Source: Tabrizicola sp.
GTDB lineage: Bacteria > Pseudomonadota > Alphaproteobacteria > Rhodobacterales > Rhodobacteraceae
Reading direction: 5' to 3'
DNA: 64,000 bases
Assembly: GCF_030373185.1 (NCBI RefSeq)
Contig: NZ_JAUCZH010000007.1
Location: 248,001-312,000 of the forward strand
Part shown: piece by piece, positions 1 through 64,000 of the stretch
Numbering within the stretch: the stretch's first letter is position 1
Layout: each line of letters begins with the position of its first letter
Notes under the pieces: model-generated
What the model was told of the DNA's origin: nothing
What the model saw: the letters and a program-made list of their open reading frames with translations, nothing else
Databases searched by the model: none
Program-made: the position numbers and the translations under genes

Positions 1-1755
1 TTCCGGCTGGCCACCCGGGTGGGTGAACTGACCCGCATATTCCTGACCGAACTGGAAGCCCGCCACGCCAAGCGTGAAGCCAGCCTTTTCGGCATCTTCA
101 AGCGCACCAAGCAGGTCAGGGCCGGCTTCAAGCTGGTGCAGGGCCGGATCGACGTGGCCGATCCGAATACCTTTCTGTCAGACAAGCTGAACCTGCTGCG
201 CGTGTTTGAAGAAGCGCTGCGCACCGGCTATCTCCTTCACCCAAATGTCATGCGCCTTCTGGCCGCAAACCTTGACCTTATCGACGAAGACATGCGCGAC
301 GACCCCGAGGCGCGGCGCATCTTCCTTGATCTCCTTCTTAAACACGGCAACCCCGAACGCAGCCTGCGCCGGATGAACGAACTTGGCGTCCTTTCAGCCT
401 TCATCCCGGAATTCGAACCCATCGTCGCGATGATGCAGTTCAACCTTTACCACCACTACACGGTGGATGAGCACATCATCCAGACCATCAGCTGCCTTGC
501 CCAGATTGAACGGGGGGAACTGGTCGAAGAGCTTCCCGTCGCCTCGGGCATCCTGAAAGAAGGCGTGAACCGCAAGGTGCTTTATGTGGCGCTCCTCCTG
601 CATGACATCGGCAAGGGGCGGCCCGAGGATCACTCGATCCTTGGCGCGCAGCTGGCGCGGCGCATCGCCCCGCGGCTGGGGCTGGAGCCGGAGGAATGTG
701 AAACCGTCGAATGGCTGGTGCGCTATCATCTTCTGATGTCCGACATGGCGCAAAAACGCGATATCGGCGACCCGCGCACACTGCGTGACTTTGCCAAGGC
801 GGTGAAGACAAGGAAACGCCTGGACCTTCTGACCGTTCTGACCGTCTGCGACATTCGCGGCGTTGGCCCGGGGACATGGAACAACTGGAAGGCCATGCTG
901 CTGCGCCAGCTTTACAAGCAGACAGCCGAGGCGCTTGAGGGTGGGCTGGAAAACGTCAACCGGGAAAACCGCAAGGATGATGCGACCAGCGCCCTGCGCG
1001 CCCGATTGAAAGACTGGGACAAGGCGGCGCTGGATCACGAGGTCAGCCGCCATTACGCCCCCTACTGGCAGGGCCTGTCGACCGACACGCATCTGGTCTT
1101 TGCCCGCCTTCTGCAAGGCCTTGCCGATGACGAGATCCGCATCGACCTGCACCCCGACCCCGACCGCGACGCCACCCGCGCCTGCTTTGCCTTGGCCGAT
1201 CACCCGGGCATCTTCAGCCGACTGGCCGGCGCTCTTGCACTGGTCGGTGCCAATGTCGTGGACGCACGGACCTACACGTCGAAGGACGGTTACGCGACCG
1301 CCGTCTTCTGGGTGCAGGACATCGAAGGCAAGCCCTATGAGGTATCGCGCCTGCCCCGTCTGCGGGGAATGATCGAAAAGACCCTGCGCGGTGAGGTTGT
1401 GGCGCGCGAAGCCCTGAAGGACCGCGACAAACTCAAGAAACGCGACCGCGAATTCCGGTTCCCGACCCACATCACCTTCGACAACGAAGGGTCTGAAATC
1501 TACACGATCATCGAGGTTGACACCCGAGACCGTCCGGGCCTGCTTTACGATCTTACCCGGACGCTTGCCGCCAACAACATCTACATCGCAAGTGCCGTCA
1601 TCGCGACCTACGGGGCGCAGGTGGTAGATACCTTCTATGTCAAGGACATGTTCGGCCTGAAGCTGCACCAGAAGCACAAGCAGGAGGCGCTTGACCGCAA
1701 GCTCCGCGCCGCCATCGCCGAAGGCGCGGAACGCGCGCAGGGCGCGCCTGCATGA
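1..1755 (+). CDS. glnD: GlnD, bifunctional [protein-PII] uridylyltransferase/uridylyl-removing enzyme (C-terminal part)
   Basis: The reading frame is open to the left edge, so about 584 C-terminal residues of a protein usually near 900 residues are present; the nucleotidyltransferase head lies outside. GlnD senses glutamine and adds or removes UMP on PII proteins. Visible here are an HD phosphohydrolase domain (YHHYTVDEH, then LLLHDIGKG about 60 residues later), which removes UMP, and two C-terminal ACT domains (around ADHPGIFSRLAG and DTRDRPGLLYDLT) that bind glutamine. The GTG codon at 19 is internal, not a start. The stop overlaps the murJ start (ATGA), so the two are probably co-transcribed. 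Identity is secure. Confidence 0.95.
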   Translation, partial: FRLATRVGELTRIFLTELEARHAKREASLFGIFKRTKQVRAGFKLVQGRIDVADPNTFLSDKLNLLRVFEEALRTGYLLHPNVMRLLAANLDLIDEDMRDDPEARRIFLDLLLKHGNPERSLRRMNELGVLSAFIPEFEPIVAMMQFNLYHHYTVDEHIIQTISCLAQIERGELVEELPVASGILKEGVNRKVLYVALLLHDIGKGRPEDHSILGAQLARRIAPRLGLEPEECETVEWLVRYHLLMSDMAQKRDIGDPRTLRDFAKAVKTRKRLDLLTVLTVCDIRGVGPGTWNNWKAMLLRQLYKQTAEALEGGLENVNRENRKDDATSALRARLKDWDKAALDHEVSRHYAPYWQGLSTDTHLVFARLLQGLADDEIRIDLHPDPDRDATRACFALADHPGIFSRLAGALALVGANVVDARTYTSKDGYATAVFWVQDIEGKPYEVSRLPRLRGMIEKTLRGEVVAREALKDRDKLKKRDREFRFPTHITFDNEGSEIYTIIEVDTRDRPGLLYDLTRTLAANNIYIASAVIATYGAQVVDTFYVKDMFGLKLHQKHKQEALDRKLRAAIAEGAERAQGAPA

Positions 1756-3296
1756 AACCCGTCCGCATCGTCAAGGGCTTCCTGACCGTCGGCTTCTGGA
1801 CGCTGGTCAGCCGCTTCGCGGGCCTTGTGCGTGACATCTTCCTTGCGAAGTATCTGGGCGACGGCCCCGTCGCGCAGGCCTTCGTCATCGCCCAATCCCT
1901 GCCCAACATGTTCCGCCGTTTCTTTGCCGAGGGGGCCTTCAACTTCGCCTTCATCCCGATGTTCGCCAAGAAGGTCGAGGCGGGTGAGGGCGCCGAGGCC
2001 TTCGCCCGTGATGCCTTCTGGGGCATGGCCGCGCTGCTGACGGTCTTCTCCCTTCTCGCCATTCTGGCCATGCCGCTTCTCGTCATCATGATGGCGTCGG
2101 GCTTTGTCGGGGATGCGCGCTTCGACATCGCGGTGACGCTGGGCAAGATCGCCTTTCCCTACATCCTGTTCATCTCACTGACCGCCCTGCTGTCGGGCAT
2201 GCTGAACGCGGCCGGGCGTTTCGTCATCACCTCGGCGGTAACGATCCTGCTGTCGGCCACGATGATCGCGGGCATGATCCTTGCCAACCGCATGGGCTGG
2301 GACATGGGCCGTACGCTGGCATGGTCGGTCACCCTGTCGGGCATCCTGCAAATGCTGGTCACCTGGGCCGCCGTCCGACACCTTGGCTACCGGCTGCCGT
2401 TCCGTTGGCCGGTCCTGACGCCCGAGTTGAAACGCCTTGCCATCATCGCCGCGCCTGCCGTGCTGGCCGGGGGCGTGGTGCAGATCAACCTGATCGTCGG
2501 TCGTCAGGTCGCATCCATGACCGAAGGCGCCGTCGTCTGGCTTTACAACGCCGACCGCATCTACCAGCTGCCGCTTGGCGTCGTGGGCATCGCCATCGGG
2601 ATCGTTCTTCTGCCAGACCTTTCCCGCCGCCTGCGCGCGGGCGACGACGAAGGCTCGCGCGCCAGCTTCAACCGTGGGACAGAGTTCGCGCTTCTCCTGA
2701 CCTTGCCTGCCGCGGTGGCGCTGGTGGTCATTTCCTGGCCGATCATCAGTGTCCTCTTCCAGCGCGGTGCCTATGGGGCCGAGGCGACGGCGAACACCGC
2801 CCTTGCGCTGGCGGCCTATGGCGTGGGTCTGCCCGCCTTCGTGCTCCACAAGGTGCTGCAACCGCTTTACTACGCGCGCGAAGACACCCGGTCCCCGTTT
2901 CGCTTCGCCGTCTGGTCGATGGTGGTGAACGCGGTGCTTGCCATCGGCCTGATGCCGATGATCGGCTTCATGGCCGCCGCCATTGCCACCTCTGTTGCGG
3001 CATGGGTGATGGTCTGGCAGCTTTGGCGCGGCTCACGCACCATGGGCGATGCCGCCCGGTTTGATGACCGGTTCCGCTATCGCCTGCCCCGCATGATCGC
3101 GGCCTCGGCGTTGATGGGGCTGGTGCTGTGGGGGCTGTCGGTCCTGCTGGCCGTGCCGCTGGCAACCCCCGGCATCCGGACCGTGGCGCTTGGCGGCATG
3201 ATCCTTGCGGCAATGGTTTTCTACTTCGGCACGGTCATGCTGATCGGCGGGATGAGCTGGGTTGAACTGCGCAGCGCGCTGCGCCGTCAGCGCTGA
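1752..3296 (+). CDS. murJ: MurJ lipid II flippase
   Basis: This 514-residue polytopic membrane protein has the MurJ/MviN pattern: an N-terminal stretch with SRFAGLVRDIFLAKYLG, the downstream NMFRRFFAEGAFNFAFIPMF signature, and about fourteen hydrophobic segments. The family flips lipid-linked peptidoglycan precursors across the inner membrane. The start overlaps the glnD stop by 4 nt. The last 10 bases overlap the 3' end of the convergent rhomboid-like gene. A glnD-murJ-trpS order is common in Rhodobacteraceae, which supports the assignment. Length is normal and nothing looks broken. Confidence 0.96.
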   Translation: MKPVRIVKGFLTVGFWTLVSRFAGLVRDIFLAKYLGDGPVAQAFVIAQSLPNMFRRFFAEGAFNFAFIPMFAKKVEAGEGAEAFARDAFWGMAALLTVFSLLAILAMPLLVIMMASGFVGDARFDIAVTLGKIAFPYILFISLTALLSGMLNAAGRFVITSAVTILLSATMIAGMILANRMGWDMGRTLAWSVTLSGILQMLVTWAAVRHLGYRLPFRWPVLTPELKRLAIIAAPAVLAGGVVQINLIVGRQVASMTEGAVVWLYNADRIYQLPLGVVGIAIGIVLLPDLSRRLRAGDDEGSRASFNRGTEFALLLTLPAAVALVVISWPIISVLFQRGAYGAEATANTALALAAYGVGLPAFVLHKVLQPLYYAREDTRSPFRFAVWSMVVNAVLAIGLMPMIGFMAAAIATSVAAWVMVWQLWRGSRTMGDAARFDDRFRYRLPRMIAASALMGLVLWGLSVLLAVPLATPGIRTVALGGMILAAMVFYFGTVMLIGGMSWVELRSALRRQR

Positions 3297-3988
3297 CGGA
3301 TCATCTCCACCACCCGGCCGAAGCCGCCGGGGCTGACGATGAAGGACAAAAGGAACCCGGCCGCAAAACCGGTGATATCGGCCACCCAGTCCCAGTTGCC
3401 CCCGAACAGAACCCCGAAAACCAGCTGGAAAAACAACAGAAAGCCGATCAGGCTGAAGGCGCGGTACTTGTTCGCCCCCTTGCGGGCAAGGTTGGTCCAG
3501 AGCAGGAAGGTGAAAGCCCCGATCAACCCGTAAACCGCCGGATAGGCCCCGATCAAGGGCGCGCGCAGATCGGGGATCAAGAGGCCATAGGCCAGCCCCC
3601 CGGCGATCGACGCGCCGAAGACCACCACAAGCACCCCCCACCAGCGAAAGATCTCTCCAACCATCTTGCCCAGCGCCAGCAAGATCACCACCGCGAACAA
3701 GGCATGGGTAAAGCTGGCATGGATCAAGGGATAGGCGACCAGCCGCAGCAGCTCCGGGTAGGGTTGGCCGATGTTGTCCACCTGATAGCGCAACAGTTCC
3801 GGGAACATCGCAAACCGCTCCACCGCCTGAAGCCGCCAGCCGATGCCTCCCGCGCCGCCGATCAGCCCTGCCTCGGCCAGCGCCAGCACCAGTTCCATCG
3901 CGATCAGGGGCAGGGCCATCACCCAGACAATCATCGGCAACGGATTGATCGGCGCTGCATTGTGGTCTGGCTGCATCTTGTCCCTCAT
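3287..3988 (-). CDS. Rhomboid-family membrane protein, apparently catalytically inactive
   Basis: The protein has 233 residues, six or more hydrophobic segments and the rhomboid fold signature, including paired histidines in the second segment (H90 and H95 in LIHASFTHALF). The protease nucleophile motif GxSG is replaced by G147-A-Y-P150 (IGAYPAVYGLIG), so the serine position is tyrosine. The catalytic-histidine position in the last segment is D204 (ADITGFAAG). What is seen is a pseudoprotease; a role in binding or chaperoning membrane clients is inference. It is convergent with murJ (10-base overlap). A second in-frame ATG at codon 5 (MQPDHN) is an alternative start. Confidence 0.85.
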   Translation of the reverse strand: MRDKMQPDHNAAPINPLPMIVWVMALPLIAMELVLALAEAGLIGGAGGIGWRLQAVERFAMFPELLRYQVDNIGQPYPELLRLVAYPLIHASFTHALFAVVILLALGKMVGEIFRWWGVLVVVFGASIAGGLAYGLLIPDLRAPLIGAYPAVYGLIGAFTFLLWTNLARKGANKYRAFSLIGFLLFFQLVFGVLFGGNWDWVADITGFAAGFLLSFIVSPGGFGRVVEMIRQR

Positions 3989-4072
3989 CCCGCGTCATGG
4001 CTCCGGGGCAATTGACGCCCCTGCCCCCTTCGATTACGCGGGTTCGTCAGTGAATTCCAGACGGAGCCTACC

Positions 4073-5131
4073 ATGTCAGTGTCAGAGACTTCGGCGGTCC
4101 AAACGCCGAAAGCCTTCAAACCCCGCATCTTCTCGGGCATCCAGCCGTCGGGCGGGCTGACGCTGGGCAACTACCTTGGCGCGCTGAAGCGCTTCGTCGA
4201 AAAGCAGGACGAGGGGATCGAGACGATCTACTGCCTTGTCGATCTGCACGCGATTACCGTCTGGCAGGATCCCGAAAAGCTGCGCCAGCAGACCCGTGAG
4301 GGTGCCGCCGCCTTCATCGCCGCCGGGATCGACCCCGCGCGGTCGATCCTGTTCAACCAGTCGCAGGTTTCGGCCCATGCCGAACTGGCATGGATCTTCA
4401 ACTGCGTTGCCCGGCTTGGCTGGATGAACCGGATGACCCAGTTCAAGGACAAGACCGCCGGCAAGAACGCCGAGGCCGCGTCGCTTGGCCTTTACGCCTA
4501 CCCCTCGCTGATGGCCGCCGACATCATGGCCTATCACGCCACCATGGTCCCGGTGGGCGATGACCAGAAGCAGCACCTTGAATTGACCCGTGACATCGCC
4601 ATCAAGTTCAACAACGACTACGGCGTGGATTTCTTCCCCGTGGTCGAACCCCTGATCGAAGGCGCCGCCACCCGCGTCATGTCCCTGCGCGACGGCACCA
4701 AGAAGATGTCGAAATCCGACCCGTCCGACCAAAGCCGGATCAACCTGACCGATAGCGCCGATGCCATCGCCTCGAAGATCCGCAAGGCCAAGACCGACCC
4801 GGAACCCCTGCCGGAAACGGCGGAAGGCCTCAAAGACCGGCCCGAAGCGCGCAACCTGGTGAACATCTACGCAGCCCTTGCCGGTCACAGCGTCGATCAG
4901 GTCATCCAGGATTTCGCCGGCGCACAGTTCGGCACCTTCAAGCCCGCGCTGGCCGACCTTGCCGTGGCAAAGCTGTCGCCGATCACGACGGAAATGAACC
5001 GCCTGATGGCTGACCCCGGCGAAATCGACCGTATCCTTGGCAAGGGTGCCGACCGCGCCGAAGCTATTGCCCGACCTATTCTGGAACAGACCAAGGACAT
5101 CGTCGGCATGATCCGGTCGCGTCAGATCTGA
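4073..5131 (+). CDS. trpS: Tryptophan--tRNA ligase
   Basis: This 352-residue class I aminoacyl-tRNA synthetase charges tRNA-Trp. The HIGH-type motif appears as [14 protein letters not shown] near residue 24, and the second ATP-binding loop as [10 protein letters not shown] near residue 215. Length matches bacterial TrpRS. The ATG is preceded by a GGAG ribosome-binding site six bases upstream. It is divergent from the rhomboid-like gene and followed by a 670-base gene-free region, so it is probably a single-gene unit; the first convincing terminator is 270 bases downstream. Confidence 0.97.
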
Positions 5132-5802
5132 AACCCGTCAGCGCTGTCCCGCACCACCGGCGCCCTGCGCTTGCCTTCCCCCTTTGTGCGGGAGGCAGAG
5201 GGTGGGGGCCTGCCTGGCAATGCCCAGGCCACGCTGCACCAGTCTTCATTCCATCCACAGGAATAGCCGTCGCACATCGGCGCTGTCACATTCCCGATTC
5301 CGGCTGCCCTTATACCTGACGGGGTTCGGAGTTGCGATCTGTCCCCATCGCTCCGGCCCCGGCCAACCTGTCCCCTGAGCGGTCGAGGCTTTCCCGACAT
5401 ACCCCCGTGCGCCCCCCGCACGGGGGTTTTTTTGAGCCTCCCCCGCAATGGCGCGTCGGATCAAGGAAAGGGGTTTCCACCCTGCAATTCCAGCGTATCG
5501 AAATCTGTCAAAGCGAACTCTGTCGGCAGGCCATGCACCCCTCGTGACAGCCCCGCAAAGTCCGGATCATGACTTTGTCCACTGTGCGATTTTCAGGCCG
5601 GGCGGCTTGCCCGCAAGGGATGCTGTCGATTAGGATTACAGAACTCAAACTTGCCCCCGCAATCCGGGTACCCTTCGGCGGCAGGCGGCGACAGGTTCAG
5701 CGGATTGGTCGCGATCAAGCCCGCCGCCGTCGCGGGCGGGACTGACAGGCCGGACGCGGCCCCTGATCGTGCCACGAAACGGTTTTTTGAAAAGGACATC
5801 CC
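5132..5802. other. Gene-free intergenic region after trpS (671 bases)
   Basis: No open frame here has a plausible start, ribosome-binding site and protein-like composition. Contents seen: a C-rich/G-rich imperfect repeat-like patch at about 5171-5210; a hairpin (GCCTGG/CCAGGC) just after it; a strong rho-independent terminator at 5402-5433; and a GC hairpin at 5719-5737 (GCCCGC/GCGGGC, 7-nt loop) in the leader of the cupin gene. The part between about 5310 and 5433 could encode a small plus-strand RNA or simply be the trpS 3' end. Confidence 0.6.
5402..5433 (+). terminator. Strong rho-independent terminator
   Basis: A perfect 10-bp stem (CCCCCGTGCG / CGCACGGGGG) with a five-C loop is followed directly by seven T residues. 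It is the clearest intrinsic terminator in the window and acts on plus-strand transcripts, either trpS or an unannotated small RNA. Confidence 0.9.
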
Positions 5803-6159
5803 ATGCAATCCATCACCAAGCTGCCCCCGACTGACGGAATCGAACCCTCGACCGCCGATCTTGACGGCTGGGTCGTGACCGAAGGCAACCCCAGCATGAA
5901 GACATGGGTGCTGCATACATCGAAGGACGGGGCGATGGTTTCCGGCATCTGGGAATGCACTGTCGGCAGCTACCACGCCACCTATACCGCCTATGAATAC
6001 GTCGTGCTGATCAGCGGGCGGATCGTGATCACCCCGGATGGCGGCACCCCGGTTACCGTGAAAGCAGGCGATGCCTTCGTGGTGGAAAAGGACTTCAAGG
6101 GCATCTGGAAGATCGAAGAGCCGGTCCGCAAGCACTTTGACTTTGTCGTAAAGGCATGA
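5803..6159 (+). CDS. Small cupin-domain protein (DUF861/Cupin_3 type)
   Basis: This single-domain 118-residue beta-barrel protein has cupin motifs around GIWECTVGSYHATYTAYEYVV and PVTVKAGDAFVVE, resembling the EutQ/Cupin_3 branch of small proteins linked to amine or amino-acid catabolism. The canonical metal-binding histidine cluster is only partly present. It opens a three-gene operon: its stop overlaps the start of the short-chain dehydrogenase by 4 nt, and an aminotransferase follows. The ATG is preceded by AAAAGGA. The substrate is unknown. Confidence 0.8.
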   Translation: MQSITKLPPTDGIEPSTADLDGWVVTEGNPSMKTWVLHTSKDGAMVSGIWECTVGSYHATYTAYEYVVLISGRIVITPDGGTPVTVKAGDAFVVEKDFKGIWKIEEPVRKHFDFVVKA

Positions 6160-6884
6160 CCCGGCTTGCCATCGTCACCGGGGCTGCGGGCGGCATGGGC
6201 CGGGCGATCAGCGACCGGCTTCTGGCGGACGGGCTGCATGTCGTTGGCGTCGATATCGATGGTGCGGCGCTCCTGACGATGGCCGCCAACCGTGACGCCT
6301 TCACCCCCGAGGCGGTGGACCTGACCGACGCCAACGCAGTCGCAGACCTGTTTGACCGGGTGACCGCGCGCTTTGGCGGTGTGGACGCGCTGGTCAACAA
6401 CGCCGGCACCTGCTTCATGTCCGATTTCCCCGACATCCCGGCAGAAGAACTGACCCGGCAGATGGAGATCAACTTTCACTCCGCCTTCCATTGTTGCCAA
6501 CAGGCAGTAAAGGCCATGGCCGGGCGGCCCGGCGTGCGCAAGATCGTCAATATCTCATCGAACGGGGCCTATAACTTCGATGTGTTCGACCCGCCGCATT
6601 ACCGGGCGTCCAAGGCCGCAATGGACACGCTGACCAAAGACCTTGCCCGCCGTTATGCGCGCGACAAGATCGCGGTCAATTCCATTGCGCCTGCGATGAC
6701 CGAAACGCCGCTGTTCAACGTGCTGACCGAAGACGTGCTGGCCCGCGCCATCAGCGCCATGCCGCACGGGGCGGCGATGCAGCCTGACCAGATCGCCGCC
6801 TGGGTCGGTTTCCTGATCTCGCCTGCGGGGGACGTGTCGTCGGGCAATGTCATCATCCTCAATCAGGGCCGCGACGTTCGATGA
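6156..6884 (+). CDS. SDR-family NAD(P)-dependent oxidoreductase
   Basis: The 242-residue protein has the classical SDR layout: cofactor motif TGAAGGMG at residues 8-15, LVNNAG, a catalytic serine in NISSNGAYN and the YRASK catalytic pair. An acidic residue at the end of beta-2 (GVDIDG) suggests NAD preference. Overlap with the preceding cupin gene (ATGA) indicates translational coupling. With the following aminotransferase it probably oxidises a hydroxy or keto intermediate of an amino compound. The substrate cannot be read from the sequence. Confidence 0.88.
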   Translation: MTRLAIVTGAAGGMGRAISDRLLADGLHVVGVDIDGAALLTMAANRDAFTPEAVDLTDANAVADLFDRVTARFGGVDALVNNAGTCFMSDFPDIPAEELTRQMEINFHSAFHCCQQAVKAMAGRPGVRKIVNISSNGAYNFDVFDPPHYRASKAAMDTLTKDLARRYARDKIAVNSIAPAMTETPLFNVLTEDVLARAISAMPHGAAMQPDQIAAWVGFLISPAGDVSSGNVIILNQGRDVR

Positions 6885-6904
6885 CCAAGGCCCGGGAATT
6901 CTTG

Positions 6905-6929
6905 GCGAAAATTCCTGGGGGTCGTCCGG
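6905..6929 (+). repeat. Degenerate copy of a dispersed palindromic repeat (copy E)
   Basis: GCGAAAATTCCTGGGGG followed by TCGTCCGG resembles the core of the four clearer copies elsewhere in the window (GCAAAAATATCCTGCGGGGG then TCCGG). It also forms the right half of a 10-bp hairpin at 6891-6919 (CCCGGGAATT / AATTCCTGGG, one G-U pair). It ends one base before the aminotransferase start codon. Confidence 0.45.
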
Positions 6930-6930
6930 C

Positions 6931-8052
6931 ATGAAGGTCACGATTCACAAGCTGTTCGACTATCTCCTGGAGACAACCGCCAGCGAGCCGCCCGAATGTT
7001 TCATCGGCTTTTCGCTGGCCCGGTCCCCACGGCTGAAGGATTTCATCGCCGATCTGGACCCCAACCTGTTGCTTGACTGGAACGGAGCCAGCTTTCTTGG
7101 CCTGCCCGCCTTGCGCCAGCGGGTACTGGATCAGGCCGGGTTGACCGTTTCGCCCGATAGCGTCCTGATCACCGCCGGCGCCGCCGAGGCGAATTATCTG
7201 CTGTTTCGCCAGCTACTGACAGCCGGGGACGAAATCATCACCGAAGCCCCGGGCTGGCCGCAGGCGGGCGTCATGGCAAAGGCCATCGGCGCCACCTTGC
7301 GCGAAGTGGCGCGGGATGAGGTTAGGGGTTGGCACCTTGACCCCGATGCCGTGGCCGCCGCCATCACCCCGCGCACGCGAATGATCTTTCTGACCAATCC
7401 CAACAACCCGACCGGTCGGCTGATCCCCGAAGCCGACCTGCGCGCGCTGGCGGCCTTGGCCGACCATCACGGCATCTGGCTGGTGGTGGATGAGGTCTAT
7501 GCCGGGCTGGAGTGGGACCATCCCCGCCCTCCTTCGATAGCCGGGCTGACGCAGTTCGGGATCACCACGGGATCGGTGTCAAAGGCGCTTGGCCTGCAAG
7601 GCCTGCGGACGGGCTGGATCATCTGTCAGGATCCGGGGGTGATCCGCGATGCGATGATCCTGCGCGAGAACGCCTCGGAAATCATGAACACCCTTGGCGA
7701 ACATATCGCGGAAATTGCCCTGCGCCCCGACCGTCTGACCGCCGCGCTGACCAATGCCCGGACAGAAGGCCGCACGACGCTGGACCAGATGGATGCTTTC
7801 GTGACCGCAGAACCACGTCTTGACTGGCACCGGCCAGAGGCCGGGCTGATCGGACTGGCCCAGCTTGACGGGATCGATGGCGAAACCCTTGCCCGCCGTT
7901 TGTTGGCCGCCCCATACCGCACCTTCCTGTTGCCCGGATCGGCCTATGGTTGCCCGAACCACATCCGTCTGGGCGTCGGCGGCGGGCCGGAAACCCGGCT
8001 GACTGACGGGCTGGCCCGTCTTTCCGCCCTGCTGCGTAGCTGGAAAGACTGA
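6931..8052 (+). CDS. PLP-dependent class I/II aminotransferase
   Basis: The 373-residue fold-type I enzyme contains LTNPNNPTG (substrate/cofactor contact), VVDEVYAGLEW (aspartate to the pyridine nitrogen), the PLP-lysine segment TTGSVSKALGLQGLRTGW, and a late arginine region (HIRLGVGG). The ATG at 6931 is chosen because conserved sequence begins there; an upstream in-frame start would overlap the dehydrogenase. There is no good ribosome-binding site and a 10-bp hairpin lies in the 46-base gap, so expression may be damped or coupled. It probably acts with the cupin and SDR proteins on an amino acid; specificity is unknown. Confidence 0.85.
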   Translation: MKVTIHKLFDYLLETTASEPPECFIGFSLARSPRLKDFIADLDPNLLLDWNGASFLGLPALRQRVLDQAGLTVSPDSVLITAGAAEANYLLFRQLLTAGDEIITEAPGWPQAGVMAKAIGATLREVARDEVRGWHLDPDAVAAAITPRTRMIFLTNPNNPTGRLIPEADLRALAALADHHGIWLVVDEVYAGLEWDHPRPPSIAGLTQFGITTGSVSKALGLQGLRTGWIICQDPGVIRDAMILRENASEIMNTLGEHIAEIALRPDRLTAALTNARTEGRTTLDQMDAFVTAEPRLDWHRPEAGLIGLAQLDGIDGETLARRLLAAPYRTFLLPGSAYGCPNHIRLGVGGGPETRLTDGLARLSALLRSWKD

Positions 8053-8059
8053 CGCAACC

Positions 8060-8091
8060 ATCTGATAATATTTAGGCTATCCGATAACATT
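8060..8091. promoter_or_regulatory. Direct repeat of a small palindromic site, possible operator
   Basis: Two 13-base copies, ATCTGATAATATT (8060-8072) and ATCCGATAACATT (8079-8091), differ at two positions and repeat with a 19-base period. Each contains a palindromic ATC-N-GAT core. They lie just after the aminotransferase stop and about 90 bases before the start of the next gene. Confidence 0.35.
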
Positions 8092-8177
8092 GCGCTGTTT
8101 TTGCTTAGCGTGGTCCACATCCCCATTCCTTTCCTCATTGCCCTGCTGATCGGGGGCCAACTGTGAAAGGAAACGAC

Positions 8178-8648
8178 ATGCTGCCCACTGTCATGACCGC
8201 GAAATCCATGATGATCGCAGCCCTTGCTGCTCTGTCAATCGCCGCCCTGCCCTCGGCCCCAGCCCATGCCTGGGGAAAGAAGGAACAGGGCTTTGTTGCC
8301 GGTGTCGCCACGGCCATCATCGTTGACGAGCTTTTGAAACAGAACCGCAGGGCGCGTGCGGTGGCCCCGGCACCTGCCCCGGCGCCGGTTTATGTGGAAC
8401 CCCGCCCGGCCCATGCCTCAATCCATTCCACCCCAGCCGCACGCGCCTTCAACTCCTACTCGGCGTCCGAGAGGAAGGCGATCCAGCGCAACCTGCGCGC
8501 ATGGGGCTACTATCGCGGCGGGATTGACGGTGCTTTTGGCCCCGGCACCTACAACGCCATTACGGCCTATGCCCGCGACGAAGGGGCATCTGCCAGTCTT
8601 TCCAGCACCGGCGGCGCCTTTGCCGTCTATGACGGGCTGATCTTCTGA
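8178..8648 (+). CDS. Secreted protein with peptidoglycan-binding-like domain
   Basis: The protein has 156 residues. The ATG at 8178 is preferred over the upstream in-frame GTG because AAGGA sits six bases before it and a signal peptide then starts properly (hydrophobic core AALAALSIAALPSA, cleavage near AHAW). A Pro/Ala-rich linker (APAPAPAPVY) leads to a C-terminal PG_binding_1-like repeat (SERKAIQRNLRAWGYY, then IDGAFGPGTYNAI). It probably sits in the periplasm and touches the cell wall. Possible operator repeats precede it and a terminator follows. Confidence 0.8.
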   Translation: MLPTVMTAKSMMIAALAALSIAALPSAPAHAWGKKEQGFVAGVATAIIVDELLKQNRRARAVAPAPAPAPVYVEPRPAHASIHSTPAARAFNSYSASERKAIQRNLRAWGYYRGGIDGAFGPGTYNAITAYARDEGASASLSSTGGAFAVYDGLIF

Positions 8649-8691
8649 CCCCTTTTTCCCAAATGGTCGGACACATGGACACCCCTCGATC

Positions 8692-8728
8692 CCCCGGCCC
8701 GGCACCCGCCCGGTCCGGGGCGCTTTTT
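8692..8728 (+). terminator. Rho-independent terminator
   Basis: An 11-bp stem with one mismatch (CCCCGGCCCGG / CCGGTCCGGGG), a 7-base loop and a short TTTTT run (8724-8728). It ends the transcript of the peptidoglycan-binding gene and argues that the sigma-factor gene starts downstream of it, at 8807 rather than at an ATG at 8663. Confidence 0.75.
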
Positions 8729-8806
8729 GTCCGGGGCAAGGATTTTCGCGCGCGCGCAAAGGACCGTTCCAAGGATTGCTCCGGCGCTTGCGTCTCAGAT
8801 AACGTG

Positions 8807-9349
8807 ATGCTGATGGACACGCCCGACGAAACCCTTGCGACTGCCGCCGCTGACGGCGACCGCGCGGCGTTTGCCACGCTGGTCCACCGGCATTACGACC
8901 GGATTCACGGGCTGGCATGGCGATTGACCGGTAGCCTGACCGAGGCGGAGGATCTCGCGCAGGACATCTGCGCCGCCCTGCCGTCAAAGCTGCGCAACTG
9001 GCGCGGCGAGGCGCGCTTTACCACCTGGCTTTACCGTGTGGTGGTGAACGCCGCCCATGACCAGCGCCGCCGTCGGGCCACCCGGTCGCGGGCGGCGCTT
9101 GGCTGGGGCGACTGGGAACTGGCCCGGCAGGATGAGATAGCCGTGCAGGCCGAAGCACAGGACTGGCTGGCGCAGGCAATGACCCGGCTGCCTCCGGAAC
9201 TGCGCGACACCGTGGCGCTGGTTCTGGGCGAAGAGATGACGCAGGCCGAAGCCGGGCTTGTGCTTGGCCTGTCGGAAGGCACGATTGCCTGGCGGATGAG
9301 CGAAGTGAAGAAGCGCCTCAGGGCCATGGCACGGGAGGACGCGAGATGA
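8807..9349 (+). CDS. ECF-type RNA polymerase sigma factor
   Basis: A protein of about 180 residues with sigma region 2 (FATLVHRHYDRIHGLAW to FTTWLYRVVVNAAHDQRRR) and region 4 (LPPELRDTVALV, MTQAEAGLVLGLSEGTI, a helix-turn-helix). No region 3 or long N-terminus is present, so it is an ECF (group 4) sigma. Starts at 8807 or 8813 are equally possible; an ATG at 8663 is rejected because a terminator lies between. The stop overlaps the start of the vWA membrane protein gene (ATGA), placing that protein where an anti-sigma factor normally sits. Confidence 0.88.
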   Translation: MLMDTPDETLATAAADGDRAAFATLVHRHYDRIHGLAWRLTGSLTEAEDLAQDICAALPSKLRNWRGEARFTTWLYRVVVNAAHDQRRRRATRSRAALGWGDWELARQDEIAVQAEAQDWLAQAMTRLPPELRDTVALVLGEEMTQAEAGLVLGLSEGTIAWRMSEVKKRLRAMAREDAR

Positions 9350-11343
9350 CCGACGATCTTGACGACCTGCGCGCCGCGCTGAAATCCACCCCCGCACCCG
9401 AGGCGGCAGCAAAGGCCCGCGCGTTGGCGCTGGCGATGGAAAATTTCGACCGGCTCCAAGGATCGACCGACCCCGACCGTTCCAGTGAGGACCGCCAATC
9501 CCCGGCGGCCCCCTTGAACGGAGTGCGTCGCATGCTGAGTTTTCTGACTTCCCGTCCCGCCCTTGCTGCCAGCACCTCGGCCGCAGCCCTTGTGATCGGC
9601 ATTGCTGTTATCCTGCCGGTCACCGATCTGCGGCTGCCTGTTTCCATGCAGGAACCCGTCCCCGGGCCGGCTCCGAAATCGGCGCCAGCCAAGGATCTGG
9701 CCCGCAGCACAGAATCGGAGATATCCACTTCGATCGCAGAGGCGCCACCCGCAGTCGAGGCCGCAATCGAGCCATTGGCAGTTCCGACGGGGCTTTCCGA
9801 TGAGGCCCTGCCTTCTGCCCCTTCCGCCATTGCCGAAAGCGAACTGGGCCAGCGGATGGAATCTGATGCCCCTGGCGGTGCGGTCGGATACATCGCCCTT
9901 GATCCCGCATTCGCGCCCCTGCCCGATGCCCGGCTAACGCAGCCTGATGACAGCGAGGCCTATGCAAACGCCCCGGCAAACCCGGTGAAGGTCACGGCGG
10001 AAGAGCCGGTTTCAACCTTCTCGATCGATGTGGATACCGCGTCATGGTCGGTTATCCGGTCAACACTTGGCATGGGCGTTCTGCCCCGCGCCGAACAGGT
10101 CCGGGTTGAAGAGATGGTGAACTACTTCCCATACTCCTACCCAGCCCCTGCGGCAGAAGCGGCGTTTTCCTCGACCGTTTCGGTGATGCCAACCCCATGG
10201 AACCCCGGCACGCGGCTGGTGACGATAGGTATTCAGGGCGCATTGCCAGCGGTCGAGGATCGCCCGCCGCTGAACCTTGTGTTCCTGATCGACACCTCAG
10301 GCTCAATGGAAGGGCCGGACAGGCTTGGTCTTCTGCGGCAATCGCTGACAATGATGCTGGCCGAACTGCGCCCGGATGATCAGATTGCCATCGTGACCTA
10401 TGCCGGGTCCGCCGGGCAGGTGCTGGCCCCCACCAAGGCCGCCGACCGAGCCGCCATCCTTGCCGCACTCGACAATCTGTCGGCGGGTGGATCGACCGCC
10501 GGGGCCGAGGGGCTGGAACTGGCTTACCGCGTGGCCGAAGGCATGAAGGCGGAAGGCGAGGTCAGCCGCATCCTGCTGGCCACGGACGGCGATTTCAACG
10601 TGGGCATCAGCGACCCGGACGGGCTGGAAGCCTATGTCGCAAAGCAGCGCAGGACGGGAACCTATCTGTCCGTCCTTGGCTTTGGGCGCGGCAATCTGGA
10701 TGATGCCACGATGCAGGCGCTGGCGCAGAACGGCAACGGCCAGGCGGCCTATATCGACACGCTGTCCGAGGCCCGCAAGGTGCTGGTGGACCAGTTGACC
10801 GGCGCGCTGTTCCCGATTGCCGATGATGTGAAGATTCAGGTGGAATGGAACCCTGCCACGGTCGCAGAATACCGCCTGATCGGCTACGAGACCCGCGCCC
10901 TGCGGCGCGAGGATTTCAACAATGACGCGGTGGACGCGGGCGAGATCGGTGCCGGCCGTCAGGTGACCGCGATATATGAGATCACCGCGCCGGGCTCTGA
11001 TGCCCTGCGGAACGACCCGCTCCGCTATGGCACCGCCGCTACAGCCCCGGTTGCCGGGGCCGAACTGGGCTTTCTGCGCCTGCGCTGGAAGGCGCCGGGC
11101 GAAGACGCCTCAACCCTGATCGAGACGCCGATCACAGGGACCGAGGAGGCCACGGCCGAAACCCGCTTCGCTGCCGCCATCGCGGGCTTCGGGCAGTTAC
11201 TGCAAGGTTCGGTCTACCTGGGCGACTGGGGCTGGGATCAGGCGATCGACCTTGCGCTGTCGGCACGCGGCGACGACCCCTATGGCTACCGGATCGAGGC
11301 GGTCAACCTGATGCGTCTGGCGCAGTCGCTGGCCGCGAACTGA
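9346..11343 (+). CDS. Membrane-anchored vWA/DUF3520 (YfbK-type) protein, candidate anti-sigma/sensor
   Basis: The 665-residue protein has about 65 hydrophilic N-terminal residues (MTDDLDDLRAAL...), one membrane segment near residues 66-86 (PALAASTSAAALVIGIAVIL), an Ala/Pro-rich linker, then the vWA N-terminal domain (STFSIDVDTASWS), a von Willebrand A domain with an intact MIDAS motif DTSGSM near residue 316, and a DUF3520 C-terminus. The large part is expected outside the cytoplasm. Translational coupling to the ECF sigma gene and the short cytoplasmic N-terminus suggest sigma control; that role is inference, the domain calls are direct. Confidence 0.85.
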   Translation: MTDDLDDLRAALKSTPAPEAAAKARALALAMENFDRLQGSTDPDRSSEDRQSPAAPLNGVRRMLSFLTSRPALAASTSAAALVIGIAVILPVTDLRLPVSMQEPVPGPAPKSAPAKDLARSTESEISTSIAEAPPAVEAAIEPLAVPTGLSDEALPSAPSAIAESELGQRMESDAPGGAVGYIALDPAFAPLPDARLTQPDDSEAYANAPANPVKVTAEEPVSTFSIDVDTASWSVIRSTLGMGVLPRAEQVRVEEMVNYFPYSYPAPAAEAAFSSTVSVMPTPWNPGTRLVTIGIQGALPAVEDRPPLNLVFLIDTSGSMEGPDRLGLLRQSLTMMLAELRPDDQIAIVTYAGSAGQVLAPTKAADRAAILAALDNLSAGGSTAGAEGLELAYRVAEGMKAEGEVSRILLATDGDFNVGISDPDGLEAYVAKQRRTGTYLSVLGFGRGNLDDATMQALAQNGNGQAAYIDTLSEARKVLVDQLTGALFPIADDVKIQVEWNPATVAEYRLIGYETRALRREDFNNDAVDAGEIGAGRQVTAIYEITAPGSDALRNDPLRYGTAATAPVAGAELGFLRLRWKAPGEDASTLIETPITGTEEATAETRFAAAIAGFGQLLQGSVYLGDWGWDQAIDLALSARGDDPYGYRIEAVNLMRLAQSLAAN

Positions 11344-11370
11344 TCAATCTTCAGGCTGTCCAGATGCATG

Positions 11371-11400
11371 AAAAAGGCGCGCCCCATTTTGGGACGCGCC
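11371..11400 (-). terminator. Terminator of the Hsp20 gene
   Basis: The stem GGCGCGCCCC / GGGACGCGCC (one mismatch, loop ATTTT) is flanked on the plus strand by AAAAA at 11371-11375, which reads as TTTTT after the hairpin on the minus strand. It lies about 27 bases after the Hsp20 stop and close to the convergent vWA gene end. Confidence 0.75.
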
Positions 11401-11426
11401 ATGAGCGGTGACAGGGTATCGTCGAC

Positions 11427-11897
11427 TCAGTTGACGGTTTCGGCCTGCGCTTCAAGCACCGGGGTCGCACCGTTGGCACGGGCAATCTCGATCCGGCGCG
11501 GTTTCAGCGCTTCGGGCATCTCGCGCACAAGATCGATGTGCAGCATGCCATGCTCATGTGTCGCACCGGCCACACGCACATGATCGGCCAGCGCAAAGCG
11601 GCGCTCGAAGGCACGGGTGGCAATGCCACGGTGCAGGTAGTTGCGGTCAGCCTCATCCGCTGCCTTGCGGGCGGCGATGTGCAGATTGCCATCGCGGACC
11701 TCGACGCTCAGTTCATCGGGCGCGAAGCCGGCAACGGCGATCGAGATGCGATAGGCATCCTCGGCGGTCTTTTCGATGTTGTAGGGCGGGTAGGTCGGCT
11801 GAGCCACATCATTGGACAATACCCGATCCATCAGATCGGCGACCCGGTCAAAACCGACGGTGGCACGGTAAAGCGGTGCGAAATCAAGGTTGCGCAT
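11427..11897 (-). CDS. Hsp20/IbpA-type small heat-shock protein
   Basis: The 156-residue protein has an alpha-crystallin domain: YNIEKTAEDAYRISIAVAGF, ELSVEVRDGNLHI, a central IATRAFERRFALADHV strand pair, and the late LVREMPEALKPRRIEI segment. The N-terminal MRNLDFAPLYRATVGFDRV start is typical of IbpA-like proteins. It holds unfolding proteins for refolding. A strong ribosome-binding site (AGGAGGA) precedes the ATG. It has its own terminator; no heat-shock promoter could be identified confidently upstream. Confidence 0.93.
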   Translation of the reverse strand: MRNLDFAPLYRATVGFDRVADLMDRVLSNDVAQPTYPPYNIEKTAEDAYRISIAVAGFAPDELSVEVRDGNLHIAARKAADEADRNYLHRGIATRAFERRFALADHVRVAGATHEHGMLHIDLVREMPEALKPRRIEIARANGATPVLEAQAETVN

Positions 11898-12017
11898 GTC
11901 ATCCTCCTGGAAGCGATGTCAAAGGCCTTCCCTTTGGGGGCAAGGCAGGTTTCCCGAGCCCGTCATAGCACCCGGATACCGATGATTTGGGAAAGCCAGC
12001 CCCGGCTTTCAAGACCC

Positions 12018-12839
12018 TCAAGGCTTCACGAACCGCGCACCGGTATCATTGCCAGCGCCAAGAGTGATCCGCTTTTCCCCCGGCTGGGCGGCCTTGGCCT
12101 TGCCGACAGCTTCGCTCGTGACCTTGCCCGCGCGCAGCCGAGCCTTCAGGTCGTCGACGATCCCGGGAAGTTCCATCCCGAAGGCAACGCTCCGCCCATC
12201 CTCCTTGTAACCGGCAGAGATGATCGACACGATCTTTGCCCGATACCCCGAACGGTCAAGAACTGGCGCGCCTGACGACCCGAAGGTCACATCGCAGTCA
12301 ACCGCGACCAGTCCGCCTTGCTGCCCCAGCACCCGACACACCCGCTGCCATGACAGCGCCTCTTCGCGCCCCGCGGCATAAGAGACCACGCTGACCTTGT
12401 CGCCCACTCCGGGCCGGGCCACGGTAAAAGGGGCCGCCACGCTGGACGGGATCGGCGTGGCCAGTTGCAGCAAGGCCACGTCCAGCAGCAGTTGATCCGG
12501 CGGTGCCGCGTTCGGGCTGCGGTAACCTTCGGGCGTCACTGTCCGCAAGACCTCGGCCTCGGCAATCGCCACGCCATCGGCCAGTCCGGCGCGAAAGCGG
12601 ATACGTCCGGCATCGATCGCCGCCCCGGCAGGACCGAATACACAATGCGCCGCCGTCAAGACCAGATCCGGCGCGATCAGCGCCCCGGTGCAAAACCCGC
12701 CACCGTCGATATCCACCCGACCGACCGATTCCCAGCCACGCAACTGATCCCGCGTTTCAAGCCGGTTGAGGCCGGTGTTGTCTTGCGCCGCCACTGGCAG
12801 CGCCAGCAAAGGAACGAGGGCAATCCACAGCGCCTTCAT
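12018..12839 (-). CDS. Secreted trypsin-like serine protease (second of a tandem pair)
   Basis: A 273-residue S1-family protein with a signal peptide (MKALWIALVPLLALPVAA). The catalytic triad is visible: H65 in LTAAHC, D120 in LLLDVALLQLA and S189 in FGSSGAPVL. The serine motif is GSSGAP rather than GDSGGP, as in some bacterial glutamyl/V8-like enzymes. It ends with the tail GARFVKP, nearly the same as the tail of its neighbour. Its start overlaps the stop of the upstream paralogue (ATGA), so it is translated from the same message. Substrate unknown; export to the periplasm or beyond is expected. Confidence 0.9.
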   Translation of the reverse strand: MKALWIALVPLLALPVAAQDNTGLNRLETRDQLRGWESVGRVDIDGGGFCTGALIAPDLVLTAAHCVFGPAGAAIDAGRIRFRAGLADGVAIAEAEVLRTVTPEGYRSPNAAPPDQLLLDVALLQLATPIPSSVAAPFTVARPGVGDKVSVVSYAAGREEALSWQRVCRVLGQQGGLVAVDCDVTFGSSGAPVLDRSGYRAKIVSIISAGYKEDGRSVAFGMELPGIVDDLKARLRAGKVTSEAVGKAKAAQPGEKRITLGAGNDTGARFVKP

Positions 12840-13645
12840 GGCTTGACGAACTTGGCCCCATTGCCCTGCCCGCCAGACAGAACACTGACCCCGCCTTGCG
12901 GCATGCGTCCGGTACGTTTGCTGTCATCCAGGGCCGCGCGCAGCACTGCAAGCGGCACCGCCAATGGCACCGCCAGCGCCACCTTGCGCCCATCAACTTC
13001 GGCCTTGGCCGAGATGACAGATACCACCCGCGCCACACCGTCCGTAATGGCAAACACCGGCGCCCCGGAAGATCCGAAATCGACATTGCACGACAGGATC
13101 AGGGTTTCCCGGCGGCCGGCCAGCACCTTGCAGAACTCCTGGATTGAGGGCGCTTCCGCACGGTCCTGCGCATATGAGACGACGCCAACAGAATCCCCCT
13201 CAACCGGGGTGGCACCAGTCTCGAACGGGGCCAGAGACGGCAGGCGGATCGGCTGGCTCAGTTCCAGCAAGGCAAGATCCGCGGTCACCCGACCCAGCTT
13301 GTCGTTGCCGCCATAACGATAGTCGGGATGGGTAAGGGTGCGGGTCACGCTGCGGTAAGCCACTGCACGTCCGTTGCGCCAACCGGCATGGAACTCAATA
13401 TCCTCGGGCCGCATCTGCACGCCCGTTGCCTTGTCGTAAAGACAATGCGCGGCGGTCAACACCAGTTGCGGTTCGATCAGCGCACCGGTGCAAAAGCCCC
13501 GGTCGCCCAGTATCAGCTTGCCCACCGCGTCCCAGCCGCGCGAATCGTCTGCTGTTTGCAGGCTGACCATTGCGGCATCTTGTGCAAAGGCCGCGCCAGC
13601 AAGGGCGACGGCCACAGCCAGAAGGCCGGGGAAGATCTGACGCAT
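12836..13645 (-). CDS. Secreted trypsin-like serine protease (first of a tandem pair)
   Basis: The product is 269 residues when started at 13645, where GGGAGG precedes the ATG and a signal peptide begins (MRQIFPGLLAVAVALAGAAFA). The triad is H67 (LTAAHC), D123 (TADLALLELS) and S193 (FGSSGAPVF). It aligns along its length with the downstream gene, including RGWDAVGKL, FCTGALI and the final GAKFVKP, so the pair arose by tandem duplication. It overlaps the next gene by 4 nt. No inhibitor or dedicated secretion gene is adjacent. Confidence 0.9.
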   Translation of the reverse strand: MRQIFPGLLAVAVALAGAAFAQDAAMVSLQTADDSRGWDAVGKLILGDRGFCTGALIEPQLVLTAAHCLYDKATGVQMRPEDIEFHAGWRNGRAVAYRSVTRTLTHPDYRYGGNDKLGRVTADLALLELSQPIRLPSLAPFETGATPVEGDSVGVVSYAQDRAEAPSIQEFCKVLAGRRETLILSCNVDFGSSGAPVFAITDGVARVVSVISAKAEVDGRKVALAVPLAVPLAVLRAALDDSKRTGRMPQGGVSVLSGGQGNGAKFVKP

Positions 13646-13727
13646 GAAGCCTCCCCTCTGCATGACGCTCTGGCTACTGGTCAAGTTTGGCGGATTTTTG
13701 TCCCCTCGCGCAAGAGTTGCGTTTGCC

Positions 13728-15014
13728 TCAGGGCTCCAGCGCCCTGGGCTTCGGCCCACCTGTCGCCCAATCCAGAAGCTCGACCGTATGCACCACCGGC
13801 ACGCCGGTGCCAGACCCGATCTGCATCATGCAACCGATATTGCCGGCGGCGATGATCTGCGGGGCCTTTGCCTCAAGCGTCTGAACCTTGCGCGCTTTCA
13901 GTTGCTGGCTGATTTCGGGCTGCAAAAGGTTGTAGGTGCCTGCTGACCCGCAGCACAGGTGGCTGTCCGCGGGCTCCACCACCTCAAACCCCACACGCTT
14001 CAAAAGGTCTTTCGGCGCGGTCTTGATCTGCTGGCCGTGCTGGAGGCTGCAAGCCGCGTGATAGGCGACGCGCAGACCTTTCGCAGCGCCCTGCGGCAGG
14101 CCGAGTGTGGTCAGAACCTCGCTGACATCCTTGGCCAGACCGGCCACCGTGGCGGCATCGCCGGCAAGGGCATCGGTGCGGAACATGTGGCCATAATCCT
14201 TGACCGTCGTCCCGCAGCCACTGGTATTGATGACAATCGCGTCCAGACCCGGCCCGTTCTTCTCGGCCATCCAGGCCCGGATATTGGCCGCGGCACTGGC
14301 GTGGGACAGATCTTCCTTGCCCATGTGGTGCGTCAGCGCCCCGCAGCAACCCGCGCCCCTGGCCACCACCACCTCGCAGCCCAACCGGCGCAGAAGGCGG
14401 ATCGTCGCGTCGTTGATATCCGTGTTCAGCGCCTTCTGAGCGCAGCCGGTCATCAGCGCCACCCGCATCCTGCGTTCGCCGATCGCCGGAAACACCTGCG
14501 CGTCGTCATTGCGGCTGACGGGCGGGATCTGCTTTGGCGCCATCGCCAGCATCGCCTTCAGGCGCTTGTCCGGCACCAGAAAGGCGAAGGGCCTGGCGAT
14601 CTTGGCCCCCAGAAGTGCCAGCCGGAAGCGCCTGGGGTAAGGAATGATCCGCGCCAGCACCGCGCGCAGCACGCGGTCGGTGAAGGGACGCTTGTAGGTC
14701 TTTTCGATATAGGCGCGCGCCTGATCGACCAGATGCATATAATGCACGCCGCTGGGGCAAGTCGTCATACAGGCCAGACAGGACAGGCAGCGGTCGATAT
14801 GCTTGACCGTCTTCTCATCCGCCGGACGGCCCTTTTCAAGCATGTCCTTGATCAGGTAGATCCGCCCCCGCGGGCTGTCCAGCTCATCGCCCAACACCTG
14901 ATAGGTCGGGCAAGTTGCCGTGCAGAAGCCGCAATGCACGCAAGACCGCAGGATCTCGTTTGCGCGGGCGATGCCGGGGTCTTTCAACTGCTCGGGCGAA
15001 AAGGTCGTCTGCAT
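13728..15014 (-). CDS. glcF: Glycolate oxidase iron-sulfur subunit GlcF
   Basis: The 428-residue subunit has two 4Fe-4S ferredoxin motifs, CVHCGFCTATCP near residue 31 and CLSCLACMTTCP near residue 82, and two cysteine-rich CCG-type domains (GCCGALTHH and LCCGSAGTYN). It carries electrons from the flavin subunits to the respiratory chain. It is last in glcD-glcE-glcF; its ATG shares one base with the glcE stop. The glcDEF complex turns glycolate into glyoxylate, feeding the bhc operon 30 kb away. Family, length and order all agree. Confidence 0.95.
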   Translation of the reverse strand: MQTTFSPEQLKDPGIARANEILRSCVHCGFCTATCPTYQVLGDELDSPRGRIYLIKDMLEKGRPADEKTVKHIDRCLSCLACMTTCPSGVHYMHLVDQARAYIEKTYKRPFTDRVLRAVLARIIPYPRRFRLALLGAKIARPFAFLVPDKRLKAMLAMAPKQIPPVSRNDDAQVFPAIGERRMRVALMTGCAQKALNTDINDATIRLLRRLGCEVVVARGAGCCGALTHHMGKEDLSHASAAANIRAWMAEKNGPGLDAIVINTSGCGTTVKDYGHMFRTDALAGDAATVAGLAKDVSEVLTTLGLPQGAAKGLRVAYHAACSLQHGQQIKTAPKDLLKRVGFEVVEPADSHLCCGSAGTYNLLQPEISQQLKARKVQTLEAKAPQIIAAGNIGCMMQIGSGTGVPVVHTVELLDWATGGPKPRALEP

Positions 15015-16096
15015 CAGCCCATCATCCCCCGGTTCAGAATATTGCGCGGATCAAACCGGTCGCGCAGACCGCCAGCAAGCGCCGCCACTTCGGCGGCTTC
15101 CGGAGGAAAGACCGGGGTGCCTTCGCCCCGGATCAACGTCGCATGGCCGCGCCCGGCCACGGCGTCGCGCACCGCCTCGGCCCGGCCTTCAGCTACCAGC
15201 AACCAGACAAGGCCGCCGCCCCAATCCCAGACCGCCTCACCAGCCTCAGCCGCCACCACATCGGCGGCAGCCGTCGGGACAACCGCCAGCCGCCAGACAT
15301 CACCCTTCCTGCCGGCAAAGGCCTCCACATCCCGCACCCGACGCCAAAGGTCGGCACTTTCCGCGCCCTCCACCACTGTCACATCCGCCGCCAACAACGC
15401 GCGAAGCTGCCCGACACGATAGGTAACCGACCCCGCCATCCCCTCAACCCGGATCAGCGATCGCCCGCCTTCCCGCGCGGCACCCGAGATGTCGAAAGGC
15501 GACCCCAGCGCCTTGCGCAGCACCGCCAGCCCAGCGACATCGTCCAGCCCTTCGACCACCAGCGTCGCTTCGGCCTCGGGCAGGGCCTGAACCTTGAAGC
15601 TGACCTCGCTCAGCACGCCCAAGGTTCCCTGACTGCCGGCCATCAGCTTGACCAGATCGTAGCCGGTGACATTTTTCATGACCCGCCCGCCGTTCTTCAC
15701 GACATTGCCGGCCCCATCAACGAACCGCACACCCAGAAGCGCATCCCGGCACGCCCCCACCTGCACCCGGCGCGGGCCGCTGGCGTTGGCCGCCACTACG
15801 CCACCGATGGTTGATGCCCCCTCTCGCCCCAGAAGCCCGCGCAGATCCGGCGGTTCAAACGCCAGCCGCTGCCGGTCCCCCGCCAACACCGCCTCGACCT
15901 CGGCCAAGGGCGTTCCTGCCCGCACCACCAGCGTCAGCGCGCCCGGCTCGTACAATTCGACCCCTGACAGTCCACCGGTCTCCAGCACCTCACCCAGCGC
16001 GCGCCCGATGGTCCGCGTGCCGCCGCCCCGCACCAGCAGAGGACCGGCCGCCCCCAAGATCACGTCCACCAGTTCCGCTTCGGTCTCAGGCCGCAT
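15014..16096 (-). CDS. glcE: Glycolate oxidase FAD-binding subunit GlcE
   Basis: The 360-residue FAD-linked oxidase subunit contains the PCMH-type FAD-binding fold (LLVRGGGTRTIGRAL, LRGLLGREGASTIGGVVAANASGP) and the cap region. It is shorter than GlcD and lacks the full C-terminal FAD-oxidase domain, as expected of GlcE. It lies between glcD (66-base gap holding a palindromic repeat) and glcF (1-base overlap) and works with both in the membrane-associated glycolate dehydrogenase. Confidence 0.93.
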   Translation of the reverse strand: MRPETEAELVDVILGAAGPLLVRGGGTRTIGRALGEVLETGGLSGVELYEPGALTLVVRAGTPLAEVEAVLAGDRQRLAFEPPDLRGLLGREGASTIGGVVAANASGPRRVQVGACRDALLGVRFVDGAGNVVKNGGRVMKNVTGYDLVKLMAGSQGTLGVLSEVSFKVQALPEAEATLVVEGLDDVAGLAVLRKALGSPFDISGAAREGGRSLIRVEGMAGSVTYRVGQLRALLAADVTVVEGAESADLWRRVRDVEAFAGRKGDVWRLAVVPTAAADVVAAEAGEAVWDWGGGLVWLLVAEGRAEAVRDAVAGRGHATLIRGEGTPVFPPEAAEVAALAGGLRDRFDPRNILNRGMMG

Positions 16097-16115
16097 TGTC
16101 GCGCCTTTCCTCTCT

Positions 16116-16157
16116 GCAAAAATATCCTGCGGGGGTCCGGGGGTGCAAAACCCCCGG
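16116..16157 (+). repeat. Dispersed palindromic repeat, copy A (between glcD and glcE)
   Basis: GCAAAAATATCCTGCGGGGG leads into a perfect 7-bp hairpin CCGGGGG / CCCCCGG (16137-16157, loop TGCAAAA). The same head-plus-hairpin plan recurs at 19688, 31355 and 42021. It occupies most of the gap between two co-oriented genes, where the hairpin could affect mRNA stability or relative expression. Confidence 0.7.
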
Positions 16158-16162
16158 CGCTT

Positions 16163-17596
16163 TCAACCCGCGCGCCGCGCCGCGCTTGTCGCCAATGGGA
16201 ACACCTTCGCCGGGTTCAACAGCCATTTCGGATCGAACACATCCTTGACCCGCATCTGCGCCTCCATATCAGCAGCCGCAAACTGCACCGCCATCAGGTC
16301 GCGCTTTTCGATGCCCACGCCATGTTCGCCGGTCAGGCAGCCGCCAACCTCGACACAGAGTTTCAGGATTTCCGCCCCGAAGGCCTCGCATTTCTCCAGA
16401 TCGCCGGGCTTGTTCGCGTTGAACAGGATCAGCGGATGCATGTTGCCGTCGCCCGCATGAAAGACGTTGCCGACATCCAGCCCGAACTCGGCGCTCATCT
16501 CGCCGATCCGCTTCAGGACATGCGGCAGGCTGGAGACCGGGATCGTTCCGTCGAGGCACATGTAATCATTGATCTGGCCCATCGCGCCGAACGCGCTCTT
16601 GCGGCCAAGCCAGATGCGCTTTGCCTGGTCTTCGTCCGCCGCCTCTCGGAACTCCACCGGGTCATGCGCCATGGCGATCTGGCGGATGCGGGTCAGTTGT
16701 TCGGAAATCTCGGCCTCCGACCCCTCGACCTCGATGATCAGAAGCGCTTCGCAATCGGGATAGCCCGCCTTGGCAAATGCCTCGGTCGCGCGGATGCAGG
16801 GGCGGTCCATGAACTCGATCGCCACCGGCAAGAGGCCCGCGCGGATGATGTCGGCGACACAGGCCCCAGCCACTTCGTTGGAGTTGAAACCGACCAACAC
16901 CGGCCGCGCGCCCTCGGGCTTGGGCAGGATCCGCAGCCATGCCTCGGTCACCACGCCCAACTGGCCTTCCGATCCGCAGACCACACCCAGCAGGTCAAGC
17001 CCCGAGGGCTCGGCCCACGGCCCGCCAAGTGTGACCACGGTGCCATCCATCTTGACCAGCGTGACGCCCAGAAGATTGTTCGTCGTCACCCCGTATTTCA
17101 GGCAATGCGCCCCGCCCGAGTTCATTGCGATATTCCCCGCAATCGCGCAGGCCAGCTGGCTGGAGGGGTCGGGGGCGTAAAAGAACCCCTCCGCCTCGAC
17201 CGCGCCGCTGACCGAAAGATTGGTCCGTCCCGATTGCACCCGGATGAAGCGGTTGTCGTAATCCGTCTCCAAAACCGCATTCATCCGCGCCACGCCAAGG
17301 ATCACAGAATCCGCCGTTGGCAGCGCGCCCCCTGCCAGACTGGTGCCAGAGCCCCTAGGCACAACCGGCACGCCTTCTTCCCAGCAGGAGCGCAGCACCG
17401 CACTGACCTCCTCGGTCGTGCGCGGCAGCACGGCAGCAAGTGGCGGGCAGCGATAGGCGGTCAGGGCGTCGCATTCATAGGCGCGCAGTTCGGCCAGATC
17501 GTCGATCACGGCATCATCGGGAAGAACATCGCGCAGCCGGGCGACGATCCGCGCCTTGGCAGACAGGATGGCAGCATCGGGCAGCGGCATTTCCAT
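16163..17596 (-). CDS. glcD: Glycolate oxidase catalytic subunit GlcD
   Basis: The product is 477 residues from the ATG at 17596, which has GGGAGG seven bases upstream. FAD-binding type 4 motifs are present (PVVPRGSGTSLAGGA, CAIAGNIAMNSGGAHCLKYG), and the C-terminal FAD-oxidase domain ends with GEHGVGIEKRDLM and a metal-binding histidine region (VFHAGDGNMHPLI). It oxidises glycolate (and often D-lactate) to the 2-oxo acid. It is first gene of glcDEF; a possible operator lies just upstream. Confidence 0.96.
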   Translation of the reverse strand: MEMPLPDAAILSAKARIVARLRDVLPDDAVIDDLAELRAYECDALTAYRCPPLAAVLPRTTEEVSAVLRSCWEEGVPVVPRGSGTSLAGGALPTADSVILGVARMNAVLETDYDNRFIRVQSGRTNLSVSGAVEAEGFFYAPDPSSQLACAIAGNIAMNSGGAHCLKYGVTTNNLLGVTLVKMDGTVVTLGGPWAEPSGLDLLGVVCGSEGQLGVVTEAWLRILPKPEGARPVLVGFNSNEVAGACVADIIRAGLLPVAIEFMDRPCIRATEAFAKAGYPDCEALLIIEVEGSEAEISEQLTRIRQIAMAHDPVEFREAADEDQAKRIWLGRKSAFGAMGQINDYMCLDGTIPVSSLPHVLKRIGEMSAEFGLDVGNVFHAGDGNMHPLILFNANKPGDLEKCEAFGAEILKLCVEVGGCLTGEHGVGIEKRDLMAVQFAAADMEAQMRVKDVFDPKWLLNPAKVFPLATSAARRAG

Positions 17597-17612
17597 GGTG
17601 ATCCCTCCCGTT

Positions 17613-17635
17613 ATTGGTAAATAAATATAACCAAT
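17613..17635. promoter_or_regulatory. Inverted repeat upstream of glcD, possible operator
   Basis: ATTGGT (17613-17618) and ACCAAT (17630-17635) are perfect inverted half-sites separated by an AT-rich 11-base spacer, in the divergent region between glcD and the DUF599 gene. GntR/FadR-type regulators of glycolate and lactate genes use TTGGT/ACCAA half-sites, but usually with about 3 bases between them, so the spacing is off. Confidence 0.35.
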
Positions 17636-17679
17636 TTTCCCGGCTGACAAGCAAAAACCCCGCCCCTACTGTCGGCGGC

Positions 17680-18369
17680 ATGGATTTCCCACTTGGCCCC
17701 CTCGCCCCTCTGGATGCCATGGCGCTTGGCGTTTTGTTGACCCTTTGGCTTCTGTCAGGCTGGCTCATCGAGCACCCGCCGCAAGGACATCTGTCGGTGT
17801 CGCACCTCATGCAGGACTACCGGCGCGACTGGATGCGCACTTTCGTGACCCGGCAGCCGCGCATTTTCGACGCCACCCTGATCGACAGCCTGCGCCAAAG
17901 CACCGCCTTCTTTGCCTCGGCCTCGATGATCGCGATCGGCGGCGGCGTTGCCCTGATCGGCAACGCCCGCACGGTGGAAACGTTGACAGCCGATCTGCCG
18001 CTTGCCAGTGGCGGTCAGGAAGTCGCACTGCACATGCTGCCGGTGATCGGCCTGCTGGGCAACGCGCTCCTCAAGTTCATCTGGGCGCACCGGTTGTTCG
18101 GCTACTGCTCCATCCTGATGGCCGCTGTCCCGAATGAGCCGACCGATCCCCTTGCCTTCCACCGCGCAGGCCAGGCGGCCGAGATCAACATATCGGCGGC
18201 GAAAAGTTTCAATCGTGGCTTGCGGTCGATCTATTTCGCTCTGGCGGCACTTGGCTGGCTGCTTGGCCCCTTGGGTCTTCTGGCGGGGGCGCTTCTGTCG
18301 ACTTCCGTCCTTCTGCGGCGCGAGTTTGCCTCGGCCTCACGCCGGGTCTTTCTTATGCGCGAGCCATAG
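17680..18369 (+). CDS. DUF599 family membrane protein
   Basis: A 229-residue protein with four hydrophobic segments (residues about 10-28, 75-97, 115-140 and 190-215) and family signatures such as HLMQDYRRDWMRTF and a central GNALLKFIWAHRLFGYC. The function of DUF599 is unknown. The ATG at 17680 is chosen because the upstream in-frame TTG would run into the glcD promoter region. The last 33 bases overlap the convergent flavoprotein gene. It is divergent from glcD, without evidence of a shared role. Confidence 0.85.
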   Translation: MDFPLGPLAPLDAMALGVLLTLWLLSGWLIEHPPQGHLSVSHLMQDYRRDWMRTFVTRQPRIFDATLIDSLRQSTAFFASASMIAIGGGVALIGNARTVETLTADLPLASGGQEVALHMLPVIGLLGNALLKFIWAHRLFGYCSILMAAVPNEPTDPLAFHRAGQAAEINISAAKSFNRGLRSIYFALAALGWLLGPLGLLAGALLSTSVLLRREFASASRRVFLMREP

Positions 18370-19587
18370 CGCCACCTTGCCCGCCACCGCATCTCCCGAC
18401 AGCCGCGCACCCGCAGCGGTCTGCTTCAGTCCAGCGGCCAAAGCTTCGCCTGCAAACCAGATCCTTTCGCCAATCGGTTCGCCAAGCACCTCGCGCGCAT
18501 GCGCCTTGCCGGGCCGCGCCGCCGCATAGGCCCCGCGGACATAGCGCTCCGCCCCCCAGTTGGTCATGGTTCCGTGAGTAACAGAGCGACGCAGGTCCGA
18601 GCCAAAGACATCCACAAGCCGGTCAGTCACGAAATCCACCGCTGCCGCCGGACCCGCTGCTTCCATTTCCCAGGCGAAATCGCCGCCGACAAAACCGACC
18701 ATAAGGTCGAGGTCGAAGGGAAAGGCCAGAAAATACAGATCGTGCCGCGCATGGCGTTCGATCAGGAGGTCATCGAATGGCAAGAGCCCAAGCCGGGTGC
18801 CTTGGATCTTGACCGGAATCTTGGTCAAAAGCCCCATCGGCAGATCAAAGATCGCTTCCTGGTGGCCCTGCGGCAGATCGGGCGTGAAGGCGATCTCTTC
18901 AAAGGCCAGAACGCCGGTCGACACCGTGACAATCACCGCACGCGCCCGGATCGAACCTCTGGCGGTCTCCACCTCCACCCCCGGTCCGTCCCAACGGATG
19001 CGCCGCACCGGGGTCAAGAGCTGCACTGGCACATCCGCGCCCCAACGGTGGATCAGCGCGCCGAAACCCTCCTTCGTGAAATAATTGGGATCCAGATCCG
19101 CAGCGCTGCGGAAATCCTCGACCGAGATCTCGTCATCATCCGCGCCAAAATCCATCGGGCCGGCAAAGGTGGAATTCGCCCGCAGACAGTGGCAATCGGC
19201 GATCAGGCTGGACAGCCGGTCGTCCGGCCCGTCATGCGACTCAAGACAAGCGTTCAGCGCGGCATCCGCTGCCTTGACCCGCTGCATTTCGTCAGCCGTT
19301 GCCGGCCGTTTGCCAAACCACAGGTGATCCAGCCCCATGTCATGATGATGCAGGGTCCAGCCCGCCATCTCGGCTTCGGCAAAGAAGGGGTTGCGGTCGG
19401 CGGCGTGGATCCAGGCGCAGCCGATGTCGAACGGCACTCCGAAATCCTCGGTCGTGGTCAAGGCCCGGCCGCCGATCCGGGCCATCGCCTCCAGCACCAC
19501 GAAGTTTACCCCCGCAGCCCGCAGCCGCTTTGCCGCCGCCAACCCGGCGCAGCCCGCGCCCACGATCACCACATCCACGTCCGTCAT
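18337..19587 (-). CDS. Flavin-dependent amine oxidase family protein
   Basis: The 416-residue FAD protein has an N-terminal dinucleotide-binding fold (VVIVGAGCAGLAAAKRL), the ARIGGRALT segment typical of monoamine/polyamine oxidases, and a C-terminal flavin motif region (ERIWFAGEALAAGLKQTAAGA). The start at 19587 is set by GGGGAGGA six bases upstream. It is a single gene, convergent with DUF599. Substrate could be a polyamine or other amine; some members are desaturases instead. No transporter or aldehyde dehydrogenase is adjacent. Confidence 0.85.
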   Translation of the reverse strand: MTDVDVVIVGAGCAGLAAAKRLRAAGVNFVVLEAMARIGGRALTTTEDFGVPFDIGCAWIHAADRNPFFAEAEMAGWTLHHHDMGLDHLWFGKRPATADEMQRVKAADAALNACLESHDGPDDRLSSLIADCHCLRANSTFAGPMDFGADDDEISVEDFRSAADLDPNYFTKEGFGALIHRWGADVPVQLLTPVRRIRWDGPGVEVETARGSIRARAVIVTVSTGVLAFEEIAFTPDLPQGHQEAIFDLPMGLLTKIPVKIQGTRLGLLPFDDLLIERHARHDLYFLAFPFDLDLMVGFVGGDFAWEMEAAGPAAAVDFVTDRLVDVFGSDLRRSVTHGTMTNWGAERYVRGAYAAARPGKAHAREVLGEPIGERIWFAGEALAAGLKQTAAGARLSGDAVAGKVALWLAHKKDPA

Positions 19588-19687
19588 CCGAAATCCTCCC
19601 CGCAATCAAATGCGGTCAGGATGACAACTGAGGCGATTCGGGCCAATGGTCTTGGCGATCCGCCGACACGCGCGTCTTTGCTCTTTT

Positions 19688-19727
19688 GCGAAATACTCTC
19701 CGGGGGTTTGGGGGTGGAAAACCCCCG
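19688..19727 (+). repeat. Dispersed palindromic repeat, copy B
   Basis: GCGAAATACTCTCCGGGGG followed by a hairpin GGGGGT / ACCCCC (loop GGAAA, 19710-19726). Same plan as copies A, C and D. It lies between the 3' end of the MoxR operon and the start of the amine-oxidase gene. Confidence 0.7.
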
Positions 19728-19791
19728 ATCCGCGACAGGCCCCGCAAGCCGGCATACGGCCCGAAGATCCGCAACCAGCCCAAGGCAGGGC

Positions 19792-21864
19792 TCAGGCCAC
19801 CCGCGCGCCCTTGCGGCCTTCGATCAGCCAGGCCGCAATCGCCAGCCCGGCGGCAATCAGCAGCCAGACCCATGCGGGCAAGAGCGTTGTCACATTCACA
19901 TCCGCCGTCAGATAAGCCTCACGCGGGGTGACCCCGATCCAGCCGCGCCCCACTGCCGGGCGTCCTTCGGCCACCGCCCGAATATCGGGAAACCCGTCTT
20001 CCAGCCGCGTGACTCCGCCAAGAACCGCCGTCGCCATCGGTGCCAGCACCTCGCCCGAGGCGATCGTTTCCACGAACTCGCGCGGGGCGGCGGGGCCGAC
20101 AGCGATCACCCGCGTCAGGTCACCCTGTTCCAGCCGGAAAAGCCCCAGTAGCGGCGCTTGCCAGACCACCTCATACCAACCCGGACCGGCCTCGAGCATT
20201 TCCAGCACCACCTGCGACCCGTCCGGCCCGGTGATCGTCACCGGCCCCGGCGCTTCTTCGGCCAGAGATCTGCGGGTGATCGTCACCGCTTGGCCGCGCA
20301 GGGTGGCGGTCAGGGTTTCTTCCTCCAGTTCCGGCTCTTTCAGCATCCAGTGCGCCAGACGGCGCAGAAGCTCCAATTGCGGCCCGCCGCCTTCATACCC
20401 CCGGCCCCAAAGCCACGCGTGGTCCGAGGCAAGCACTGCGATCCGGCCCTGATCCACCCGGTCCAGCACCAGAAGCGGGCGGTCGTCCGGACCGGTCATC
20501 AGAAGCTGCCCGCCGGTCTGCACGACCTCGACCAGCCGGAACCAGCGGCCCCAGCCCCCCTCGGGCGCGCCGTCTTCCAGACCTTCGGTGACCGGATGGC
20601 GGCGACCAAGGTCGGTCAGCGTCGGACGGTAGCCCTGTTCGACCACCTGTGCCGTAGGCGCGACCGGCAGAATCTCTGACAAGGGCGAGCGGTAAAGACT
20701 GTCCACCGCACCGTATTCCGGCCCCGCCGCCACCAGGACCGTGCCACCACCTCGGACGTAGTTCACCACGTTCTCGATATAGGACATCGGCAGGATGCCC
20801 CGCATCCGATAGCGGTCAAATACGATCAGGTCGAATTCGTCGATCTTCTCGATGAACAGCTCACGCGTCGGGAAGGCAATAAGCGACAGCTCATCCACCG
20901 GCACCCCGTCCTGCTTTTCCGGCGGACGAAGGATGGTGAAATGCACCAGATCCACGCTGGCATCCGACTTCAAGAGGTTGCGCCAGACCCGTTCGCCGGC
21001 ATGCGGTTCGCCCGATACCAGCAGCACCCGCAACCGGTCACGCACCCCGTTGATCTGGATCGCCGAGGCATTGTTGCGATCAGTCAACTCGCCCGCAACC
21101 GGGGCGACGCTGAACTGAAGCACGTTCATTCCGCCATGCGGCAGCTTGACCGGCAGATCCAGATCCTGATTGACCGGCACCCGGAAGGTCGCCGGTTCTT
21201 CGGCATCGACAGAGATTGTCAGATCGGCCTCGCCCCCGGCAAGGCCCGGCACCGCGCCAATATCCTCGATCCGCAAGGTCAGGTTGAATTCCTCGCCAAT
21301 GATGGCGAAGGCGGGCGCGTCCTTGACCACCAGCCGTCGGTCCCAGTCCGCCTCTTGCCCGGTGAGCAGCACCTGCAAGGGAGCGGGCAGGTTTGGCACC
21401 AGCCCCGGGTCATGCACTCGACCATCCGTGATCATGATTGCCCCGGCCACCCGGGCGCGGGGTTCTTCGGCCAATGCCTCGGCCAGTGCGGTCAGGGCCA
21501 GCGTGCCGGAATCATCGGTCGCGTCGCCAACCCGGTGGATGCGCAGTTCGGTATTGGGCAGGCCCGCGACCTCGGCCTCCACCGCCGCAACCGCGAGGGC
21601 CACCTGATCGGCCCGGTTGCCCAGCCCCTGAGACGCGCTTTCATCCACGACCAGAAGCACGATATCCGTCAGGGGCGTGCGTTCCTCTTCCTGCAAGGCC
21701 GGATTGGCCAGCGCCGCCAGCAGCGCTGCAAACACAAGCGCGCGCAGCCACCAGCCGCCAAGCCCTCGCCACAGCGCCAGCGCCACCAAAAGCACTGCCG
21801 CCGCAAGCAGCGAATAGATCAGCGGCCAACCGACAAGCGGGGCAAAGACGATGGACCCGGTCAT
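19792..21864 (-). CDS. Large membrane protein of the MoxR/DUF58 operon
   Basis: This 690-residue protein has N-terminal membrane segments (SLLAAAVLLVALALW, ALVFAALLAALANPAL), a vWA-like segment with DIVLLVVDESAS in which the metal-site motif is degenerate, a GATase1-like central region (FDLIVFDRYR, YVRGGGTVLVAAGPEYG), and a C-terminal membrane anchor (LPAWVWLLIAAGLAIAAWLIE). It is last gene of a four-gene operon and overlaps the one before it by 4 nt. It probably sits in the membrane and acts with the MoxR ATPase; exact function is unknown. Confidence 0.75.
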   Translation of the reverse strand: MTGSIVFAPLVGWPLIYSLLAAAVLLVALALWRGLGGWWLRALVFAALLAALANPALQEEERTPLTDIVLLVVDESASQGLGNRADQVALAVAAVEAEVAGLPNTELRIHRVGDATDDSGTLALTALAEALAEEPRARVAGAIMITDGRVHDPGLVPNLPAPLQVLLTGQEADWDRRLVVKDAPAFAIIGEEFNLTLRIEDIGAVPGLAGGEADLTISVDAEEPATFRVPVNQDLDLPVKLPHGGMNVLQFSVAPVAGELTDRNNASAIQINGVRDRLRVLLVSGEPHAGERVWRNLLKSDASVDLVHFTILRPPEKQDGVPVDELSLIAFPTRELFIEKIDEFDLIVFDRYRMRGILPMSYIENVVNYVRGGGTVLVAAGPEYGAVDSLYRSPLSEILPVAPTAQVVEQGYRPTLTDLGRRHPVTEGLEDGAPEGGWGRWFRLVEVVQTGGQLLMTGPDDRPLLVLDRVDQGRIAVLASDHAWLWGRGYEGGGPQLELLRRLAHWMLKEPELEEETLTATLRGQAVTITRRSLAEEAPGPVTITGPDGSQVVLEMLEAGPGWYEVVWQAPLLGLFRLEQGDLTRVIAVGPAAPREFVETIASGEVLAPMATAVLGGVTRLEDGFPDIRAVAEGRPAVGRGWIGVTPREAYLTADVNVTTLLPAWVWLLIAAGLAIAAWLIEGRKGARVA

Positions 21865-24650
21865 TGCCCCAGCCTTTCCAACAGCGCCGGCACATGCACC
21901 TGATCGGATTTATAGTTGCCGGTCAGCACATGCATGATCAGGTTGATCCCGAAACGGTATGAGATTTCGCGCTGGCGTTCCCCGGCAAAGCCGCGCCCGA
22001 CCGGCAGCATCGGCACCCCGAAATCATCCACCGCCCAGCCCGCGGCCCAGTCGTTGCCGCCGATCACGACCGGGGTCACCCCGTCGTTGAGGTTGCGAAA
22101 CGGCATCCCCTCGGCGGCTTCCGCCTCGGCCAGCGGGGCGGCTTCGACCCAGATGGCCCCACGCGCATGACGGCCGGGATATTCCTGCAAAAGGTAGAAG
22201 GTGCGGGTCAAGACATGGTCACCCGGCATCTGTTCCAACGGTGGGATATCAAGGCCCGAGGCGATCATCTGCAAGGTCTGGCCTTCTGGTGTAGCCCCGC
22301 CAAAGCTGGCGACATCGGCGTCGCGCGTGTCAAACAGGATCATGCCTCCGGTGCGCAGATACTGGTTCAGCTTGGCATAGGCCTCGGGCGACGGTTGCTT
22401 TTGACCGGCCGTGACCGGCCAGTAGAGAAACGGGAAGAACGCAAGTTCATCGCGTTCTATATCTACACCGATCGGCATGTCAGGTTCGATCGAGGTGCGC
22501 TGCCACAAACGGTCACCCAGTCCCATCAGCCCGGCCGAGGCCACCTCGTCCACCCGTGCATCCCCGGTCAGCACATGGGCAAGGACCACCGCTGTTGTCG
22601 CCCGAAGCGCCAGCCCGTCGTCCGACAAGGGGGCATCCTGAGCATGCGCCCCGCCCGTTGGCATCAGACCGATCGGTAGGGCCACAAGCGCCACCACCGC
22701 GGCCCCGCGGCGCAGGCCGGACAACCGTCCCGCCACCCAAAGCGCTGCCAGCACATCGGCCAGCAAAAGCGCCAGCCCACCAGTCAGGAACGCGCCCTTC
22801 AGCGCCTGCGCCTCGCGCCCCTCCAGCCCCACGACCGGGACCGAGGCGGGCCATACCGCAGCCGAAAGCCGGGTCTCTGGTGCCATCACGTTCAGCGCCA
22901 CCCGCCGATCCGCCCCGGCATAAAGCCCCGGCGGCATCGCCAGCGTCGGGCCAGCCGCAATGGCATCTGCCAAGGCCTCGCCGTCGGTGCCGGGAAGGTC
23001 ACCCGCGTCAGAAAGCTGGCCATAGGCGTCCAGCACAACCTCGGGCGACCAGACCTGACCGGCAAGATCGGCGGCCTCGGGCATCGCAGGGCGGGTGGAA
23101 ACCGCAAGACGTTCCAGCATCTGCACGAAAAGCCCCGACAAGGGCAGCGACGACCATTCGGCGTTCGCGGTTACATGGACCAGCACCACCTGACCATCGC
23201 CCACCACCTTGCGGGTCACCAAGGGGGTGCCGTCATCCAGCGCGGCAATCGTGCGGCTGGCAAGGTCCGGGTCCGGCTGGGCCAATACCTGCGCACGCAC
23301 CACCACATCGCCAGGTGCCGCCAGCCCGTAGAACGGCGAGCCTTCGACGAACGGCGCCAGCGCCTTCGGCTCACCCCAACTCATCGTGCCGCCGACCGTG
23401 CGCCCACCTTCGCGCAGCCGCACCGGCAACAGCGGGTCTTCGGTGAACCGGCTGATATCGCTGGCCGCCAGCCTTGGCCCGGCAAAGCGCAGCAACAGCC
23501 CGCCCTCTTCGAGCCAGTCCAGCGTCGCATCGGTTTCCGGCTGGGTCAGCCGGGTCACATCGGCAAGGATCACGACATCGGGGTTTGCCAGCAAGACCTC
23601 GGTCAGGCTGCCCTCGATGATCTCGGCCACCGGGTCCAGAGCCTGCCGAAGATAGTGGGTCGGCGACAGCAGCTGAAGCCCTTCCTGATCCGGCCCGGCG
23701 GCAATCAGGGCGATCTTGCGGCGCTTCAGGCTATCGTCGGTCAGGCTGACCGAACCGGCCGTCCGCACCGCTTCCAGTTCAAACCGGGTGATCCGGTTGC
23801 GCAGTTCCGGCGGCACGTCCAGCACCGCCTCCGCCCGCGCCTCGCCCGTGGCGAAAGGCAAGGCAACCCTTGCCAGTTCGCGCTCGATCCCTGAAGGGTC
23901 CGGCCCGCGGGCGATCACTTCGACCGCCACCGCGTCGGCTGCGGGCATCCGGCTGGCCGACACGATCACCGCGCCATCCTGAAACCCGGCGGGATGCAGA
24001 CCCAGCACCGGGCGTGGGCTTTCGATCACACGGACCGGCCCCTTGGCCTGCAACGCCTGCAAAAGATCCTCACGCCCCGGGTGTGCCAGACCATCCGACA
24101 GCCAGACCGTCTCAAACCCGCCATCGGGCAGAACGGCCGCCCAATCCGCAAGACCTGCGGGCGCCCAAGGCAATGGTTGCAAGCCAGCCGCGCGGCCTGC
24201 CCAGGCTTCCGAGGTCTGGAACGCCACCGCTTGCGGCGCATCGGTCAGCCGGATGAGCGCAACCGCCCGGCCCTCGGCCCCGGCTTCGGCGACAAGGGCC
24301 GTGGCTTTTTCAACCCGGCGCGGCCAGTCGCGGGCGTCAGCCCATGACCCGTCGACCACCACCAGCAACGGCCCTGTTCCGCCCGCCCGTACTTCGGGGT
24401 TCAGGATCGGCCCGGCAAAACCGATGATCGCCGCCGCCACCGCCAGCATCCGCAAAAGCAAAAGCCACCACGGGGTCTTGTCCGTCTCGGCTTCCTCGTC
24501 CTTCAGGCCCAAAAGAAGCGCCACCCCCGGAAACCGCCGCCGGATCGGTGCTGGTGGCACGGCGCGCAAGAGGAACCACAGGATCGGCAAGACAATCAGC
24601 CCAAGCAAAAGCCAGGGAACGGCAAAGCCAACAGGGCCGATCATGAACAT
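21861..24650 (-). CDS. BatA-N/DUF4159 membrane protein of the MoxR operon
   Basis: 929 residues from an ATG that shares one base with the stop of the DUF58 gene (TGATG). N-terminal aerotolerance-regulator (BatA) segment with two membrane helices (PWLLLGLIVLPILWFLLRAV; LLLLRMLAVAAAIIGFAGPIL), a vWA-like region, two further helices near residues 640-690, and a C-terminal DUF4159 domain (ELAFFPFLYWP, RTGGMILFDTRDA, GRHARGAIWVE). Family role: part of MoxR/Bat membrane modules thought to mature or protect envelope or enzyme complexes. Substrate not evident here. Confidence 0.8.
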   Translation of the reverse strand: MFMIGPVGFAVPWLLLGLIVLPILWFLLRAVPPAPIRRRFPGVALLLGLKDEEAETDKTPWWLLLLRMLAVAAAIIGFAGPILNPEVRAGGTGPLLVVVDGSWADARDWPRRVEKATALVAEAGAEGRAVALIRLTDAPQAVAFQTSEAWAGRAAGLQPLPWAPAGLADWAAVLPDGGFETVWLSDGLAHPGREDLLQALQAKGPVRVIESPRPVLGLHPAGFQDGAVIVSASRMPAADAVAVEVIARGPDPSGIERELARVALPFATGEARAEAVLDVPPELRNRITRFELEAVRTAGSVSLTDDSLKRRKIALIAAGPDQEGLQLLSPTHYLRQALDPVAEIIEGSLTEVLLANPDVVILADVTRLTQPETDATLDWLEEGGLLLRFAGPRLAASDISRFTEDPLLPVRLREGGRTVGGTMSWGEPKALAPFVEGSPFYGLAAPGDVVVRAQVLAQPDPDLASRTIAALDDGTPLVTRKVVGDGQVVLVHVTANAEWSSLPLSGLFVQMLERLAVSTRPAMPEAADLAGQVWSPEVVLDAYGQLSDAGDLPGTDGEALADAIAAGPTLAMPPGLYAGADRRVALNVMAPETRLSAAVWPASVPVVGLEGREAQALKGAFLTGGLALLLADVLAALWVAGRLSGLRRGAAVVALVALPIGLMPTGGAHAQDAPLSDDGLALRATTAVVLAHVLTGDARVDEVASAGLMGLGDRLWQRTSIEPDMPIGVDIERDELAFFPFLYWPVTAGQKQPSPEAYAKLNQYLRTGGMILFDTRDADVASFGGATPEGQTLQMIASGLDIPPLEQMPGDHVLTRTFYLLQEYPGRHARGAIWVEAAPLAEAEAAEGMPFRNLNDGVTPVVIGGNDWAAGWAVDDFGVPMLPVGRGFAGERQREISYRFGINLIMHVLTGNYKSDQVHVPALLERLGQ

Positions 24651-25537
24651 CAGCGCCCCCCCTGCAACGCGGCATAGGCCCAAAGGAGCGCCGATTGCGC
24701 CGGATGCCCGGTGTGATGCGTGGTGAAATGCCAGCCGACCGCGCGGGCCAGCCCCGCAAGCCGGTCCTTCCGTTCTGCAAGCCGCGCCAGATAACGGTCG
24801 CGCAGGTCGCCCGCCCGCTGCGTTTCATGGCGCATCGTGCCGCCCATCGATTCAAAGATCGTGCGCCCGTCAAAGGGAAATTCTTCTTCGGCAGGGTCAA
24901 GGATCTGGATCAGGACGCCCTTCACCCCGCGGTCTGACGCGCGGGCCAGACCGGCCTCGACCGTCGTCAGATCACCAAGGAAATCCGACAGGAACACCGC
25001 CCGGCCATGGCTGACCATGCCCTCGGTTTCCGGCGCGCCGTATTCGTCGCCGGCTTCCTCGCCCGCTAACCTTGCGGCCAGCCGCAACATCTGCGTACGC
25101 CCCGCGCGCGGCGCGGCCATGCCCGCGAGACCCACCCGTTCACCACCGCGCAGCAACAGCACCGCCAGCGCCAGCGCCAGCAGTTTCGCCCGGTCTGATT
25201 TCGGCGCGCGCCCCTTGTCGCCGGTAAAGGTCATCGATTTCGCCGGATCGACCCAAAGCGTCACCGATTGCGCCGCCTGCCATTCCCGCTCGCGCACGAA
25301 ATGGGCATCCGACCGCGCCGACCGCCGCCAATCGACCATCCGGGCGCTATCGCCCTGATGTGCGGGGCGGTATTGCCAGAACTCGTCGCCCAAGCCCGCC
25401 CGCCTGCGTCCGTGTTCGCCCAGCATCACTGTGGCCGCCAGCATTTCGGCCTCAGCCAAAAGCGGGGGCAATGTCTGGCCAAGCGCCTCGGCCCTTGCCC
25501 GAAGGTCGGCGTTCAAGGATGCCGGGGCTGCACTCAC
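24650..25537 (-). CDS. DUF58 domain protein
   Basis: A 295-residue soluble protein with the DUF58 signature (FWQYRPAHQGDSARMVDWRRSARSD) and a vWA-like fold with TLWVDPAKSMTF in the metal-site position, where DxSxS is replaced by DPAKS. DUF58 proteins are partners of MoxR ATPases. The start overlaps the MoxR stop by 4 nt; the stop shares one base with the next gene. The order MoxR-DUF58-BatA/DUF4159-large membrane protein is a standard alphaproteobacterial arrangement. Confidence 0.9.
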   Translation of the reverse strand: MSAAPASLNADLRARAEALGQTLPPLLAEAEMLAATVMLGEHGRRRAGLGDEFWQYRPAHQGDSARMVDWRRSARSDAHFVREREWQAAQSVTLWVDPAKSMTFTGDKGRAPKSDRAKLLALALAVLLLRGGERVGLAGMAAPRAGRTQMLRLAARLAGEEAGDEYGAPETEGMVSHGRAVFLSDFLGDLTTVEAGLARASDRGVKGVLIQILDPAEEEFPFDGRTIFESMGGTMRHETQRAGDLRDRYLARLAERKDRLAGLARAVGWHFTTHHTGHPAQSALLWAYAALQGGR

Positions 25538-26538
25538 GCGGCGGCCTCAAGACCCAGGACGCGCCCGGTGACCCGGCTGATGATGCCTGACAGTGTCTCG
25601 CCGCGCGCCCGTGCCGCGAAAGACAGCGCCATGCGGTGAACCAGCACCGCCTGCGCCAATGCGGCCACATCCGCAACCGAAGGCGCCAAGCGCCCGTCCA
25701 GAAGTGCGCGCGCCCGCACCGTCAGCATAAGGGCCTGCGCCGCGCGTGGCCCCGGCCCCCATGACAGGCTGTCGGCCAGATCGCGGCCCTCGGCCTCGCC
25801 GGGGCGGCAGGCGCGCACGAGGTCAAGGATCGCCTCGACCACCTGTTCGCCCACCGGCATCCGCCGGATCACCGCTTGCGCATGGATCAACCCGTCGGCG
25901 GTAAACACCTGATGCGCCTCGGCTTCCTCGGCCCCGGTGGTGGCAATCAGGATGTCGCGTTCCGTGGCGCGGGTCGGATATTCCACATCGACCTGCACAA
26001 GGAACCGGTCCAGCTGCGCCTCAGGCAAAGGATAAGTGCCTTCCTGTTCGATCGGGTTCTGGGTGGCCAGCACATGAAACGGCCGCCCCAAGGGCCGATG
26101 CTGGCCCGCAATGGTGACTTCCTTTTCCTGCATCGCCTGCAACAGCGCCGATTGAGTCCGGGGGCTGGCGCGGTTGATCTCATCTGCCATCAGAAGCTGA
26201 CAGAAGATCGGCCCTTCGACAAAGCGGAAGGCACGGCTGCCGTCGGCTGAGCTTTCCAGCACTTCGGACCCAAGAATATCGGCGGGCATAAGGTCAGGCG
26301 TGAACTGGATGCGGTTCGCCTTCAACCCCATCACGGTGCCAAGCGTATCCACCAGCCGGGTCTTGCCAAGGCCCGGCAGCCCGACCAAAAGCGCATGCCC
26401 GCCGCAGAGCATGGAGGCAAGGACCAGATCCACCACCTTTTCCTGCCCGATGAAGCGGCGGTTGATCGAGGCCTTCGCCTCGGCCAAGGTCGCGCCCAGC
26501 GCCTCGATTTCCGCGACAAGCGCCTTGGTGTCGGCCAT
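25534..26538 (-). CDS. MoxR-family AAA+ ATPase
   Basis: 334 residues from the ATG at 26538, preceded by GAAGGGAG. AAA+ motifs are clear: Walker A GLPGLGKTRLV near residue 62, Walker B LLMADEINRASPRTQSALLQ near residue 125, and the sensor region HVLATQNPIEQEGTYPLPEAQ. MoxR proteins act as chaperones for metalloenzyme or envelope-complex assembly together with vWA-domain partners, here the three downstream gene products. First gene of the operon, divergent from the DUF1285 gene. Confidence 0.94.
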   Translation of the reverse strand: MADTKALVAEIEALGATLAEAKASINRRFIGQEKVVDLVLASMLCGGHALLVGLPGLGKTRLVDTLGTVMGLKANRIQFTPDLMPADILGSEVLESSADGSRAFRFVEGPIFCQLLMADEINRASPRTQSALLQAMQEKEVTIAGQHRPLGRPFHVLATQNPIEQEGTYPLPEAQLDRFLVQVDVEYPTRATERDILIATTGAEEAEAHQVFTADGLIHAQAVIRRMPVGEQVVEAILDLVRACRPGEAEGRDLADSLSWGPGPRAAQALMLTVRARALLDGRLAPSVADVAALAQAVLVHRMALSFAARARGETLSGIISRVTGRVLGLEAAA

Positions 26539-26768
26539 GCGAATGCTCCCTTCAGGCTGAGTTGCCGTCATTAGACCGAACTATGCCGCCCGGCACAAAT
26601 GGCAAAAGGCAAGTTGACACAAATCATCGTGAAACCCCCGCCACCGCCCCTTGTGCCGCCCGAATGCCTTCGAAGGCTTTTGCAAATCTTCTGGAAAAAA
26701 TCTGCTCCACGCCCCGGCCAGACATCGCGCCCTTTGCTCTCTGGCTCAAAGCCCCTTAAATAGACGCC

Positions 26769-27341
26769 ATGACGCGACCGACCGCCGACACACTCGCCGC
26801 CGCCGCCAAGGCCGCCGCCCGCAAGGGTCCGCCGCCAGTGCATCTGTGGAACCCGCCCTTCTGCGGCGATATCGACATGCGGATCGCGCGGGACGGCACA
26901 TGGTTCTATCTTGGCACCCCGATCGGCCGGGCGCCCTTGGTGAAGCTGTTCTCCGCGATCCTGAAGCGCGAGGGGGACGATTACTTTCTGGTCACCCCCG
27001 TCGAAAAGGTCGGCATCACGGTCGACGACGCCCCGCTGATTGCCACCGACTTTGAGGTTTCGGGCGAAGGCGCGGACCAGACCCTTGCCTTTACCACCAA
27101 GACCGAGGATGCAGCGACCCTTGGTCCTGACCATCCCTTGCGGGTGGAACGCGACCCGATATCGGGCGAGCCGTCACCCTATATCCTGATCCGAGCCAAC
27201 CTTTGGGCGCTGATCGACCGGAAATCCTTCTACCGGATGGTTGATCTGGGTTGCCATCACCCGCATGACGGGCAAATGTGGTTCGGGCTGTGGTCCTCGG
27301 GGCAGTTCTTCCCGATCATTCCGTCGTCAGAATTGCCCTGA
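26769..27341 (+). CDS. DUF1285 family protein
   Basis: 190 residues with the DUF1285 pattern: HLWNPPFCGDIDMRIARDGTW, a YFLVTPVEKVGI strand, and a C-terminal half with HPLRVERD. The family is small, soluble and uncharacterised. It is divergent from the MoxR operon over a 230-base region that contains a 12-base palindrome GCCTTCGAAGGC at 26666-26677; this adjacency is conserved in related bacteria as far as I know, suggesting but not proving a functional link. Confidence 0.88.
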   Translation: MTRPTADTLAAAAKAAARKGPPPVHLWNPPFCGDIDMRIARDGTWFYLGTPIGRAPLVKLFSAILKREGDDYFLVTPVEKVGITVDDAPLIATDFEVSGEGADQTLAFTTKTEDAATLGPDHPLRVERDPISGEPSPYILIRANLWALIDRKSFYRMVDLGCHHPHDGQMWFGLWSSGQFFPIIPSSELP

Positions 27342-27357
27342 AAGGCCGCCGCATTTC

Positions 27358-28134
27358 ATGCCCCGTTTCGCCGCGAATCTGACGCTTCTCTTTACTGAAG
27401 TGCCAATGCTTGACCGCCCCGACTGGGCGGCGCGGTCCGGTTTTGACGGGGTTGAGGTGCTGTTTCCCTATGACCACCCGATGGCCGACTGGGACCGCGC
27501 GCTGAACGGCCTGCCGCTTGCGCTGATCAACACGCCGCCCGGCGACTGGGCCTCTGGCGACCGGGGCTTTGCCGCCGTGCCGGGAATGGAGCTGCGCTTT
27601 CGGGAAAGCTTCCTGCGCGCGGCCGAATACGCAACGCGGCTTTCGGCCGCGCGGCTGCATGTGATGGCCGGCGTCGCCAAGGGACCACAGGCCGAGTTGT
27701 GCTATAGCGAGAACCTGGCCTGGGCCTTGGCCGAAGCGCCGGACCTGGTGCTGACGATCGAGCCTCTGAACCCCGAAGACATGCCGGGTTATTTCCTGAA
27801 CGATTACGATCAGGCAGCCCGGATTCTGGATGACCTCGACCACCCCAGAATCGGCCTGCAATTTGACCTGTGGCATGCCGCGCGGCTGCATGGGGATGCG
27901 GGTATGGTCTGGGCCGACCACCGCCACCGGATCAACCACGTCCAGATCGCGGGCTTCCCCAGCCGCAACGAACCCGGCGGTGGCGGCTTTTCGCTGCCTG
28001 ACCTTTGCGACGAGATCGACGCGCATTCGCCGGATATCTGGATCGCCGCCGAATACCGCCCCGCCAAGGGAACCGCGCTGGGTCTTGGCTGGCTTGCCGC
28101 CCTCAAATCCCGCAGTACGCCTATCGGCGACTAG
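27358..28134 (+). CDS. Hydroxypyruvate isomerase family TIM-barrel protein
   Basis: 258 residues from the ATG at 27358 (MPRFAANLTLLFTEVP, a typical Hyi start). AP-endonuclease/isomerase TIM-barrel features include the metal-binding run TIEPLNPEDMPGYFL, QFDLWHAARLHGD, NHVQIAGFPSRNEPG and a late IAAEYRP. The family interconverts hydroxypyruvate and tartronate semialdehyde or acts on related sugars, so it could handle glyoxylate-derived carbon. It follows DUF1285 by 16 bases on the same strand. Substrate is inferred from family only. Confidence 0.85.
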   Translation: MPRFAANLTLLFTEVPMLDRPDWAARSGFDGVEVLFPYDHPMADWDRALNGLPLALINTPPGDWASGDRGFAAVPGMELRFRESFLRAAEYATRLSAARLHVMAGVAKGPQAELCYSENLAWALAEAPDLVLTIEPLNPEDMPGYFLNDYDQAARILDDLDHPRIGLQFDLWHAARLHGDAGMVWADHRHRINHVQIAGFPSRNEPGGGGFSLPDLCDEIDAHSPDIWIAAEYRPAKGTALGLGWLAALKSRSTPIGD

Positions 28135-28238
28135 TCCCAATTCCAGTCATCTGCCCTGAGCGGCCGCAGAACGGCTGCCCTTGTGTCCCCCCGGTCTGAA
28201 CCGCTAGAATGGTCTCAATCAGGACAGGAAACGCGCCC

Positions 28239-28424
28239 ATGCCGATCGAAGCCCCGGAAACTCAGGTTGTCACCACATGGAAAGTGGCCTGCGACGGGGG
28301 CGAAGGCGCGCTTGGTCATCCGCGTGTCTGGCTGACGATCCCGCAGGACACGGGCTTTGTCGAATGTGGGTATTGCGACAAGCGCTATGTCATCGACCGG
28401 GACCACGCCGACAACGACCACTGA
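28239..28424 (+). CDS. Small CHCC zinc-finger protein
   Basis: A 61-residue protein of the zf-CHCC family (related to the mitochondrial NDUFS6 tail). Zinc ligands: C in KVACDGG, H in LGHPRVWL, and the pair in [12 protein letters not shown]. The ATG at 28239 follows AGGAAA. In alphaproteobacteria this family is linked to complex I, but no nuo gene is present here. It lies alone between the Hyi-like gene and polA. Confidence 0.88.
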
Positions 28425-28489
28425 CGCCCAGCGGGTAGACCCCCGGCCCGAACCCTGCCAATAATCCCGGCCATCGCAGGGAGAGAACC

Positions 28490-31315
28490 ATGAGTTTCGG
28501 CAAAGGCCACCACCTTCATCTGATCGACGGATCGGCCTATATCTTTCGCGCCTACCACGCACTGCCGCCGCTTACGCGCAAATCCGACGGCCTGCCGGTG
28601 GGGGCTGTGGCGGGCTTTTGCAACATCCTGTGGAACGAGCTTTCCCGTGCCACCTCGAACGGCAAGGCGGCCACGCATCTTGCCGTGGTTTTCGACCATT
28701 CGTCTCTGACTTTTCGCAACACGCTTTATCCCGACTACAAGGCCAACCGCCCGGACCTGCCCGAAGACCTGCGCCCGCAGTTCCCGCTGACCCGCGAAGC
28801 CACCCGCGCCTTCAACGTCGCCTGCCTTGAAACCGAAGGCTATGAGGCTGACGACATCATCGCCACCCTTGCGCGCGAGGCGGTGAAGGCTGGCGGCAGC
28901 TGCACCATCATCTCATCGGACAAGGATCTGATGCAGCTTGTCGGCCCCGGCATCGACATGTTCGACCCGATGAAAACCCGCGCCATCGGCCCTGATGAGG
29001 TGATGGAGAAATTCGGAGTCCCGCCGGAAAAGGTGATCGACGTGCAATCCCTTGCCGGCGACAGCGTGGACAATATCCCCGGCGCGCCCGGAATCGGGCT
29101 GAAGACCGCCGCCCTGTTGATCAACGAATACGGTGATCTTGATACCCTTCTGGCGCGGGCCTCCGAAATCAAGCAGCCCAAGCGCCGTGAGGCGCTGATA
29201 GACAACGCCGACAAGATCCGCCTGTCCCGCGATCTGGTGACGCTGAAGGACGACACCCCCCTCGACACCACGCTGGAAGATCTGGAGATTCGCCTGCCAG
29301 AGTCGGACAAGGTGATGGATTTTCTGACGAAAATGGAATTCCGCACCTTGACCAAGAGGGTGGCCGACAAACTGGGCATCGCGCCCCCTTCCCTGCCCGA
29401 AACCTCGCAGCTTCAGGTCGCCACGGCCGATACCGCGCCGGAACCCGACCGCCTGCCTTTCAACCATGCCGTCTATGAATGCATCCGCGACATGGATGCC
29501 CTCAACCGCTGGATCGCCCATATCACCGACATCGGCCATGTGGCGGTAGACACCGAAACCACCAGCCTTGATGAGATGCGCGCCGATCTTGTCGGCATCT
29601 CGCTTTGCGTGGACGCGGGCAAAGCCGCCTATATCCCGCTTGGCCACACCACCGGCGGTGGCGACCTTTTTGGAGCCACCGCGCTGGCCGAAGGCCAACT
29701 GCCGCTGGAGGCCACGCTTGCCGCTCTGAAACCGGTGCTTGAGGATCCAAGCGTCCTCAAGATCGGCCAGAACATGAAATATGACTGGAAGATCTTCGCC
29801 CGCCACGGCATCCGCATCGCCCCGTTCGATGACACGATGCTGATGAGCTACGCCATGCAGGCGGGTCTTAATTCGCATGGTATGGACACCCTCTCGGATC
29901 TCTACCTGGGCCACCAGCCGATCCCGATCAAGACCCTTCTCGGGTCAGGCAAATCCCAGATCACCTTCGACAAGGTGACGATCGACGATGCCGTGAAATA
30001 CGCCGCCGAAGATGCCGACGTGACGCTGCGCCTGTGGCAATTGTTCAAGCCGCAACTCCACCGCACGAAGGTCACCACGGTCTATGAGACGATGGAGCGC
30101 CCTCTCGTCCCCGTTCTGGCCGAGATGGAGATGACCGGCATCAAGGTCGACCGCGAAACCCTGCGCGGCATGTCCAACGTCTTTGCGCAAAAGCTGGTGC
30201 AGCTGGAGGAGGAAATCCACGGCATCGCTGGGGAAAAGTTCAATGTCGGCTCGCCCAAACAGCTGGGCGAGATCCTGTTCGACCGGTTGCAGATTCCGGG
30301 TGGGGAAAAGGGCAAGACCGGCGCCTATGGCACCGGTGCCGATATCCTTGAAGACATCACCACGCTGGAAGATCACCCGCAAGGCGCGCAACTGGCGGCC
30401 CGCATCCTTGACTGGCGCCAGATTGCCAAGCTGAAGTCCACCTATACCGATGCGCTGCAAGAGGCGATCAACCCGGAAACAGGGCGCGTCCACACCTCTT
30501 ATTCCATCGCGGGTGCGAACACGGGGCGGCTGGCGTCAACCGACCCCAACCTGCAAAATATCCCGATCCGCACCGAAGAAGGCCGCCGCATCCGCGAGGC
30601 TTTCGTGGCCCCCGAAGGGCGCACCCTTGTCAGCCTCGACTACAGCCAGATCGAACTGCGCATCCTTGCCCATATCGCCGACATCCCCAGCCTGCGGCAG
30701 GCGTTTGAAGATGGTATCGACATCCACTCGATGACCGCGTCCGAGATGTTCAACGTCCCCCTTGCGGACATGACCCCAGACATCCGCCGAAAGGCCAAGG
30801 CGATCAACTTCGGCGTGATCTACGGCATCTCGGGCTTCGGCCTTGCCCGCAACCTGCGCATCCCCCGGGCCGAGGCGCAGGGTTTCATCGACCGCTACTT
30901 CGAACGCTTCCCGGGCATCAAGGAATACATGTCCGAAACGGTCAAATTCGCGCAAGCCAACGGCTATGTGCAGACGCTGTTCGGTCGCAAGATCAACACG
31001 CCCGAAATCAACGCCAAAGGCCCCGGCGCAGGCTTTGCCAAACGCGCGGCGATCAACGCCCCGATTCAAGGCACTGCCGCCGACGTGATCCGCCGCGCGA
31101 TGATCCGGATCCCCTCCGCGATAGGCGGCATCGACGCCAAGATGCTGCTGCAAGTTCACGACGAACTGTTGTTCGAGGTGGCCGAGGATCAGGCCGACCG
31201 GCTGGTCCCCATCGCCAAAGAGACGATGGAAACCGCCGCCGATCCGGCCGTGGTCCTGAAGGTCCACCTCGCCGTCGAGGCCGGCGCGGGCAAGAACTGG
31301 GCCAAGGCGCACTGA
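28490..31315 (+). CDS. polA: DNA polymerase I
   Basis: A full-length 941-residue PolA. An N-terminal 5'-3' nuclease domain (to about residue 290; YKANRPDLPEDLRPQF, EADDIIATLA, QSLAGDSVDNIPGAPGIG), a 3'-5' exonuclease domain with intact DTETTSLDEM near residue 353, and a polymerase domain with motif A (LDYSQIELR, about 716), motif B (KAINFGVIYG, about 770) and motif C (VHDELLFE, about 889). All three activities look intact. RBS GGGAGAG is nine bases upstream. It fills Okazaki gaps and repairs DNA. Confidence 0.98.
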   Translation: MSFGKGHHLHLIDGSAYIFRAYHALPPLTRKSDGLPVGAVAGFCNILWNELSRATSNGKAATHLAVVFDHSSLTFRNTLYPDYKANRPDLPEDLRPQFPLTREATRAFNVACLETEGYEADDIIATLAREAVKAGGSCTIISSDKDLMQLVGPGIDMFDPMKTRAIGPDEVMEKFGVPPEKVIDVQSLAGDSVDNIPGAPGIGLKTAALLINEYGDLDTLLARASEIKQPKRREALIDNADKIRLSRDLVTLKDDTPLDTTLEDLEIRLPESDKVMDFLTKMEFRTLTKRVADKLGIAPPSLPETSQLQVATADTAPEPDRLPFNHAVYECIRDMDALNRWIAHITDIGHVAVDTETTSLDEMRADLVGISLCVDAGKAAYIPLGHTTGGGDLFGATALAEGQLPLEATLAALKPVLEDPSVLKIGQNMKYDWKIFARHGIRIAPFDDTMLMSYAMQAGLNSHGMDTLSDLYLGHQPIPIKTLLGSGKSQITFDKVTIDDAVKYAAEDADVTLRLWQLFKPQLHRTKVTTVYETMERPLVPVLAEMEMTGIKVDRETLRGMSNVFAQKLVQLEEEIHGIAGEKFNVGSPKQLGEILFDRLQIPGGEKGKTGAYGTGADILEDITTLEDHPQGAQLAARILDWRQIAKLKSTYTDALQEAINPETGRVHTSYSIAGANTGRLASTDPNLQNIPIRTEEGRRIREAFVAPEGRTLVSLDYSQIELRILAHIADIPSLRQAFEDGIDIHSMTASEMFNVPLADMTPDIRRKAKAINFGVIYGISGFGLARNLRIPRAEAQGFIDRYFERFPGIKEYMSETVKFAQANGYVQTLFGRKINTPEINAKGPGAGFAKRAAINAPIQGTAADVIRRAMIRIPSAIGGIDAKMLLQVHDELLFEVAEDQADRLVPIAKETMETAADPAVVLKVHLAVEAGAGKNWAKAH

Positions 31316-31354
31316 CGCTTGCAGGTCGCACAACCCGCAGCCCTTTCTCTTCAG

Positions 31355-31391
31355 GCAAATATCCCGGGGGGTCTGGGGGGCGGCGCCCCCC
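31355..31391 (+). repeat. Dispersed palindromic repeat, copy C
   Basis: GCAAATATCCCGGGGGG leads into the hairpin GGGGGGC / GCCCCCC at 31375-31391 with a three-base loop. It lies after polA in the convergent gap with the DUF1203 gene and matches copies A, B and D. Confidence 0.7.
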
Positions 31392-31396
31392 TCAGC

Positions 31397-31426
31397 CTCG
31401 GGTCCGCGCCTTCGCGCGGGGCCGAG
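31397..31426. terminator. Bipartite hairpin between polA and the DUF1203 gene
   Basis: CTCGG-GT-CCGCGC / GCGCGG-GG-CCGAG with a CTTC tetraloop: an 11-bp interrupted stem right after repeat copy C. No T-run follows on either strand, so it is a weak or bidirectional stop, or an mRNA-stabilising 3' end, for two convergent genes. Confidence 0.5.
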
Positions 31427-31471
31427 AGAACAAACCTGCGGCGGCACGCCGCTCCGCTTGAAAACCGCCCA

Positions 31472-31930
31472 TCAGGCGCGATCAATCCGGCACTGATAGC
31501 AGTTGTTTCGCGCCGATCGGACATGCAGATAGGCCACACGCGCATCGGAAAACAAGGCAGCTGCCCGCGCAACAATCGCCCCTGTCGCGACCACGCCCCC
31601 GGTGCCATAGACAATCCGATCATCCGCCCCATACCCCCGGAGGATGTAGTCCGACGAGCCGAGCGCTTCGGGCAGCGCCGCACCACCTCCTGCCTCACAG
31701 GGTGCATCACAAAGGAAGGTCGGCCCCACCTCGGCATAGGGCTGCGGCGCGGGGAAAGGCCGGTGCGCGAGCACCAGCATCCCTGCCCCTTTCGGGATCA
31801 TCCGCAGACAATGCCGGCAAGGGTTCCCGTCCCCGTCCGCGATCTGGCGCTCCGGCACCTGTCCGTTGGCATCAAGTCCGCCAGCCTGATAGTGCCGGGC
31901 CACTTCCGTCGGTATCGCCTGAAATCGCAT
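31472..31930 (-). CDS. DUF1203 family protein
   Basis: A 152-residue soluble protein matching DUF1203: MRFQAIPTEVARHYQAGG start, the paired-cysteine segment GNPCRHCLRMIP, MLVLAHRPFP, and the late YHVRSARNNCYQCRI-like ending (AYLHVRSARNNCYQC). The four cysteines could bind a metal, which is inference. The family is uncharacterised. Convergent with polA and 66 bases downstream of the HIT-protein gene on the same strand. Confidence 0.87.
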   Translation of the reverse strand: MRFQAIPTEVARHYQAGGLDANGQVPERQIADGDGNPCRHCLRMIPKGAGMLVLAHRPFPAPQPYAEVGPTFLCDAPCEAGGGAALPEALGSSDYILRGYGADDRIVYGTGGVVATGAIVARAAALFSDARVAYLHVRSARNNCYQCRIDRA

Positions 31931-31996
31931 TTCATCCTCCGTTTACACGGAAGATATTCCGGTCGGAGCACCCCATGCGACCCGAAGCATGCGCAA

Positions 31997-32368
31997 TCAC
32001 TCTGGCTCCAGCATCCGCCCCAGAACCCGCCCGCCAAGAATGTGCAGATGGTAGTGCGGCACTTCCTGCAACCCATGCGCGCCGGCATTGGTGATGGCGC
32101 GGAATCCGTCCGGCCCGCTCAGCCCGAGGATCGCGCAGGTCTTGGCCACGGTGCGGTGAAAATCGACGATCTCTTCCGACGAAGCCTCGGCCGCGAAATG
32201 ATCCAGCGTCACATAGGCCCCTTTGGGAACCGCCAGCACATGCACTGGTGCCTGCGGATGGATATCGTGGAAGACCAGCGTGTGCGGCGTTTCCATCACG
32301 GTCCGGTTCGGGATCTCGCCACGCAGGATGCGCGCAAAGATATTTGTCGGGTCGTAGCTCCAGCTCAT
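31997..32368 (-). CDS. HIT-family nucleotide-binding protein (HINT type)
   Basis: 123 residues with the histidine-triad motif HYHLHIL near the C-terminus and the family's N-terminal NIFARILRGEIP segment. HINT proteins hydrolyse nucleoside phosphoramidates. The ATG at 32368 is preferred; an upstream in-frame TTG would overlap the glycosyltransferase stop. It lies immediately after the glycosyltransferase gene on the same strand, 5 bases apart, so the two may share a transcript. Confidence 0.92.
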   Translation of the reverse strand: MSWSYDPTNIFARILRGEIPNRTVMETPHTLVFHDIHPQAPVHVLAVPKGAYVTLDHFAAEASSEEIVDFHRTVAKTCAILGLSGPDGFRAITNAGAHGLQEVPHYHLHILGGRVLGRMLEPE

Positions 32369-32373
32369 GTCTC

Positions 32374-33951
32374 TCAATCCACGAATAGGTGATCTGTGGC
32401 CAGAATGTCCCGCGCCGCTTCAATCGGGATATCCAGAAACTCGGACAGCGGAAAGGCATTGTCCTCTGGACGGGCGGCCTCGCGCAAGCGGTGATATCCG
32501 GTCAGGTTCATGTCCCGGAGCCGGTCGCTTTCAAAGCTGACATCATAGCGGATCGTCGGCAGAAGCTGCGCCATCGCTGCCGCCGGGGTCTGCGGGCCAG
32601 CCAGACCGACGCGCCTTGCGTGTCCTTCCAGATAGGCGTCACTGAACGCGCAGTCGATCTCCAGCAAACGGACCTTCGCGCGGTCGTTGTAGAAATCCTG
32701 GATAAGATCGGTGCTGGCCGGATCGACACACAGAACCAGCCGGTCAGTTTCCCAATAGTCGAACAGCATCCGAACCAGCGCCCGACGGTGCCGCATCCGC
32801 TTTTCCAGACCGTTCTGAAGGCCACCCAGATCGGGCATCGGGGTCGCTTCTTCGTTGAACAGGTAGTTCACGGCAGGTAACCCCGTTGCGGTGCGCACCC
32901 GGTCCAGCAGCCGCTTTGCGACATGCCATTTCTTGCAGGTGACAAGCATCAACGTCCGACCGCGGCCAAGACTGGCCTCGGTTTCCCAGAACCGTGGCGC
33001 AAAGCGGCGCCCGAGCCGACCGCGTCCGGTCAGGAATTCGAACTGCCGCCGCCCTTCACTGCTGGTCTGGAAACTGCGCCCCGTCTCAACATAAAGTGCG
33101 CCCAGCCGTTCTTTCAGGTCCAGCGCATCGGGGCTGATCTTGCGGGCGAACAGGAATTCCTGCGCCAGCAACATTTCGCAATGGTCGTCATAAAAGGTGG
33201 CCGGCATCCCATAGTCAGTGAACATGAGATAGGTCAGCGTCCGCGACCGGATTTCGCGCTCTGGCACCAGATGGGCCACGATGGTCTGAAAGAAGGTCTC
33301 GTCCGGGATCCATGTGGTGCGGAAAAAGCGCAGCACGTCACGACGCTTGGCGATGAAGGCCAGCACCGCCTCGACTGTCTGCCGCCGCAGACACCACCAC
33401 TGGCTGCCGATCCGGATCCGCAGATCCTGCGGCACCTTTCGCACCAGACCCAACTGCCTTTGCAGCCTCATCGAATGATAGAAAAGCGCCTTTTGGCGCC
33501 GTTCGTTGAACCAGTGCCGATAGATCAGCCGCTCTTGCTTGATGCCGGTCTTGATCCAGTCCGACGTCAGAAAGTCGAAGCTCTCGATATAGTCGACCTC
33601 TTCACGCTCCAGAAAGTCGCGCACATGTTCGGCCGTCTTGATCGGCATGCAATCACCCGAAAGCATGTAGAAATGCGTCGCTTGCGGGAAATCCGTCTCT
33701 GCGGCCTTCAACGCTTCAAGCGTGGCGGCCACCAGGCTCCATTCGCCCCAGCCGCATCTGATCCGACGCCGGGCAAAGGTAACCAATGGGTTCCCCGCCA
33801 AAGCCAGCCGGATACGGTCAAAATCCGCCGCTTTCGCCCGTGCATCGAAATGGATGGCAATGCAATCGCCTGCCGCCGTAAGCCGCAGGGCCTGCGCGAT
33901 CACCCATTCCGGATCCTTGTGGCAAAGAAGAAGATAGGCGATCCGCGTCAT
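32374..33951 (-). CDS. Beta-1,6-N-acetylglucosaminyltransferase-like protein (DUF5928 type)
   Basis: 525 residues from the ATG at 33951 (532 if the ATG at 33972 is used). The N-terminal half resembles Core-2/I-branching (GT14) enzymes: IAYLLLCHKDP, IAIHFDAR, RIRCGWGEWSLVAATL, HFYMLSGDCMPI, and a W/DE region TWIPDETFFQT. The C-terminal about 220 residues (from RTLMLVTCKKWHVAKRLLD) form a second, poorly described domain. It probably adds GlcNAc to a cell-surface glycan. It is divergent from a sulfotransferase gene, a pairing that fits synthesis of a sulfated polysaccharide. Confidence 0.82.
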   Translation of the reverse strand: MTRIAYLLLCHKDPEWVIAQALRLTAAGDCIAIHFDARAKAADFDRIRLALAGNPLVTFARRRIRCGWGEWSLVAATLEALKAAETDFPQATHFYMLSGDCMPIKTAEHVRDFLEREEVDYIESFDFLTSDWIKTGIKQERLIYRHWFNERRQKALFYHSMRLQRQLGLVRKVPQDLRIRIGSQWWCLRRQTVEAVLAFIAKRRDVLRFFRTTWIPDETFFQTIVAHLVPEREIRSRTLTYLMFTDYGMPATFYDDHCEMLLAQEFLFARKISPDALDLKERLGALYVETGRSFQTSSEGRRQFEFLTGRGRLGRRFAPRFWETEASLGRGRTLMLVTCKKWHVAKRLLDRVRTATGLPAVNYLFNEEATPMPDLGGLQNGLEKRMRHRRALVRMLFDYWETDRLVLCVDPASTDLIQDFYNDRAKVRLLEIDCAFSDAYLEGHARRVGLAGPQTPAAAMAQLLPTIRYDVSFESDRLRDMNLTGYHRLREAARPEDNAFPLSEFLDIPIEAARDILATDHLFVD

Positions 33952-34098
33952 CCGGCCTGGCCACTCGCGCATGGGGACATCCAGGACTCCCTAACCCTTG
34001 GCAAGCGTTCTTGAAAAGCCTGAATTTGTCTGGTTGAGTGCCACAAGCCGGGATTTGCATCACAGCGTCTGGTTCTGGCGGTTGGAAAGGGTCTTGAG

Positions 34099-34917
34099 AT
34101 GGGGTTTCCCGGCACTTGGATGACGGAAAGCGAAAGCGTCGTCTACCGGGTCGTGCCAAAATGTGCCTGCTCGACCATCGGGCAGATCATGTTCTTTTCC
34201 GACCATGGCCGGTTTTTCGATGGCGACATTCATGACGCCAGCGAAGGGCTGCACAAATGGGCGATGGAAGCCAGCCAGCCGAAGATCGAAGCGAATGTGC
34301 GCGAACACAAGAGCTATGCCTTCACCTGCGTTCGCAATCCGTACACCCGGATCCTGAGTTCGTTCTTCGACAAGATCTGCGGCATCCAGCGCAATGGAAA
34401 ACGCTACCGGGGTAATCTTGTCCCTCTGCTGGTGCAGAAATACGGGGTTCAGGTCGGCGGAGACGACGGCAAGCAAGAGTTTGACCAGATCGCCAGCTTC
34501 CGCCGGTTTCTCTTGTTCGCCCGCGACACCATCCGCTGGAAAAAGCCGATGGAGCCGGACATTCACTGGTCGGCGATGGCCGGGCATATCTCGACGTTCA
34601 TCGTCAACGGCGGGCGCTACGACCAAATCTTCTTCACCGAAGATTTCAATGCCGGGATGCAGTCGGTTCTGGACAATATCACTGTGCCGCACACCGTCGA
34701 TCTGGCCACAATCCCCCGGTTCAACGAAAGCGAGGGCCACGGCCCGACACGGGCGCATCCGGTCGAGGATTATTTCGACGATCTGTCGATGCATCTGATG
34801 TGGGAAATCTACAAACGCGACTTTCAGCTGTTCCGCTATGACTTCGACAATCCCGCCAACAAGATGCCGAAAGGCCTGGTTGATCTGGACGAGGTTCACG
34901 CAAAGTTGGGGGAATGA
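34099..34917 (+). CDS. Sulfotransferase family 2 protein
   Basis: 272 residues. The two PAPS contacts of carbohydrate sulfotransferases are visible: the 5'-phosphosulfate loop as VPKCACSTIGQ near residue 19 and the 3'-phosphate motif as CVRNPYTRILSSFFDK near residue 76. It transfers sulfate from PAPS, probably to a polysaccharide made with the divergent glycosyltransferase. No signal peptide or membrane anchor, so it would act in the cytoplasm. Its stop overlaps the start of the GFA gene (ATGA). Acceptor unknown. Confidence 0.86.
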   Translation: MGFPGTWMTESESVVYRVVPKCACSTIGQIMFFSDHGRFFDGDIHDASEGLHKWAMEASQPKIEANVREHKSYAFTCVRNPYTRILSSFFDKICGIQRNGKRYRGNLVPLLVQKYGVQVGGDDGKQEFDQIASFRRFLLFARDTIRWKKPMEPDIHWSAMAGHISTFIVNGGRYDQIFFTEDFNAGMQSVLDNITVPHTVDLATIPRFNESEGHGPTRAHPVEDYFDDLSMHLMWEIYKRDFQLFRYDFDNPANKMPKGLVDLDEVHAKLGE

Positions 34918-35312
34918 CGGCGGTGGACAACGTGATCGGTGGCTGTCTTTGTGGCGCGCTCCGCTTCACCGCAACGGGACAACCCTATCGGGTCGGCCTT
35001 TGCCACTGCCTTGACTGCCGCAAGAGCCACGGCGCGCTGTTCCACGCTTCTGCCATCTACCCCGAAACCGCCGTGACCATCACCGGCGAGGCCCGAAGCT
35101 ACCGCGATCGCAGCTTTTGCCCGACCTGCGGCTCGCCGGTCTTTGCTCATATGGGCGACGAAATCGGCATCAACCTTGGCGCGCTCGACGAACCCTCGCG
35201 CTTTCGCCCGACCTACGAGTTGTGGACGATCCGGCGCGAGGACTGGCTGCCTGACTTCCCCAGGATGCGGCAGCACGACCGGGACCGTGGCGAAGGTCGA
35301 ACCGAGGGCTGA
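34914..35312 (+). CDS. GFA/CENP-V family zinc protein
   Basis: 132 residues with the GFA zinc-binding cysteines: GGCLCGALRF, LCHCLDCRKSHGALF and FCPTCGSPVF. The family includes the glutathione-dependent formaldehyde-activating enzyme, but most members have no proven activity, so no specific reaction is claimed. The start overlaps the sulfotransferase stop by 4 nt, implying co-expression, with no obvious functional link. Confidence 0.9.
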   Translation: MTAVDNVIGGCLCGALRFTATGQPYRVGLCHCLDCRKSHGALFHASAIYPETAVTITGEARSYRDRSFCPTCGSPVFAHMGDEIGINLGALDEPSRFRPTYELWTIRREDWLPDFPRMRQHDRDRGEGRTEG

Positions 35313-35338
35313 ATTCCTTCAGGAAGTTCTGGCCCCGC

Positions 35339-36571
35339 TCAGATCGGATCGTCGGCGCCCACGCCCCGGAACCAGCGCACGATAGCGGCGCGTTCCTCCG
35401 GTTCCATGTAGCTCAGATTACCCGGCGGCATCGCATGGGTCACCCCTGATTGCAGATAGATCCGCCGCGCCTCCTGCGCAATCTGCCCTTCCGTCTCCAG
35501 CACCACGCCCTTTGGCGCCCAGTGCAGCCCCTCCCATCCCGGTTCGGCGGCATGGCACATGCTGCACCGGCCCTGAACGATACCGACCACATCCTCAAAC
35601 CCATCGGCCGAGGCCAGCCGCAACGCCTCGCCCCGCAGCGCGGCCTCTCCTTCGGCCAGTTTCATCGGGGTGGAAGACAGCCAGGCGATCAGCAGGAAAA
35701 GGATTGCCGTCACGCCCCATGTCCAGTGCGGGTTGCCCTTGCGGGCGTGCTTGGTGTTGAACCAGTGCCGGATCGTGACGCCCATCAGGAATACCAGCGA
35801 CGCAATCACCCAGTTCCATTCCGTTGCAAAGATCAGCGGGTAATGGTTCGACAGCATCAGGAAGATGACCGGCAGCGTCAGATAGTTGTTATGCGTGCTG
35901 CGCTGCTTGGCGATCTTGCCATACTTGGGGTCAGGTTTGCGGCCCGCCTTCAGATCGGCCACCACGACCCGCTGGTTCGGCATGATGATGAAGAACACGT
36001 TCCCCGACATGATCGAAGCCGTGAACGCCCCCAGATGCAGCAGCGCCGCGCGGCCAGAGAACATCTGCGCATAAAACCAGCTCATCCCCACCAGCAACAC
36101 GAACAGCGCCAGCATCAGCACATTCTGATCGGCGTTGACGAAGACCTTGCACAGCGTGTTGTAAGCGACCCAGCCGAAGGCCAGCGAAGCCACCGAAATT
36201 GCAACCGCCTGCCAGACCGAAAGCTCCATCACCGTGGGATCGATCAGGAACATCTCGGCGCCAAGGTAATAGACCAGCACCAGCATCGCAAAGCCCGACA
36301 GCCAGGTGGCGTAGCTTTCCCATTTGAACCAGACCAGATGGTCAGGCATCTCTGCCGGGGCCACGAGATATTTCTGGATATGGTAGAACCCGCCACCATG
36401 GACCTGCCATTCCTCGCCATCCGCCCCAGTGGCAAGGTTGCGGTCGCGGTGCAGGCCAAGATCCAGCGCGATGAAATAAAAACTTGATCCGATCCAGGCG
36501 ATTGCCGTGATCACATGCAGCCAGCGGGCTGCGATTTCGACCCATTCCCACAACACGACCCAGTCATACAT
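35339..36571 (-). CDS. puuD: PuuD-type membrane urate hydroxylase with C-terminal cytochrome c
   Basis: 410 residues from the ATG at 36571, preceded by GGGAGG. About eight membrane helices (starting WVEIAARWLHVITAIAWIGSS, the DUF989 region) are followed by a class I cytochrome c domain with CSMCH near residue 335 and the methionine ligand region HAMPPGN. It oxidises urate to 5-hydroxyisourate, passing electrons to the respiratory chain rather than to oxygen. Divergent from a LysR regulator with an inverted repeat between; the next pathway steps lie at 39.3-42.6 kb. Confidence 0.93.
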   Translation of the reverse strand: MYDWVVLWEWVEIAARWLHVITAIAWIGSSFYFIALDLGLHRDRNLATGADGEEWQVHGGGFYHIQKYLVAPAEMPDHLVWFKWESYATWLSGFAMLVLVYYLGAEMFLIDPTVMELSVWQAVAISVASLAFGWVAYNTLCKVFVNADQNVLMLALFVLLVGMSWFYAQMFSGRAALLHLGAFTASIMSGNVFFIIMPNQRVVVADLKAGRKPDPKYGKIAKQRSTHNNYLTLPVIFLMLSNHYPLIFATEWNWVIASLVFLMGVTIRHWFNTKHARKGNPHWTWGVTAILFLLIAWLSSTPMKLAEGEAALRGEALRLASADGFEDVVGIVQGRCSMCHAAEPGWEGLHWAPKGVVLETEGQIAQEARRIYLQSGVTHAMPPGNLSYMEPEERAAIVRWFRGVGADDPI

Positions 36572-36617
36572 CACCGCACCTCCCGGGGTTTTGTCGAAAC
36601 GCTATACCGGCCCAGAC

Positions 36618-36639
36618 CTTTCTGTTAATCCATAGAAAG
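36618..36639. promoter_or_regulatory. Inverted repeat between puuD and the LysR gene, likely operator
   Basis: CTTTCT (36618-36623) and AGAAAG (36634-36639) are perfect inverted half-sites with a 10-base AT-rich spacer. They lie about 45 bases from each divergent start codon, where an autoregulating LysR-type protein usually binds. Confidence 0.55.
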
Positions 36640-36679
36640 ACCGCATCACTTTCAAGCCCTGCCGAACAATGGCCTCCAG

Positions 36680-37600
36680 ATGTCTTATGTAAACAACATC
36701 CGCATGTTCGTCCGCGTCTATGAATTGGGCAGCATGTCCGCTGCGGCGCGGGATCAGCGCACGTCGCCGGCCGTATCGTCAGCCCGGATTTCGGAGCTGG
36801 AGAAACACCTTGGCGTGCGCCTGTTCAGCCGCACCACCCGGAGCCTGCAACCGACCGAAAACGGCCGCATCTTCTATGACGGCGCCCGCCGCGTGCTGGA
36901 AGCGATAGACGAGGCCGAAGCCGCGGTGATGGATGTCACGCAAAATCCGCGCGGCACGATCTTCGTGGCCGCCCCGCTTGGCATCGGACGGCGGTTCATT
37001 GGCCCGCGCGTGCCGGCCTTCAAGGATCTTTATCCGCAGATCGACGTGCGCCTGCGCCTGTCGGACCGGGGGATCGACGTGGTGGCCGAAGGGATCGACG
37101 TGGCCTTTCATCTTGGGCTTCTGGAGGATTCGACGCTCAAGGTCCGCACCATCGCCGATTGCCCTCGATTGTTGTGCGCCGCCCCCGCCTATGTCGAACG
37201 TCGCGGGATGCCTGCTGACGGCGCCGCCTTGCTGGCTGACAAGCATGATTGCCTGAACCTGCGCTTTCCCGGCGCGAAGGAGTTTCAGTGGACGCTTGCC
37301 ACCCCCGAAGGCCCGCGCCGGTTTGAAATTGCCGGCCCGTTTGAAAGCGATGATGGCGATGTGCTGACCGGATGGGCGCTTGACGGGCGCGGCATCGTGC
37401 TGAAACCGCTGTTCGAGGTCGCCGATCACCTGCGGTCCGGCGCGCTGGTCCCGGTGGCCACCGCCACGCCCCCGCTGCCGATCCAGCTTTCCACGCTTAG
37501 CCAACACCGCAGGCTGAAAGACCCCAAGGTACAGCTTTTCACCGATTTCATGACACAGCAGATCCGCGAAGACCTGCGCCGGGCAACGCAGGGGGCCTAG
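36680..37600 (+). CDS. LysR-family transcriptional regulator
   Basis: 306 residues: N-terminal winged helix-turn-helix (FVRVYELGSMSAAARDQRTSPAVSSARISELEKHLG, residues about 10-60) and a periplasmic-binding-protein-like effector domain (GTIFVAAPLGIGRRF, DIRLRLSDRGIDVV-type segment). Divergent from puuD across 108 bases that contain an inverted repeat, so it is the best candidate regulator of urate breakdown; the effector is not readable. The annotated ATG has no strong ribosome-binding site; an ATG 24 bases downstream is possible. Confidence 0.9.
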   Translation: MSYVNNIRMFVRVYELGSMSAAARDQRTSPAVSSARISELEKHLGVRLFSRTTRSLQPTENGRIFYDGARRVLEAIDEAEAAVMDVTQNPRGTIFVAAPLGIGRRFIGPRVPAFKDLYPQIDVRLRLSDRGIDVVAEGIDVAFHLGLLEDSTLKVRTIADCPRLLCAAPAYVERRGMPADGAALLADKHDCLNLRFPGAKEFQWTLATPEGPRRFEIAGPFESDDGDVLTGWALDGRGIVLKPLFEVADHLRSGALVPVATATPPLPIQLSTLSQHRRLKDPKVQLFTDFMTQQIREDLRRATQGA

Positions 37601-37631
37601 GCCGGGCAACCCTGCTGATCAGCAAACGCAA

Positions 37632-37657
37632 AAGGGCGGAGCCGAAGCCCCGCCCTT
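37632..37657 (-). terminator. Terminator, DUF2125 gene
   Basis: The stem AAGGGCGG / CCGCCCTT with a 10-base loop; on the minus strand it is followed by TTTTG. It sits between the 3' ends of the LysR and DUF2125 genes and may stop both. Confidence 0.65.
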
Positions 37658-37676
37658 CCCGTCACCGCAGCGCCCC

Positions 37677-39179
37677 TTACTGGATGCGCTGGCCGTTCAC
37701 ATAGATCTCGAACCCCGGCTTGGCCTCGATCTTGGAGGTCAGCGTGTCCGGACCCGCGCCGGGCGACATGAAGGCGCCCATCATCATCCGCGCGCCCATT
37801 GCATCTTCCTGCGCCAGAATGCCGGTTGCGATCAGCCCGTCGATCAGCGCGTTTGCCCCGGAGATCGACACGTCGGCCTCTCCGATCGGCATCGGCATGC
37901 CCATGGAGTTGTCGAAGGTGAAAGCGCCGGTTCCCGCCAGTGCCGCGCCCGCCACCTTCAGCGAAAGCTCGGTGATGTCGAGGTTTTCCGGTGCCGGGAT
38001 CGGGGGCATGCCGCCCATCTCGTCCGCTGCGATCATTGCAGGAACGTCGATCTTCGTCTTGCCCGAGATATCGACCGCCAGATCCGCCGCATCGCGCGAG
38101 AAGACAGCACCGGGGTCGATCATCGCCCAGGCCTCTTCGTTGACGCTGAACTGGCTGAACTTCATGATCAGACCAAAATCACCCGCCACGTCATTTGCGA
38201 TCACCGGCGCTGTCATGCCGAACATGATCGGACCCGAGGTCACTTGCACCGGCACCGGCATCATGCCCGAGTTCACTTTAACATCCAGACCGGCCCCCTG
38301 TGACTGGATCGAGAAGGTGTCCTTGTTGAAAACCGCCGTTCCGTCACCGCCGCCGGCCGTAATTTCCATGCTCATGGGAAAAAAGGCGCTTTCCTGAGTC
38401 ATCGATCCGACCGAAGTGCCTTGTTTGGTGGAAACGCTGATGGCCAACCCTTCCTGAAGGGCAGCGCCAAAATCTTGTGGCCCGGCCATATCGGCAAGTG
38501 ACATGCTGGACGGCAAGGCGAGGTCAAACGACACCTCGACATCGGCGGTGTCACTGGCCGTTGTCTGCTTCATTTCCAGACCGGCATCATCAAGCGTGGT
38601 GTTATAGGCAAGCGCGCCCGCCTTGATGTCCAGCCCGAAGGTCCGGTTGGTGCCGGGGGTGTCAGAATAGGTGCCGGACAGGTTGGACAGCCCAACGGTT
38701 CCAGCGGCCTTGGTTTCAGGCGGGGTGGTGCCATCAAAAGACGGATAGGACGGATAGGTGGTATCATAGACCACATCCAGCTTCGCAGCAGCGAAATCAT
38801 AGGCCAGGCCGCCATCCGCCTCACGCACGATCATGGTCAGACCGTCATGCACGATGCGGGCCGAACCTTGGGTATCGCCCGTCAGATCGAGGCCGATATC
38901 CGCACCCGGCGCGATTGTGACAGAGCCGTCCGTTTCTTCGGTCAGCCGCATGTCCGAAATCCTGATCCCCGCCATTCCGGCTGGAGCGATCGAAACGCCG
39001 TTCAGCGTCAGTGCGCCGCCGTCATTGTTTTCCGTGGCGGCGGTCACCTCAAGCCCGATCATCGCGCCGGCGTCCTTCCAGGACTGCCAGACCTGATCAG
39101 CCGTCAGCGCGGCATGGGCCGTTCCACCCATCAATAGGACAAATGCAGGCGCTGCAAAGCAAGACGTCATCCGAAACAT
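37677..39179 (-). CDS. DUF2125 family periplasmic protein
   Basis: 500 residues with a signal peptide (SCFAAPAFVLLMGGTAHA) and many repeating beta-strand units rich in Gly, Asp and Thr (LTLNGVSIAPAGMAGIRISDM and similar), ending in ISGANALIDGLIATGIL and FEIYVNGQRIQ. DUF2125 is common in Rhodobacteraceae; function unknown, with an envelope role likely from location. It separates the puuD/LysR pair from the rest of the urate genes without any sign of belonging to that pathway. Confidence 0.85.
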   Translation of the reverse strand: MFRMTSCFAAPAFVLLMGGTAHAALTADQVWQSWKDAGAMIGLEVTAATENNDGGALTLNGVSIAPAGMAGIRISDMRLTEETDGSVTIAPGADIGLDLTGDTQGSARIVHDGLTMIVREADGGLAYDFAAAKLDVVYDTTYPSYPSFDGTTPPETKAAGTVGLSNLSGTYSDTPGTNRTFGLDIKAGALAYNTTLDDAGLEMKQTTASDTADVEVSFDLALPSSMSLADMAGPQDFGAALQEGLAISVSTKQGTSVGSMTQESAFFPMSMEITAGGGDGTAVFNKDTFSIQSQGAGLDVKVNSGMMPVPVQVTSGPIMFGMTAPVIANDVAGDFGLIMKFSQFSVNEEAWAMIDPGAVFSRDAADLAVDISGKTKIDVPAMIAADEMGGMPPIPAPENLDITELSLKVAGAALAGTGAFTFDNSMGMPMPIGEADVSISGANALIDGLIATGILAQEDAMGARMMMGAFMSPGAGPDTLTSKIEAKPGFEIYVNGQRIQ

Positions 39180-39263
39180 ACGATTCTCCCAAACGAAATT
39201 TTACGGCGAAATCAAACCCTGTATTGACCGCAACCGCAAGTAATCGTTTCGCGACCCAAGCCG

Positions 39264-39617
39264 TCATGACCCCCGGTAAGTCGAATAGCTGAACGGGGAA
39301 ATCAGCAACGGCACATGGTAATGCTGTCCCGCATCCGGCACGCCAAAGCGGATTGGCACCTGGTCCAGAAACAGCAGCCCATCCCCCGCCTGACCCGTCG
39401 CGCGCAGATAGTCCCCTGCGCCGAAGACCAGTTCATAAACGCCAGCAGTCAGATCCGCGCCTTCCAGCATCGGCCCATCGGTCCGCCCGTCCGCATTCGT
39501 CACCATCTCCTTGATCCGAAGGTGGCTGTCGCCTGAAATCCGGTACAAGGTGATCTTCACCCCCGCTGCGGGTTTGCCCTTTGCCGTATCCAGCACATGC
39601 GTGGAAAGCCGTCCCAT
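39264..39617 (-). CDS. uraH: 5-hydroxyisourate hydrolase
   Basis: 117 residues from the ATG at 39617, preceded by GGAGG. Transthyretin-like fold with the diagnostic N-terminal LSTHVLDTAKGKPA and C-terminal HYHVPLLISPFSYSTYRGS, whose YRGS tail is the HIU-hydrolase signature. It hydrolyses 5-hydroxyisourate, the PuuD product, to OHCU. Divergent from the puuE-uraD fusion gene, which carries the next two steps. Confidence 0.95.
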   Translation of the reverse strand: MGRLSTHVLDTAKGKPAAGVKITLYRISGDSHLRIKEMVTNADGRTDGPMLEGADLTAGVYELVFGAGDYLRATGQAGDGLLFLDQVPIRFGVPDAGQHYHVPLLISPFSYSTYRGS

Positions 39618-39759
39618 CTGAAACCTCCGTTTTCCGGCATCAGACCACGAAACCCCTGCCCCTGCGACCCCGCATTGCCCGCATATGACCTTTCGTGAAA
39701 TCTTGAAAATATCTACTGCCATTCTCGCCTAATCTCGCCCGACGCCCAAGGAGAAGCCC

Positions 39760-41175
39760 GTGAACCGCTATCCCCGAGATTTCCGTGGCCATGGCCCCGA
39801 CGCCCCCGATGCCCGCTGGCCGGGTGGCGCGAAGATCGCCATCTCGCTGGTCCTGAACTATGAGGAAGGCGGCGAGAACAGCATCCTTCACGGCGACGCC
39901 CAGTCTGAGGCCTTTCTGTCCGACATCGCTGGCGCCCAACCCTGGCCGGGGATGCGGCACTGGAACATGGAATCGCTATACGACTACGGCGCGCGGGCCG
40001 GGTTCTGGCGGCTCCATCGCCTGTTCACCGGGCGCAACCTGCCCGTCACGATCTACGGCGTCGCCACCGCCCTTGCGCGCAACCCCGAACAGGTGGCCGC
40101 GATGAAATCCGCCGGCTGGGACATCGCCAGCCACGGGCTGAAATGGGTCGATCACCGCGACATGGCCGAAGATCAGGAACGCGCCCAGATAGCTGAGGCG
40201 ATCCGCCTGCACACCGAAGTTGTCGGCACCCCGCCGCGTGGCTGGTATACCGGGCGTTGCTCCTTGAACACGGTCCGGCTGACGGCGGAAGCCGGGGCTT
40301 TCGACTGGATCTCAGATACCTATGACGACGATCTGCCCTATTGGGCCGAGGTGGGGGGCCGTGACCAGCTGGTGATCCCCTACACCCTTGAAGCCAACGA
40401 CATGCGCTTTGCCACCGCGCCGGGCTACATCGAAGGCGAACAGTTCTTCACCTACCTGCGAGACACCTTCGACACCCTCTATGCCGAAGGGGCTGACGGT
40501 CGGGCCAAGATGTTCTCCATCGGCTTGCACTGCCGCCTGATCGGGCGTCCCGGCAAGATCGCCGGCCTGATCCGCTTTCTTGACCACGTCCAGCGCCATG
40601 AAGGCGTCTGGTTCGCCACCCGCAGCGACATCGCCGCGCATTGGGCCGCAACCCACCCGCACGCCCGCATCGAACGCCCCAGCCAGATGACCCGCACCCG
40701 CTTTGTCGAACGCTTCGGCAGCATCTTCGAACACTCCCCCTGGATCGCAGACCGCGCCTTTGACCTTGAACTCGGCCCCGCGCATGACTCGGCGGTGGGC
40801 CTCCACAACGCGCTTGCCCGCATCTTCCGCAGCGCCACGCCCGCCGAACGCCTTGGCGTGCTGAACGCGCACCCCGATCTTGCCGGCAAACTTGCCGCCG
40901 CAAAGCGCCTGACCCCGGAAAGCACCGCCGAACAGGCCAGCGCCGCGCTTGATGCGCTGACCGATGCCGAACGGGCGGAGTTTCAGCGCCTGAACACCGA
41001 CTACGTCGCCAAGCACGGCTTTCCCTTCATTATCGCCGTCCGCGACAACACCAAGGCAAGCATCCTGAATGCCTTCCAGACCCGCCTTGCGAACAATACC
41101 GAACAGGAATTCACGATGGCCTGCGCCCAAGTCGAACGCATCGCCGAACTTCGCCTGAAGGACCAGTTGCCATGA
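39760..41175 (+). CDS. puuE: Fusion: allantoinase (PuuE type) and OHCU decarboxylase
   Basis: 471 residues. Residues 1 to about 300 are a polysaccharide-deacetylase-fold allantoinase (YPRDFRGHGPDAPDARWPGGAKIA, LHCRLIGRPG). Residues about 310-471 are a complete UraD-type OHCU decarboxylase with the catalytic NAHPDLAGK motif (H371) and the KHGFPFIIAV segment. The fusion joins consecutive steps: OHCU to allantoin, then allantoin to allantoate. The stop overlaps the allE start (ATGA). The fusion is known in related bacteria. Both active regions look intact. Confidence 0.94.
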   Translation: MNRYPRDFRGHGPDAPDARWPGGAKIAISLVLNYEEGGENSILHGDAQSEAFLSDIAGAQPWPGMRHWNMESLYDYGARAGFWRLHRLFTGRNLPVTIYGVATALARNPEQVAAMKSAGWDIASHGLKWVDHRDMAEDQERAQIAEAIRLHTEVVGTPPRGWYTGRCSLNTVRLTAEAGAFDWISDTYDDDLPYWAEVGGRDQLVIPYTLEANDMRFATAPGYIEGEQFFTYLRDTFDTLYAEGADGRAKMFSIGLHCRLIGRPGKIAGLIRFLDHVQRHEGVWFATRSDIAAHWAATHPHARIERPSQMTRTRFVERFGSIFEHSPWIADRAFDLELGPAHDSAVGLHNALARIFRSATPAERLGVLNAHPDLAGKLAAAKRLTPESTAEQASAALDALTDAERAEFQRLNTDYVAKHGFPFIIAVRDNTKASILNAFQTRLANNTEQEFTMACAQVERIAELRLKDQLP

Positions 41176-42008
41176 CCGAAAAGCCCGCCGGCTACTACCA
41201 TCCCCCGGGCGGCCTGCCCTCGCAGACCACCCTGATGACCGCCCGCGCCGTTTTTACCCCGGCTTATGCCTTCATCCCCAAGGGTTGCTTTTCCGAAATC
41301 GTCACCAGCAATCTGCCCGGCTGGACGAAAACCCGCCTCTGGCTGATCGCCCGGCCCATGTCAGGCTTCTCCGAAACCTTCAGCCAATATGTGATGGAGG
41401 TGGCCCCCGGCGGCGGCTCCGACACCCCCGACACTGACACCGGCGCCGAACACTGGCTTTTCTTCACCGACGGACTTGCCACGGTGACGATAGACGGCAC
41501 CGGCTATGAGATGGAAGCAGGCTCCTACGCCTACATCCCCCCCGCCAGCCGCTGGACCCTGCTTGCCGAGGGCGGCAGCCCCGCGCGTTTCCACTGGCTC
41601 CGCAAGCTTTACGAACCCGCCCCGGGCCACCCCGCGCCCGCACATTTCGTCATCAACGAACGCGACGTCCCCGTCCGCTTCATGCCGGGCACCGACAACC
41701 GCTGGGGCACCACCCGCTTCGTCGACCCCGATGACATTGCCCATGATGCCCATGTCAACATCGTCACCTTCCAGCCCGGCGGCCGCATCCCGTTTGAAGA
41801 AACCCATGTGATGGAACATGGCCTTTACGTCCTTGAAGGCCGCGCCGCCTACAAGCTCAACCAGGACTGGGTCGAGGTCGAGGCCGGTGATTTCATGTGG
41901 CTGCGCGCCTTCTGCCCGCAGGCCTGCATCGCCGCAGGCCCCGACCCGTTCCGCTACCTCCTTTACAAGGATGTCAACCGCCACGCCAACCTGCGCCTTA
42001 TGCGCTGA
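41172..42008 (+). CDS. allE: (S)-ureidoglycine aminohydrolase
   Basis: 278-residue bicupin of the YlbA/AllE family: the N-terminal half carries MEVAPGGGSDTPDTDTGAEHWLFF, and the C-terminal metal cupin has ETHVMEHGLYVLEGRAAYKLN and DFMWLRAFCPQACI. It releases ammonia from ureidoglycine to give ureidoglycolate. It overlaps the allantoinase fusion and precedes allA by 83 bases holding repeat copy D. No allantoate amidohydrolase (the step before) is encoded in this window. Confidence 0.93.
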   Translation: MTEKPAGYYHPPGGLPSQTTLMTARAVFTPAYAFIPKGCFSEIVTSNLPGWTKTRLWLIARPMSGFSETFSQYVMEVAPGGGSDTPDTDTGAEHWLFFTDGLATVTIDGTGYEMEAGSYAYIPPASRWTLLAEGGSPARFHWLRKLYEPAPGHPAPAHFVINERDVPVRFMPGTDNRWGTTRFVDPDDIAHDAHVNIVTFQPGGRIPFEETHVMEHGLYVLEGRAAYKLNQDWVEVEAGDFMWLRAFCPQACIAAGPDPFRYLLYKDVNRHANLRLMR

Positions 42009-42020
42009 CATTCATCTGTC

Positions 42021-42064
42021 CGGAAATATCCCACGGGGAGCGCGAGGGGTGTGAAACCCCTCGC
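42021..42064 (+). repeat. Dispersed palindromic repeat, copy D
   Basis: GGAAATATCCCACGGGGAGC is followed by the perfect 9-bp hairpin GCGAGGGGT / ACCCCTCGC (42042-42064, loop GTGAA). It lies between two co-oriented genes, allE and allA, as copy A does between glcD and glcE. Confidence 0.7.
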
Positions 42065-42091
42065 TTCCGCCGCCCGCAAGAAAGCCAGCCG

Positions 42092-42565
42092 ATGCAGACC
42101 CTGCACGCCGAACCCCTCACCGCCGCCGGCTTTGCCCCCTTCGGCGATGTTCTGGACGCTACCGGTGATTTCCGGCTTATCAACGACGGGCTCTGCCGCC
42201 GCCACCACGACCGCGCCCGGCTGGATTTCGGTGACGCCCGCGCTGGCATCTCGATCTTCCACGCCGAACCCCGCGCCCTGCCCTACCGCTTTGACCTGAT
42301 CGAGCGTCATCCCGAAGGCTCACAAGCCTTCATCCCGATGACGCAAGCTCCGTTCCTTGTCATCGTTGCGCCTGATCCGCAGGCACAACCGCGCGCATTC
42401 CTTACAAATGGCGCGCAAGGGATAAACCTGCTGCGTGGCACATGGCACGGTGTGCTGACACCCCTTCATTCCCCCGGCATCTTTGCCGTTGTGGACCGGA
42501 TCGGCCCTACGCCGAACCTTGAAGAATACCGTTACACCCAACCGTGGACGGTGCTGGCCCCCTGA
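42092..42565 (+). CDS. allA: Ureidoglycolate lyase
   Basis: 157 residues from the ATG at 42092 (MQTLHAEPLTAAGFAPFGDVL, a typical AllA start). Conserved regions include RHHDRARLDF-like N-terminal strands, FDLIERHPEGSQAFIPM, and the late GINLLRGTWHGVLTPLHSPG. It splits ureidoglycolate into glyoxylate and urea, so purine breakdown here ends in the substrate of the bhc operon 3 kb away. A purine permease follows. Confidence 0.94.
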   Translation: MQTLHAEPLTAAGFAPFGDVLDATGDFRLINDGLCRRHHDRARLDFGDARAGISIFHAEPRALPYRFDLIERHPEGSQAFIPMTQAPFLVIVAPDPQAQPRAFLTNGAQGINLLRGTWHGVLTPLHSPGIFAVVDRIGPTPNLEEYRYTQPWTVLAP

Positions 42566-42646
42566 ACGGGGTATTAACCGGATCGCACCCAAGGGGCAGT
42601 GCGAAGACGGCGAGAACATAAACGCCCCGAGGGAAAGGTAACCACA

Positions 42647-44062
42647 ATGACCAGCGCATCTCTGGGGACACCAGAGCAACTTCGAGACCCAGATTACTTG
42701 CCGCCCCTTGGGCAGGCCGTGCCTTTGGGGATTCAACACGTCCTTGCGATGTTCGTCTCGAACGTCACGCCAGCGATCATCGTCTGTGGCGCAGCGGGGA
42801 TCGGTTTCGGGTCAGATCAGGGCGCGCTCGGTTTTCCCGACATGACCTACATGATCCAGATGTCCATGCTGTTTGCAGGCATCGCCACGCTTTTGCAAAC
42901 CGTCGGCATGGGTCCGGTCGGGGCAAGATTGCCGATCGTGCAAGGCACGTCCTTTGCCTTCGTGCCGATCATGATTCCGGCCGTCGCAGGTCTTGGCACC
43001 GCCGGGCTTGGCGGGCTGATGACCGGTGTGGTCCTTGGCGGTATCTTCCACTTCTTCCTTGGCTTCATCGTCGGCCGCATCCGCTATGCCCTGCCGCCGC
43101 TGGTCACCGGCCTGATCGTGCTGATGATCGGTCTGGCACTGGTCAAGGTCGGTATCCAGTATGCAGCGGGCGGCGTTCCGGCCATGGAGGCAGGCATGCG
43201 CGCCATTGCCGATGCCAAGGCCGCCGGCACCCCGGTTGACTGGTCCACGATAAAGTTCGGCAGCTTCAGCCAGTGGCTTCCGGCGCTGGTCGTGATCCTT
43301 GTCACGCTGGCGATCAAGTTCTTTACCCGCGGTTTCATGGCTGTTGCCGCCGTGCTGATCGGCATCCTTGCCGGTTACGCGGTCGCGCTTGCCATGGGTC
43401 AGGTCAGCTTTATCGCCGTCGAGCGTGCCGGCTACTTCGCCTTGCCAAACCCGTTCATGTGGGGGTTCGAGATCAACTTCGCCATCATCATCGGCATGTG
43501 CTTCATGGCAGTGGTGTCGGCGATCGAGACCGTGGGCGATGTTTCGGGAATCGCCAAGGGCGGCGCAGGCCGCGAGGCGACGGACACTGAAATTCAGGGC
43601 GCGACCTTCGCTGATGGTGCAGGCACAGCCGTCGCGGGCATCTTTGGCGGGCTGCCGAATACCTCGTTCAGCCAGAATGTCGGCCTGATCGCGATGACCG
43701 GAGTGATGAGCCGCCATGTCGTGACCATCGGCGCGCTGTTCCTGATCGTCTGCGGGCTGATCCCCAAGGTGGGTGCGGCCATCAACACCGTCCCGATCAA
43801 CGTGCTGGGCGGCGGCGTGGTGGTGATGTTCGGCATGGTTTGCGCTGCGGGCGTCAACATGCTGTCCGAGGTAAAGTGGAACCGCCGCAACATGGTGATC
43901 TTCGCCACCGCGCTGTCGATCAGCCTTGGCCTGCAACTGGTCCCCGAGGCGCTGCAACACATGGGGCGCACGGCACAGATCCTGCTGACTTCGGGCCTTC
44001 TGCCCGCAGCCGCCATCGCGATCATCCTGAACCTCGCCCTGCCGGAAGAACTGGGCGACTGA
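42647..44062 (+). CDS. NCS2-family purine (urate/xanthine) permease
   Basis: 471 residues from the ATG at 42647 with GAGGGAAAGG upstream. NCS2 signatures include VPLGIQHVLAMFVSNVTPAII, PIVQGTSFAFVPIM, the transport motif region VSAIETVGDVSGIAKG and GLPNTSFSQNVGLIAMTGV, across about fourteen membrane segments. The family is nucleobase:proton symport. Position at the end of the urate genes suggests urate or xanthine as substrate. A hairpin terminator separates it from the convergent gap gene. Confidence 0.92.
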   Translation: MTSASLGTPEQLRDPDYLPPLGQAVPLGIQHVLAMFVSNVTPAIIVCGAAGIGFGSDQGALGFPDMTYMIQMSMLFAGIATLLQTVGMGPVGARLPIVQGTSFAFVPIMIPAVAGLGTAGLGGLMTGVVLGGIFHFFLGFIVGRIRYALPPLVTGLIVLMIGLALVKVGIQYAAGGVPAMEAGMRAIADAKAAGTPVDWSTIKFGSFSQWLPALVVILVTLAIKFFTRGFMAVAAVLIGILAGYAVALAMGQVSFIAVERAGYFALPNPFMWGFEINFAIIIGMCFMAVVSAIETVGDVSGIAKGGAGREATDTEIQGATFADGAGTAVAGIFGGLPNTSFSQNVGLIAMTGVMSRHVVTIGALFLIVCGLIPKVGAAINTVPINVLGGGVVVMFGMVCAAGVNMLSEVKWNRRNMVIFATALSISLGLQLVPEALQHMGRTAQILLTSGLLPAAAIAIILNLALPEELGD

Positions 44063-44070
44063 GAAGATGT

Positions 44071-44101
44071 CCGCGGGGTGCGTATAGTTCGCGCCCCGCG
44101 G
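44071..44101. terminator. Bidirectional terminator between the permease and gap genes
   Basis: A 12-bp stem CCGCGGGGTGCG / CGCGCCCCGCGG (one G-U pair, loop TATAGTT) fills the 48-base gap between two convergent genes. The T-run is short (CTTTC on the plus strand), so efficiency is uncertain. Confidence 0.7.
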
Positions 44102-44110
44102 GCTTTCGGC

Positions 44111-45079
44111 TCAGGCCATTGCCCGGGCCATCTCCAGCATCCGGTTGGAAAAGCCCCATTCGTTGTCATACCAGCCAAAGACGCGCAGCAATCCCTGCGG
44201 CGTCATGCGCGTTTCAGGGCAGGCCATGACGATGCTCTCGGGACGCGCCCGCAGGTCTGACGACACCAGCGGCAAGTCTGTCGCCCCGATCACCCCACCC
44301 GCCGCCTGGAACGCCGCGTTGACCGCCGGGATATTCGCCGGGCGGTCGGTGATGACGCTGAGGTCAACGCAGGACACGCTGGCCACCGGCACCCGAACGG
44401 CTGACCCCATGATCCGTCCGGCCACCTCGGGCAGGACCTGATCGAGCAGGCGTTGCGCGCTCGTCGTCGTTGGCACCATCGACAGCGCAGCCGCGCGGCT
44501 GCGGGCGAAATCGGCGGCGGGGGCATCCACGGTCGGCTGACTGCCGGTGTAGCAATGGACAGTGGTCATCGACCCGGTGACTACCCCCCATTCCCGATCC
44601 AGGAGCTTGACCAGCGGCGCCAGCGCATTGGTGGTGCAACTGGCGTTCGACACGATCCGCTGATCCCGCAGCGCCCCCTCATTGGCCCCCAGCACCACCG
44701 TCACCTCGGCCGCAGCCGACGGCCCAGAGATCAGCACCCGCTTTGCCCCGGCGACCAGGCCGCGCTTTGCCATCTCAAGGCTTTCAGCCCGCCCGGTGCA
44801 TTCCATCACGATATCGACGCCTGACAGATCCAGCGTGGACAGATCCGCCGCCCGGTGCAGCGGGATCACCCTGCCGTCGACCACCAAAGCGCCGCCCTCC
44901 AGCGTTGCCTGCCCCGGCCACGGCCCGAAGACCGAGTCGAACTGGAACAGGTAGGCGCACATTTCGGCCGTGGCGATGTCGTTGATCCCGACGATCTCAA
45001 GCCCCGGCACCGCTCCCTTGGCCCAGGCCCGCAGCACGGATCGCCCGATCCGCCCGAACCCGTTGACGAACACCCGCAT
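44111..45079 (-). CDS. gap: Type I glyceraldehyde-3-phosphate dehydrogenase family protein
   Basis: 322 residues from the ATG at 45079 (GGAGGGG upstream). NAD-binding VNGFGRIGRSVLRAW, catalytic cysteine in SNASCTTNALAP, VHCYTGSQ, and the C-terminal WYDNEWGFSNRM. Slightly shorter than the usual 330-335 residues. It could be glycolytic/gluconeogenic GAPDH or an erythrose-4-phosphate dehydrogenase-like relative. It lies 126 bases downstream of bhcD on the same strand; carbon leaving the bhc cycle as oxaloacetate must pass GAPDH during gluconeogenesis, so shared expression is plausible but unproven. Confidence 0.9.
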   Translation of the reverse strand: MRVFVNGFGRIGRSVLRAWAKGAVPGLEIVGINDIATAEMCAYLFQFDSVFGPWPGQATLEGGALVVDGRVIPLHRAADLSTLDLSGVDIVMECTGRAESLEMAKRGLVAGAKRVLISGPSAAAEVTVVLGANEGALRDQRIVSNASCTTNALAPLVKLLDREWGVVTGSMTTVHCYTGSQPTVDAPAADFARSRAAALSMVPTTTSAQRLLDQVLPEVAGRIMGSAVRVPVASVSCVDLSVITDRPANIPAVNAAFQAAGGVIGATDLPLVSSDLRARPESIVMACPETRMTPQGLLRVFGWYDNEWGFSNRMLEMARAMA

Positions 45080-45205
45080 GACCTGCCCCTCCAGCCCTGA
45101 TCGGTGCAGTCTCAGCACGCGCGGGCCGCCGCTTCAACAGGCGTTTGATCAAAATTTGTACCCAGAACAATTGACCGGGTGCGTCACCGGATACGCCTTC
45201 ATAGG

Positions 45206-46165
45206 TTAGACCTGCACCTCGACGCCCATCCCACGTTCTCTTGCCAGACGCACCGCCATCGCGGCGACGGCAAGATCCTGCAATCCGACGCCAGTGCCAT
45301 CGAACAGGGTCACTTCATCCGACGACCGCCGCCCGGGATGCGCCCCGATCAGAACATCGCCCAGCGGCGTGATCGCGGTCGCGTCCAGAAGTCCGGCCGC
45401 GACGGCATGCTGCGCCTCGCCAAGACTGACAGATTGGGCGACCTCGTCGGCAAAGACACAGGCGCGGCCCAACAAGGCGGGCTCCGCCTCTTGCTTGCCG
45501 ACCGTATCTGTCCCCATGCAGGCCAGATGCGTGCCATCCGCCACATGGGCCGACATCAGGCTGGCCGCAGGGCTGGAGGTTATGGTGATGATCACATCCG
45601 CCTCGACCATCCGGCCCAGCGGGACCGCCTCGAAGGGCAGGCCAAGTTCGGCGGCAATCGCGCCAAGCTTTGGCAGCATCTCGGGGTGCAGGTTCCAGGC
45701 GATGACCTTTTCGAACCGCCGCACCCGCGCCGCGGCCCGCAACTGGAACCCGGCCTGATGCCCCGCGCCCACGATGCCAAGGATCTTCGCATCGCGCCGT
45801 GCCAGCCGGTCGATGGAAATGGCCGAGGCCGCCGCCGTCCGCAGCGCGGTCAGAAGCCCACCGCCCACCATGGCCGTCGGCCGCCCCGTTTCAGGATCGA
45901 ACAGGAAGACGGTTGACTGGTGATTGATGATCCCCTTCGCTGCGTTGCCGGGGAAATACCCGCCCGCCTTCACGCCCAGTTGCCCGCCCGACCGATCAAG
46001 CCCGGACTTGAAGCCATACTGCCGCCCCTCGCCAAGCGCCTCACGCACGACGGGGAAGTTATAGGCCTCCCCCCGGGCCATGGCGGCAAAGGTTGCCTCG
46101 ACCGCCTGGAAGGCATCTTCGGGCGAGACGAGTTCGGCGATAAGGGCCTCGGGGACGATCAGCAT
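45206..46165 (-). CDS. bhcD: Iminosuccinate reductase BhcD (ornithine cyclodeaminase/mu-crystallin family)
   Basis: 319 residues from the ATG at 46165. Rossmann motif GIVGAGHQAGFQLRAAARV and family segments GVKAGGYFPGNAAKG and TVFLFDPETGRP. On family alone it would be an ornithine cyclodeaminase-like enzyme; the setting after bhcA-bhcB-bhcC identifies the iminosuccinate reductase that makes L-aspartate in the beta-hydroxyaspartate cycle. The gap to bhcC is 118 bases and contains two hairpins, unlike the tight spacing elsewhere in the operon. Confidence 0.92.
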   Translation of the reverse strand: MLIVPEALIAELVSPEDAFQAVEATFAAMARGEAYNFPVVREALGEGRQYGFKSGLDRSGGQLGVKAGGYFPGNAAKGIINHQSTVFLFDPETGRPTAMVGGGLLTALRTAAASAISIDRLARRDAKILGIVGAGHQAGFQLRAAARVRRFEKVIAWNLHPEMLPKLGAIAAELGLPFEAVPLGRMVEADVIITITSSPAASLMSAHVADGTHLACMGTDTVGKQEAEPALLGRACVFADEVAQSVSLGEAQHAVAAGLLDATAITPLGDVLIGAHPGRRSSDEVTLFDGTGVGLQDLAVAAMAVRLARERGMGVEVQV

Positions 46166-46194
46166 GTGGGTGTTCCTTGCGGTAATGGCGGAGC

Positions 46195-46254
46195 GGGGGT
46201 TTCCCACCCCCGCCAGCCCAGCGGTTTCTCGAACCAGTGGCAAAACCGCTGGGC
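46195..46254. repeat. Two strong hairpins between bhcC and bhcD
   Basis: First, GCGGGGGT / ACCCCCGC with a five-base loop; second, a perfect 13-bp inverted repeat AGCCCAGCGGTTT / AAACCGCTGGGCT around a 15-base loop. Both fall in the 118-base gap between co-transcribed genes and have no T-run, so they look like mRNA-stability or attenuation elements, or a separate repeat family, rather than terminators. Confidence 0.75.
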
Positions 46255-46283
46255 TACGTGGGATACTATCGCACAGAGGAAGC

Positions 46284-47447
46284 CTAGTAGGCCTTGCCGC
46301 GGGCCGAGACCGGCCAGACGACCTCCACCACGCCATTCCTGACACCGACATACCAGTCATGCACGTTGCAGGTCGGGTCACAATGGCCGGGGACAAGCTT
46401 GAGCTTGTCGTTGACCTTCAGAACACCCGCCGGGTCTTCGACAACACCATGTTCATCGCTGCATTTGACGTATTTCACGTCCGTCCGACCAAAGATGACC
46501 GGCAGGCCCGAGTCGACCGACTGCGCCTTCAGCCCAGCATCGACGATGGCCTTGTCGGCCTTTGCGTGGGACATGACCGAGGTCAGGATGAAAAGCGCGT
46601 TTTCCCATTCGCCCTGATCGATCCGGCGGCCATCCTTGTCGAGGATACGGCCATAGTCGGCATCCATGAAGGCATAGCTGCCGCATTGAAGTTCGTTGTA
46701 AACGCCTGAGGTGCTTTCGAAATAATAGCTGCCGGTGCCGCCGCCGCCAACGATGTCGCAGGCGATACCCATCGCGCCCAGCGTATCCACCGCATCCTTC
46801 ACCTGCGCCACGGCAAGGTCGATCTTGGCCTTGCGGTCGTCATAGCTGTCCATGTGCTGCATCGCGCCCTGATAGGCCTGGATACCGGCGAACTTCAGGC
46901 CCGGGGCCGCGTCAATCGCCTTGGCCAGTGCCACCACTTCCGGCGTGGTCTTCACGCCGCAGCGCCCGGCGCCGCAGTCGATTTCCACGAGGCACTCGAT
47001 GGTCGTGCCATGCTTGACAGCCGCCGCAGACAGGTCAGCCACATTGTCGAGCATATCCACACAGCAGATCGCCCGCGCTCCCAGCTTGGGGATCCGCGCC
47101 AGCCGGTCGATCTTGGCCGGGTCGCGGACCTGGTTGGAAACCAGCACATCCTTGATGCCGCCACGGGCAAAGACCTCGGCCTCGCTGACCTTCTGGCAGC
47201 AGACGCCGACCGACCCGCCGAGGCGTTCCTGCAAGAGGGCGACATCGACCGACTTGTGCATCTTGCCATGCACTCGGTGGCGCATGCCGTGGGCCTTGGC
47301 ATAATCGCCCATCTTCTTGATATTGCGTTCCAGCGCGTCGAGGTCGAGAACAAGGCAGGGGGTCTGGATATCCGCCTCGGCCATCCCCGGCAGGGCGGGG
47401 ATGTCATAGCCGACTTCAAGGCCGTCGAATTTCGGATGCGTGTTCAT
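46284..47447 (-). CDS. bhcC: Beta-hydroxyaspartate aldolase BhcC
   Basis: 387 residues, D-threonine aldolase/DSD1 fold: QTPCLVLDLDALERNI, PLP-lysine region RHRVHGKMHKS (K62), GGGGTGSYYFE phosphate-binding loop, and the metal-binding HCDPTCNVHDWYVG near the C-terminus. In the beta-hydroxyaspartate cycle it condenses glyoxylate with glycine to (2R,3S)-beta-hydroxyaspartate. Only 4 bases separate it from bhcB. Alone it would be annotated as a D-threonine aldolase; order and regulator fix the assignment. Confidence 0.94.
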   Translation of the reverse strand: MNTHPKFDGLEVGYDIPALPGMAEADIQTPCLVLDLDALERNIKKMGDYAKAHGMRHRVHGKMHKSVDVALLQERLGGSVGVCCQKVSEAEVFARGGIKDVLVSNQVRDPAKIDRLARIPKLGARAICCVDMLDNVADLSAAAVKHGTTIECLVEIDCGAGRCGVKTTPEVVALAKAIDAAPGLKFAGIQAYQGAMQHMDSYDDRKAKIDLAVAQVKDAVDTLGAMGIACDIVGGGGTGSYYFESTSGVYNELQCGSYAFMDADYGRILDKDGRRIDQGEWENALFILTSVMSHAKADKAIVDAGLKAQSVDSGLPVIFGRTDVKYVKCSDEHGVVEDPAGVLKVNDKLKLVPGHCDPTCNVHDWYVGVRNGVVEVVWPVSARGKAY

Positions 47448-47451
47448 GTGC

Positions 47452-48405
47452 TTACCCTTTCATCCAAGGCAGGTTGTCCAGATCGACGTTGCCGCCGGTG
47501 ATGATGACGCCGACGCGGCGACCGCGGAAGGCGTCCTTGTGTTTCAGGATCGTCGCCAGCGGCACGGCGCAGCTTGGCTCCATCACGATCTTCATCCGTT
47601 TCCAGGTCAGCTTCATCGCCTCGATGATTTCGTCCTCGGTGGCGGTGAAGATGTCGGTGACATGGTTCTGCACGAAATGCCAGGTCAGGTCTTTCAGCGG
47701 CACCTTCAACCCGTCGGCCACCGTTTCCGGCGCGTCGTCGGCAATGATGTGACCGGCCTTGAAGCTGCGATAGGCGTCGTCGGCGTTCTTTGGCTCGGCG
47801 GCGTAGACATCCACCCCCGGCGCGATGTTCGACACGGTCAGGCAGGTGCCGCTGATCATGCCGCCGCCGCCAATGGGGGCGATGATGGCATCCAGCCCTT
47901 CGACCTGATCCAGCAGTTCGCGTGAGCATGTCGCCTGCCCGGCAATCACGCGCGGGTCGTTGTAGGGGTGGACGAATTCCCCCCCGGTCCGCGCCTGCAC
48001 CTCGGCAAAGATCGCTTCACGGCTTGTCGTCGAAGGCTCACATTCGGTGATCGCGCCGCCATAACCGCGCACGGCGTCTTTCTTGGCCTGCGGCGCGGTG
48101 CGCGGCATCACGACGTTGCAGGGGATGCCCCGGCGACCAGCGGCATAGCTGAGGCTGAGCGCGTGATTGCCTGATGAATGGGTGCAGACACCCTTTGCCG
48201 CCATGGCATCGCCAAGGCCGAAGACCGCATTGCAGGCACCGCGCACCTTGAAGGCACCGGCCTTCTGGAAGTTCTCGCATTTGAAGAACAGCTCGGCCCC
48301 AGTCAGGTCATTGAGGTAGCTGGAGGTCAGGACCGGCGTGCGGTGGATATGGGGCGCGATGCGGGCATGGGCGGCCAGCACATCATCAAAAGTCGGGATC
48401 AGCAT
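47452..48405 (-). CDS. bhcB: Beta-hydroxyaspartate dehydratase BhcB
   Basis: 317 residues from the ATG at 48405, supported by AAGGA seven bases upstream; an ATG at 48420 overlapping the bhcA stop is an alternative. Threonine dehydratase/serine racemase fold: KCENFQKAGAFKVRGA (PLP lysine), HSSGNHALSLSYAA, GGGGMISGTCL. It dehydrates beta-hydroxyaspartate to iminosuccinate. Second gene of bhcABCD. Confidence 0.94.
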   Translation of the reverse strand: MLIPTFDDVLAAHARIAPHIHRTPVLTSSYLNDLTGAELFFKCENFQKAGAFKVRGACNAVFGLGDAMAAKGVCTHSSGNHALSLSYAAGRRGIPCNVVMPRTAPQAKKDAVRGYGGAITECEPSTTSREAIFAEVQARTGGEFVHPYNDPRVIAGQATCSRELLDQVEGLDAIIAPIGGGGMISGTCLTVSNIAPGVDVYAAEPKNADDAYRSFKAGHIIADDAPETVADGLKVPLKDLTWHFVQNHVTDIFTATEDEIIEAMKLTWKRMKIVMEPSCAVPLATILKHKDAFRGRRVGVIITGGNVDLDNLPWMKG

Positions 48406-48416
48406 GGGAAAGTCCT

Positions 48417-49607
48417 TCATTCTGCGGCCATTGCCATGGCCGGAACCGTGCCGCGATAGTAGTCCTGCGCCGCTGCCACGCCCGAGCCGAGGGTGACCCC
48501 CCAGCCAAGATCGGCCATGCACATCTCGGCCGTGGCAAGGCCCGACAGCACCATGACTTCGGTCAGCATGCCAAGATGGCCGATGCGGAAGACCTTGCCG
48601 GCCACTTCCCCAAGACCCACACCAAAGGCCACGCCGTATTTGCTGGCGGCCAGTTGCACCAAGGCCGTGCCATCACAGCCCGCAGGAACCTTCACCGCCG
48701 TCACCGTATCGGAATAAAGCTCGGGCGAGGCGGCATAGGGCGTCATCCCCCATGCGGTGATCGCACGGCGCACGCCTTCGGCAAGGCGGTGGTGGCGGGC
48801 GTAGACATTCTCCAGCCCCTCGGATTCAAGCAGGTCGATGGCATGTGCCAGACCCGCAATCAGACCGACCGGCGGGGTATAAGGAAAGCCGCCCTTGGCG
48901 TAGCTTGCCAGCATGTCATTGAAATCAAAGAAGGTGCGCGGCAGGGTGGCCGTTTCCATCGCCGCGATGGCCTTTGGCGACACCCCAAGGATCGCAAGGC
49001 CCGCGGGCAGCATGAAACCCTTCTGGCTGCCCGCAACCGCGATATCGACGCCCCAGCCCGTGAACTCGAACGGCATCGACCCGATGGAGGACACGCCATC
49101 AACAAACAGCATGGCGCCATGCCCCGCCGCGTCCATTGCCCGGCGGATGCCGCCGATATCGGATTTCACGCCGGTCGCAGTTTCGTTATGGGTGGCCAGA
49201 ACCGCCTTGATGCTGCCTGTCTTGTCAGCTTTCAGCGCGGCCTCGATGGTTGCCAAGGGCGCGCCCTGGCCCCATGGCGTCTCGATGATCTGGACGTTCA
49301 ACCCGTGGCGCTGGCAAAGGTCGATCCAGCGATGGCTGAACATCCCGAAGCGGGCGGCAAGCACGGTATCACCGGGCGAAAGGGTGTTTGTGACCGCCGC
49401 CTCCCAGCCGCCTGTGCCGGTGGCCGGGATCAGGATGACTTCACCATCCGCCATTTTCAGCACCCGCCGCACACCTTCAACCGCAGGCTTGAACAGGCGC
49501 GCAAACGCCGGGGACCGGTGGTCAAGCGTCGGCATGTCACAGGCCTTGCGGACGGAGTCGGGAATATTGGTCGGGCCGGGGATGAAGACGGAGTTCTGGA
49601 AGGACAT
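48417..49607 (-). CDS. bhcA: L-aspartate:glyoxylate aminotransferase BhcA
   Basis: 396 residues from the ATG at 49607 with GGGAGAG upstream. Class V aminotransferase of the serine/alanine-glyoxylate type: FIPGPTNIPDSVR start, TGTGGWEAAVTNTL, FVDGVSSIGSMPFEF, and the PLP lysine in VAGSQKGFMLPAG. In the cycle it moves the amino group of aspartate to glyoxylate, regenerating glycine and releasing oxaloacetate. First gene of the operon; the promoter region it shares with bhcR contains two palindromes. Confidence 0.94.
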   Translation of the reverse strand: MSFQNSVFIPGPTNIPDSVRKACDMPTLDHRSPAFARLFKPAVEGVRRVLKMADGEVILIPATGTGGWEAAVTNTLSPGDTVLAARFGMFSHRWIDLCQRHGLNVQIIETPWGQGAPLATIEAALKADKTGSIKAVLATHNETATGVKSDIGGIRRAMDAAGHGAMLFVDGVSSIGSMPFEFTGWGVDIAVAGSQKGFMLPAGLAILGVSPKAIAAMETATLPRTFFDFNDMLASYAKGGFPYTPPVGLIAGLAHAIDLLESEGLENVYARHHRLAEGVRRAITAWGMTPYAASPELYSDTVTAVKVPAGCDGTALVQLAASKYGVAFGVGLGEVAGKVFRIGHLGMLTEVMVLSGLATAEMCMADLGWGVTLGSGVAAAQDYYRGTVPAMAMAAE

Positions 49608-49625
49608 CGGGGCTCTCTCCCTTGA

Positions 49626-49648
49626 GGATGGGTGCAACCTACCCATCC
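49626..49648. promoter_or_regulatory. 8-bp inverted repeat in the bhcA leader
   Basis: GGATGGGT (49626-49633) and ACCCATCC (49641-49648) are perfect inverted arms around a 7-base spacer, about 19 bases before the bhcA start codon. It can be a DNA operator or an mRNA hairpin next to the ribosome-binding site. Confidence 0.5.
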
Positions 49649-49702
49649 ACCGCACCATTCACAATTTTTTCGAAAAGATTTTTCATTTTGTGATTCTTCT
49701 GA

Positions 49703-49720
49703 TGTTATTAATCAATAACA
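49703..49720. promoter_or_regulatory. 18-bp palindrome between bhcA and bhcR, likely BhcR operator
   Basis: TGTTATTAATCAATAACA has perfect 7-base arms around a 4-base centre. It lies 37 bases before the bhcR start and about 95 bases before bhcA, in an AT-rich divergent promoter region. IclR-family proteins bind palindromes of about this length in such positions. Confidence 0.6.
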
Positions 49721-49757
49721 GTGGTTTGCTCTTTTTCAGCAGAAGGAACGGGGAACG

Positions 49758-50567
49758 ATGGCTCAGAAACCACGTGGGCGACCGAAGGCGTTCAACGACA
49801 AGACCGACCAGAACACCGTGCAGGCTTTGGACCGGGCGCTTTTCCTGCTGGAGCATCTGGCCCAAGGCCCGGGTCGCACGCTTTCCGACCTGGCCGAGGA
49901 AACCGGTCAGGCCGTCGCAACTACGTTCCGCGCGCTGCAAACCCTGCAAGGGCATGGCATGGTCGAGGTGGAAGAACCCGGCCAGCTTTGGCACATCGGG
50001 GCCGGGGCCTTCCGGATCGGCACCGCCTTCCTGCGCCGGACCAAAGTGGTGGAACGCGCGCGGCAACCGATGGATGCGCTGATGCGCGAGACAGGGGAAA
50101 CCGCGAACCTTGGGGTCGAGGTGCGGGGCGAGGTGCTGTTTCTGGCGCAGGTCGAAACGCATGAGGCGATCCGCGCCTTCTTTCCGCCCGGCACCAAAGG
50201 CCCGATGCATTCCAGCGGAATCGGCAAGGCCTTGCTGGCGTGGTATCCGGAAGACCGGGCGCGCGAAATCATCGCGCGGCAGGGGTTGCAGAAGTTCACC
50301 ACACTGACGCTGACCTCGGACACCGCGCTATTGCGCGACCTGGCCCGCACACGGGAACGCGGCTTTGCCATCGATGATCAGGAACGCGCCGAGGGCATGC
50401 GCTGCATCGCTGCCCCGATCTTCAATTCCCATGCCGAGCCGGTGGCGGGTCTGTCTGTATCCGGCCCCGCTTTCCGGGTGGGTTTGTCTGATGCCAGCCG
50501 CCTCGGTGCGCTGGTCCGCGCTGCGGCGGACCTTGTGACCGAGGCGACGGGTGGCGTGCGGCCTTAG
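49758..50567 (+). CDS. bhcR: IclR-family regulator BhcR
   Basis: 269 residues: N-terminal helix-turn-helix (TVQALDRALFLLEHLAQ, TLSDLAEETGQAVATTFRALQTL) and C-terminal IclR effector domain (GPMHSSGIGKALLAW, RGFAIDDQERAEGMRCIAAPI). Before the HTH is an AT-hook-like KPRGRPKAF. Divergent from bhcABCD, as in known beta-hydroxyaspartate clusters where the homologue responds to glyoxylate. Its stop codon overlaps that of the convergent DUF533 gene (TTAG on the plus strand). Confidence 0.92.
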   Translation: MAQKPRGRPKAFNDKTDQNTVQALDRALFLLEHLAQGPGRTLSDLAEETGQAVATTFRALQTLQGHGMVEVEEPGQLWHIGAGAFRIGTAFLRRTKVVERARQPMDALMRETGETANLGVEVRGEVLFLAQVETHEAIRAFFPPGTKGPMHSSGIGKALLAWYPEDRAREIIARQGLQKFTTLTLTSDTALLRDLARTRERGFAIDDQERAEGMRCIAAPIFNSHAEPVAGLSVSGPAFRVGLSDASRLGALVRAAADLVTEATGGVRP

Positions 50568-51265
50568 GCCAGTTGCGCGGCCTTGGCGTGCAGATGGTCT
50601 ACAAGTGCCGGATCAAGACCAAGCCGCGCGGCCAGCATTGCCAGATAGCCCTTTTCAGCGGGCGCATTCTCATCCACCACCAGAAGCGAGGCGGCGTAAA
50701 GTTCGGTCGCCTCGCGTTCGGTGCGGGCAAGGGCTGCAACGCGGCCCACATCAAGCGGCGCGTCCAGTTCGGCGGCGATCAGCGCAGTGGCCTCGGCCCC
50801 AAGCCCAAGGTTGGGCAGTTGCGCGTCGATCCGTGCGCGTTCGTCCGGGGTGACATGGCCATCAGCCTTCGCGGCGGCGATCATCGCTTGCAGGATACGG
50901 GTGGCAAGGTCATCGGCGGCGACGGGATCGGCGGGGAGGAACTCGGTTCCTTCGGGTGCAGGCAGGCTGACCGGGCCACCTTCGGCGCCCGCCGCCTTGC
51001 CGGCCTTCCAATCCTCATAGGCCTTGTAGGCCAGACCACCGATCAGCGCAGCGCCGCCCACCCGGACACCTGTGCCAAGCAGCCTGCGCCCGCCTCGGGT
51101 CAGCAAGACCCCCAGAAGGCCACCGGCAATTGCGCCTTTGCCCAGCGCGGACTGGTTGTTCCATGTGTCTTTCGCCTTGCCGGTCAAGCCTTTGGCACCT
51201 TGGCCACCGGTTGCCTGACCAAGGCCGCCCGTCAGGCTGTCCAGCAGGGATTTCGCGTTCAACAT
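50564..51265 (-). CDS. TerB-like/DUF533 family protein
   Basis: 233 residues from the ATG at 51265 with AGGAG six bases upstream. N-terminus rich in Gly/Lys (SLTGGLGQATGGQGAKG), a glycine-rich membrane-like stretch (GKGAIAGGLLGVLL, GVRVGGAALIGGLAYKAYEDW), then a helical TerB-like domain (MIAAAKADGHVTPDERARI). Family is similar to YebE; function unknown, membrane association likely. Convergent with bhcR. Confidence 0.88.
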   Translation of the reverse strand: MLNAKSLLDSLTGGLGQATGGQGAKGLTGKAKDTWNNQSALGKGAIAGGLLGVLLTRGGRRLLGTGVRVGGAALIGGLAYKAYEDWKAGKAAGAEGGPVSLPAPEGTEFLPADPVAADDLATRILQAMIAAAKADGHVTPDERARIDAQLPNLGLGAEATALIAAELDAPLDVGRVAALARTEREATELYAASLLVVDENAPAEKGYLAMLAARLGLDPALVDHLHAKAAQLA

Positions 51266-51329
51266 CGTTGGCTCCTGTCTTTGTCCGACGACATATGTGC
51301 ATCGGCGGACAGCGATGCAATGGCCGGGT

Positions 51330-54300
51330 TCAAGTCTCCCAGCCGCCCCCGCCCGGGGTCCGCATCTCGAAAACAGCACCGGCGGGAAGGTCGCGTTCGT
51401 CGTTGCCTTTCAGCGCTTCCGTCCGCCCGTCAGGCCAGTGGACAAGGTTTTCGCCCGTGGCCCCCGGCCCGCCACCTGCCGCACCGAATGGCGCGATCCG
51501 GCGGCTGCCACAAAGGGTGGTCACGGTCACCGGCGCAAGGAACCGCAGGCTTCGCACAGCGCCGTTGCCCCCACGCCAGTGACCGCTGCCACCAGAACCA
51601 TGCCGGATCGAAAACTCCTCCAGCCTTACGGGAAAGCGTTTTTCCAGGATCTCGGGATCAGTCATGCGGGTGTTGGTCATATGGCTTTGCACGGCGTCGC
51701 AACCGGCAAAACCGGGGCCAGCCCCAGTGCCGCCGGCAATCGTCTCGTAGTTCTGGAAGGCGTCATTGCCCCAGATGAAGTTGTTCATCGTGCCTTGCGC
51801 AGCCGCCACCACCCCAAGCGCGCCATAAAGCGCATTGCAGGCCGACTGGCTGACCTCGGTATTCCCGGCGATCACCGCCGCCGGGGCTTTCGGGTTCAGA
51901 AGTGAGCCTTCCGGCACAATGATCGTCAGCGGCGCAAGACAGCCTTCGTTCAAGGGGATGGCCTTTCCGACCAGCGTGCGGAAGACATATAGCACCACCG
52001 CCCGCGTCACCGCCTGCGGGGCGTTATAGTTGCCCGAATGTTGCGGGCTGGACCCGGTAAAGTCGATCGTCGCCGCGCGCTTTGCATGGTCCACCATAAC
52101 ACGGACGCGGATCGTCGTGCCGATATCCATCGGATAGCTGAATTCACCATCCTTCAGCCGGTCGATCACCGCGCGGACACATTCTTCGGCGTTTTGCTGA
52201 ACATGGCCCATGTAGGCGGCCACCACTTCAGCGCCATGGGTGGCCACAACGCGCAGGAGCTCCCGACGTCCGGTCTCATTCGCGGCGATCTGCGCCTTGA
52301 GGTCGGCCATGTTCTGATCCGGCGACCGGCAGGGCCAGCGCCCCGAGGCCAGAAGCGCGCGGGTCTCGGTCTCGCGCAAGTGACCTTCAACGACCAGCGG
52401 GAACAGGTCGATGACCACACCTTCTTCCTCGATCGTCGTGCTGTCGGGCGGGCCTGACCCGGGCGTCCGCCCGCCAATGTCGGCGTGATGCCCGCGCGAG
52501 CCAAGCCAGAAGGCCGCGCGGCCTGCCACGAAAACCGGGGTGATCACCGTCACATCCGGCAGATGCGTGCCACCGTTCCAGGGGGAGTTCAGCATCCATG
52601 CGTCCCCCTCCTGCGCAGTCGCCCCAACTGCTGCGATCACCGTCTTGACAGCATGGGACATCGACCCAAGGTGAACCGGCACATGGGGGGCATTGGCCAC
52701 CAGATCGCCGGACGCATCGAAGATGGCGCAGGAAAAGTCGAAGCGTTCCTTGATGTTGACCGACCATGCGGTGTTGGCCAAGGTCGCCCCCATCTGGTCG
52801 GCAACCGACATGAACAGGTTGTTGAACACTTCCAGCAAGACCGGATCGGCCTTTGTCCCCGCCGCCGGCGGCCGGGCAATCGCTTCGGTCCGGGTCAGGA
52901 TCAGGTTGGCCGATGCATCTACCCGCGCTTGCCAGCCCGGCTCGACGATGGTGGTGCCAGTGGCTTCGGTGATCACGGCAGGCCCGGTGATGCGGGTGGC
53001 GCTGCCGCAGGTTTCGCGCTGGTAAAGCGGCACGTCCTGCCAACCCCCGTCCACCCAAAGCCGAAGCGTCGTGAAGGCGGCCCCGGGCTCTGGCCCCGGA
53101 TCCATTGGTGGCAAACCTGCCCCGCCACCTTCGGCCTCGACGGCGAGCATTTCGAACAGGACCGCGCGTTCGGGCGAGGTGAAGCCGAACCGCGCCTGAT
53201 GGGCCGCCGCAAAGGCTGCACGCATGTCGGCTTCGGGCGCGAAAGGCACCGGCAAGGACTGATGCGACCCGTCATAGCGCAGATGCGCGGTGCGGCTGAC
53301 CTTGGGGGCGGCGATGCCCTGCGCGGCAAGGTCTGCCGTGGCGTCGGCGGCAAGCGCGTCAATCCGGGTGCGGGCTTCGCTCACGGCGGACAAGGGGGCG
53401 TCAAACTGCGCCTCTCGCAGGCTGCGCAGATCGGCCAGCCCCATGCCAAAGGCCGAAAGCACCCCGGCATGCGGATGCAGGAACACGGTCTGCATCCCCA
53501 AGGCATCGGCCACACCGCAGGCATGCTGCCCGCCCGCACCGCCAAAACATTGCAGCGCATAGCCGGTCACATCATGGCCGCGCTGAACGCTTATCTTCTT
53601 GATCGCATTGGCCATGTTGTCGATGGCGATCCGCAGGAAGCCTTCGGCCACCACCTCGGGCGGATCAAGCCGCCCGGTGACGGCGGCAATCTCATGCGCC
53701 AAGGCCCGAAACTTCGCCCCCACCTCGTCGCTGTCCAGCGGCTGATCGCCCCCGGGGCCAAAGACGGCGGGGAAGTGGTCGGGCGACAAACGGCCCAGCA
53801 TCACATTGCAATCAGTGATCGTCAGCGGCCCGCTCCGGCGATAGCTGGCCGGGCCAGGGTTCGCGCCAGCACTTTCCGGGCCAACCTGAAACCGCCCGTC
53901 ACGAAAGGTGCAGACCGACCCGCCGCCCGCCGCGACGGTGTGGATATCCATCATCGGCGCGCGCATGCGAACGCCTGCCACTTCGGTTTCGAACGACCGT
54001 TCATATACGCCTGCAAAATGGCTGACATCGGTCGAGGTGCCGCCCATGTCAAAGCCGATCAGCCGGTCAAATCCAGCCGCCTGCGCGGTCTGGACCATGC
54101 CGACGATCCCTCCTGCCGGGCCGGACAGGATGGCGTCCTTGCCCTGAAAGCGCCCGGCCTCGGTCAGCCCGCCGTTCGACTGCATGAACAAAAGCCGCCT
54201 TGTCGCCCGGCCCATGTCCAAAGCACCTTCAACCTGTGCCACATAGCGGCGAAGGATGGGTGACAGGTAGGCATCGACCACTGTCGTATCGCCGCGCGGC

Positions 54301-54905
54301 ACGATCTTGGCCAGACGGCTGACCTGATGCGAAAGCGAGATCTGCGTGAATCCTGCCTCGGCCGCCAGTTCCCCCACCCGCGCCTCATGCGCGGGGTTCA
54401 CATGGCCATGCATCAAGGCGATGGCCACTGCGCCGATGCCTTCGGCCCGCGCCGATGCCAGCGCGGCCCGGATCGCGCCTTCATCCAGCGGCCGCACTTC
54501 GCGGCCTTCGGCGTCAAGGCGGCCCGGAACCTCGGCCACGCGTTCATAAAGAAGATCGGGGCGGCGGATGTTCAGGTCAAACAGCGCGGGCCGGGACTGG
54601 GTGCCGATCCGCAGAAGATCGCCAAAGCCTTCGGTGATCAGCAGAAAGACCCGTTCGCCCTTGCGTTCCAGCAAGGCATTGGTCGCGACCGTGGTTCCCA
54701 TCTTGACGGCGGCTATCGTCCCGTCCGGGATCGGTTGACCGGGCGCAAGACCAAGGCAATCGCGGATACCCTGCACGGCGGCATCGCCATAACGTTCGGG
54801 ATTTTCCGACAAGAGCTTTACCGTCACAAGACCGCCATCCGGGGCGCGGCCCACGACATCGGTGAAGGTGCCGCCGCGATCAATCCAGAATTCCCAAGCG
54901 CCCAT
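51330..54905 (-). CDS. Fused HyuA-HyuB hydantoinase/5-oxoprolinase
   Basis: 1191 residues from the ATG at 54905 (GAGGCAGGA upstream). Residues 1 to about 680 are the hydantoinase A half with the ATP-binding start [29 protein letters not shown] and [12 protein letters not shown]; the rest is the hydantoinase B half beginning near [20 protein letters not shown] and ending with glycine-rich [14 protein letters not shown] and PGGGGWE. ATP-dependent opening of 5-oxoproline, hydantoin or N-methylhydantoin rings is the family reaction; which substrate is unknown. Divergent from an M24-fold hydrolase gene 50 bases away, suggesting one pathway. Confidence 0.9.
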
Positions 54906-54955
54906 CGTCCTGCCTCGTCCATTCAACGCCCCTTGGTCGCCCGGAGGCGAACCGG

Positions 54956-56170
54956 ATGCAAGCCAATCAACCAACGCAGTTGCCGATTGACCAAATCGCG
55001 GCGACAGGCTTTGTTGCCGACATGCCGCTACATTTTGCAGATCAGGAATACGCCGCCCGCAAAGACCTCGCTCGCAGCGCGCTACAGGCGGCGGGGCTGG
55101 AGGCATTGCTGATGTTTGCCCCGGAAAGCCACTACTGGATTTCGGGCTATGACACCTTCGGCTTTGCAATGTTTCAGTGCATGGTGCTGACCGCTCGGGG
55201 CGATCTGCACCTTTTGACCCGCACGCCCGACCTGAGGCAGGCGCAACTGACCTCGACCCTTGGCGACAGCGAAATCCACATCTGGCAAGACATCGAAGGC
55301 GCTTATCCCGCAACGGACCTTGCGCGGCTTCTGGCCGATCTTGGGGTCAGCGGCCCCATCGGCTATGAAAGCGATACGGCGGGGCTGACAGACCGCAACG
55401 GCCGGATGCTGCACCGCGCCCTGCCCGGCCTGATCGACGCGTCAGACCTGATCCGCGCACTGCGCAGGGTAAAATCCCCGGCCGAAATTGCCATGCACCG
55501 CCGCGCCGCCGCCCTTTCCGACGACGCGCTGGATCAGGCCATCGCGATGGCCCGCCCCGGCGCGTTCGAGGGCGATATCCTTGCCGCCATGCAAGGCGCA
55601 GTCTTCAAGGGCGGCGGCGATTATGCCGGAAACGAGTTCATCCTTGGCTCTGGCCCCGGCGCGTTGCTGTGTCGGTATTATTCCGGCCGAAGACATCTGG
55701 ACGCCGAGGATCAGCTGACCCTTGAATGGTCGGGCGCTTATGCCCGCTATCATGCCGCGATGATGCGCACCGTCCTTGTGGGCCGCGCGACGGACCACCA
55801 TCGCCGGATGCATGCCGCCGCCGTCGAAGCGCTGGAGGCCTGCGAGGCTGCCATCCGCCCCGGTCAGCCAATGGGCGATGTCTATGACGCCCATGCCCGG
55901 GTCTTTGACGCCCACGGCCTGTCGCACGCACGCTTGCGGGCCTGCGGATATGGGATGGGCGCGGTCTATAACCCGATCTGGGTGGATTTCCCGATGTTCT
56001 ATCAGGGCAATCCCCTGATCATGAAGGCCGGTCAGGTGTTCTTTCTGCACATGATCCTGATGGACAGTGACGCAGGCAAGGCGATGACGCTTGGCCATTC
56101 GGTGCTGGTCGGTGAAACCGGGATCGAGCGTTTGTCGCGCCACGGGCTGGGGCTGATCCTGAACGACTAG
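54956..56170 (+). CDS. M24-fold (creatinase/ectoine hydrolase-like) protein without metal ligands
   Basis: 404 residues: an N-terminal creatinase-type domain ([38 protein letters not shown]) and a C-terminal pita-bread domain. None of the five metal ligands of M24 peptidases is kept: the Asp pair reads [17 protein letters not shown] (E and A), the His motif is CGYGMG, and the two Glu positions are FFLHMIL and LGHSVLV. Metal-free amidinohydrolase-type chemistry, as in creatinase and ectoine hydrolase relatives, is more likely than peptidase activity. Start at 54956 (GGAGG upstream). Confidence 0.8.
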
Positions 56171-56187
56171 CTTTCCCTGCCTGCGCT

Positions 56188-56300
56188 ACGGCCGAAAGCC
56201 GTCAGAGGTTGGCAATCGGCCGAAATCGGGTTATGGGCGACGCAATGAACATGGAGCCGGGTGCAATTCCCGGCTGGCTCTTCCGGCCGCCGATCCGCCG
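56188..56300 (+). promoter_or_regulatory. Candidate structured leader RNA of the SulP gene
   Basis: The 207-base gap before the SulP gene holds a series of hairpins: ACGGC / GCCGT (loop CGAAA, 56188-56202), a perfect 7-bp AGCCGGG / CCCGGCT (loop TGCAATT, 56255-56275), and CCGGC / GCCGG (about 56283-56301). An alphaproteobacterial leader-RNA class named sul1 has been reported upstream of sulfate-transporter genes; I cannot tell from memory whether this region fits its consensus. Confidence 0.4.
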
Positions 56301-56377
56301 GACCACCGTCTTGCAGACATTAGAACACACCCTCGATACGGCCCGCCTGTGCCGCATCGGTCTGGAACGGATTGCAC

Positions 56378-57868
56378 ATGATTTCGATGAACGCTTACCG
56401 CGACCAATGGTTCGGCAATATCAAGCCTGACCTGTTGTCGGGCCTTGTCGTGGCCCTTGCCCTGATCCCCGAGGCGATTGCCTTTTCCATCATCGCGGGC
56501 GTCGACCCCAAGGTCGGTCTTTACGCCAGCTTTTCCATTGCCGTGATCACTGCGATTGCAGGCGGGCGGCCCGGAATGATCTCGGCCGCGACCGCGGCGA
56601 CGGCGGTTCTGATGGTGACACTCGTCAGGGACCACGGGCTGCAATACCTGCTGGCCACCACGGTTCTGGCCGGGTTGTTGCAGATCGGGATGGGAGTGGC
56701 GCGGCTGGGCTTTGTCATGCGCTACGTCTCGAAATCGGTGATGACCGGGTTTGTGAACGCTCTGGCGATCCTGATCTTCATGGCGCAACTGCCGGAACTG
56801 GACCCGACCAAGGTCACCTCTTTGACCTTCGTGCTGGTCGCGGCGGGCTTGGCGATCATCTATCTTTTCCCCTATGTCACCAAGGCGATCCCGTCGCCTC
56901 TGGTTACCATCATCGTCCTGACCGCACTGGTGATGGCCTTTGGCTGGGACGTGCGCACGGTGGGCGACATGGGGGCCTTGCCCGATACCTTGCCGGTGTT
57001 CCTGATCCCGGACATCCCGCTGACGCTGGAAACCTTGCAGATCATCTTCCCTTACGCGCTGGCAGTAGCCGTCGTGGGCCTGTTGGAAAGCCTGATGACG
57101 CAAAGCCTTGTCGATGACCTGACCGACACCAAAACGGACCGCAATCAGGAATGTATCGGTCAGGGCCTTGCCAACACAGCCACCGGCTTCATCGGCGGCA
57201 TGGCGGGCTGTGCGATGATCGGGCAAAGCATGATCAACGTGAAATCGGGTGGGCGGGGGCGGCTTTCCTGCGCCTTTGCCGGGGTGATGCTGCTGATCTT
57301 CTGCGTGGCGCTGGGTGAGTGGGTCAGCCAGATTCCGATGCCCGCACTGGTGGCGATCATGATCATGGTGTCGATCGGCACGTTTTCATGGTCGTCGATC
57401 AAGAACCTGACCACACATCCCCGGTCATCTTCCGTGGTGATGCTGGCGACGGTTGTGGCCGTGGTCTACACGCATAACCTTGCCATCGGGGTGCTTTTGG
57501 GCGTTCTCTTGTCGGGCATCTTCTTTGCCGGCAAGATCGCGCAGCTGTTCCGCGTCACCAGCACGATCAGCGCCGACGGGCGGCAGCGCACCTACCGGGT
57601 CGAGGGACAATTGTTCTACGGCTCGGTCGAGGATTTCATGGCCGCCTTCGACTTCAAGGAGGCGCTGGACCGCGTGGTAATCGACGTGACGGCGGCGCAT
57701 ATCTGGGACATCTCATCGGTGCAGGCGCTGGACATGGCGGTGCTGAAGTTCCGTCGTGACGGTGCCGAGGTCGAGATTGCAGGGATGAACGAAGCGTCGG
57801 AAACCATCGTTGACCAGCTTGCCCTGCATGACAAGCCGGGCGCGCTGGACAAGTTGATGGCGCATTGA
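56378..57868 (+). CDS. SulP-family anion transporter with STAS domain
   Basis: About 496 residues from an ATG at 56378 (GGAACGG upstream; 56387 also possible). Membrane part with SulP signatures [36 protein letters not shown], followed by a shortened C-terminal STAS domain ([40 protein letters not shown]). Family members carry sulfate, bicarbonate or dicarboxylates; the substrate is not evident. A UspA-type gene follows after 11 bases, a frequent partner of bacterial SulP genes. Confidence 0.9.
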
Positions 57869-57879
57869 GGGGGTCGATT

Positions 57880-58734
57880 GTGAACACGAAAATTCTCGCA
57901 CTCGTTGACGGGTCGACCTATGCGACCAGCGTCTGTCATACGGCGGCATGGATCGCGAAACGGCTGGGCGGCGGGGTGGATGTCTTGCACCTGTTGCCCG
58001 ACATCCACGCCAAGGGAACGGGCGATCTGTCCGGCGCGCTGAAGCTGGGCGCACGGACCGCGCTGATGGAAGAACTGGTCACGCTGGAGGCGCAGCGGGC
58101 CAAGCTGGTGACAGTGCAGGGCCACGCCATCCTTGACGATGCCAAGGCGCTGATCGAGGCAGAGGGCATCTCATCCGTCACCCAAAAGCTGCGCTACGGC
58201 GATCTGGTGGAAACCCTTGCCGCACTACAGCCCGAGGTGCGGGCGCTGGTTGTTGGCAAGCGGGGCGAAGGCAGCGGCGGGGCGTTTGAACATCTTGGGT
58301 CGAACCTTGAACGGATCATCCGCAGCGCCACGGTTCCGGTGTTCGTCGCTGCGCGGGCGTTCAAGCCGATCACCAAGGTCTTGATCGCCTTCGACGCCAG
58401 CGACAGCGCCGAGCGCGCAGTGGACCGGATGGCAGCCAGCCCGGTGTTTGATGGCTTGCAGGCAGTGTTGGTCCATGCCGGAACCGACAGCCCGGCGGTC
58501 CGCGCAAGGATGGCGGTCGCGCAGGCCCGTTTGGCCGCAGGCGGGTTGCAGGTTACAACCGAGATCGTCGCAGGCGAACCCGAGGTGGCGCTGGATCGCA
58601 TGATCGCAAGCCAAGGGTTTGACCTTCTGGTCATGGGGGCCTACGGCCACTCCCGGATCCGCAACCTGATCATCGGATCAACAACCACGGCGATGATCAG
58701 GGCCTGCAAGATCCCGGTGCTCCTTTACCGCTGA
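57880..58734 (+). CDS. Tandem-domain universal stress protein (UspA family)
   Basis: 284 residues from the GTG at 57880, with GAGGGGG seven bases upstream and just after the SulP stop. Two UspA domains: the first starts KILALVDGSTYATSVCHTA, the second TKVLIAFDASDSAERAVDRM and ends with the nucleotide-binding GAYGHSRIRNLIIGSTT pattern (G-2X-G-9X-G-S/T). It probably binds ATP and modulates the transporter translated before it, which is inference from coupling. Confidence 0.9.
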   Translation: MNTKILALVDGSTYATSVCHTAAWIAKRLGGGVDVLHLLPDIHAKGTGDLSGALKLGARTALMEELVTLEAQRAKLVTVQGHAILDDAKALIEAEGISSVTQKLRYGDLVETLAALQPEVRALVVGKRGEGSGGAFEHLGSNLERIIRSATVPVFVAARAFKPITKVLIAFDASDSAERAVDRMAASPVFDGLQAVLVHAGTDSPAVRARMAVAQARLAAGGLQVTTEIVAGEPEVALDRMIASQGFDLLVMGAYGHSRIRNLIIGSTTTAMIRACKIPVLLYR

Positions 58735-58910
58735 CCTGGCAATCCGGGCCGACCCTCTTGCGTGGCGGATCCGTGCGCCATTTCTGCCGCCACCCACTCA
58801 GGATGACGGGCATCAAGACCCGAGCCGCACCAGTTGCGCGACACAACCTTCGCACCGAGATGCATCACAAACCGGCGCCAAACGGTGCTTCAAACATGAT
58901 CAAGGGGAAG

Positions 58911-58987
58911 TGGCGGACCCGGAGCGATTCGAACGCCCGACCCTCAGATTCGTAGTCTGATGCTCTATCCAGCTGAGCTACGGGTCC
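58911..58987 (-). tRNA. tRNA-Arg (anticodon ACG)
   Basis: Minus-strand cloverleaf: acceptor GGACCCG / CGGGTCC, D-arm GCTC / GAGC with AGCTGGATA loop, anticodon stem TCAGA / TCTGA with loop CTACGAA (anticodon ACG, at 58951-58953 on the plus strand), a five-base variable region, and T-arm with loop TTCGAAT. CCA is encoded at the 3' end (58911-58913). It should read CGN arginine codons after A34-to-I editing. Confidence 0.97.
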
Positions 58988-58999
58988 GCAATACCGGGC

Positions 59000-59028
59000 G
59001 ATGTAGAGAAGCGCGGCAGGGTTTGCAA
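59000..59028 (-). promoter_or_regulatory. Promoter of tRNA-Arg
   Basis: Minus-strand -35 TTGCAA (59023-59028), 17-base spacer, -10 TACATC (59000-59005). Transcription would start near 58993, six bases before the mature tRNA. The -35 box lies nine bases after the stop codon of the histidine kinase gene. Confidence 0.55.
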
Positions 59029-59036
59029 GGGGCAAA

Positions 59037-60443
59037 TCACCCCTCGCTGTCCGTTGTCGCCTTCGGCAGGTGAATGATGAATTCGGTCCCTTCGACATCG
59101 CTGCGGGCAAGGTCCAGCCGCCCGCCATGACCGCGCACCAATTCGGCGGCAATGGCAAGCCCAAGACCTGTGCCGCCCTTTCGCGCCCCACCCTGAAAGG
59201 CCGAGAACAGATGCTCGCGTGCCTTGGGCGGCAGGCCGGGGCCGGTGTCACCGACGCTGATCCACCAGTCGTTGTCATCCTCACCCGCCGCAATCTCGAT
59301 GGTGCCGGGCTGGCCTGTTGGCTCTATCGCCTGCCGGGCATTGCGTACCAGATTGGACAGGACGCGATAGAGCTGCTCGCCATCGGCTCTGATCGTAAGG
59401 CCGGCTGGCACGTCGATCAGAACCGTGATGCTGGTTTCTGCCCCCAGCCCTTCACCCTCGGCCACTTCGCCAGCAAGCTGTGCCAGATTGAGCCGGCGCA
59501 GTTGCGGCGGCGGTTCCTCGGCCTTGCCGAAGGCCAGTGTCGATTCGCACAAGGACACCGCGCGGCTGATCGAATTGACAAGCTTCGGCGCCGAGCGGGC
59601 CACCACTGGATCGGCGCTGCCTTCAATGCGGTCGGCAAAAAGCTGGGCCGTGGTCAGGATATTGCGCAAATCGTGGCTGATCTTGGCCACCGCCCCGCCA
59701 AGCTGCGCCAGACGCTCCTTTTGCCGCAGCGCCCCTGTCAATTGCATCTGCATCGACTTCAGCGCCTCTTCGGCCACGCGCAGTTCCTCGACATCTGCGT
59801 TCGGTTCGATCACCCGGCGCGCATCCTCGGGGGCTTCGGCATAGGTTTGCATATGCCGCACCACACGACGGATCGGCAGGACAAGCAGGCGTTGCACCGC
59901 AAGGAACAGAAGGAAGGCTGTCACCACGGAAATCAGCGCCGACAGCACAAGGATCCTCAGACCGTAATCGACCATCGAATCGCGCAGCGGTTTGGTTTCC
60001 ATGGTCACTTCGATCAGCGTTCCGGCATCTTGCACCGGGTAGCCGATGACGCGCACGATCCGGTTTTCAGCGTCGAACAGGCAGGCAAAGGCATCGCGGA
60101 TCAATTCCCACGGGCCGGCCATCCGCAGGTCGAATGTATTGTGGATCTCTCCGGGAACGGGAGAGGACAGGATCAGTTGCCGCACGTCATCGCGGCGCAG
60201 GACAACGTTGTAAACCTCGGCGTTGACCAGAAGCTCGGCCTCAAGCTCCGGCATGATCATGTCTTCGGTAGCAAGCTGGGTCAGTGCCGCGATCTGGGCC
60301 TGCTTCAACCGCGTCAGCATGTAATCGGCACGGTAGCGGGCGATGGAGGGGACGAAGATCAGGATCTCGGCCAGCATCACAAAGATGACGGTCAGGATCA
60401 GGAAGCGCCCGGAAAGGGTGTTTAGGAACTTTCTCCGTCTCAC
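59037..60443 (-). CDS. Membrane sensor histidine kinase
   Basis: 468 residues: membrane helix near 11-33, a periplasmic sensor of about 125 residues, a second helix near 163-185, a HAMP linker, then a HisKA domain with KISHDLRNILTTAQLF (H-box) and an ATPase domain with NLVRNARQAIE (N-box), SVGDTGPGLPP and GGTGLGLAIAAEL (G-boxes). No response-regulator gene is adjacent, so it is an orphan kinase; the signal is unknown. The tRNA-Arg promoter follows its stop codon directly. Confidence 0.92.
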   Translation of the reverse strand: MRRRKFLNTLSGRFLILTVIFVMLAEILIFVPSIARYRADYMLTRLKQAQIAALTQLATEDMIMPELEAELLVNAEVYNVVLRRDDVRQLILSSPVPGEIHNTFDLRMAGPWELIRDAFACLFDAENRIVRVIGYPVQDAGTLIEVTMETKPLRDSMVDYGLRILVLSALISVVTAFLLFLAVQRLLVLPIRRVVRHMQTYAEAPEDARRVIEPNADVEELRVAEEALKSMQMQLTGALRQKERLAQLGGAVAKISHDLRNILTTAQLFADRIEGSADPVVARSAPKLVNSISRAVSLCESTLAFGKAEEPPPQLRRLNLAQLAGEVAEGEGLGAETSITVLIDVPAGLTIRADGEQLYRVLSNLVRNARQAIEPTGQPGTIEIAAGEDDNDWWISVGDTGPGLPPKAREHLFSAFQGGARKGGTGLGLAIAAELVRGHGGRLDLARSDVEGTEFIIHLPKATTDSEG

Positions 60444-60470
60444 CGTCTCCGACCTCTTCCTTGCCTGTTT

Positions 60471-61886
60471 TCAGGGGATCAGGCGCTGCACCAGCCGAAC
60501 AACCCGCTTTAGCACAGGATTATCAAAGAGTTTCGGGGAAAAATAGGCTCCTGCGGCGCGTTTCGATACTTCGCCCAATGTCGGATAAGGGGCGACCATC
60601 CCCGCCACGGCCGACATCTTCAGCTTGGAGGAGACGGCAAGCGACCAGAACCCGATCAACTCTCCCGCCTGCGGTCCGACGATCGAGGCCCCGACCGGGC
60701 GGCCCTTGACCACCATCACCTTGACCAGACCCTTGGCCTTGCGTTCGGCGATGGCACGGTCGTTGTGGTGGAAATCGGCACGCACGACCGTCAGGGCGGC
60801 ACCATGGGCGGCGCGCGCTTCGGCTTCGGTCAGGCCGATATGGGCAAGCTCCGGTTCGGTGAAGGTCGCGCGGGGGATGGCACGCGCGTCGGCGCGGGCG
60901 GGCAGGCCCAGCACCGCCTGCCGGATCACGATACCCGCATGCCATGCCGCGACATGGGTGAACTGCAAGCCCCCCGCCGCGTCGCCTATCGCAAAGATCC
61001 GCCGATTGGTGCTGCGCAGGCGCGCATCAACTGTCACGCCTTTTGCCGTGTGGGCGATGGCCGCCGCTTCAAGGTTCATGCCCGCCAGCGCCACCTTGCG
61101 GCCCACGGCCATCAGGATATGCGTGCCGGTGACCTGCGAGCCATCGCCCAGCGTGACCTCTACTGCGCCTTCGCTGCCGGAAAGCCGCACAACGGGCTGG
61201 CCCTCGACAAAGCTGATGCCCTCGGCCCGCAAAGCCTCGATCACCAGCCCGGCCAGTTCGGGATCTTCCCGGCCCAGCACCTTGGCCCCTTCGATCACGG
61301 TCACCTCGCAGCCCAGCCGCCGGTGCGCCTGCGCCATCTCCATTCCGATAGGGCCACCGCCGATCACGATCAGATGCCCCGGCCTTTCGCGCAGGGCAAA
61401 GATCGTCTCATTGGTCAGGTAGGGCGTTGTCTCCACCCCCGGGATCGGCGGCACAAACGGATGCGACCCGGTGGCGATCACAAAGCGGCGGGCGCGGATC
61501 AGGGTGCCGCCAGCCTCCACCTCGCGCGGACCGGTGAAGCGGGCGAATGCGCGGATCACGGTGCAGCCCAGACCTTCAAACCGTTCCTGACTGTCCACCG
61601 GGGCAATCTGGGCGATGACGGCGGCGACATGTTCCTTGACCGCCGCGAAATCCACCTGCGGTTCACCAGCGCCTATCCCCGGAAACCCCCGCCGCTGCAC
61701 CTCGGCCGCCTTCGCCGCAGCGATCAGCGCCTTGGAGGGGACGCAGCCTGTGTTCAGGCAATCGCCGCCCATGTCGCCTGCCTCGATCAGCACGACGCGC
61801 GCGCCCATCTGCACGGCACCCGCCGCCACTGACAGCCCGCCGGACCCGGCACCGATCACGCAGATATCCGTCTCGATCCGGTCCAT
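60471..61886 (-). CDS. FAD-dependent pyridine nucleotide-disulfide oxidoreductase (mercuric reductase-like)
   Basis: 471 residues from the ATG at 61886. FAD motif CVIGAGSGGLSVAAGA, redox-active disulfide in GGDCLNTGCVPSKALI, NAD(P) motif VIGGGPIGMEMAQAHRRLG. The dimer-interface base that is histidine in lipoamide dehydrogenase (HPT) is tyrosine here (PYPTLGE), as in mercuric-reductase-like members. It lacks an N-terminal metal-binding domain. One base separates it from the TVP38 gene upstream, a common pairing; substrate unknown. Confidence 0.88.
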   Translation of the reverse strand: MDRIETDICVIGAGSGGLSVAAGAVQMGARVVLIEAGDMGGDCLNTGCVPSKALIAAAKAAEVQRRGFPGIGAGEPQVDFAAVKEHVAAVIAQIAPVDSQERFEGLGCTVIRAFARFTGPREVEAGGTLIRARRFVIATGSHPFVPPIPGVETTPYLTNETIFALRERPGHLIVIGGGPIGMEMAQAHRRLGCEVTVIEGAKVLGREDPELAGLVIEALRAEGISFVEGQPVVRLSGSEGAVEVTLGDGSQVTGTHILMAVGRKVALAGMNLEAAAIAHTAKGVTVDARLRSTNRRIFAIGDAAGGLQFTHVAAWHAGIVIRQAVLGLPARADARAIPRATFTEPELAHIGLTEAEARAAHGAALTVVRADFHHNDRAIAERKAKGLVKVMVVKGRPVGASIVGPQAGELIGFWSLAVSSKLKMSAVAGMVAPYPTLGEVSKRAAGAYFSPKLFDNPVLKRVVRLVQRLIP

Positions 61887-61887
61887 G

Positions 61888-62622
61888 TTACCTTGCCCTC
61901 TTGATGATGCGCAGGACCATGGGCAGCGCCGCCAAGGCTGCCAGACCCAGAATCGGCCCCAGCACCGCCGGGGTGAAGATGATGCCAAGATCCGGCGTCT
62001 CGCCGCGCGCGAAGACCTCGCCCAGACCGGACCCGACAGAGGTAAAGACCAGCGCGCCGGGAATGATGCCAAGGAAGGTCGATACGGCAAAGCGCGTCAG
62101 GCTGGTCCCGACAAAGGCCGGGATCAGGTTGGCCAGAACGAAAGGCACCGCCGGAACGATTCGCATCAGGAACAGGACCGACCATTCGTTCTCCCGCAAG
62201 CCGGTCTGCAACCGTGCCGCCACACCGCCAGCCGCCGCGATCCGGGCAGAGACGCTGGCCCCAAAGCCTGACCTCGCAGCCAGAAACACCGCCACAGCCC
62301 CGGTTCCCGCCCCGATCACGTTGAAAAGCACCCCGGGGAAAAGGCCAAACAGGAACCCGCCGGTCAGCGTGGCCACTGTCCCCCCAGGAAGGCTGAGCGC
62401 GACGATGCCGAAATAGATCGCTATGAAGCCCAGAATGGTCAGGCCATAGTTTGCATCCCGATAGGCGATAAGCGCCTCTCGGTGGCGGGCAAGCGCCTCG
62501 AAGCTGATCTGGTCGCGAAGCAGAAAGGCACCAAGCACCGCTGCGGCCAGAATGATCAGGAATGGCAGCTTTCGCAGCCACCCCGGCTTTTTGCCAGCAC
62601 TCGAAGTGTCTTCGTCCGGCAT
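61888..62622 (-). CDS. TVP38/TMEM64 (DedA-like) membrane protein
   Basis: About 244 residues from the ATG at 62622 (62643 is an alternative; neither has a good ribosome-binding site). SNARE-associated Golgi/TVP38 domain: SLPGGTVATLTGGFLFGLFPG, NVIGAGTGAVAVFLAAR, a reentrant-loop pattern and IVPAVPFVLANLIPAFVG, in five or six hydrophobic segments. Family members move or handle small solutes or lipids across membranes. Its stop lies one base before the start of the flavin reductase, so they are co-translated. Confidence 0.88.
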   Translation of the reverse strand: MPDEDTSSAGKKPGWLRKLPFLIILAAAVLGAFLLRDQISFEALARHREALIAYRDANYGLTILGFIAIYFGIVALSLPGGTVATLTGGFLFGLFPGVLFNVIGAGTGAVAVFLAARSGFGASVSARIAAAGGVAARLQTGLRENEWSVLFLMRIVPAVPFVLANLIPAFVGTSLTRFAVSTFLGIIPGALVFTSVGSGLGEVFARGETPDLGIIFTPAVLGPILGLAALAALPMVLRIIKRAR

Positions 62623-62782
62623 GATATGGGTTCTTTCTTGCATCGCGTGAACATGACCTGCGACACTGTCGTTTGACAGGGCCATCACGCCGCATTGATC
62701 CGCAAGGCAGGCGGCGGCGGTCAACTGAAACATTTGCAGCAGGTGCCGCTCGATTTGTTGCAGGAAAATCGCACGGCCTGCG

Positions 62783-62811
62783 TTGACTTGGGGCGCGACC
62801 GCCCGTAAAGC
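62783..62811 (+). promoter_or_regulatory. rpmH promoter
   Basis: -35 TTGACT (62783-62788), 17-base spacer, -10 TAAAGC (62806-62811). A perfect inverted repeat GCCCGT-N5-ACGGGC (62801-62817) spans the -10 box. The 5' leader contains a 6-bp hairpin GAGCCC / GGGCTC at 62828-62847. Confidence 0.5.
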
Positions 62812-62872
62812 ACGGGCTTCAAGTTCTGAGCCCTCGAATCCGGGCTCGGGTGCCGTCTGATGGAGAGCCGCG

Positions 62873-63007
62873 ATGAAGCGCACATTTCAACCGTCGAACC
62901 TGGTTCGCAAGCGCCGCCACGGCTTTCGTGCGCGCATGGCCACCAAGAACGGCCGTCTGGTCCTTGCTGCACGCCGCGCCAAGGGCCGTCACAAGCTGTC
63001 CGCCTGA
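62873..63007 (+). CDS. rpmH: 50S ribosomal protein L34
   Basis: A short reading frame of 44 codons starting [20 protein letters not shown] and ending AKGRHKLSA, the universally conserved L34 sequence, rich in Lys and Arg. GGAGAG precedes the ATG. It is followed by rnpA after 33 bases, the classical rpmH-rnpA arrangement. Small size means it is easily missed by length cut-offs. Confidence 0.98.
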
Positions 63008-63040
63008 TCACGCGCCCTTCGGGGCGACAGGGGTTGCAAC

Positions 63041-63448
63041 ATGACACCGCCGGAGAACCAGGGCCAAGGCAGTGATGCCGAGGCACCCACGGGTTCCCCG
63101 GCGGTTTCGCTTTGCGTGATGCGCAAGCGTGCCGATTTCCTGAAGGCCGCTTCTGCGCGGCGGCAGGGAACCAGCGGGTTCCTTTTGCAGGCGCGCAACC
63201 GCGCCGACGGAACCGACTGCGTGCGCGTCGGCTTTACCGCCTCCAAGAAGATCGGCAATGCAGTTCTGCGCAACCGCGCCAAGCGCCGCCTGCGGGCGCT
63301 GGCCCGCGAAGGCTTGCCGGGGGTGGCGTTGCCCGGTTGGGATTACGTTCTGGTTGCCCGTCCAGAGGCGACCGTGACCCGCCCCTACGCCGACCTTTGC
63401 GAAGACCTCGCACTGGCCCTGCGCAGCGTCCACCGGGGCAAGGCATGA
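63041..63448 (+). CDS. rnpA: Ribonuclease P protein component
   Basis: 135 residues with the RNase P protein motif VRVGFTASKKIGNAVLRNRAKRRLR (residues about 65-90) and an N-terminal extension of about 20 residues rich in Pro, Gly and acidic residues, which is longer than in many bacteria. It binds the RNase P RNA and aids tRNA 5' processing. The stop overlaps the yidD start (ATGA). Confidence 0.96.
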   Translation: MTPPENQGQGSDAEAPTGSPAVSLCVMRKRADFLKAASARRQGTSGFLLQARNRADGTDCVRVGFTASKKIGNAVLRNRAKRRLRALAREGLPGVALPGWDYVLVARPEATVTRPYADLCEDLALALRSVHRGKA

Positions 63449-63693
63449 CCCCGCTTGCGCATGTGCTGGCCCTGCCCGTCCGGGCTTACCGGTTGATCCT
63501 GTCGCCTTGGGTCGGGCATGGCTGCCGCTTTCAACCCACCTGTTCGGCCTACGCGCTTGAGGCGTTTGACAGGCATGGCGGGCTGAAGGGGGGCTATCTG
63601 ACCGTGCATCGGCTGTGCCGTTGCCACCCTTGGGGCGGGCATGGCTATGACCCGGTGCCGGGGGCCGACCCTGACCACGACGCAAGGCACTGA
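63445..63693 (+). CDS. yidD: Membrane protein insertion efficiency factor YidD
   Basis: 82 residues with the YidD core: YRLILSPWVGHGCRFQPTCSAYALEAF and the CRCHPWGGHGYDPVP ending. It supports YidC-dependent membrane insertion. It overlaps rnpA. yidC usually follows in this position, but here the next gene is the oppositely oriented engB. Confidence 0.95.
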   Translation: MTPLAHVLALPVRAYRLILSPWVGHGCRFQPTCSAYALEAFDRHGGLKGGYLTVHRLCRCHPWGGHGYDPVPGADPDHDARH

Positions 63694-63728
63694 ACCCCAA
63701 GGCGGCGGATTTCCGGCTGGGTTTGGCG

Positions 63729-64000
63729 TCACTCCAGCGTGGCGATGATGGCGCGCAGGGTTTCGATCCCCTCGCCCTTTTCGGAACTGGTGACCACGAT
63801 CTCGGGGTAGGCGGCGGGATGCTTGGCCAAGGCGGTCTTGACCTGCTCGATCACCGCCTCACGTTCCGACCGCAGGATCTTGTCCACCTTGGTCAGAACC
63901 ACCTGAAAGGTGACGGCTGACCGGTCAAGGAGCGCAAGGATCTCGGCATCGACCGCCTTGATCCCATGCCGCGCGTCAACCAGCACGAAGGCCCGGCGCA
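63729..64000 (-). CDS. engB: Ribosome biogenesis GTPase EngB/YsxC (C-terminal part)
   Basis: The frame stays open to the right edge, so only about 90 C-terminal residues are present. The sequence [21 protein letters not shown], the G4 element VLTKVDKI and the G5 region [15 protein letters not shown] match the YihA/YsxC/EngB family of TRAFAC GTPases used in 50S assembly. The G1 to G3 motifs lie outside the window. Opposite orientation to rpmH-rnpA-yidD. Confidence 0.88.

What the first reader, a model, noticed from the sequence alone, without database searches (positions are those of the whole stretch)
13728..50567. Three routes to glyoxylate gathered around a complete beta-hydroxyaspartate cycle
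Seen: glcDEF (glycolate to glyoxylate), allA (ureidoglycolate to glyoxylate plus urea), bhcABCD with divergent bhcR, and a hydroxypyruvate-isomerase-like gene, all within 37 kb. Known: the cycle assimilates glyoxylate to oxaloacetate without carbon loss. Inference: purine-derived as well as glycolate-derived glyoxylate is assimilated by the same operon, giving urate carbon a growth use rather than only nitrogen release.
Basis: partly seen in the sequence, partly recalled or inferred. Interest (0 to 1): 0.7.

Follow-up and report, generated by a model that had tools for sequence, protein, structure and literature searches.

The report
Purine breakdown joined to glyoxylate cycle
Bacteria of the Rhodobacter and Roseobacter group often keep the genes that break purines down to glyoxylate next to the genes of the beta-hydroxyaspartate cycle, which turns glyoxylate into cell material without losing carbon, so purine waste is probably used for growth and not only as a nitrogen source.

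Summary
The named genes are there. A complete beta-hydroxyaspartate cycle (BHAC: bhcABCD and bhcR, all over curated cut-offs) lies beside a urate-to-glyoxylate gene set. The purine-BHAC link is real: among 149 genomes of the family, each of another genus, allA lies within 10 kb of bhcC in 29 of the 75 with both; of 56 BHAC loci with enough flank, 30 carry purine genes, in several orders. One Leisingera and one Pseudosulfitobacter plasmid carry a contiguous guanine-to-oxaloacetate route. The glycolate part of 'gathered' fails: glcF is within 20 kb of bhcC in 0 of 76 genomes. The isomerase-like gene has no partner: no glyoxylate carboligase in 149 genomes. A conserved 24-bp box marks the bhcA promoter but not the purine promoters, so coupling is probably through glyoxylate sensed by BhcR. 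Against: outside the family 0 of 8 sampled BhcC loci are linked, allA is as common without bhcC, and malate synthase G is present. Growth use is inferred. I read it as BHAC replacing the glycerate pathway of allantoin systems: a new variant of a known kind.

The parts
49662..49685 (-). 24-bp box TGAAAAATCTTTTCGAAAAAATTG upstream of bhcA; candidate BhcR operator or promoter element
   Evidence: best site at least 25.7 bits in each of 65 bhcR-bhcA intergenic regions (the matrix was trained on them); window site 45.0, best window site that does not overlap it 6.2; 33.3-45.3 bits before bhcA in all 10 plasmid loci that hold bhcA, among them Rhizobium, Sinorhizobium, Methylobacterium and Aminobacter (one of the 10, L225, looks like a near copy of training locus L072)
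48417..49658 (-). bhcA, L-aspartate--glyoxylate aminotransferase (ORF; the start may be internal)
   Evidence: NF045640 709 bits, cut-off 650
47452..48522 (-). bhcB, beta-hydroxyaspartate dehydratase (ORF; domain starts about residue 42)
   Evidence: NF045641 605 bits, cut-off 550
46284..47447 (-). bhcC, 3-hydroxy-D-aspartate aldolase
   Evidence: NF045642 760 bits, cut-off 690; Pfam PF01168 + PF14031
45206..46396 (-). bhcD, iminosuccinate reductase (ORF; domain starts about residue 78)
   Evidence: NF045643 524 bits, cut-off 500
49758..50567 (+). bhcR, IclR-family regulator, divergent from bhcA
   Evidence: NF045644 390 bits, cut-off 350
44111..45118 (-). GAPDH-like gene downstream of bhcD; role unknown, possibly gluconeogenic
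   Evidence: PF00044/PF02800; GAPDH-I 330 bits, below cut-off 367; beside bhc in 20 of 55 other loci
42599..44062 (+). NCS2 nucleobase permease (xanthine/urate type)
   Evidence: TIGR00801 313 bits over cut-off 292; pbuX 381 below cut-off 414
41897..42565 (+). allA, ureidoglycolate lyase (ORF; domain starts at residue 66, about 42092)
   Evidence: PF04115 178 bits; NF002952 244 bits (cut-off 260)
41172..42008 (+). (S)-ureidoglycine aminohydrolase, 'bifunctional allantoicase' type
   Evidence: NF040771 452 bits, cut-off 350
39760..41175 (+). puuE-uraD fusion: allantoinase and OHCU decarboxylase
   Evidence: TIGR03212 516 bits (cut-off 425) and TIGR03164 200 bits (cut-off 96)
39264..39722 (-). 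hiuH, hydroxyisourate hydrolase (domain from residue 37)
   Evidence: TIGR02962 130 bits (cut-off 87); PF00576
35339..36574 (-). puuD-type membrane urate oxidase
   Evidence: PF06181 448 bits
36680..37600 (+). LysR regulator divergent from puuD, candidate regulator of the purine genes
   Evidence: beside bhc in 20 of 55 other loci
13728..17650 (-). glcFED (glcF 13728-15014, glcE 15014-16096, glcD 16163-17650): glycolate oxidase; nearness to bhc not conserved, not judged part of the unit
27241..28134 (+). hydroxypyruvate / 2-oxo-tetronate isomerase-like gene; not judged part of the unit
   Evidence: below cut-offs; Gcl not found

Best explanation
This is a purine-to-oxaloacetate catabolic unit. 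An NCS2 permease brings in xanthine or urate. Xanthine dehydrogenase (encoded elsewhere in the genome) feeds urate to PuuD, HiuH, UraD, PuuE, ureidoglycine aminohydrolase and AllA, which end in glyoxylate plus urea and ammonia. BhcABCD then condenses two glyoxylate into oxaloacetate without losing CO2. Gene content and conserved neighbourhood are shown here. The enzyme activities follow from the named families. Inferred: glyoxylate, not a shared operator, couples the two halves, because BhcR of Paracoccus denitrificans responds to glyoxylate (published) and the bhcA box was not found at the purine promoters of the window. The cycle thus does for purine glyoxylate in this family what the Gcl glycerate pathway does in E. 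coli and Pseudomonas. Glycolate oxidase can feed the same cycle but is not part of the conserved unit in this family.
For: All five bhc proteins over cut-off; purine enzymes; xdhB and urease alpha elsewhere in the same genome. allA within 10 kb of bhcC in 29 of 75 genomes of different genera, against bhcC-glcF 0 of 76, malate synthase G-allA 0 of 70 (2 of 70 within 20 kb) and malate synthase G-bhcC 1 of 73. 30 of 56 determinable BHAC loci carry purine genes: core genes downstream of bhcD 25, upstream of bhcR 2, only the ureidoglycine aminohydrolase 3. The three window neighbours that lie within reach and are not purine or bhc genes are rarely kept: duf533 2, oxoprolinase 0, duf2125 2 of 55, against allA 26. 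Leisingera caerulea NZ_CP081096 39290-64075 (modABC, aminohydrolase, bhcR, bhcABCD, permease, allA, puuE, hiuH, puuD, xdhABC, guaD) and Pseudosulfitobacter pseudonitzschiae NZ_CP086950 68183-89150 (same route without modABC, other order); Rhizobium sp. CCGE531 puuE-uraD-allA beside bhcR-bhcABCD-gap. No Gcl in 149 genomes. Published precedent: the allantoin-induced gcl cluster of P. aeruginosa is needed for growth on allantoin as sole carbon source (PMC12694930, abstract and passages).
Against: No expression, growth or isotope data. allA is about as common without bhcC (62 of 70) as with it (75 of 79; p = 0.23), so purine breakdown does not need the cycle. 26 of 56 determinable BHAC loci have no purine gene beside them. 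Of 8 BhcC loci from other families of the class sample (6 with bhcA, B or D beside, 2 solitary) none has allA, puuE or the aminohydrolase gene within about 10 kb; one has a 42% identical permease. All 30 linked loci fall on one side of the bhc tree and the other side has 0 linked of 11 judged, so one origin with many losses is possible. Malate synthase G is encoded here and in 139 of 149 genomes. The bhcA box is not at the window's purine promoters, so a common regulon is not shown.
Confidence: 0.75

Rival explanations
1. Purines are used only for nitrogen; the adjacent cycle serves as a glyoxylate detoxification or overflow sink, or malate synthase G takes the glyoxylate.
For: allA common in genomes without bhcC (62 of 70); malate synthase G in 139 of 149 including this genome; urease present.
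Against: Nitrogen use alone would not call for the conserved neighbourhood with a carbon-assimilating cycle; malate synthase G lies within 10 kb of allA in 0 of 70; on two plasmids read the whole guanine-to-oxaloacetate route is carried together.
Confidence: 0.2
2. The neighbourhood is a relic of shared ancestry or of joint transfer on plasmids, with no functional link.
For: All 30 linked loci lie on one side of the bhc tree; 0 of 8 loci from other families are linked; many bhc clusters are plasmid-borne (118 PLSDB records with BhcC).
Against: Other neighbours of the same locus are kept in 0-2 of 55 (three genes tested within reach) while allA is kept in 26; gene order is reshuffled while nearness is kept (against 72-73); linked also in Rhizobium sp. 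CCGE531; the linked state needs at least 14 changes on the tree.
Confidence: 0.12
3. The cycle here serves glycolate (published role); nearness to purine genes is incidental and nearness to glcDEF is the meaningful one.
For: Published function in Paracoccus denitrificans (PMC11323563, abstract and passages); glc genes directly beside bhc in L081 and L111 of 80 named loci and on two rhizobial plasmids; glcF present in 76 of 79 bhcC genomes.
Against: glcF within 20 kb of bhcC in 0 of 76 genomes of this family; in the window 27.5 kb with unrelated genes such as polA lie between; no glc gene found on the Leisingera plasmid that carries bhc.
Confidence: 0.1

Closest known systems
Beta-hydroxyaspartate cycle with BhcR, Paracoccus denitrificans (PMC11323563: abstract and passages seen; the 2019 Nature paper is not held, recalled only)
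   Same: Same four enzymes and divergent regulator; all over curated cut-offs.
   Different: Described there for glycolate; in the passages seen purines and allantoin appear as a possible glyoxylate source in the introduction and in the account of E. coli AllR. Here the conserved neighbours are purine genes.
Allantoin-inducible gcl-hyi-glxR-glxK cluster, Pseudomonas aeruginosa PAO1 (PMC12694930: abstract, outline, passages)
   Same: Assimilates purine-derived glyoxylate; shown there to be needed for growth on allantoin as sole carbon source.
   Different: Glycerate pathway with Gcl, which releases CO2; no Gcl found in 149 genomes of this family; BHAC takes its place.
E. coli allantoin regulon under AllR (passages in PMC11323563)
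   Same: IclR-family regulator answering to glyoxylate; BhcR is a sister group of the IclR/AllR clade according to that paper.
   Different: A LysR gene accompanies the purine genes here, and the bhcA box is not found at the window's purine promoters.
SAR11 purine catabolism giving carbon as glyoxylate (PMC11698098: passages)
   Same: Same enzymes to glyoxylate and urea; purine carbon use proposed from genomes.
   Different: The term hydroxyaspartate does not occur in its main text; BHAC is not named as the sink in the passages seen.

Membership tests
beta-hydroxyaspartate cycle | BhcA, BhcB, BhcC and BhcD in one cluster, each over its equivalog cut-off | tested here: met
beta-hydroxyaspartate cycle | divergent IclR-type BhcR | tested here: met
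   bhcR-bhcA divergent regions with a common box
beta-hydroxyaspartate cycle | the four enzyme activities and glyoxylate-dependent growth | not testable with these tools
   no experiment available
purine ureide pathway | urate oxidase, HIU hydrolase, OHCU decarboxylase, allantoinase, allantoate/ureidoglycine hydrolysis, ureidoglycolate lyase | tested here: met
   a stand-alone allantoicase or allantoate amidohydrolase was not searched for, the bifunctional aminohydrolase is assumed to cover that step from its family name
allantoin-glycerate (gcl) system | glyoxylate carboligase | tested here: not met
   0 of 149 genomes including this one (E up to 1e-150); E. coli control positive
single AllR/BhcR-type regulon over purine and glyoxylate genes | shared operator at the bhc and purine promoters | tested here: not met
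   best window site that does not overlap the bhcA box 6.2 against 45.0 bits; among relatives 4 of 29 puuE-hiuH regions exceed the shuffled 95% level, one strongly (L039, 21.2), and their median (-9.3) is above that of shuffles (-15.6); lysR-puuD 0 of 15

The most novel reading that the evidence does not exclude
In a large part of the Rhodobacteraceae the main selected role of the beta-hydroxyaspartate cycle is to recover carbon from purines, not glycolate. It can travel as part of plasmid-borne guanine-to-oxaloacetate units, and its genomic partner is exchanged by lineage: purine genes in Rhodobacteraceae (and one Rhizobium and one Methylobacterium plasmid seen here), glycolate oxidase in other rhizobia.
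Probability: 0.42. Interest if true: 0.7.

Novelty: new variant of a known kind. Interest (0 to 1): 0.56.

Why it matters
The cycle was described as a route for algal glycolate. If in about half of the BHAC loci of this family (30 of 56 judged) the gene neighbourhood points to purines, then purine and ureide exudates are a carbon source for these bacteria, with carbon-conserving assimilation, and models of marine purine cross-feeding may lack this sink. It gives a simple knock-out test in culturable strains such as Leisingera, where the whole route sits on one plasmid.

Tried and rejected
Shared BhcR operator over purine genes: the box was searched in 29 puuE-hiuH regions (of 32; 3 under 40 bases dropped), 15 lysR-puuD regions and the whole window. 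Only L039 has a strong extra site. Rejected for the window.

Operon fusion in Marivita-like loci, where the aminohydrolase gene runs towards bhcA (L054, L066, L067, L088, L091): the bhcA box lies between the two genes in these five, so bhcA keeps its own promoter element.

Presence/absence association of allA with bhcC: none (75 of 79 against 62 of 70, p = 0.23). Linkage in other families of the class: 0 of 8.

Glycolate oxidase as part of the unit: rejected for this family. Hydroxypyruvate isomerase as part of the unit: rejected, no Gcl.

For that and for the 0 of 8 outside the family I lowered the best explanation from 0.78 to 0.75 and the novel case from 0.45 to 0.42.

Minus-strand readings of 27316-28140, 34060-34899 and 34896-35276 gave no family. 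The plus-strand ORFs are the isomerase-like gene, a sulfotransferase and a GFA protein.

A LysR operator shared by the puuD and puuE promoters was noticed by eye (GAAAGACC-like words) and not tested.

Literature: whether BHAC and purine genes have been linked in print was looked for only (40 of 53 papers listed; 25 of 603 listed) of an open-access library. PMC12599240, which holds the four words, was not opened. The 2019 Nature paper on the cycle and a 2014 gene-context paper on the purine-ureide pathway are not held and could contain it.
Full report
What is there. Family scans place glcF, glcE and glcD at 13728-17650 (-), bhcD, C, B and A at 45206-49658 (-) and bhcR at 49758-50567 (+), the last five all over their NCBIfam equivalog cut-offs. 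Between glc and bhc, close to bhc, lies a urate-to-glyoxylate set: PuuD-type urate oxidase 35339-36574, a LysR regulator, HIU hydrolase 39264-39722, a PuuE-UraD fusion 39760-41175, the ureidoglycine aminohydrolase of the 'bifunctional allantoicase' family 41172-42008, AllA (ORF 41897-42565), an NCS2 permease 42599-44062 and a GAPDH-like gene 44111-45118. The hydroxypyruvate-isomerase-like gene is at 27241-28134 (+) and stays below the cut-offs of its families. Xanthine dehydrogenase B, urease alpha and malate synthase G lie elsewhere in the same genome. So two, not three, routes to glyoxylate were found.

Does it hold in relatives? The window's family was sampled with 149 genomes, each with its own genus code: BhcC at E up to 1e-100 in 79, over its cut-off in 60, AllA in 137, PuuE in 140, GlcF in 139. 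allA lies within 10 kb of bhcC in 29 of 75 genomes that have both, and within 20 kb in 31; with BhcC over its cut-off 25 of 57; random placement would give about 0.5% per genome. Four of the 29 have a solitary BhcC-like gene, not a BHAC. The binomial tail of 9e-42 treats genera as independent, which they are not. glcF is within 20 kb of bhcC in 0 of 76 and within 50 kb in 3 of 76, the window among them. Malate synthase G, the other glyoxylate sink, is within 10 kb of allA in 0 of 70 (within 20 kb in 2) and of bhcC in 1 of 73. Matches on different contigs count as not linked, so fragmented genomes lower all these counts.

Gene order. I fetched all 81 BhcC loci of these 79 genomes (ten loci from the class sample were kept apart). 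66 loci (64 genomes) have bhcA, B or D beside bhcC; 10 of them end too close to a contig end to judge. Of the other 56, 27 have allA or puuE and 3 more only the aminohydrolase gene; 26 have none. The core purine genes are downstream of bhcD in 25 and upstream of bhcR in 2 (these two 14-18 kb away); the aminohydrolase gene is inside the purine block in 6 and on the bhcR side in 16. In 80 named loci with the best matches to the window's BhcC (capped list), the same reshuffling is seen: purine genes upstream of bhcR in L057 and L060, split on both sides in L072, inverted in L091. As a control for plain synteny, three window neighbours that are neither purine nor bhc genes and lie within reach were sought in the 55 determinable loci other than the window: duf533 2, oxoprolinase 0, duf2125 2, against allA 26, puuE 24, hiuH 24, puuD 21, aminohydrolase 21, GAPDH-like 20. 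These three may evolve faster and so be missed more easily.

Outside the family. A class sample of 289 genomes has BhcC (E up to 1e-180) in 12. Eight of the 12 belong to other families; six have bhcA, B or D beside bhcC and two are solitary. None of the eight has allA, puuE or the aminohydrolase gene within about 10 kb; one has a 42% identical permease. So the link is mostly a trait of the window's family, as far as sampled.

History. On a tree of concatenated Bhc proteins (66 loci, quick method, midpoint root) all 30 linked loci fall among 54 on one side; the other 12 have 0 linked of 11 judged; the linked state needs at least 14 changes. One early joining with many losses is therefore possible, as are repeated joinings. 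BhcC occurs in 118 plasmid records. All 17 Leisingera records among them also carry PuuE, 4.3-5.2 kb away; one search measured only 30 records that stand in both listings, so it gives no rate for the 118. On Leisingera caerulea NZ_CP081096 the stretch 39290-64075 runs modABC, aminohydrolase, bhcR, bhcABCD, permease, allA, puuE, hiuH, LysR, puuD, a small ORF, LysR, xdhABC, permease, guaD. No glc gene was found on the record (three pieces covering it). On Pseudosulfitobacter pseudonitzschiae NZ_CP086950 the same route lies at 68183-89150 in another order and without modABC; no glc gene was found on the stretches read, about 9 kb unseen. Rhizobium sp. CCGE531 (from Phaseolus) has hiuH, puuE-uraD and allA beside bhcR-bhcABCD-gap, and Methylobacterium radiotolerans has 8-oxoguanine deaminase, an NCS2 permease and a molybdopterin enzyme next to bhcD. 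Against this, Sinorhizobium meliloti Rm41 and Rhizobium sophoriradicis have glcDEF-bhcR-bhcABCD, Aminobacter has FAD oxidoreductase and RidA genes near bhc, and for Ruegeria pomeroyi and Paracoccus sp. Arc7-R13 neither the annotation nor the search shows purine-pathway or glycolate oxidase genes within 10 kb.

Regulation. A matrix trained on 65 bhcR-bhcA intergenic regions (64 loci and the window) gives a 24-bp box, consensus TGAAAAATCTTTTCAAAAAAATTG; the best site in every one of the 65 scores at least 25.7 bits, the window's scores 45.0 at 49662-49685 (-), and no window site that does not overlap it exceeds 6.2. In ten plasmid loci with bhcA, fetched later, the box stands before bhcA in all ten (33.3-45.3 bits); L225 looks like a near copy of training locus L072, so nine are new. 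Of 29 puuE-hiuH regions four exceed the shuffled 95% level and only L039 strongly (21.2); their median is above that of shuffles (-9.3 against -15.6); of 15 lysR-puuD regions none exceeds it. The mBio 2024 paper on P. denitrificans (PMC11323563; abstract and passages seen) reports that BhcR activates bhc, that glyoxylate changes its DNA binding, and a potential palindromic site upstream of the bhcA -35 region. I infer that purine genes answer to their own LysR protein, and that the glyoxylate they make turns on bhc.

Why BHAC. The same paper names two known routes for net assimilation of glyoxylate, the glycerate pathway and BHAC. Glyoxylate carboligase, the entry of the glycerate pathway, was found in none of the 149 genomes (E up to 1e-150, E. 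coli control positive). Routes through glycine and serine were not tested. In P. aeruginosa the gcl cluster is induced by allantoin and needed for growth on allantoin as sole carbon source (PMC12694930, abstract and passages). The window's unit is best read as the same job done by another cycle. Results against: allA is not commoner with bhcC than without (75 of 79, 62 of 70; p = 0.23), malate synthase G is nearly universal (139 of 149), 26 of 56 BHAC loci have no purine neighbour, and the link was not seen in 8 loci of other families. Most genomes without bhcC keep the purine genes, so purine use as such does not require the cycle.

Novelty. In what I saw of the literature searched (long listings were capped) only PMC11323563 speaks of purines together with the cycle, as a possible glyoxylate source in its introduction. 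PMC12599240 was not opened, and the 2019 Nature paper is not held, so a prior mention cannot be excluded.

Noticed in passing
L177 (G025), L178 (G146), L179:10813-12785 (G097), L181 (G072), L139 (G170): A BhcC-like gene without bhcA, B or D follows the ureidoglycine aminohydrolase gene directly (aligned ends 3-61 bp apart) in 4 of 15 solitary BhcC-like loci of the family sample, and likewise in L139; in L179 the two ORFs overlap by 4 bp. The five proteins all keep 108 of 169 columns invariant in BHAC members. Function unknown; possibly a shorter glyoxylate + glycine route.
   Followed up: partly
window 44111-45118 (-); L139:11215-12240: A GAPDH-like gene recurs beside bhc (20 of 55 other loci) and after a solitary BhcC-like gene in L139, where a malic enzyme follows. 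Gluconeogenic role guessed, not tested.
   Followed up: partly
NZ_CP081096.1 39290-64075 (L229, L230): Contiguous plasmid unit from molybdate uptake and guanine deaminase to oxaloacetate, on a plasmid that also carries type VI secretion and chemotaxis genes.
   Followed up: yes
L081, L111 (named loci); L235, L236 (rhizobial plasmids): glcDEF (only glcF detected in L111) directly beside bhc: a second, glycolate-linked form of the same cassette.
   Followed up: partly
L239 (Aminobacter), L240 (Phaeobacter gallaeciensis pP75_g): bhc genes near FAD oxidoreductase and RidA genes, suggesting another glyoxylate source such as amine or glycine oxidation; in L240 only bhcB and bhcC are annotated.
   Followed up: no
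window 51330-55313 (-); L215: A 1327-aa hydantoinase A/B (oxoprolinase-like) ORF near bhcR; a relative precedes a solitary BhcC-like gene in L215.
   Followed up: no
window 39264-39760 and 36574-36680: GAAAGACC-like words in both the hiuH-puuE and lysR-puuD intergenic regions, possibly a LysR site; seen by eye only.
   Followed up: no
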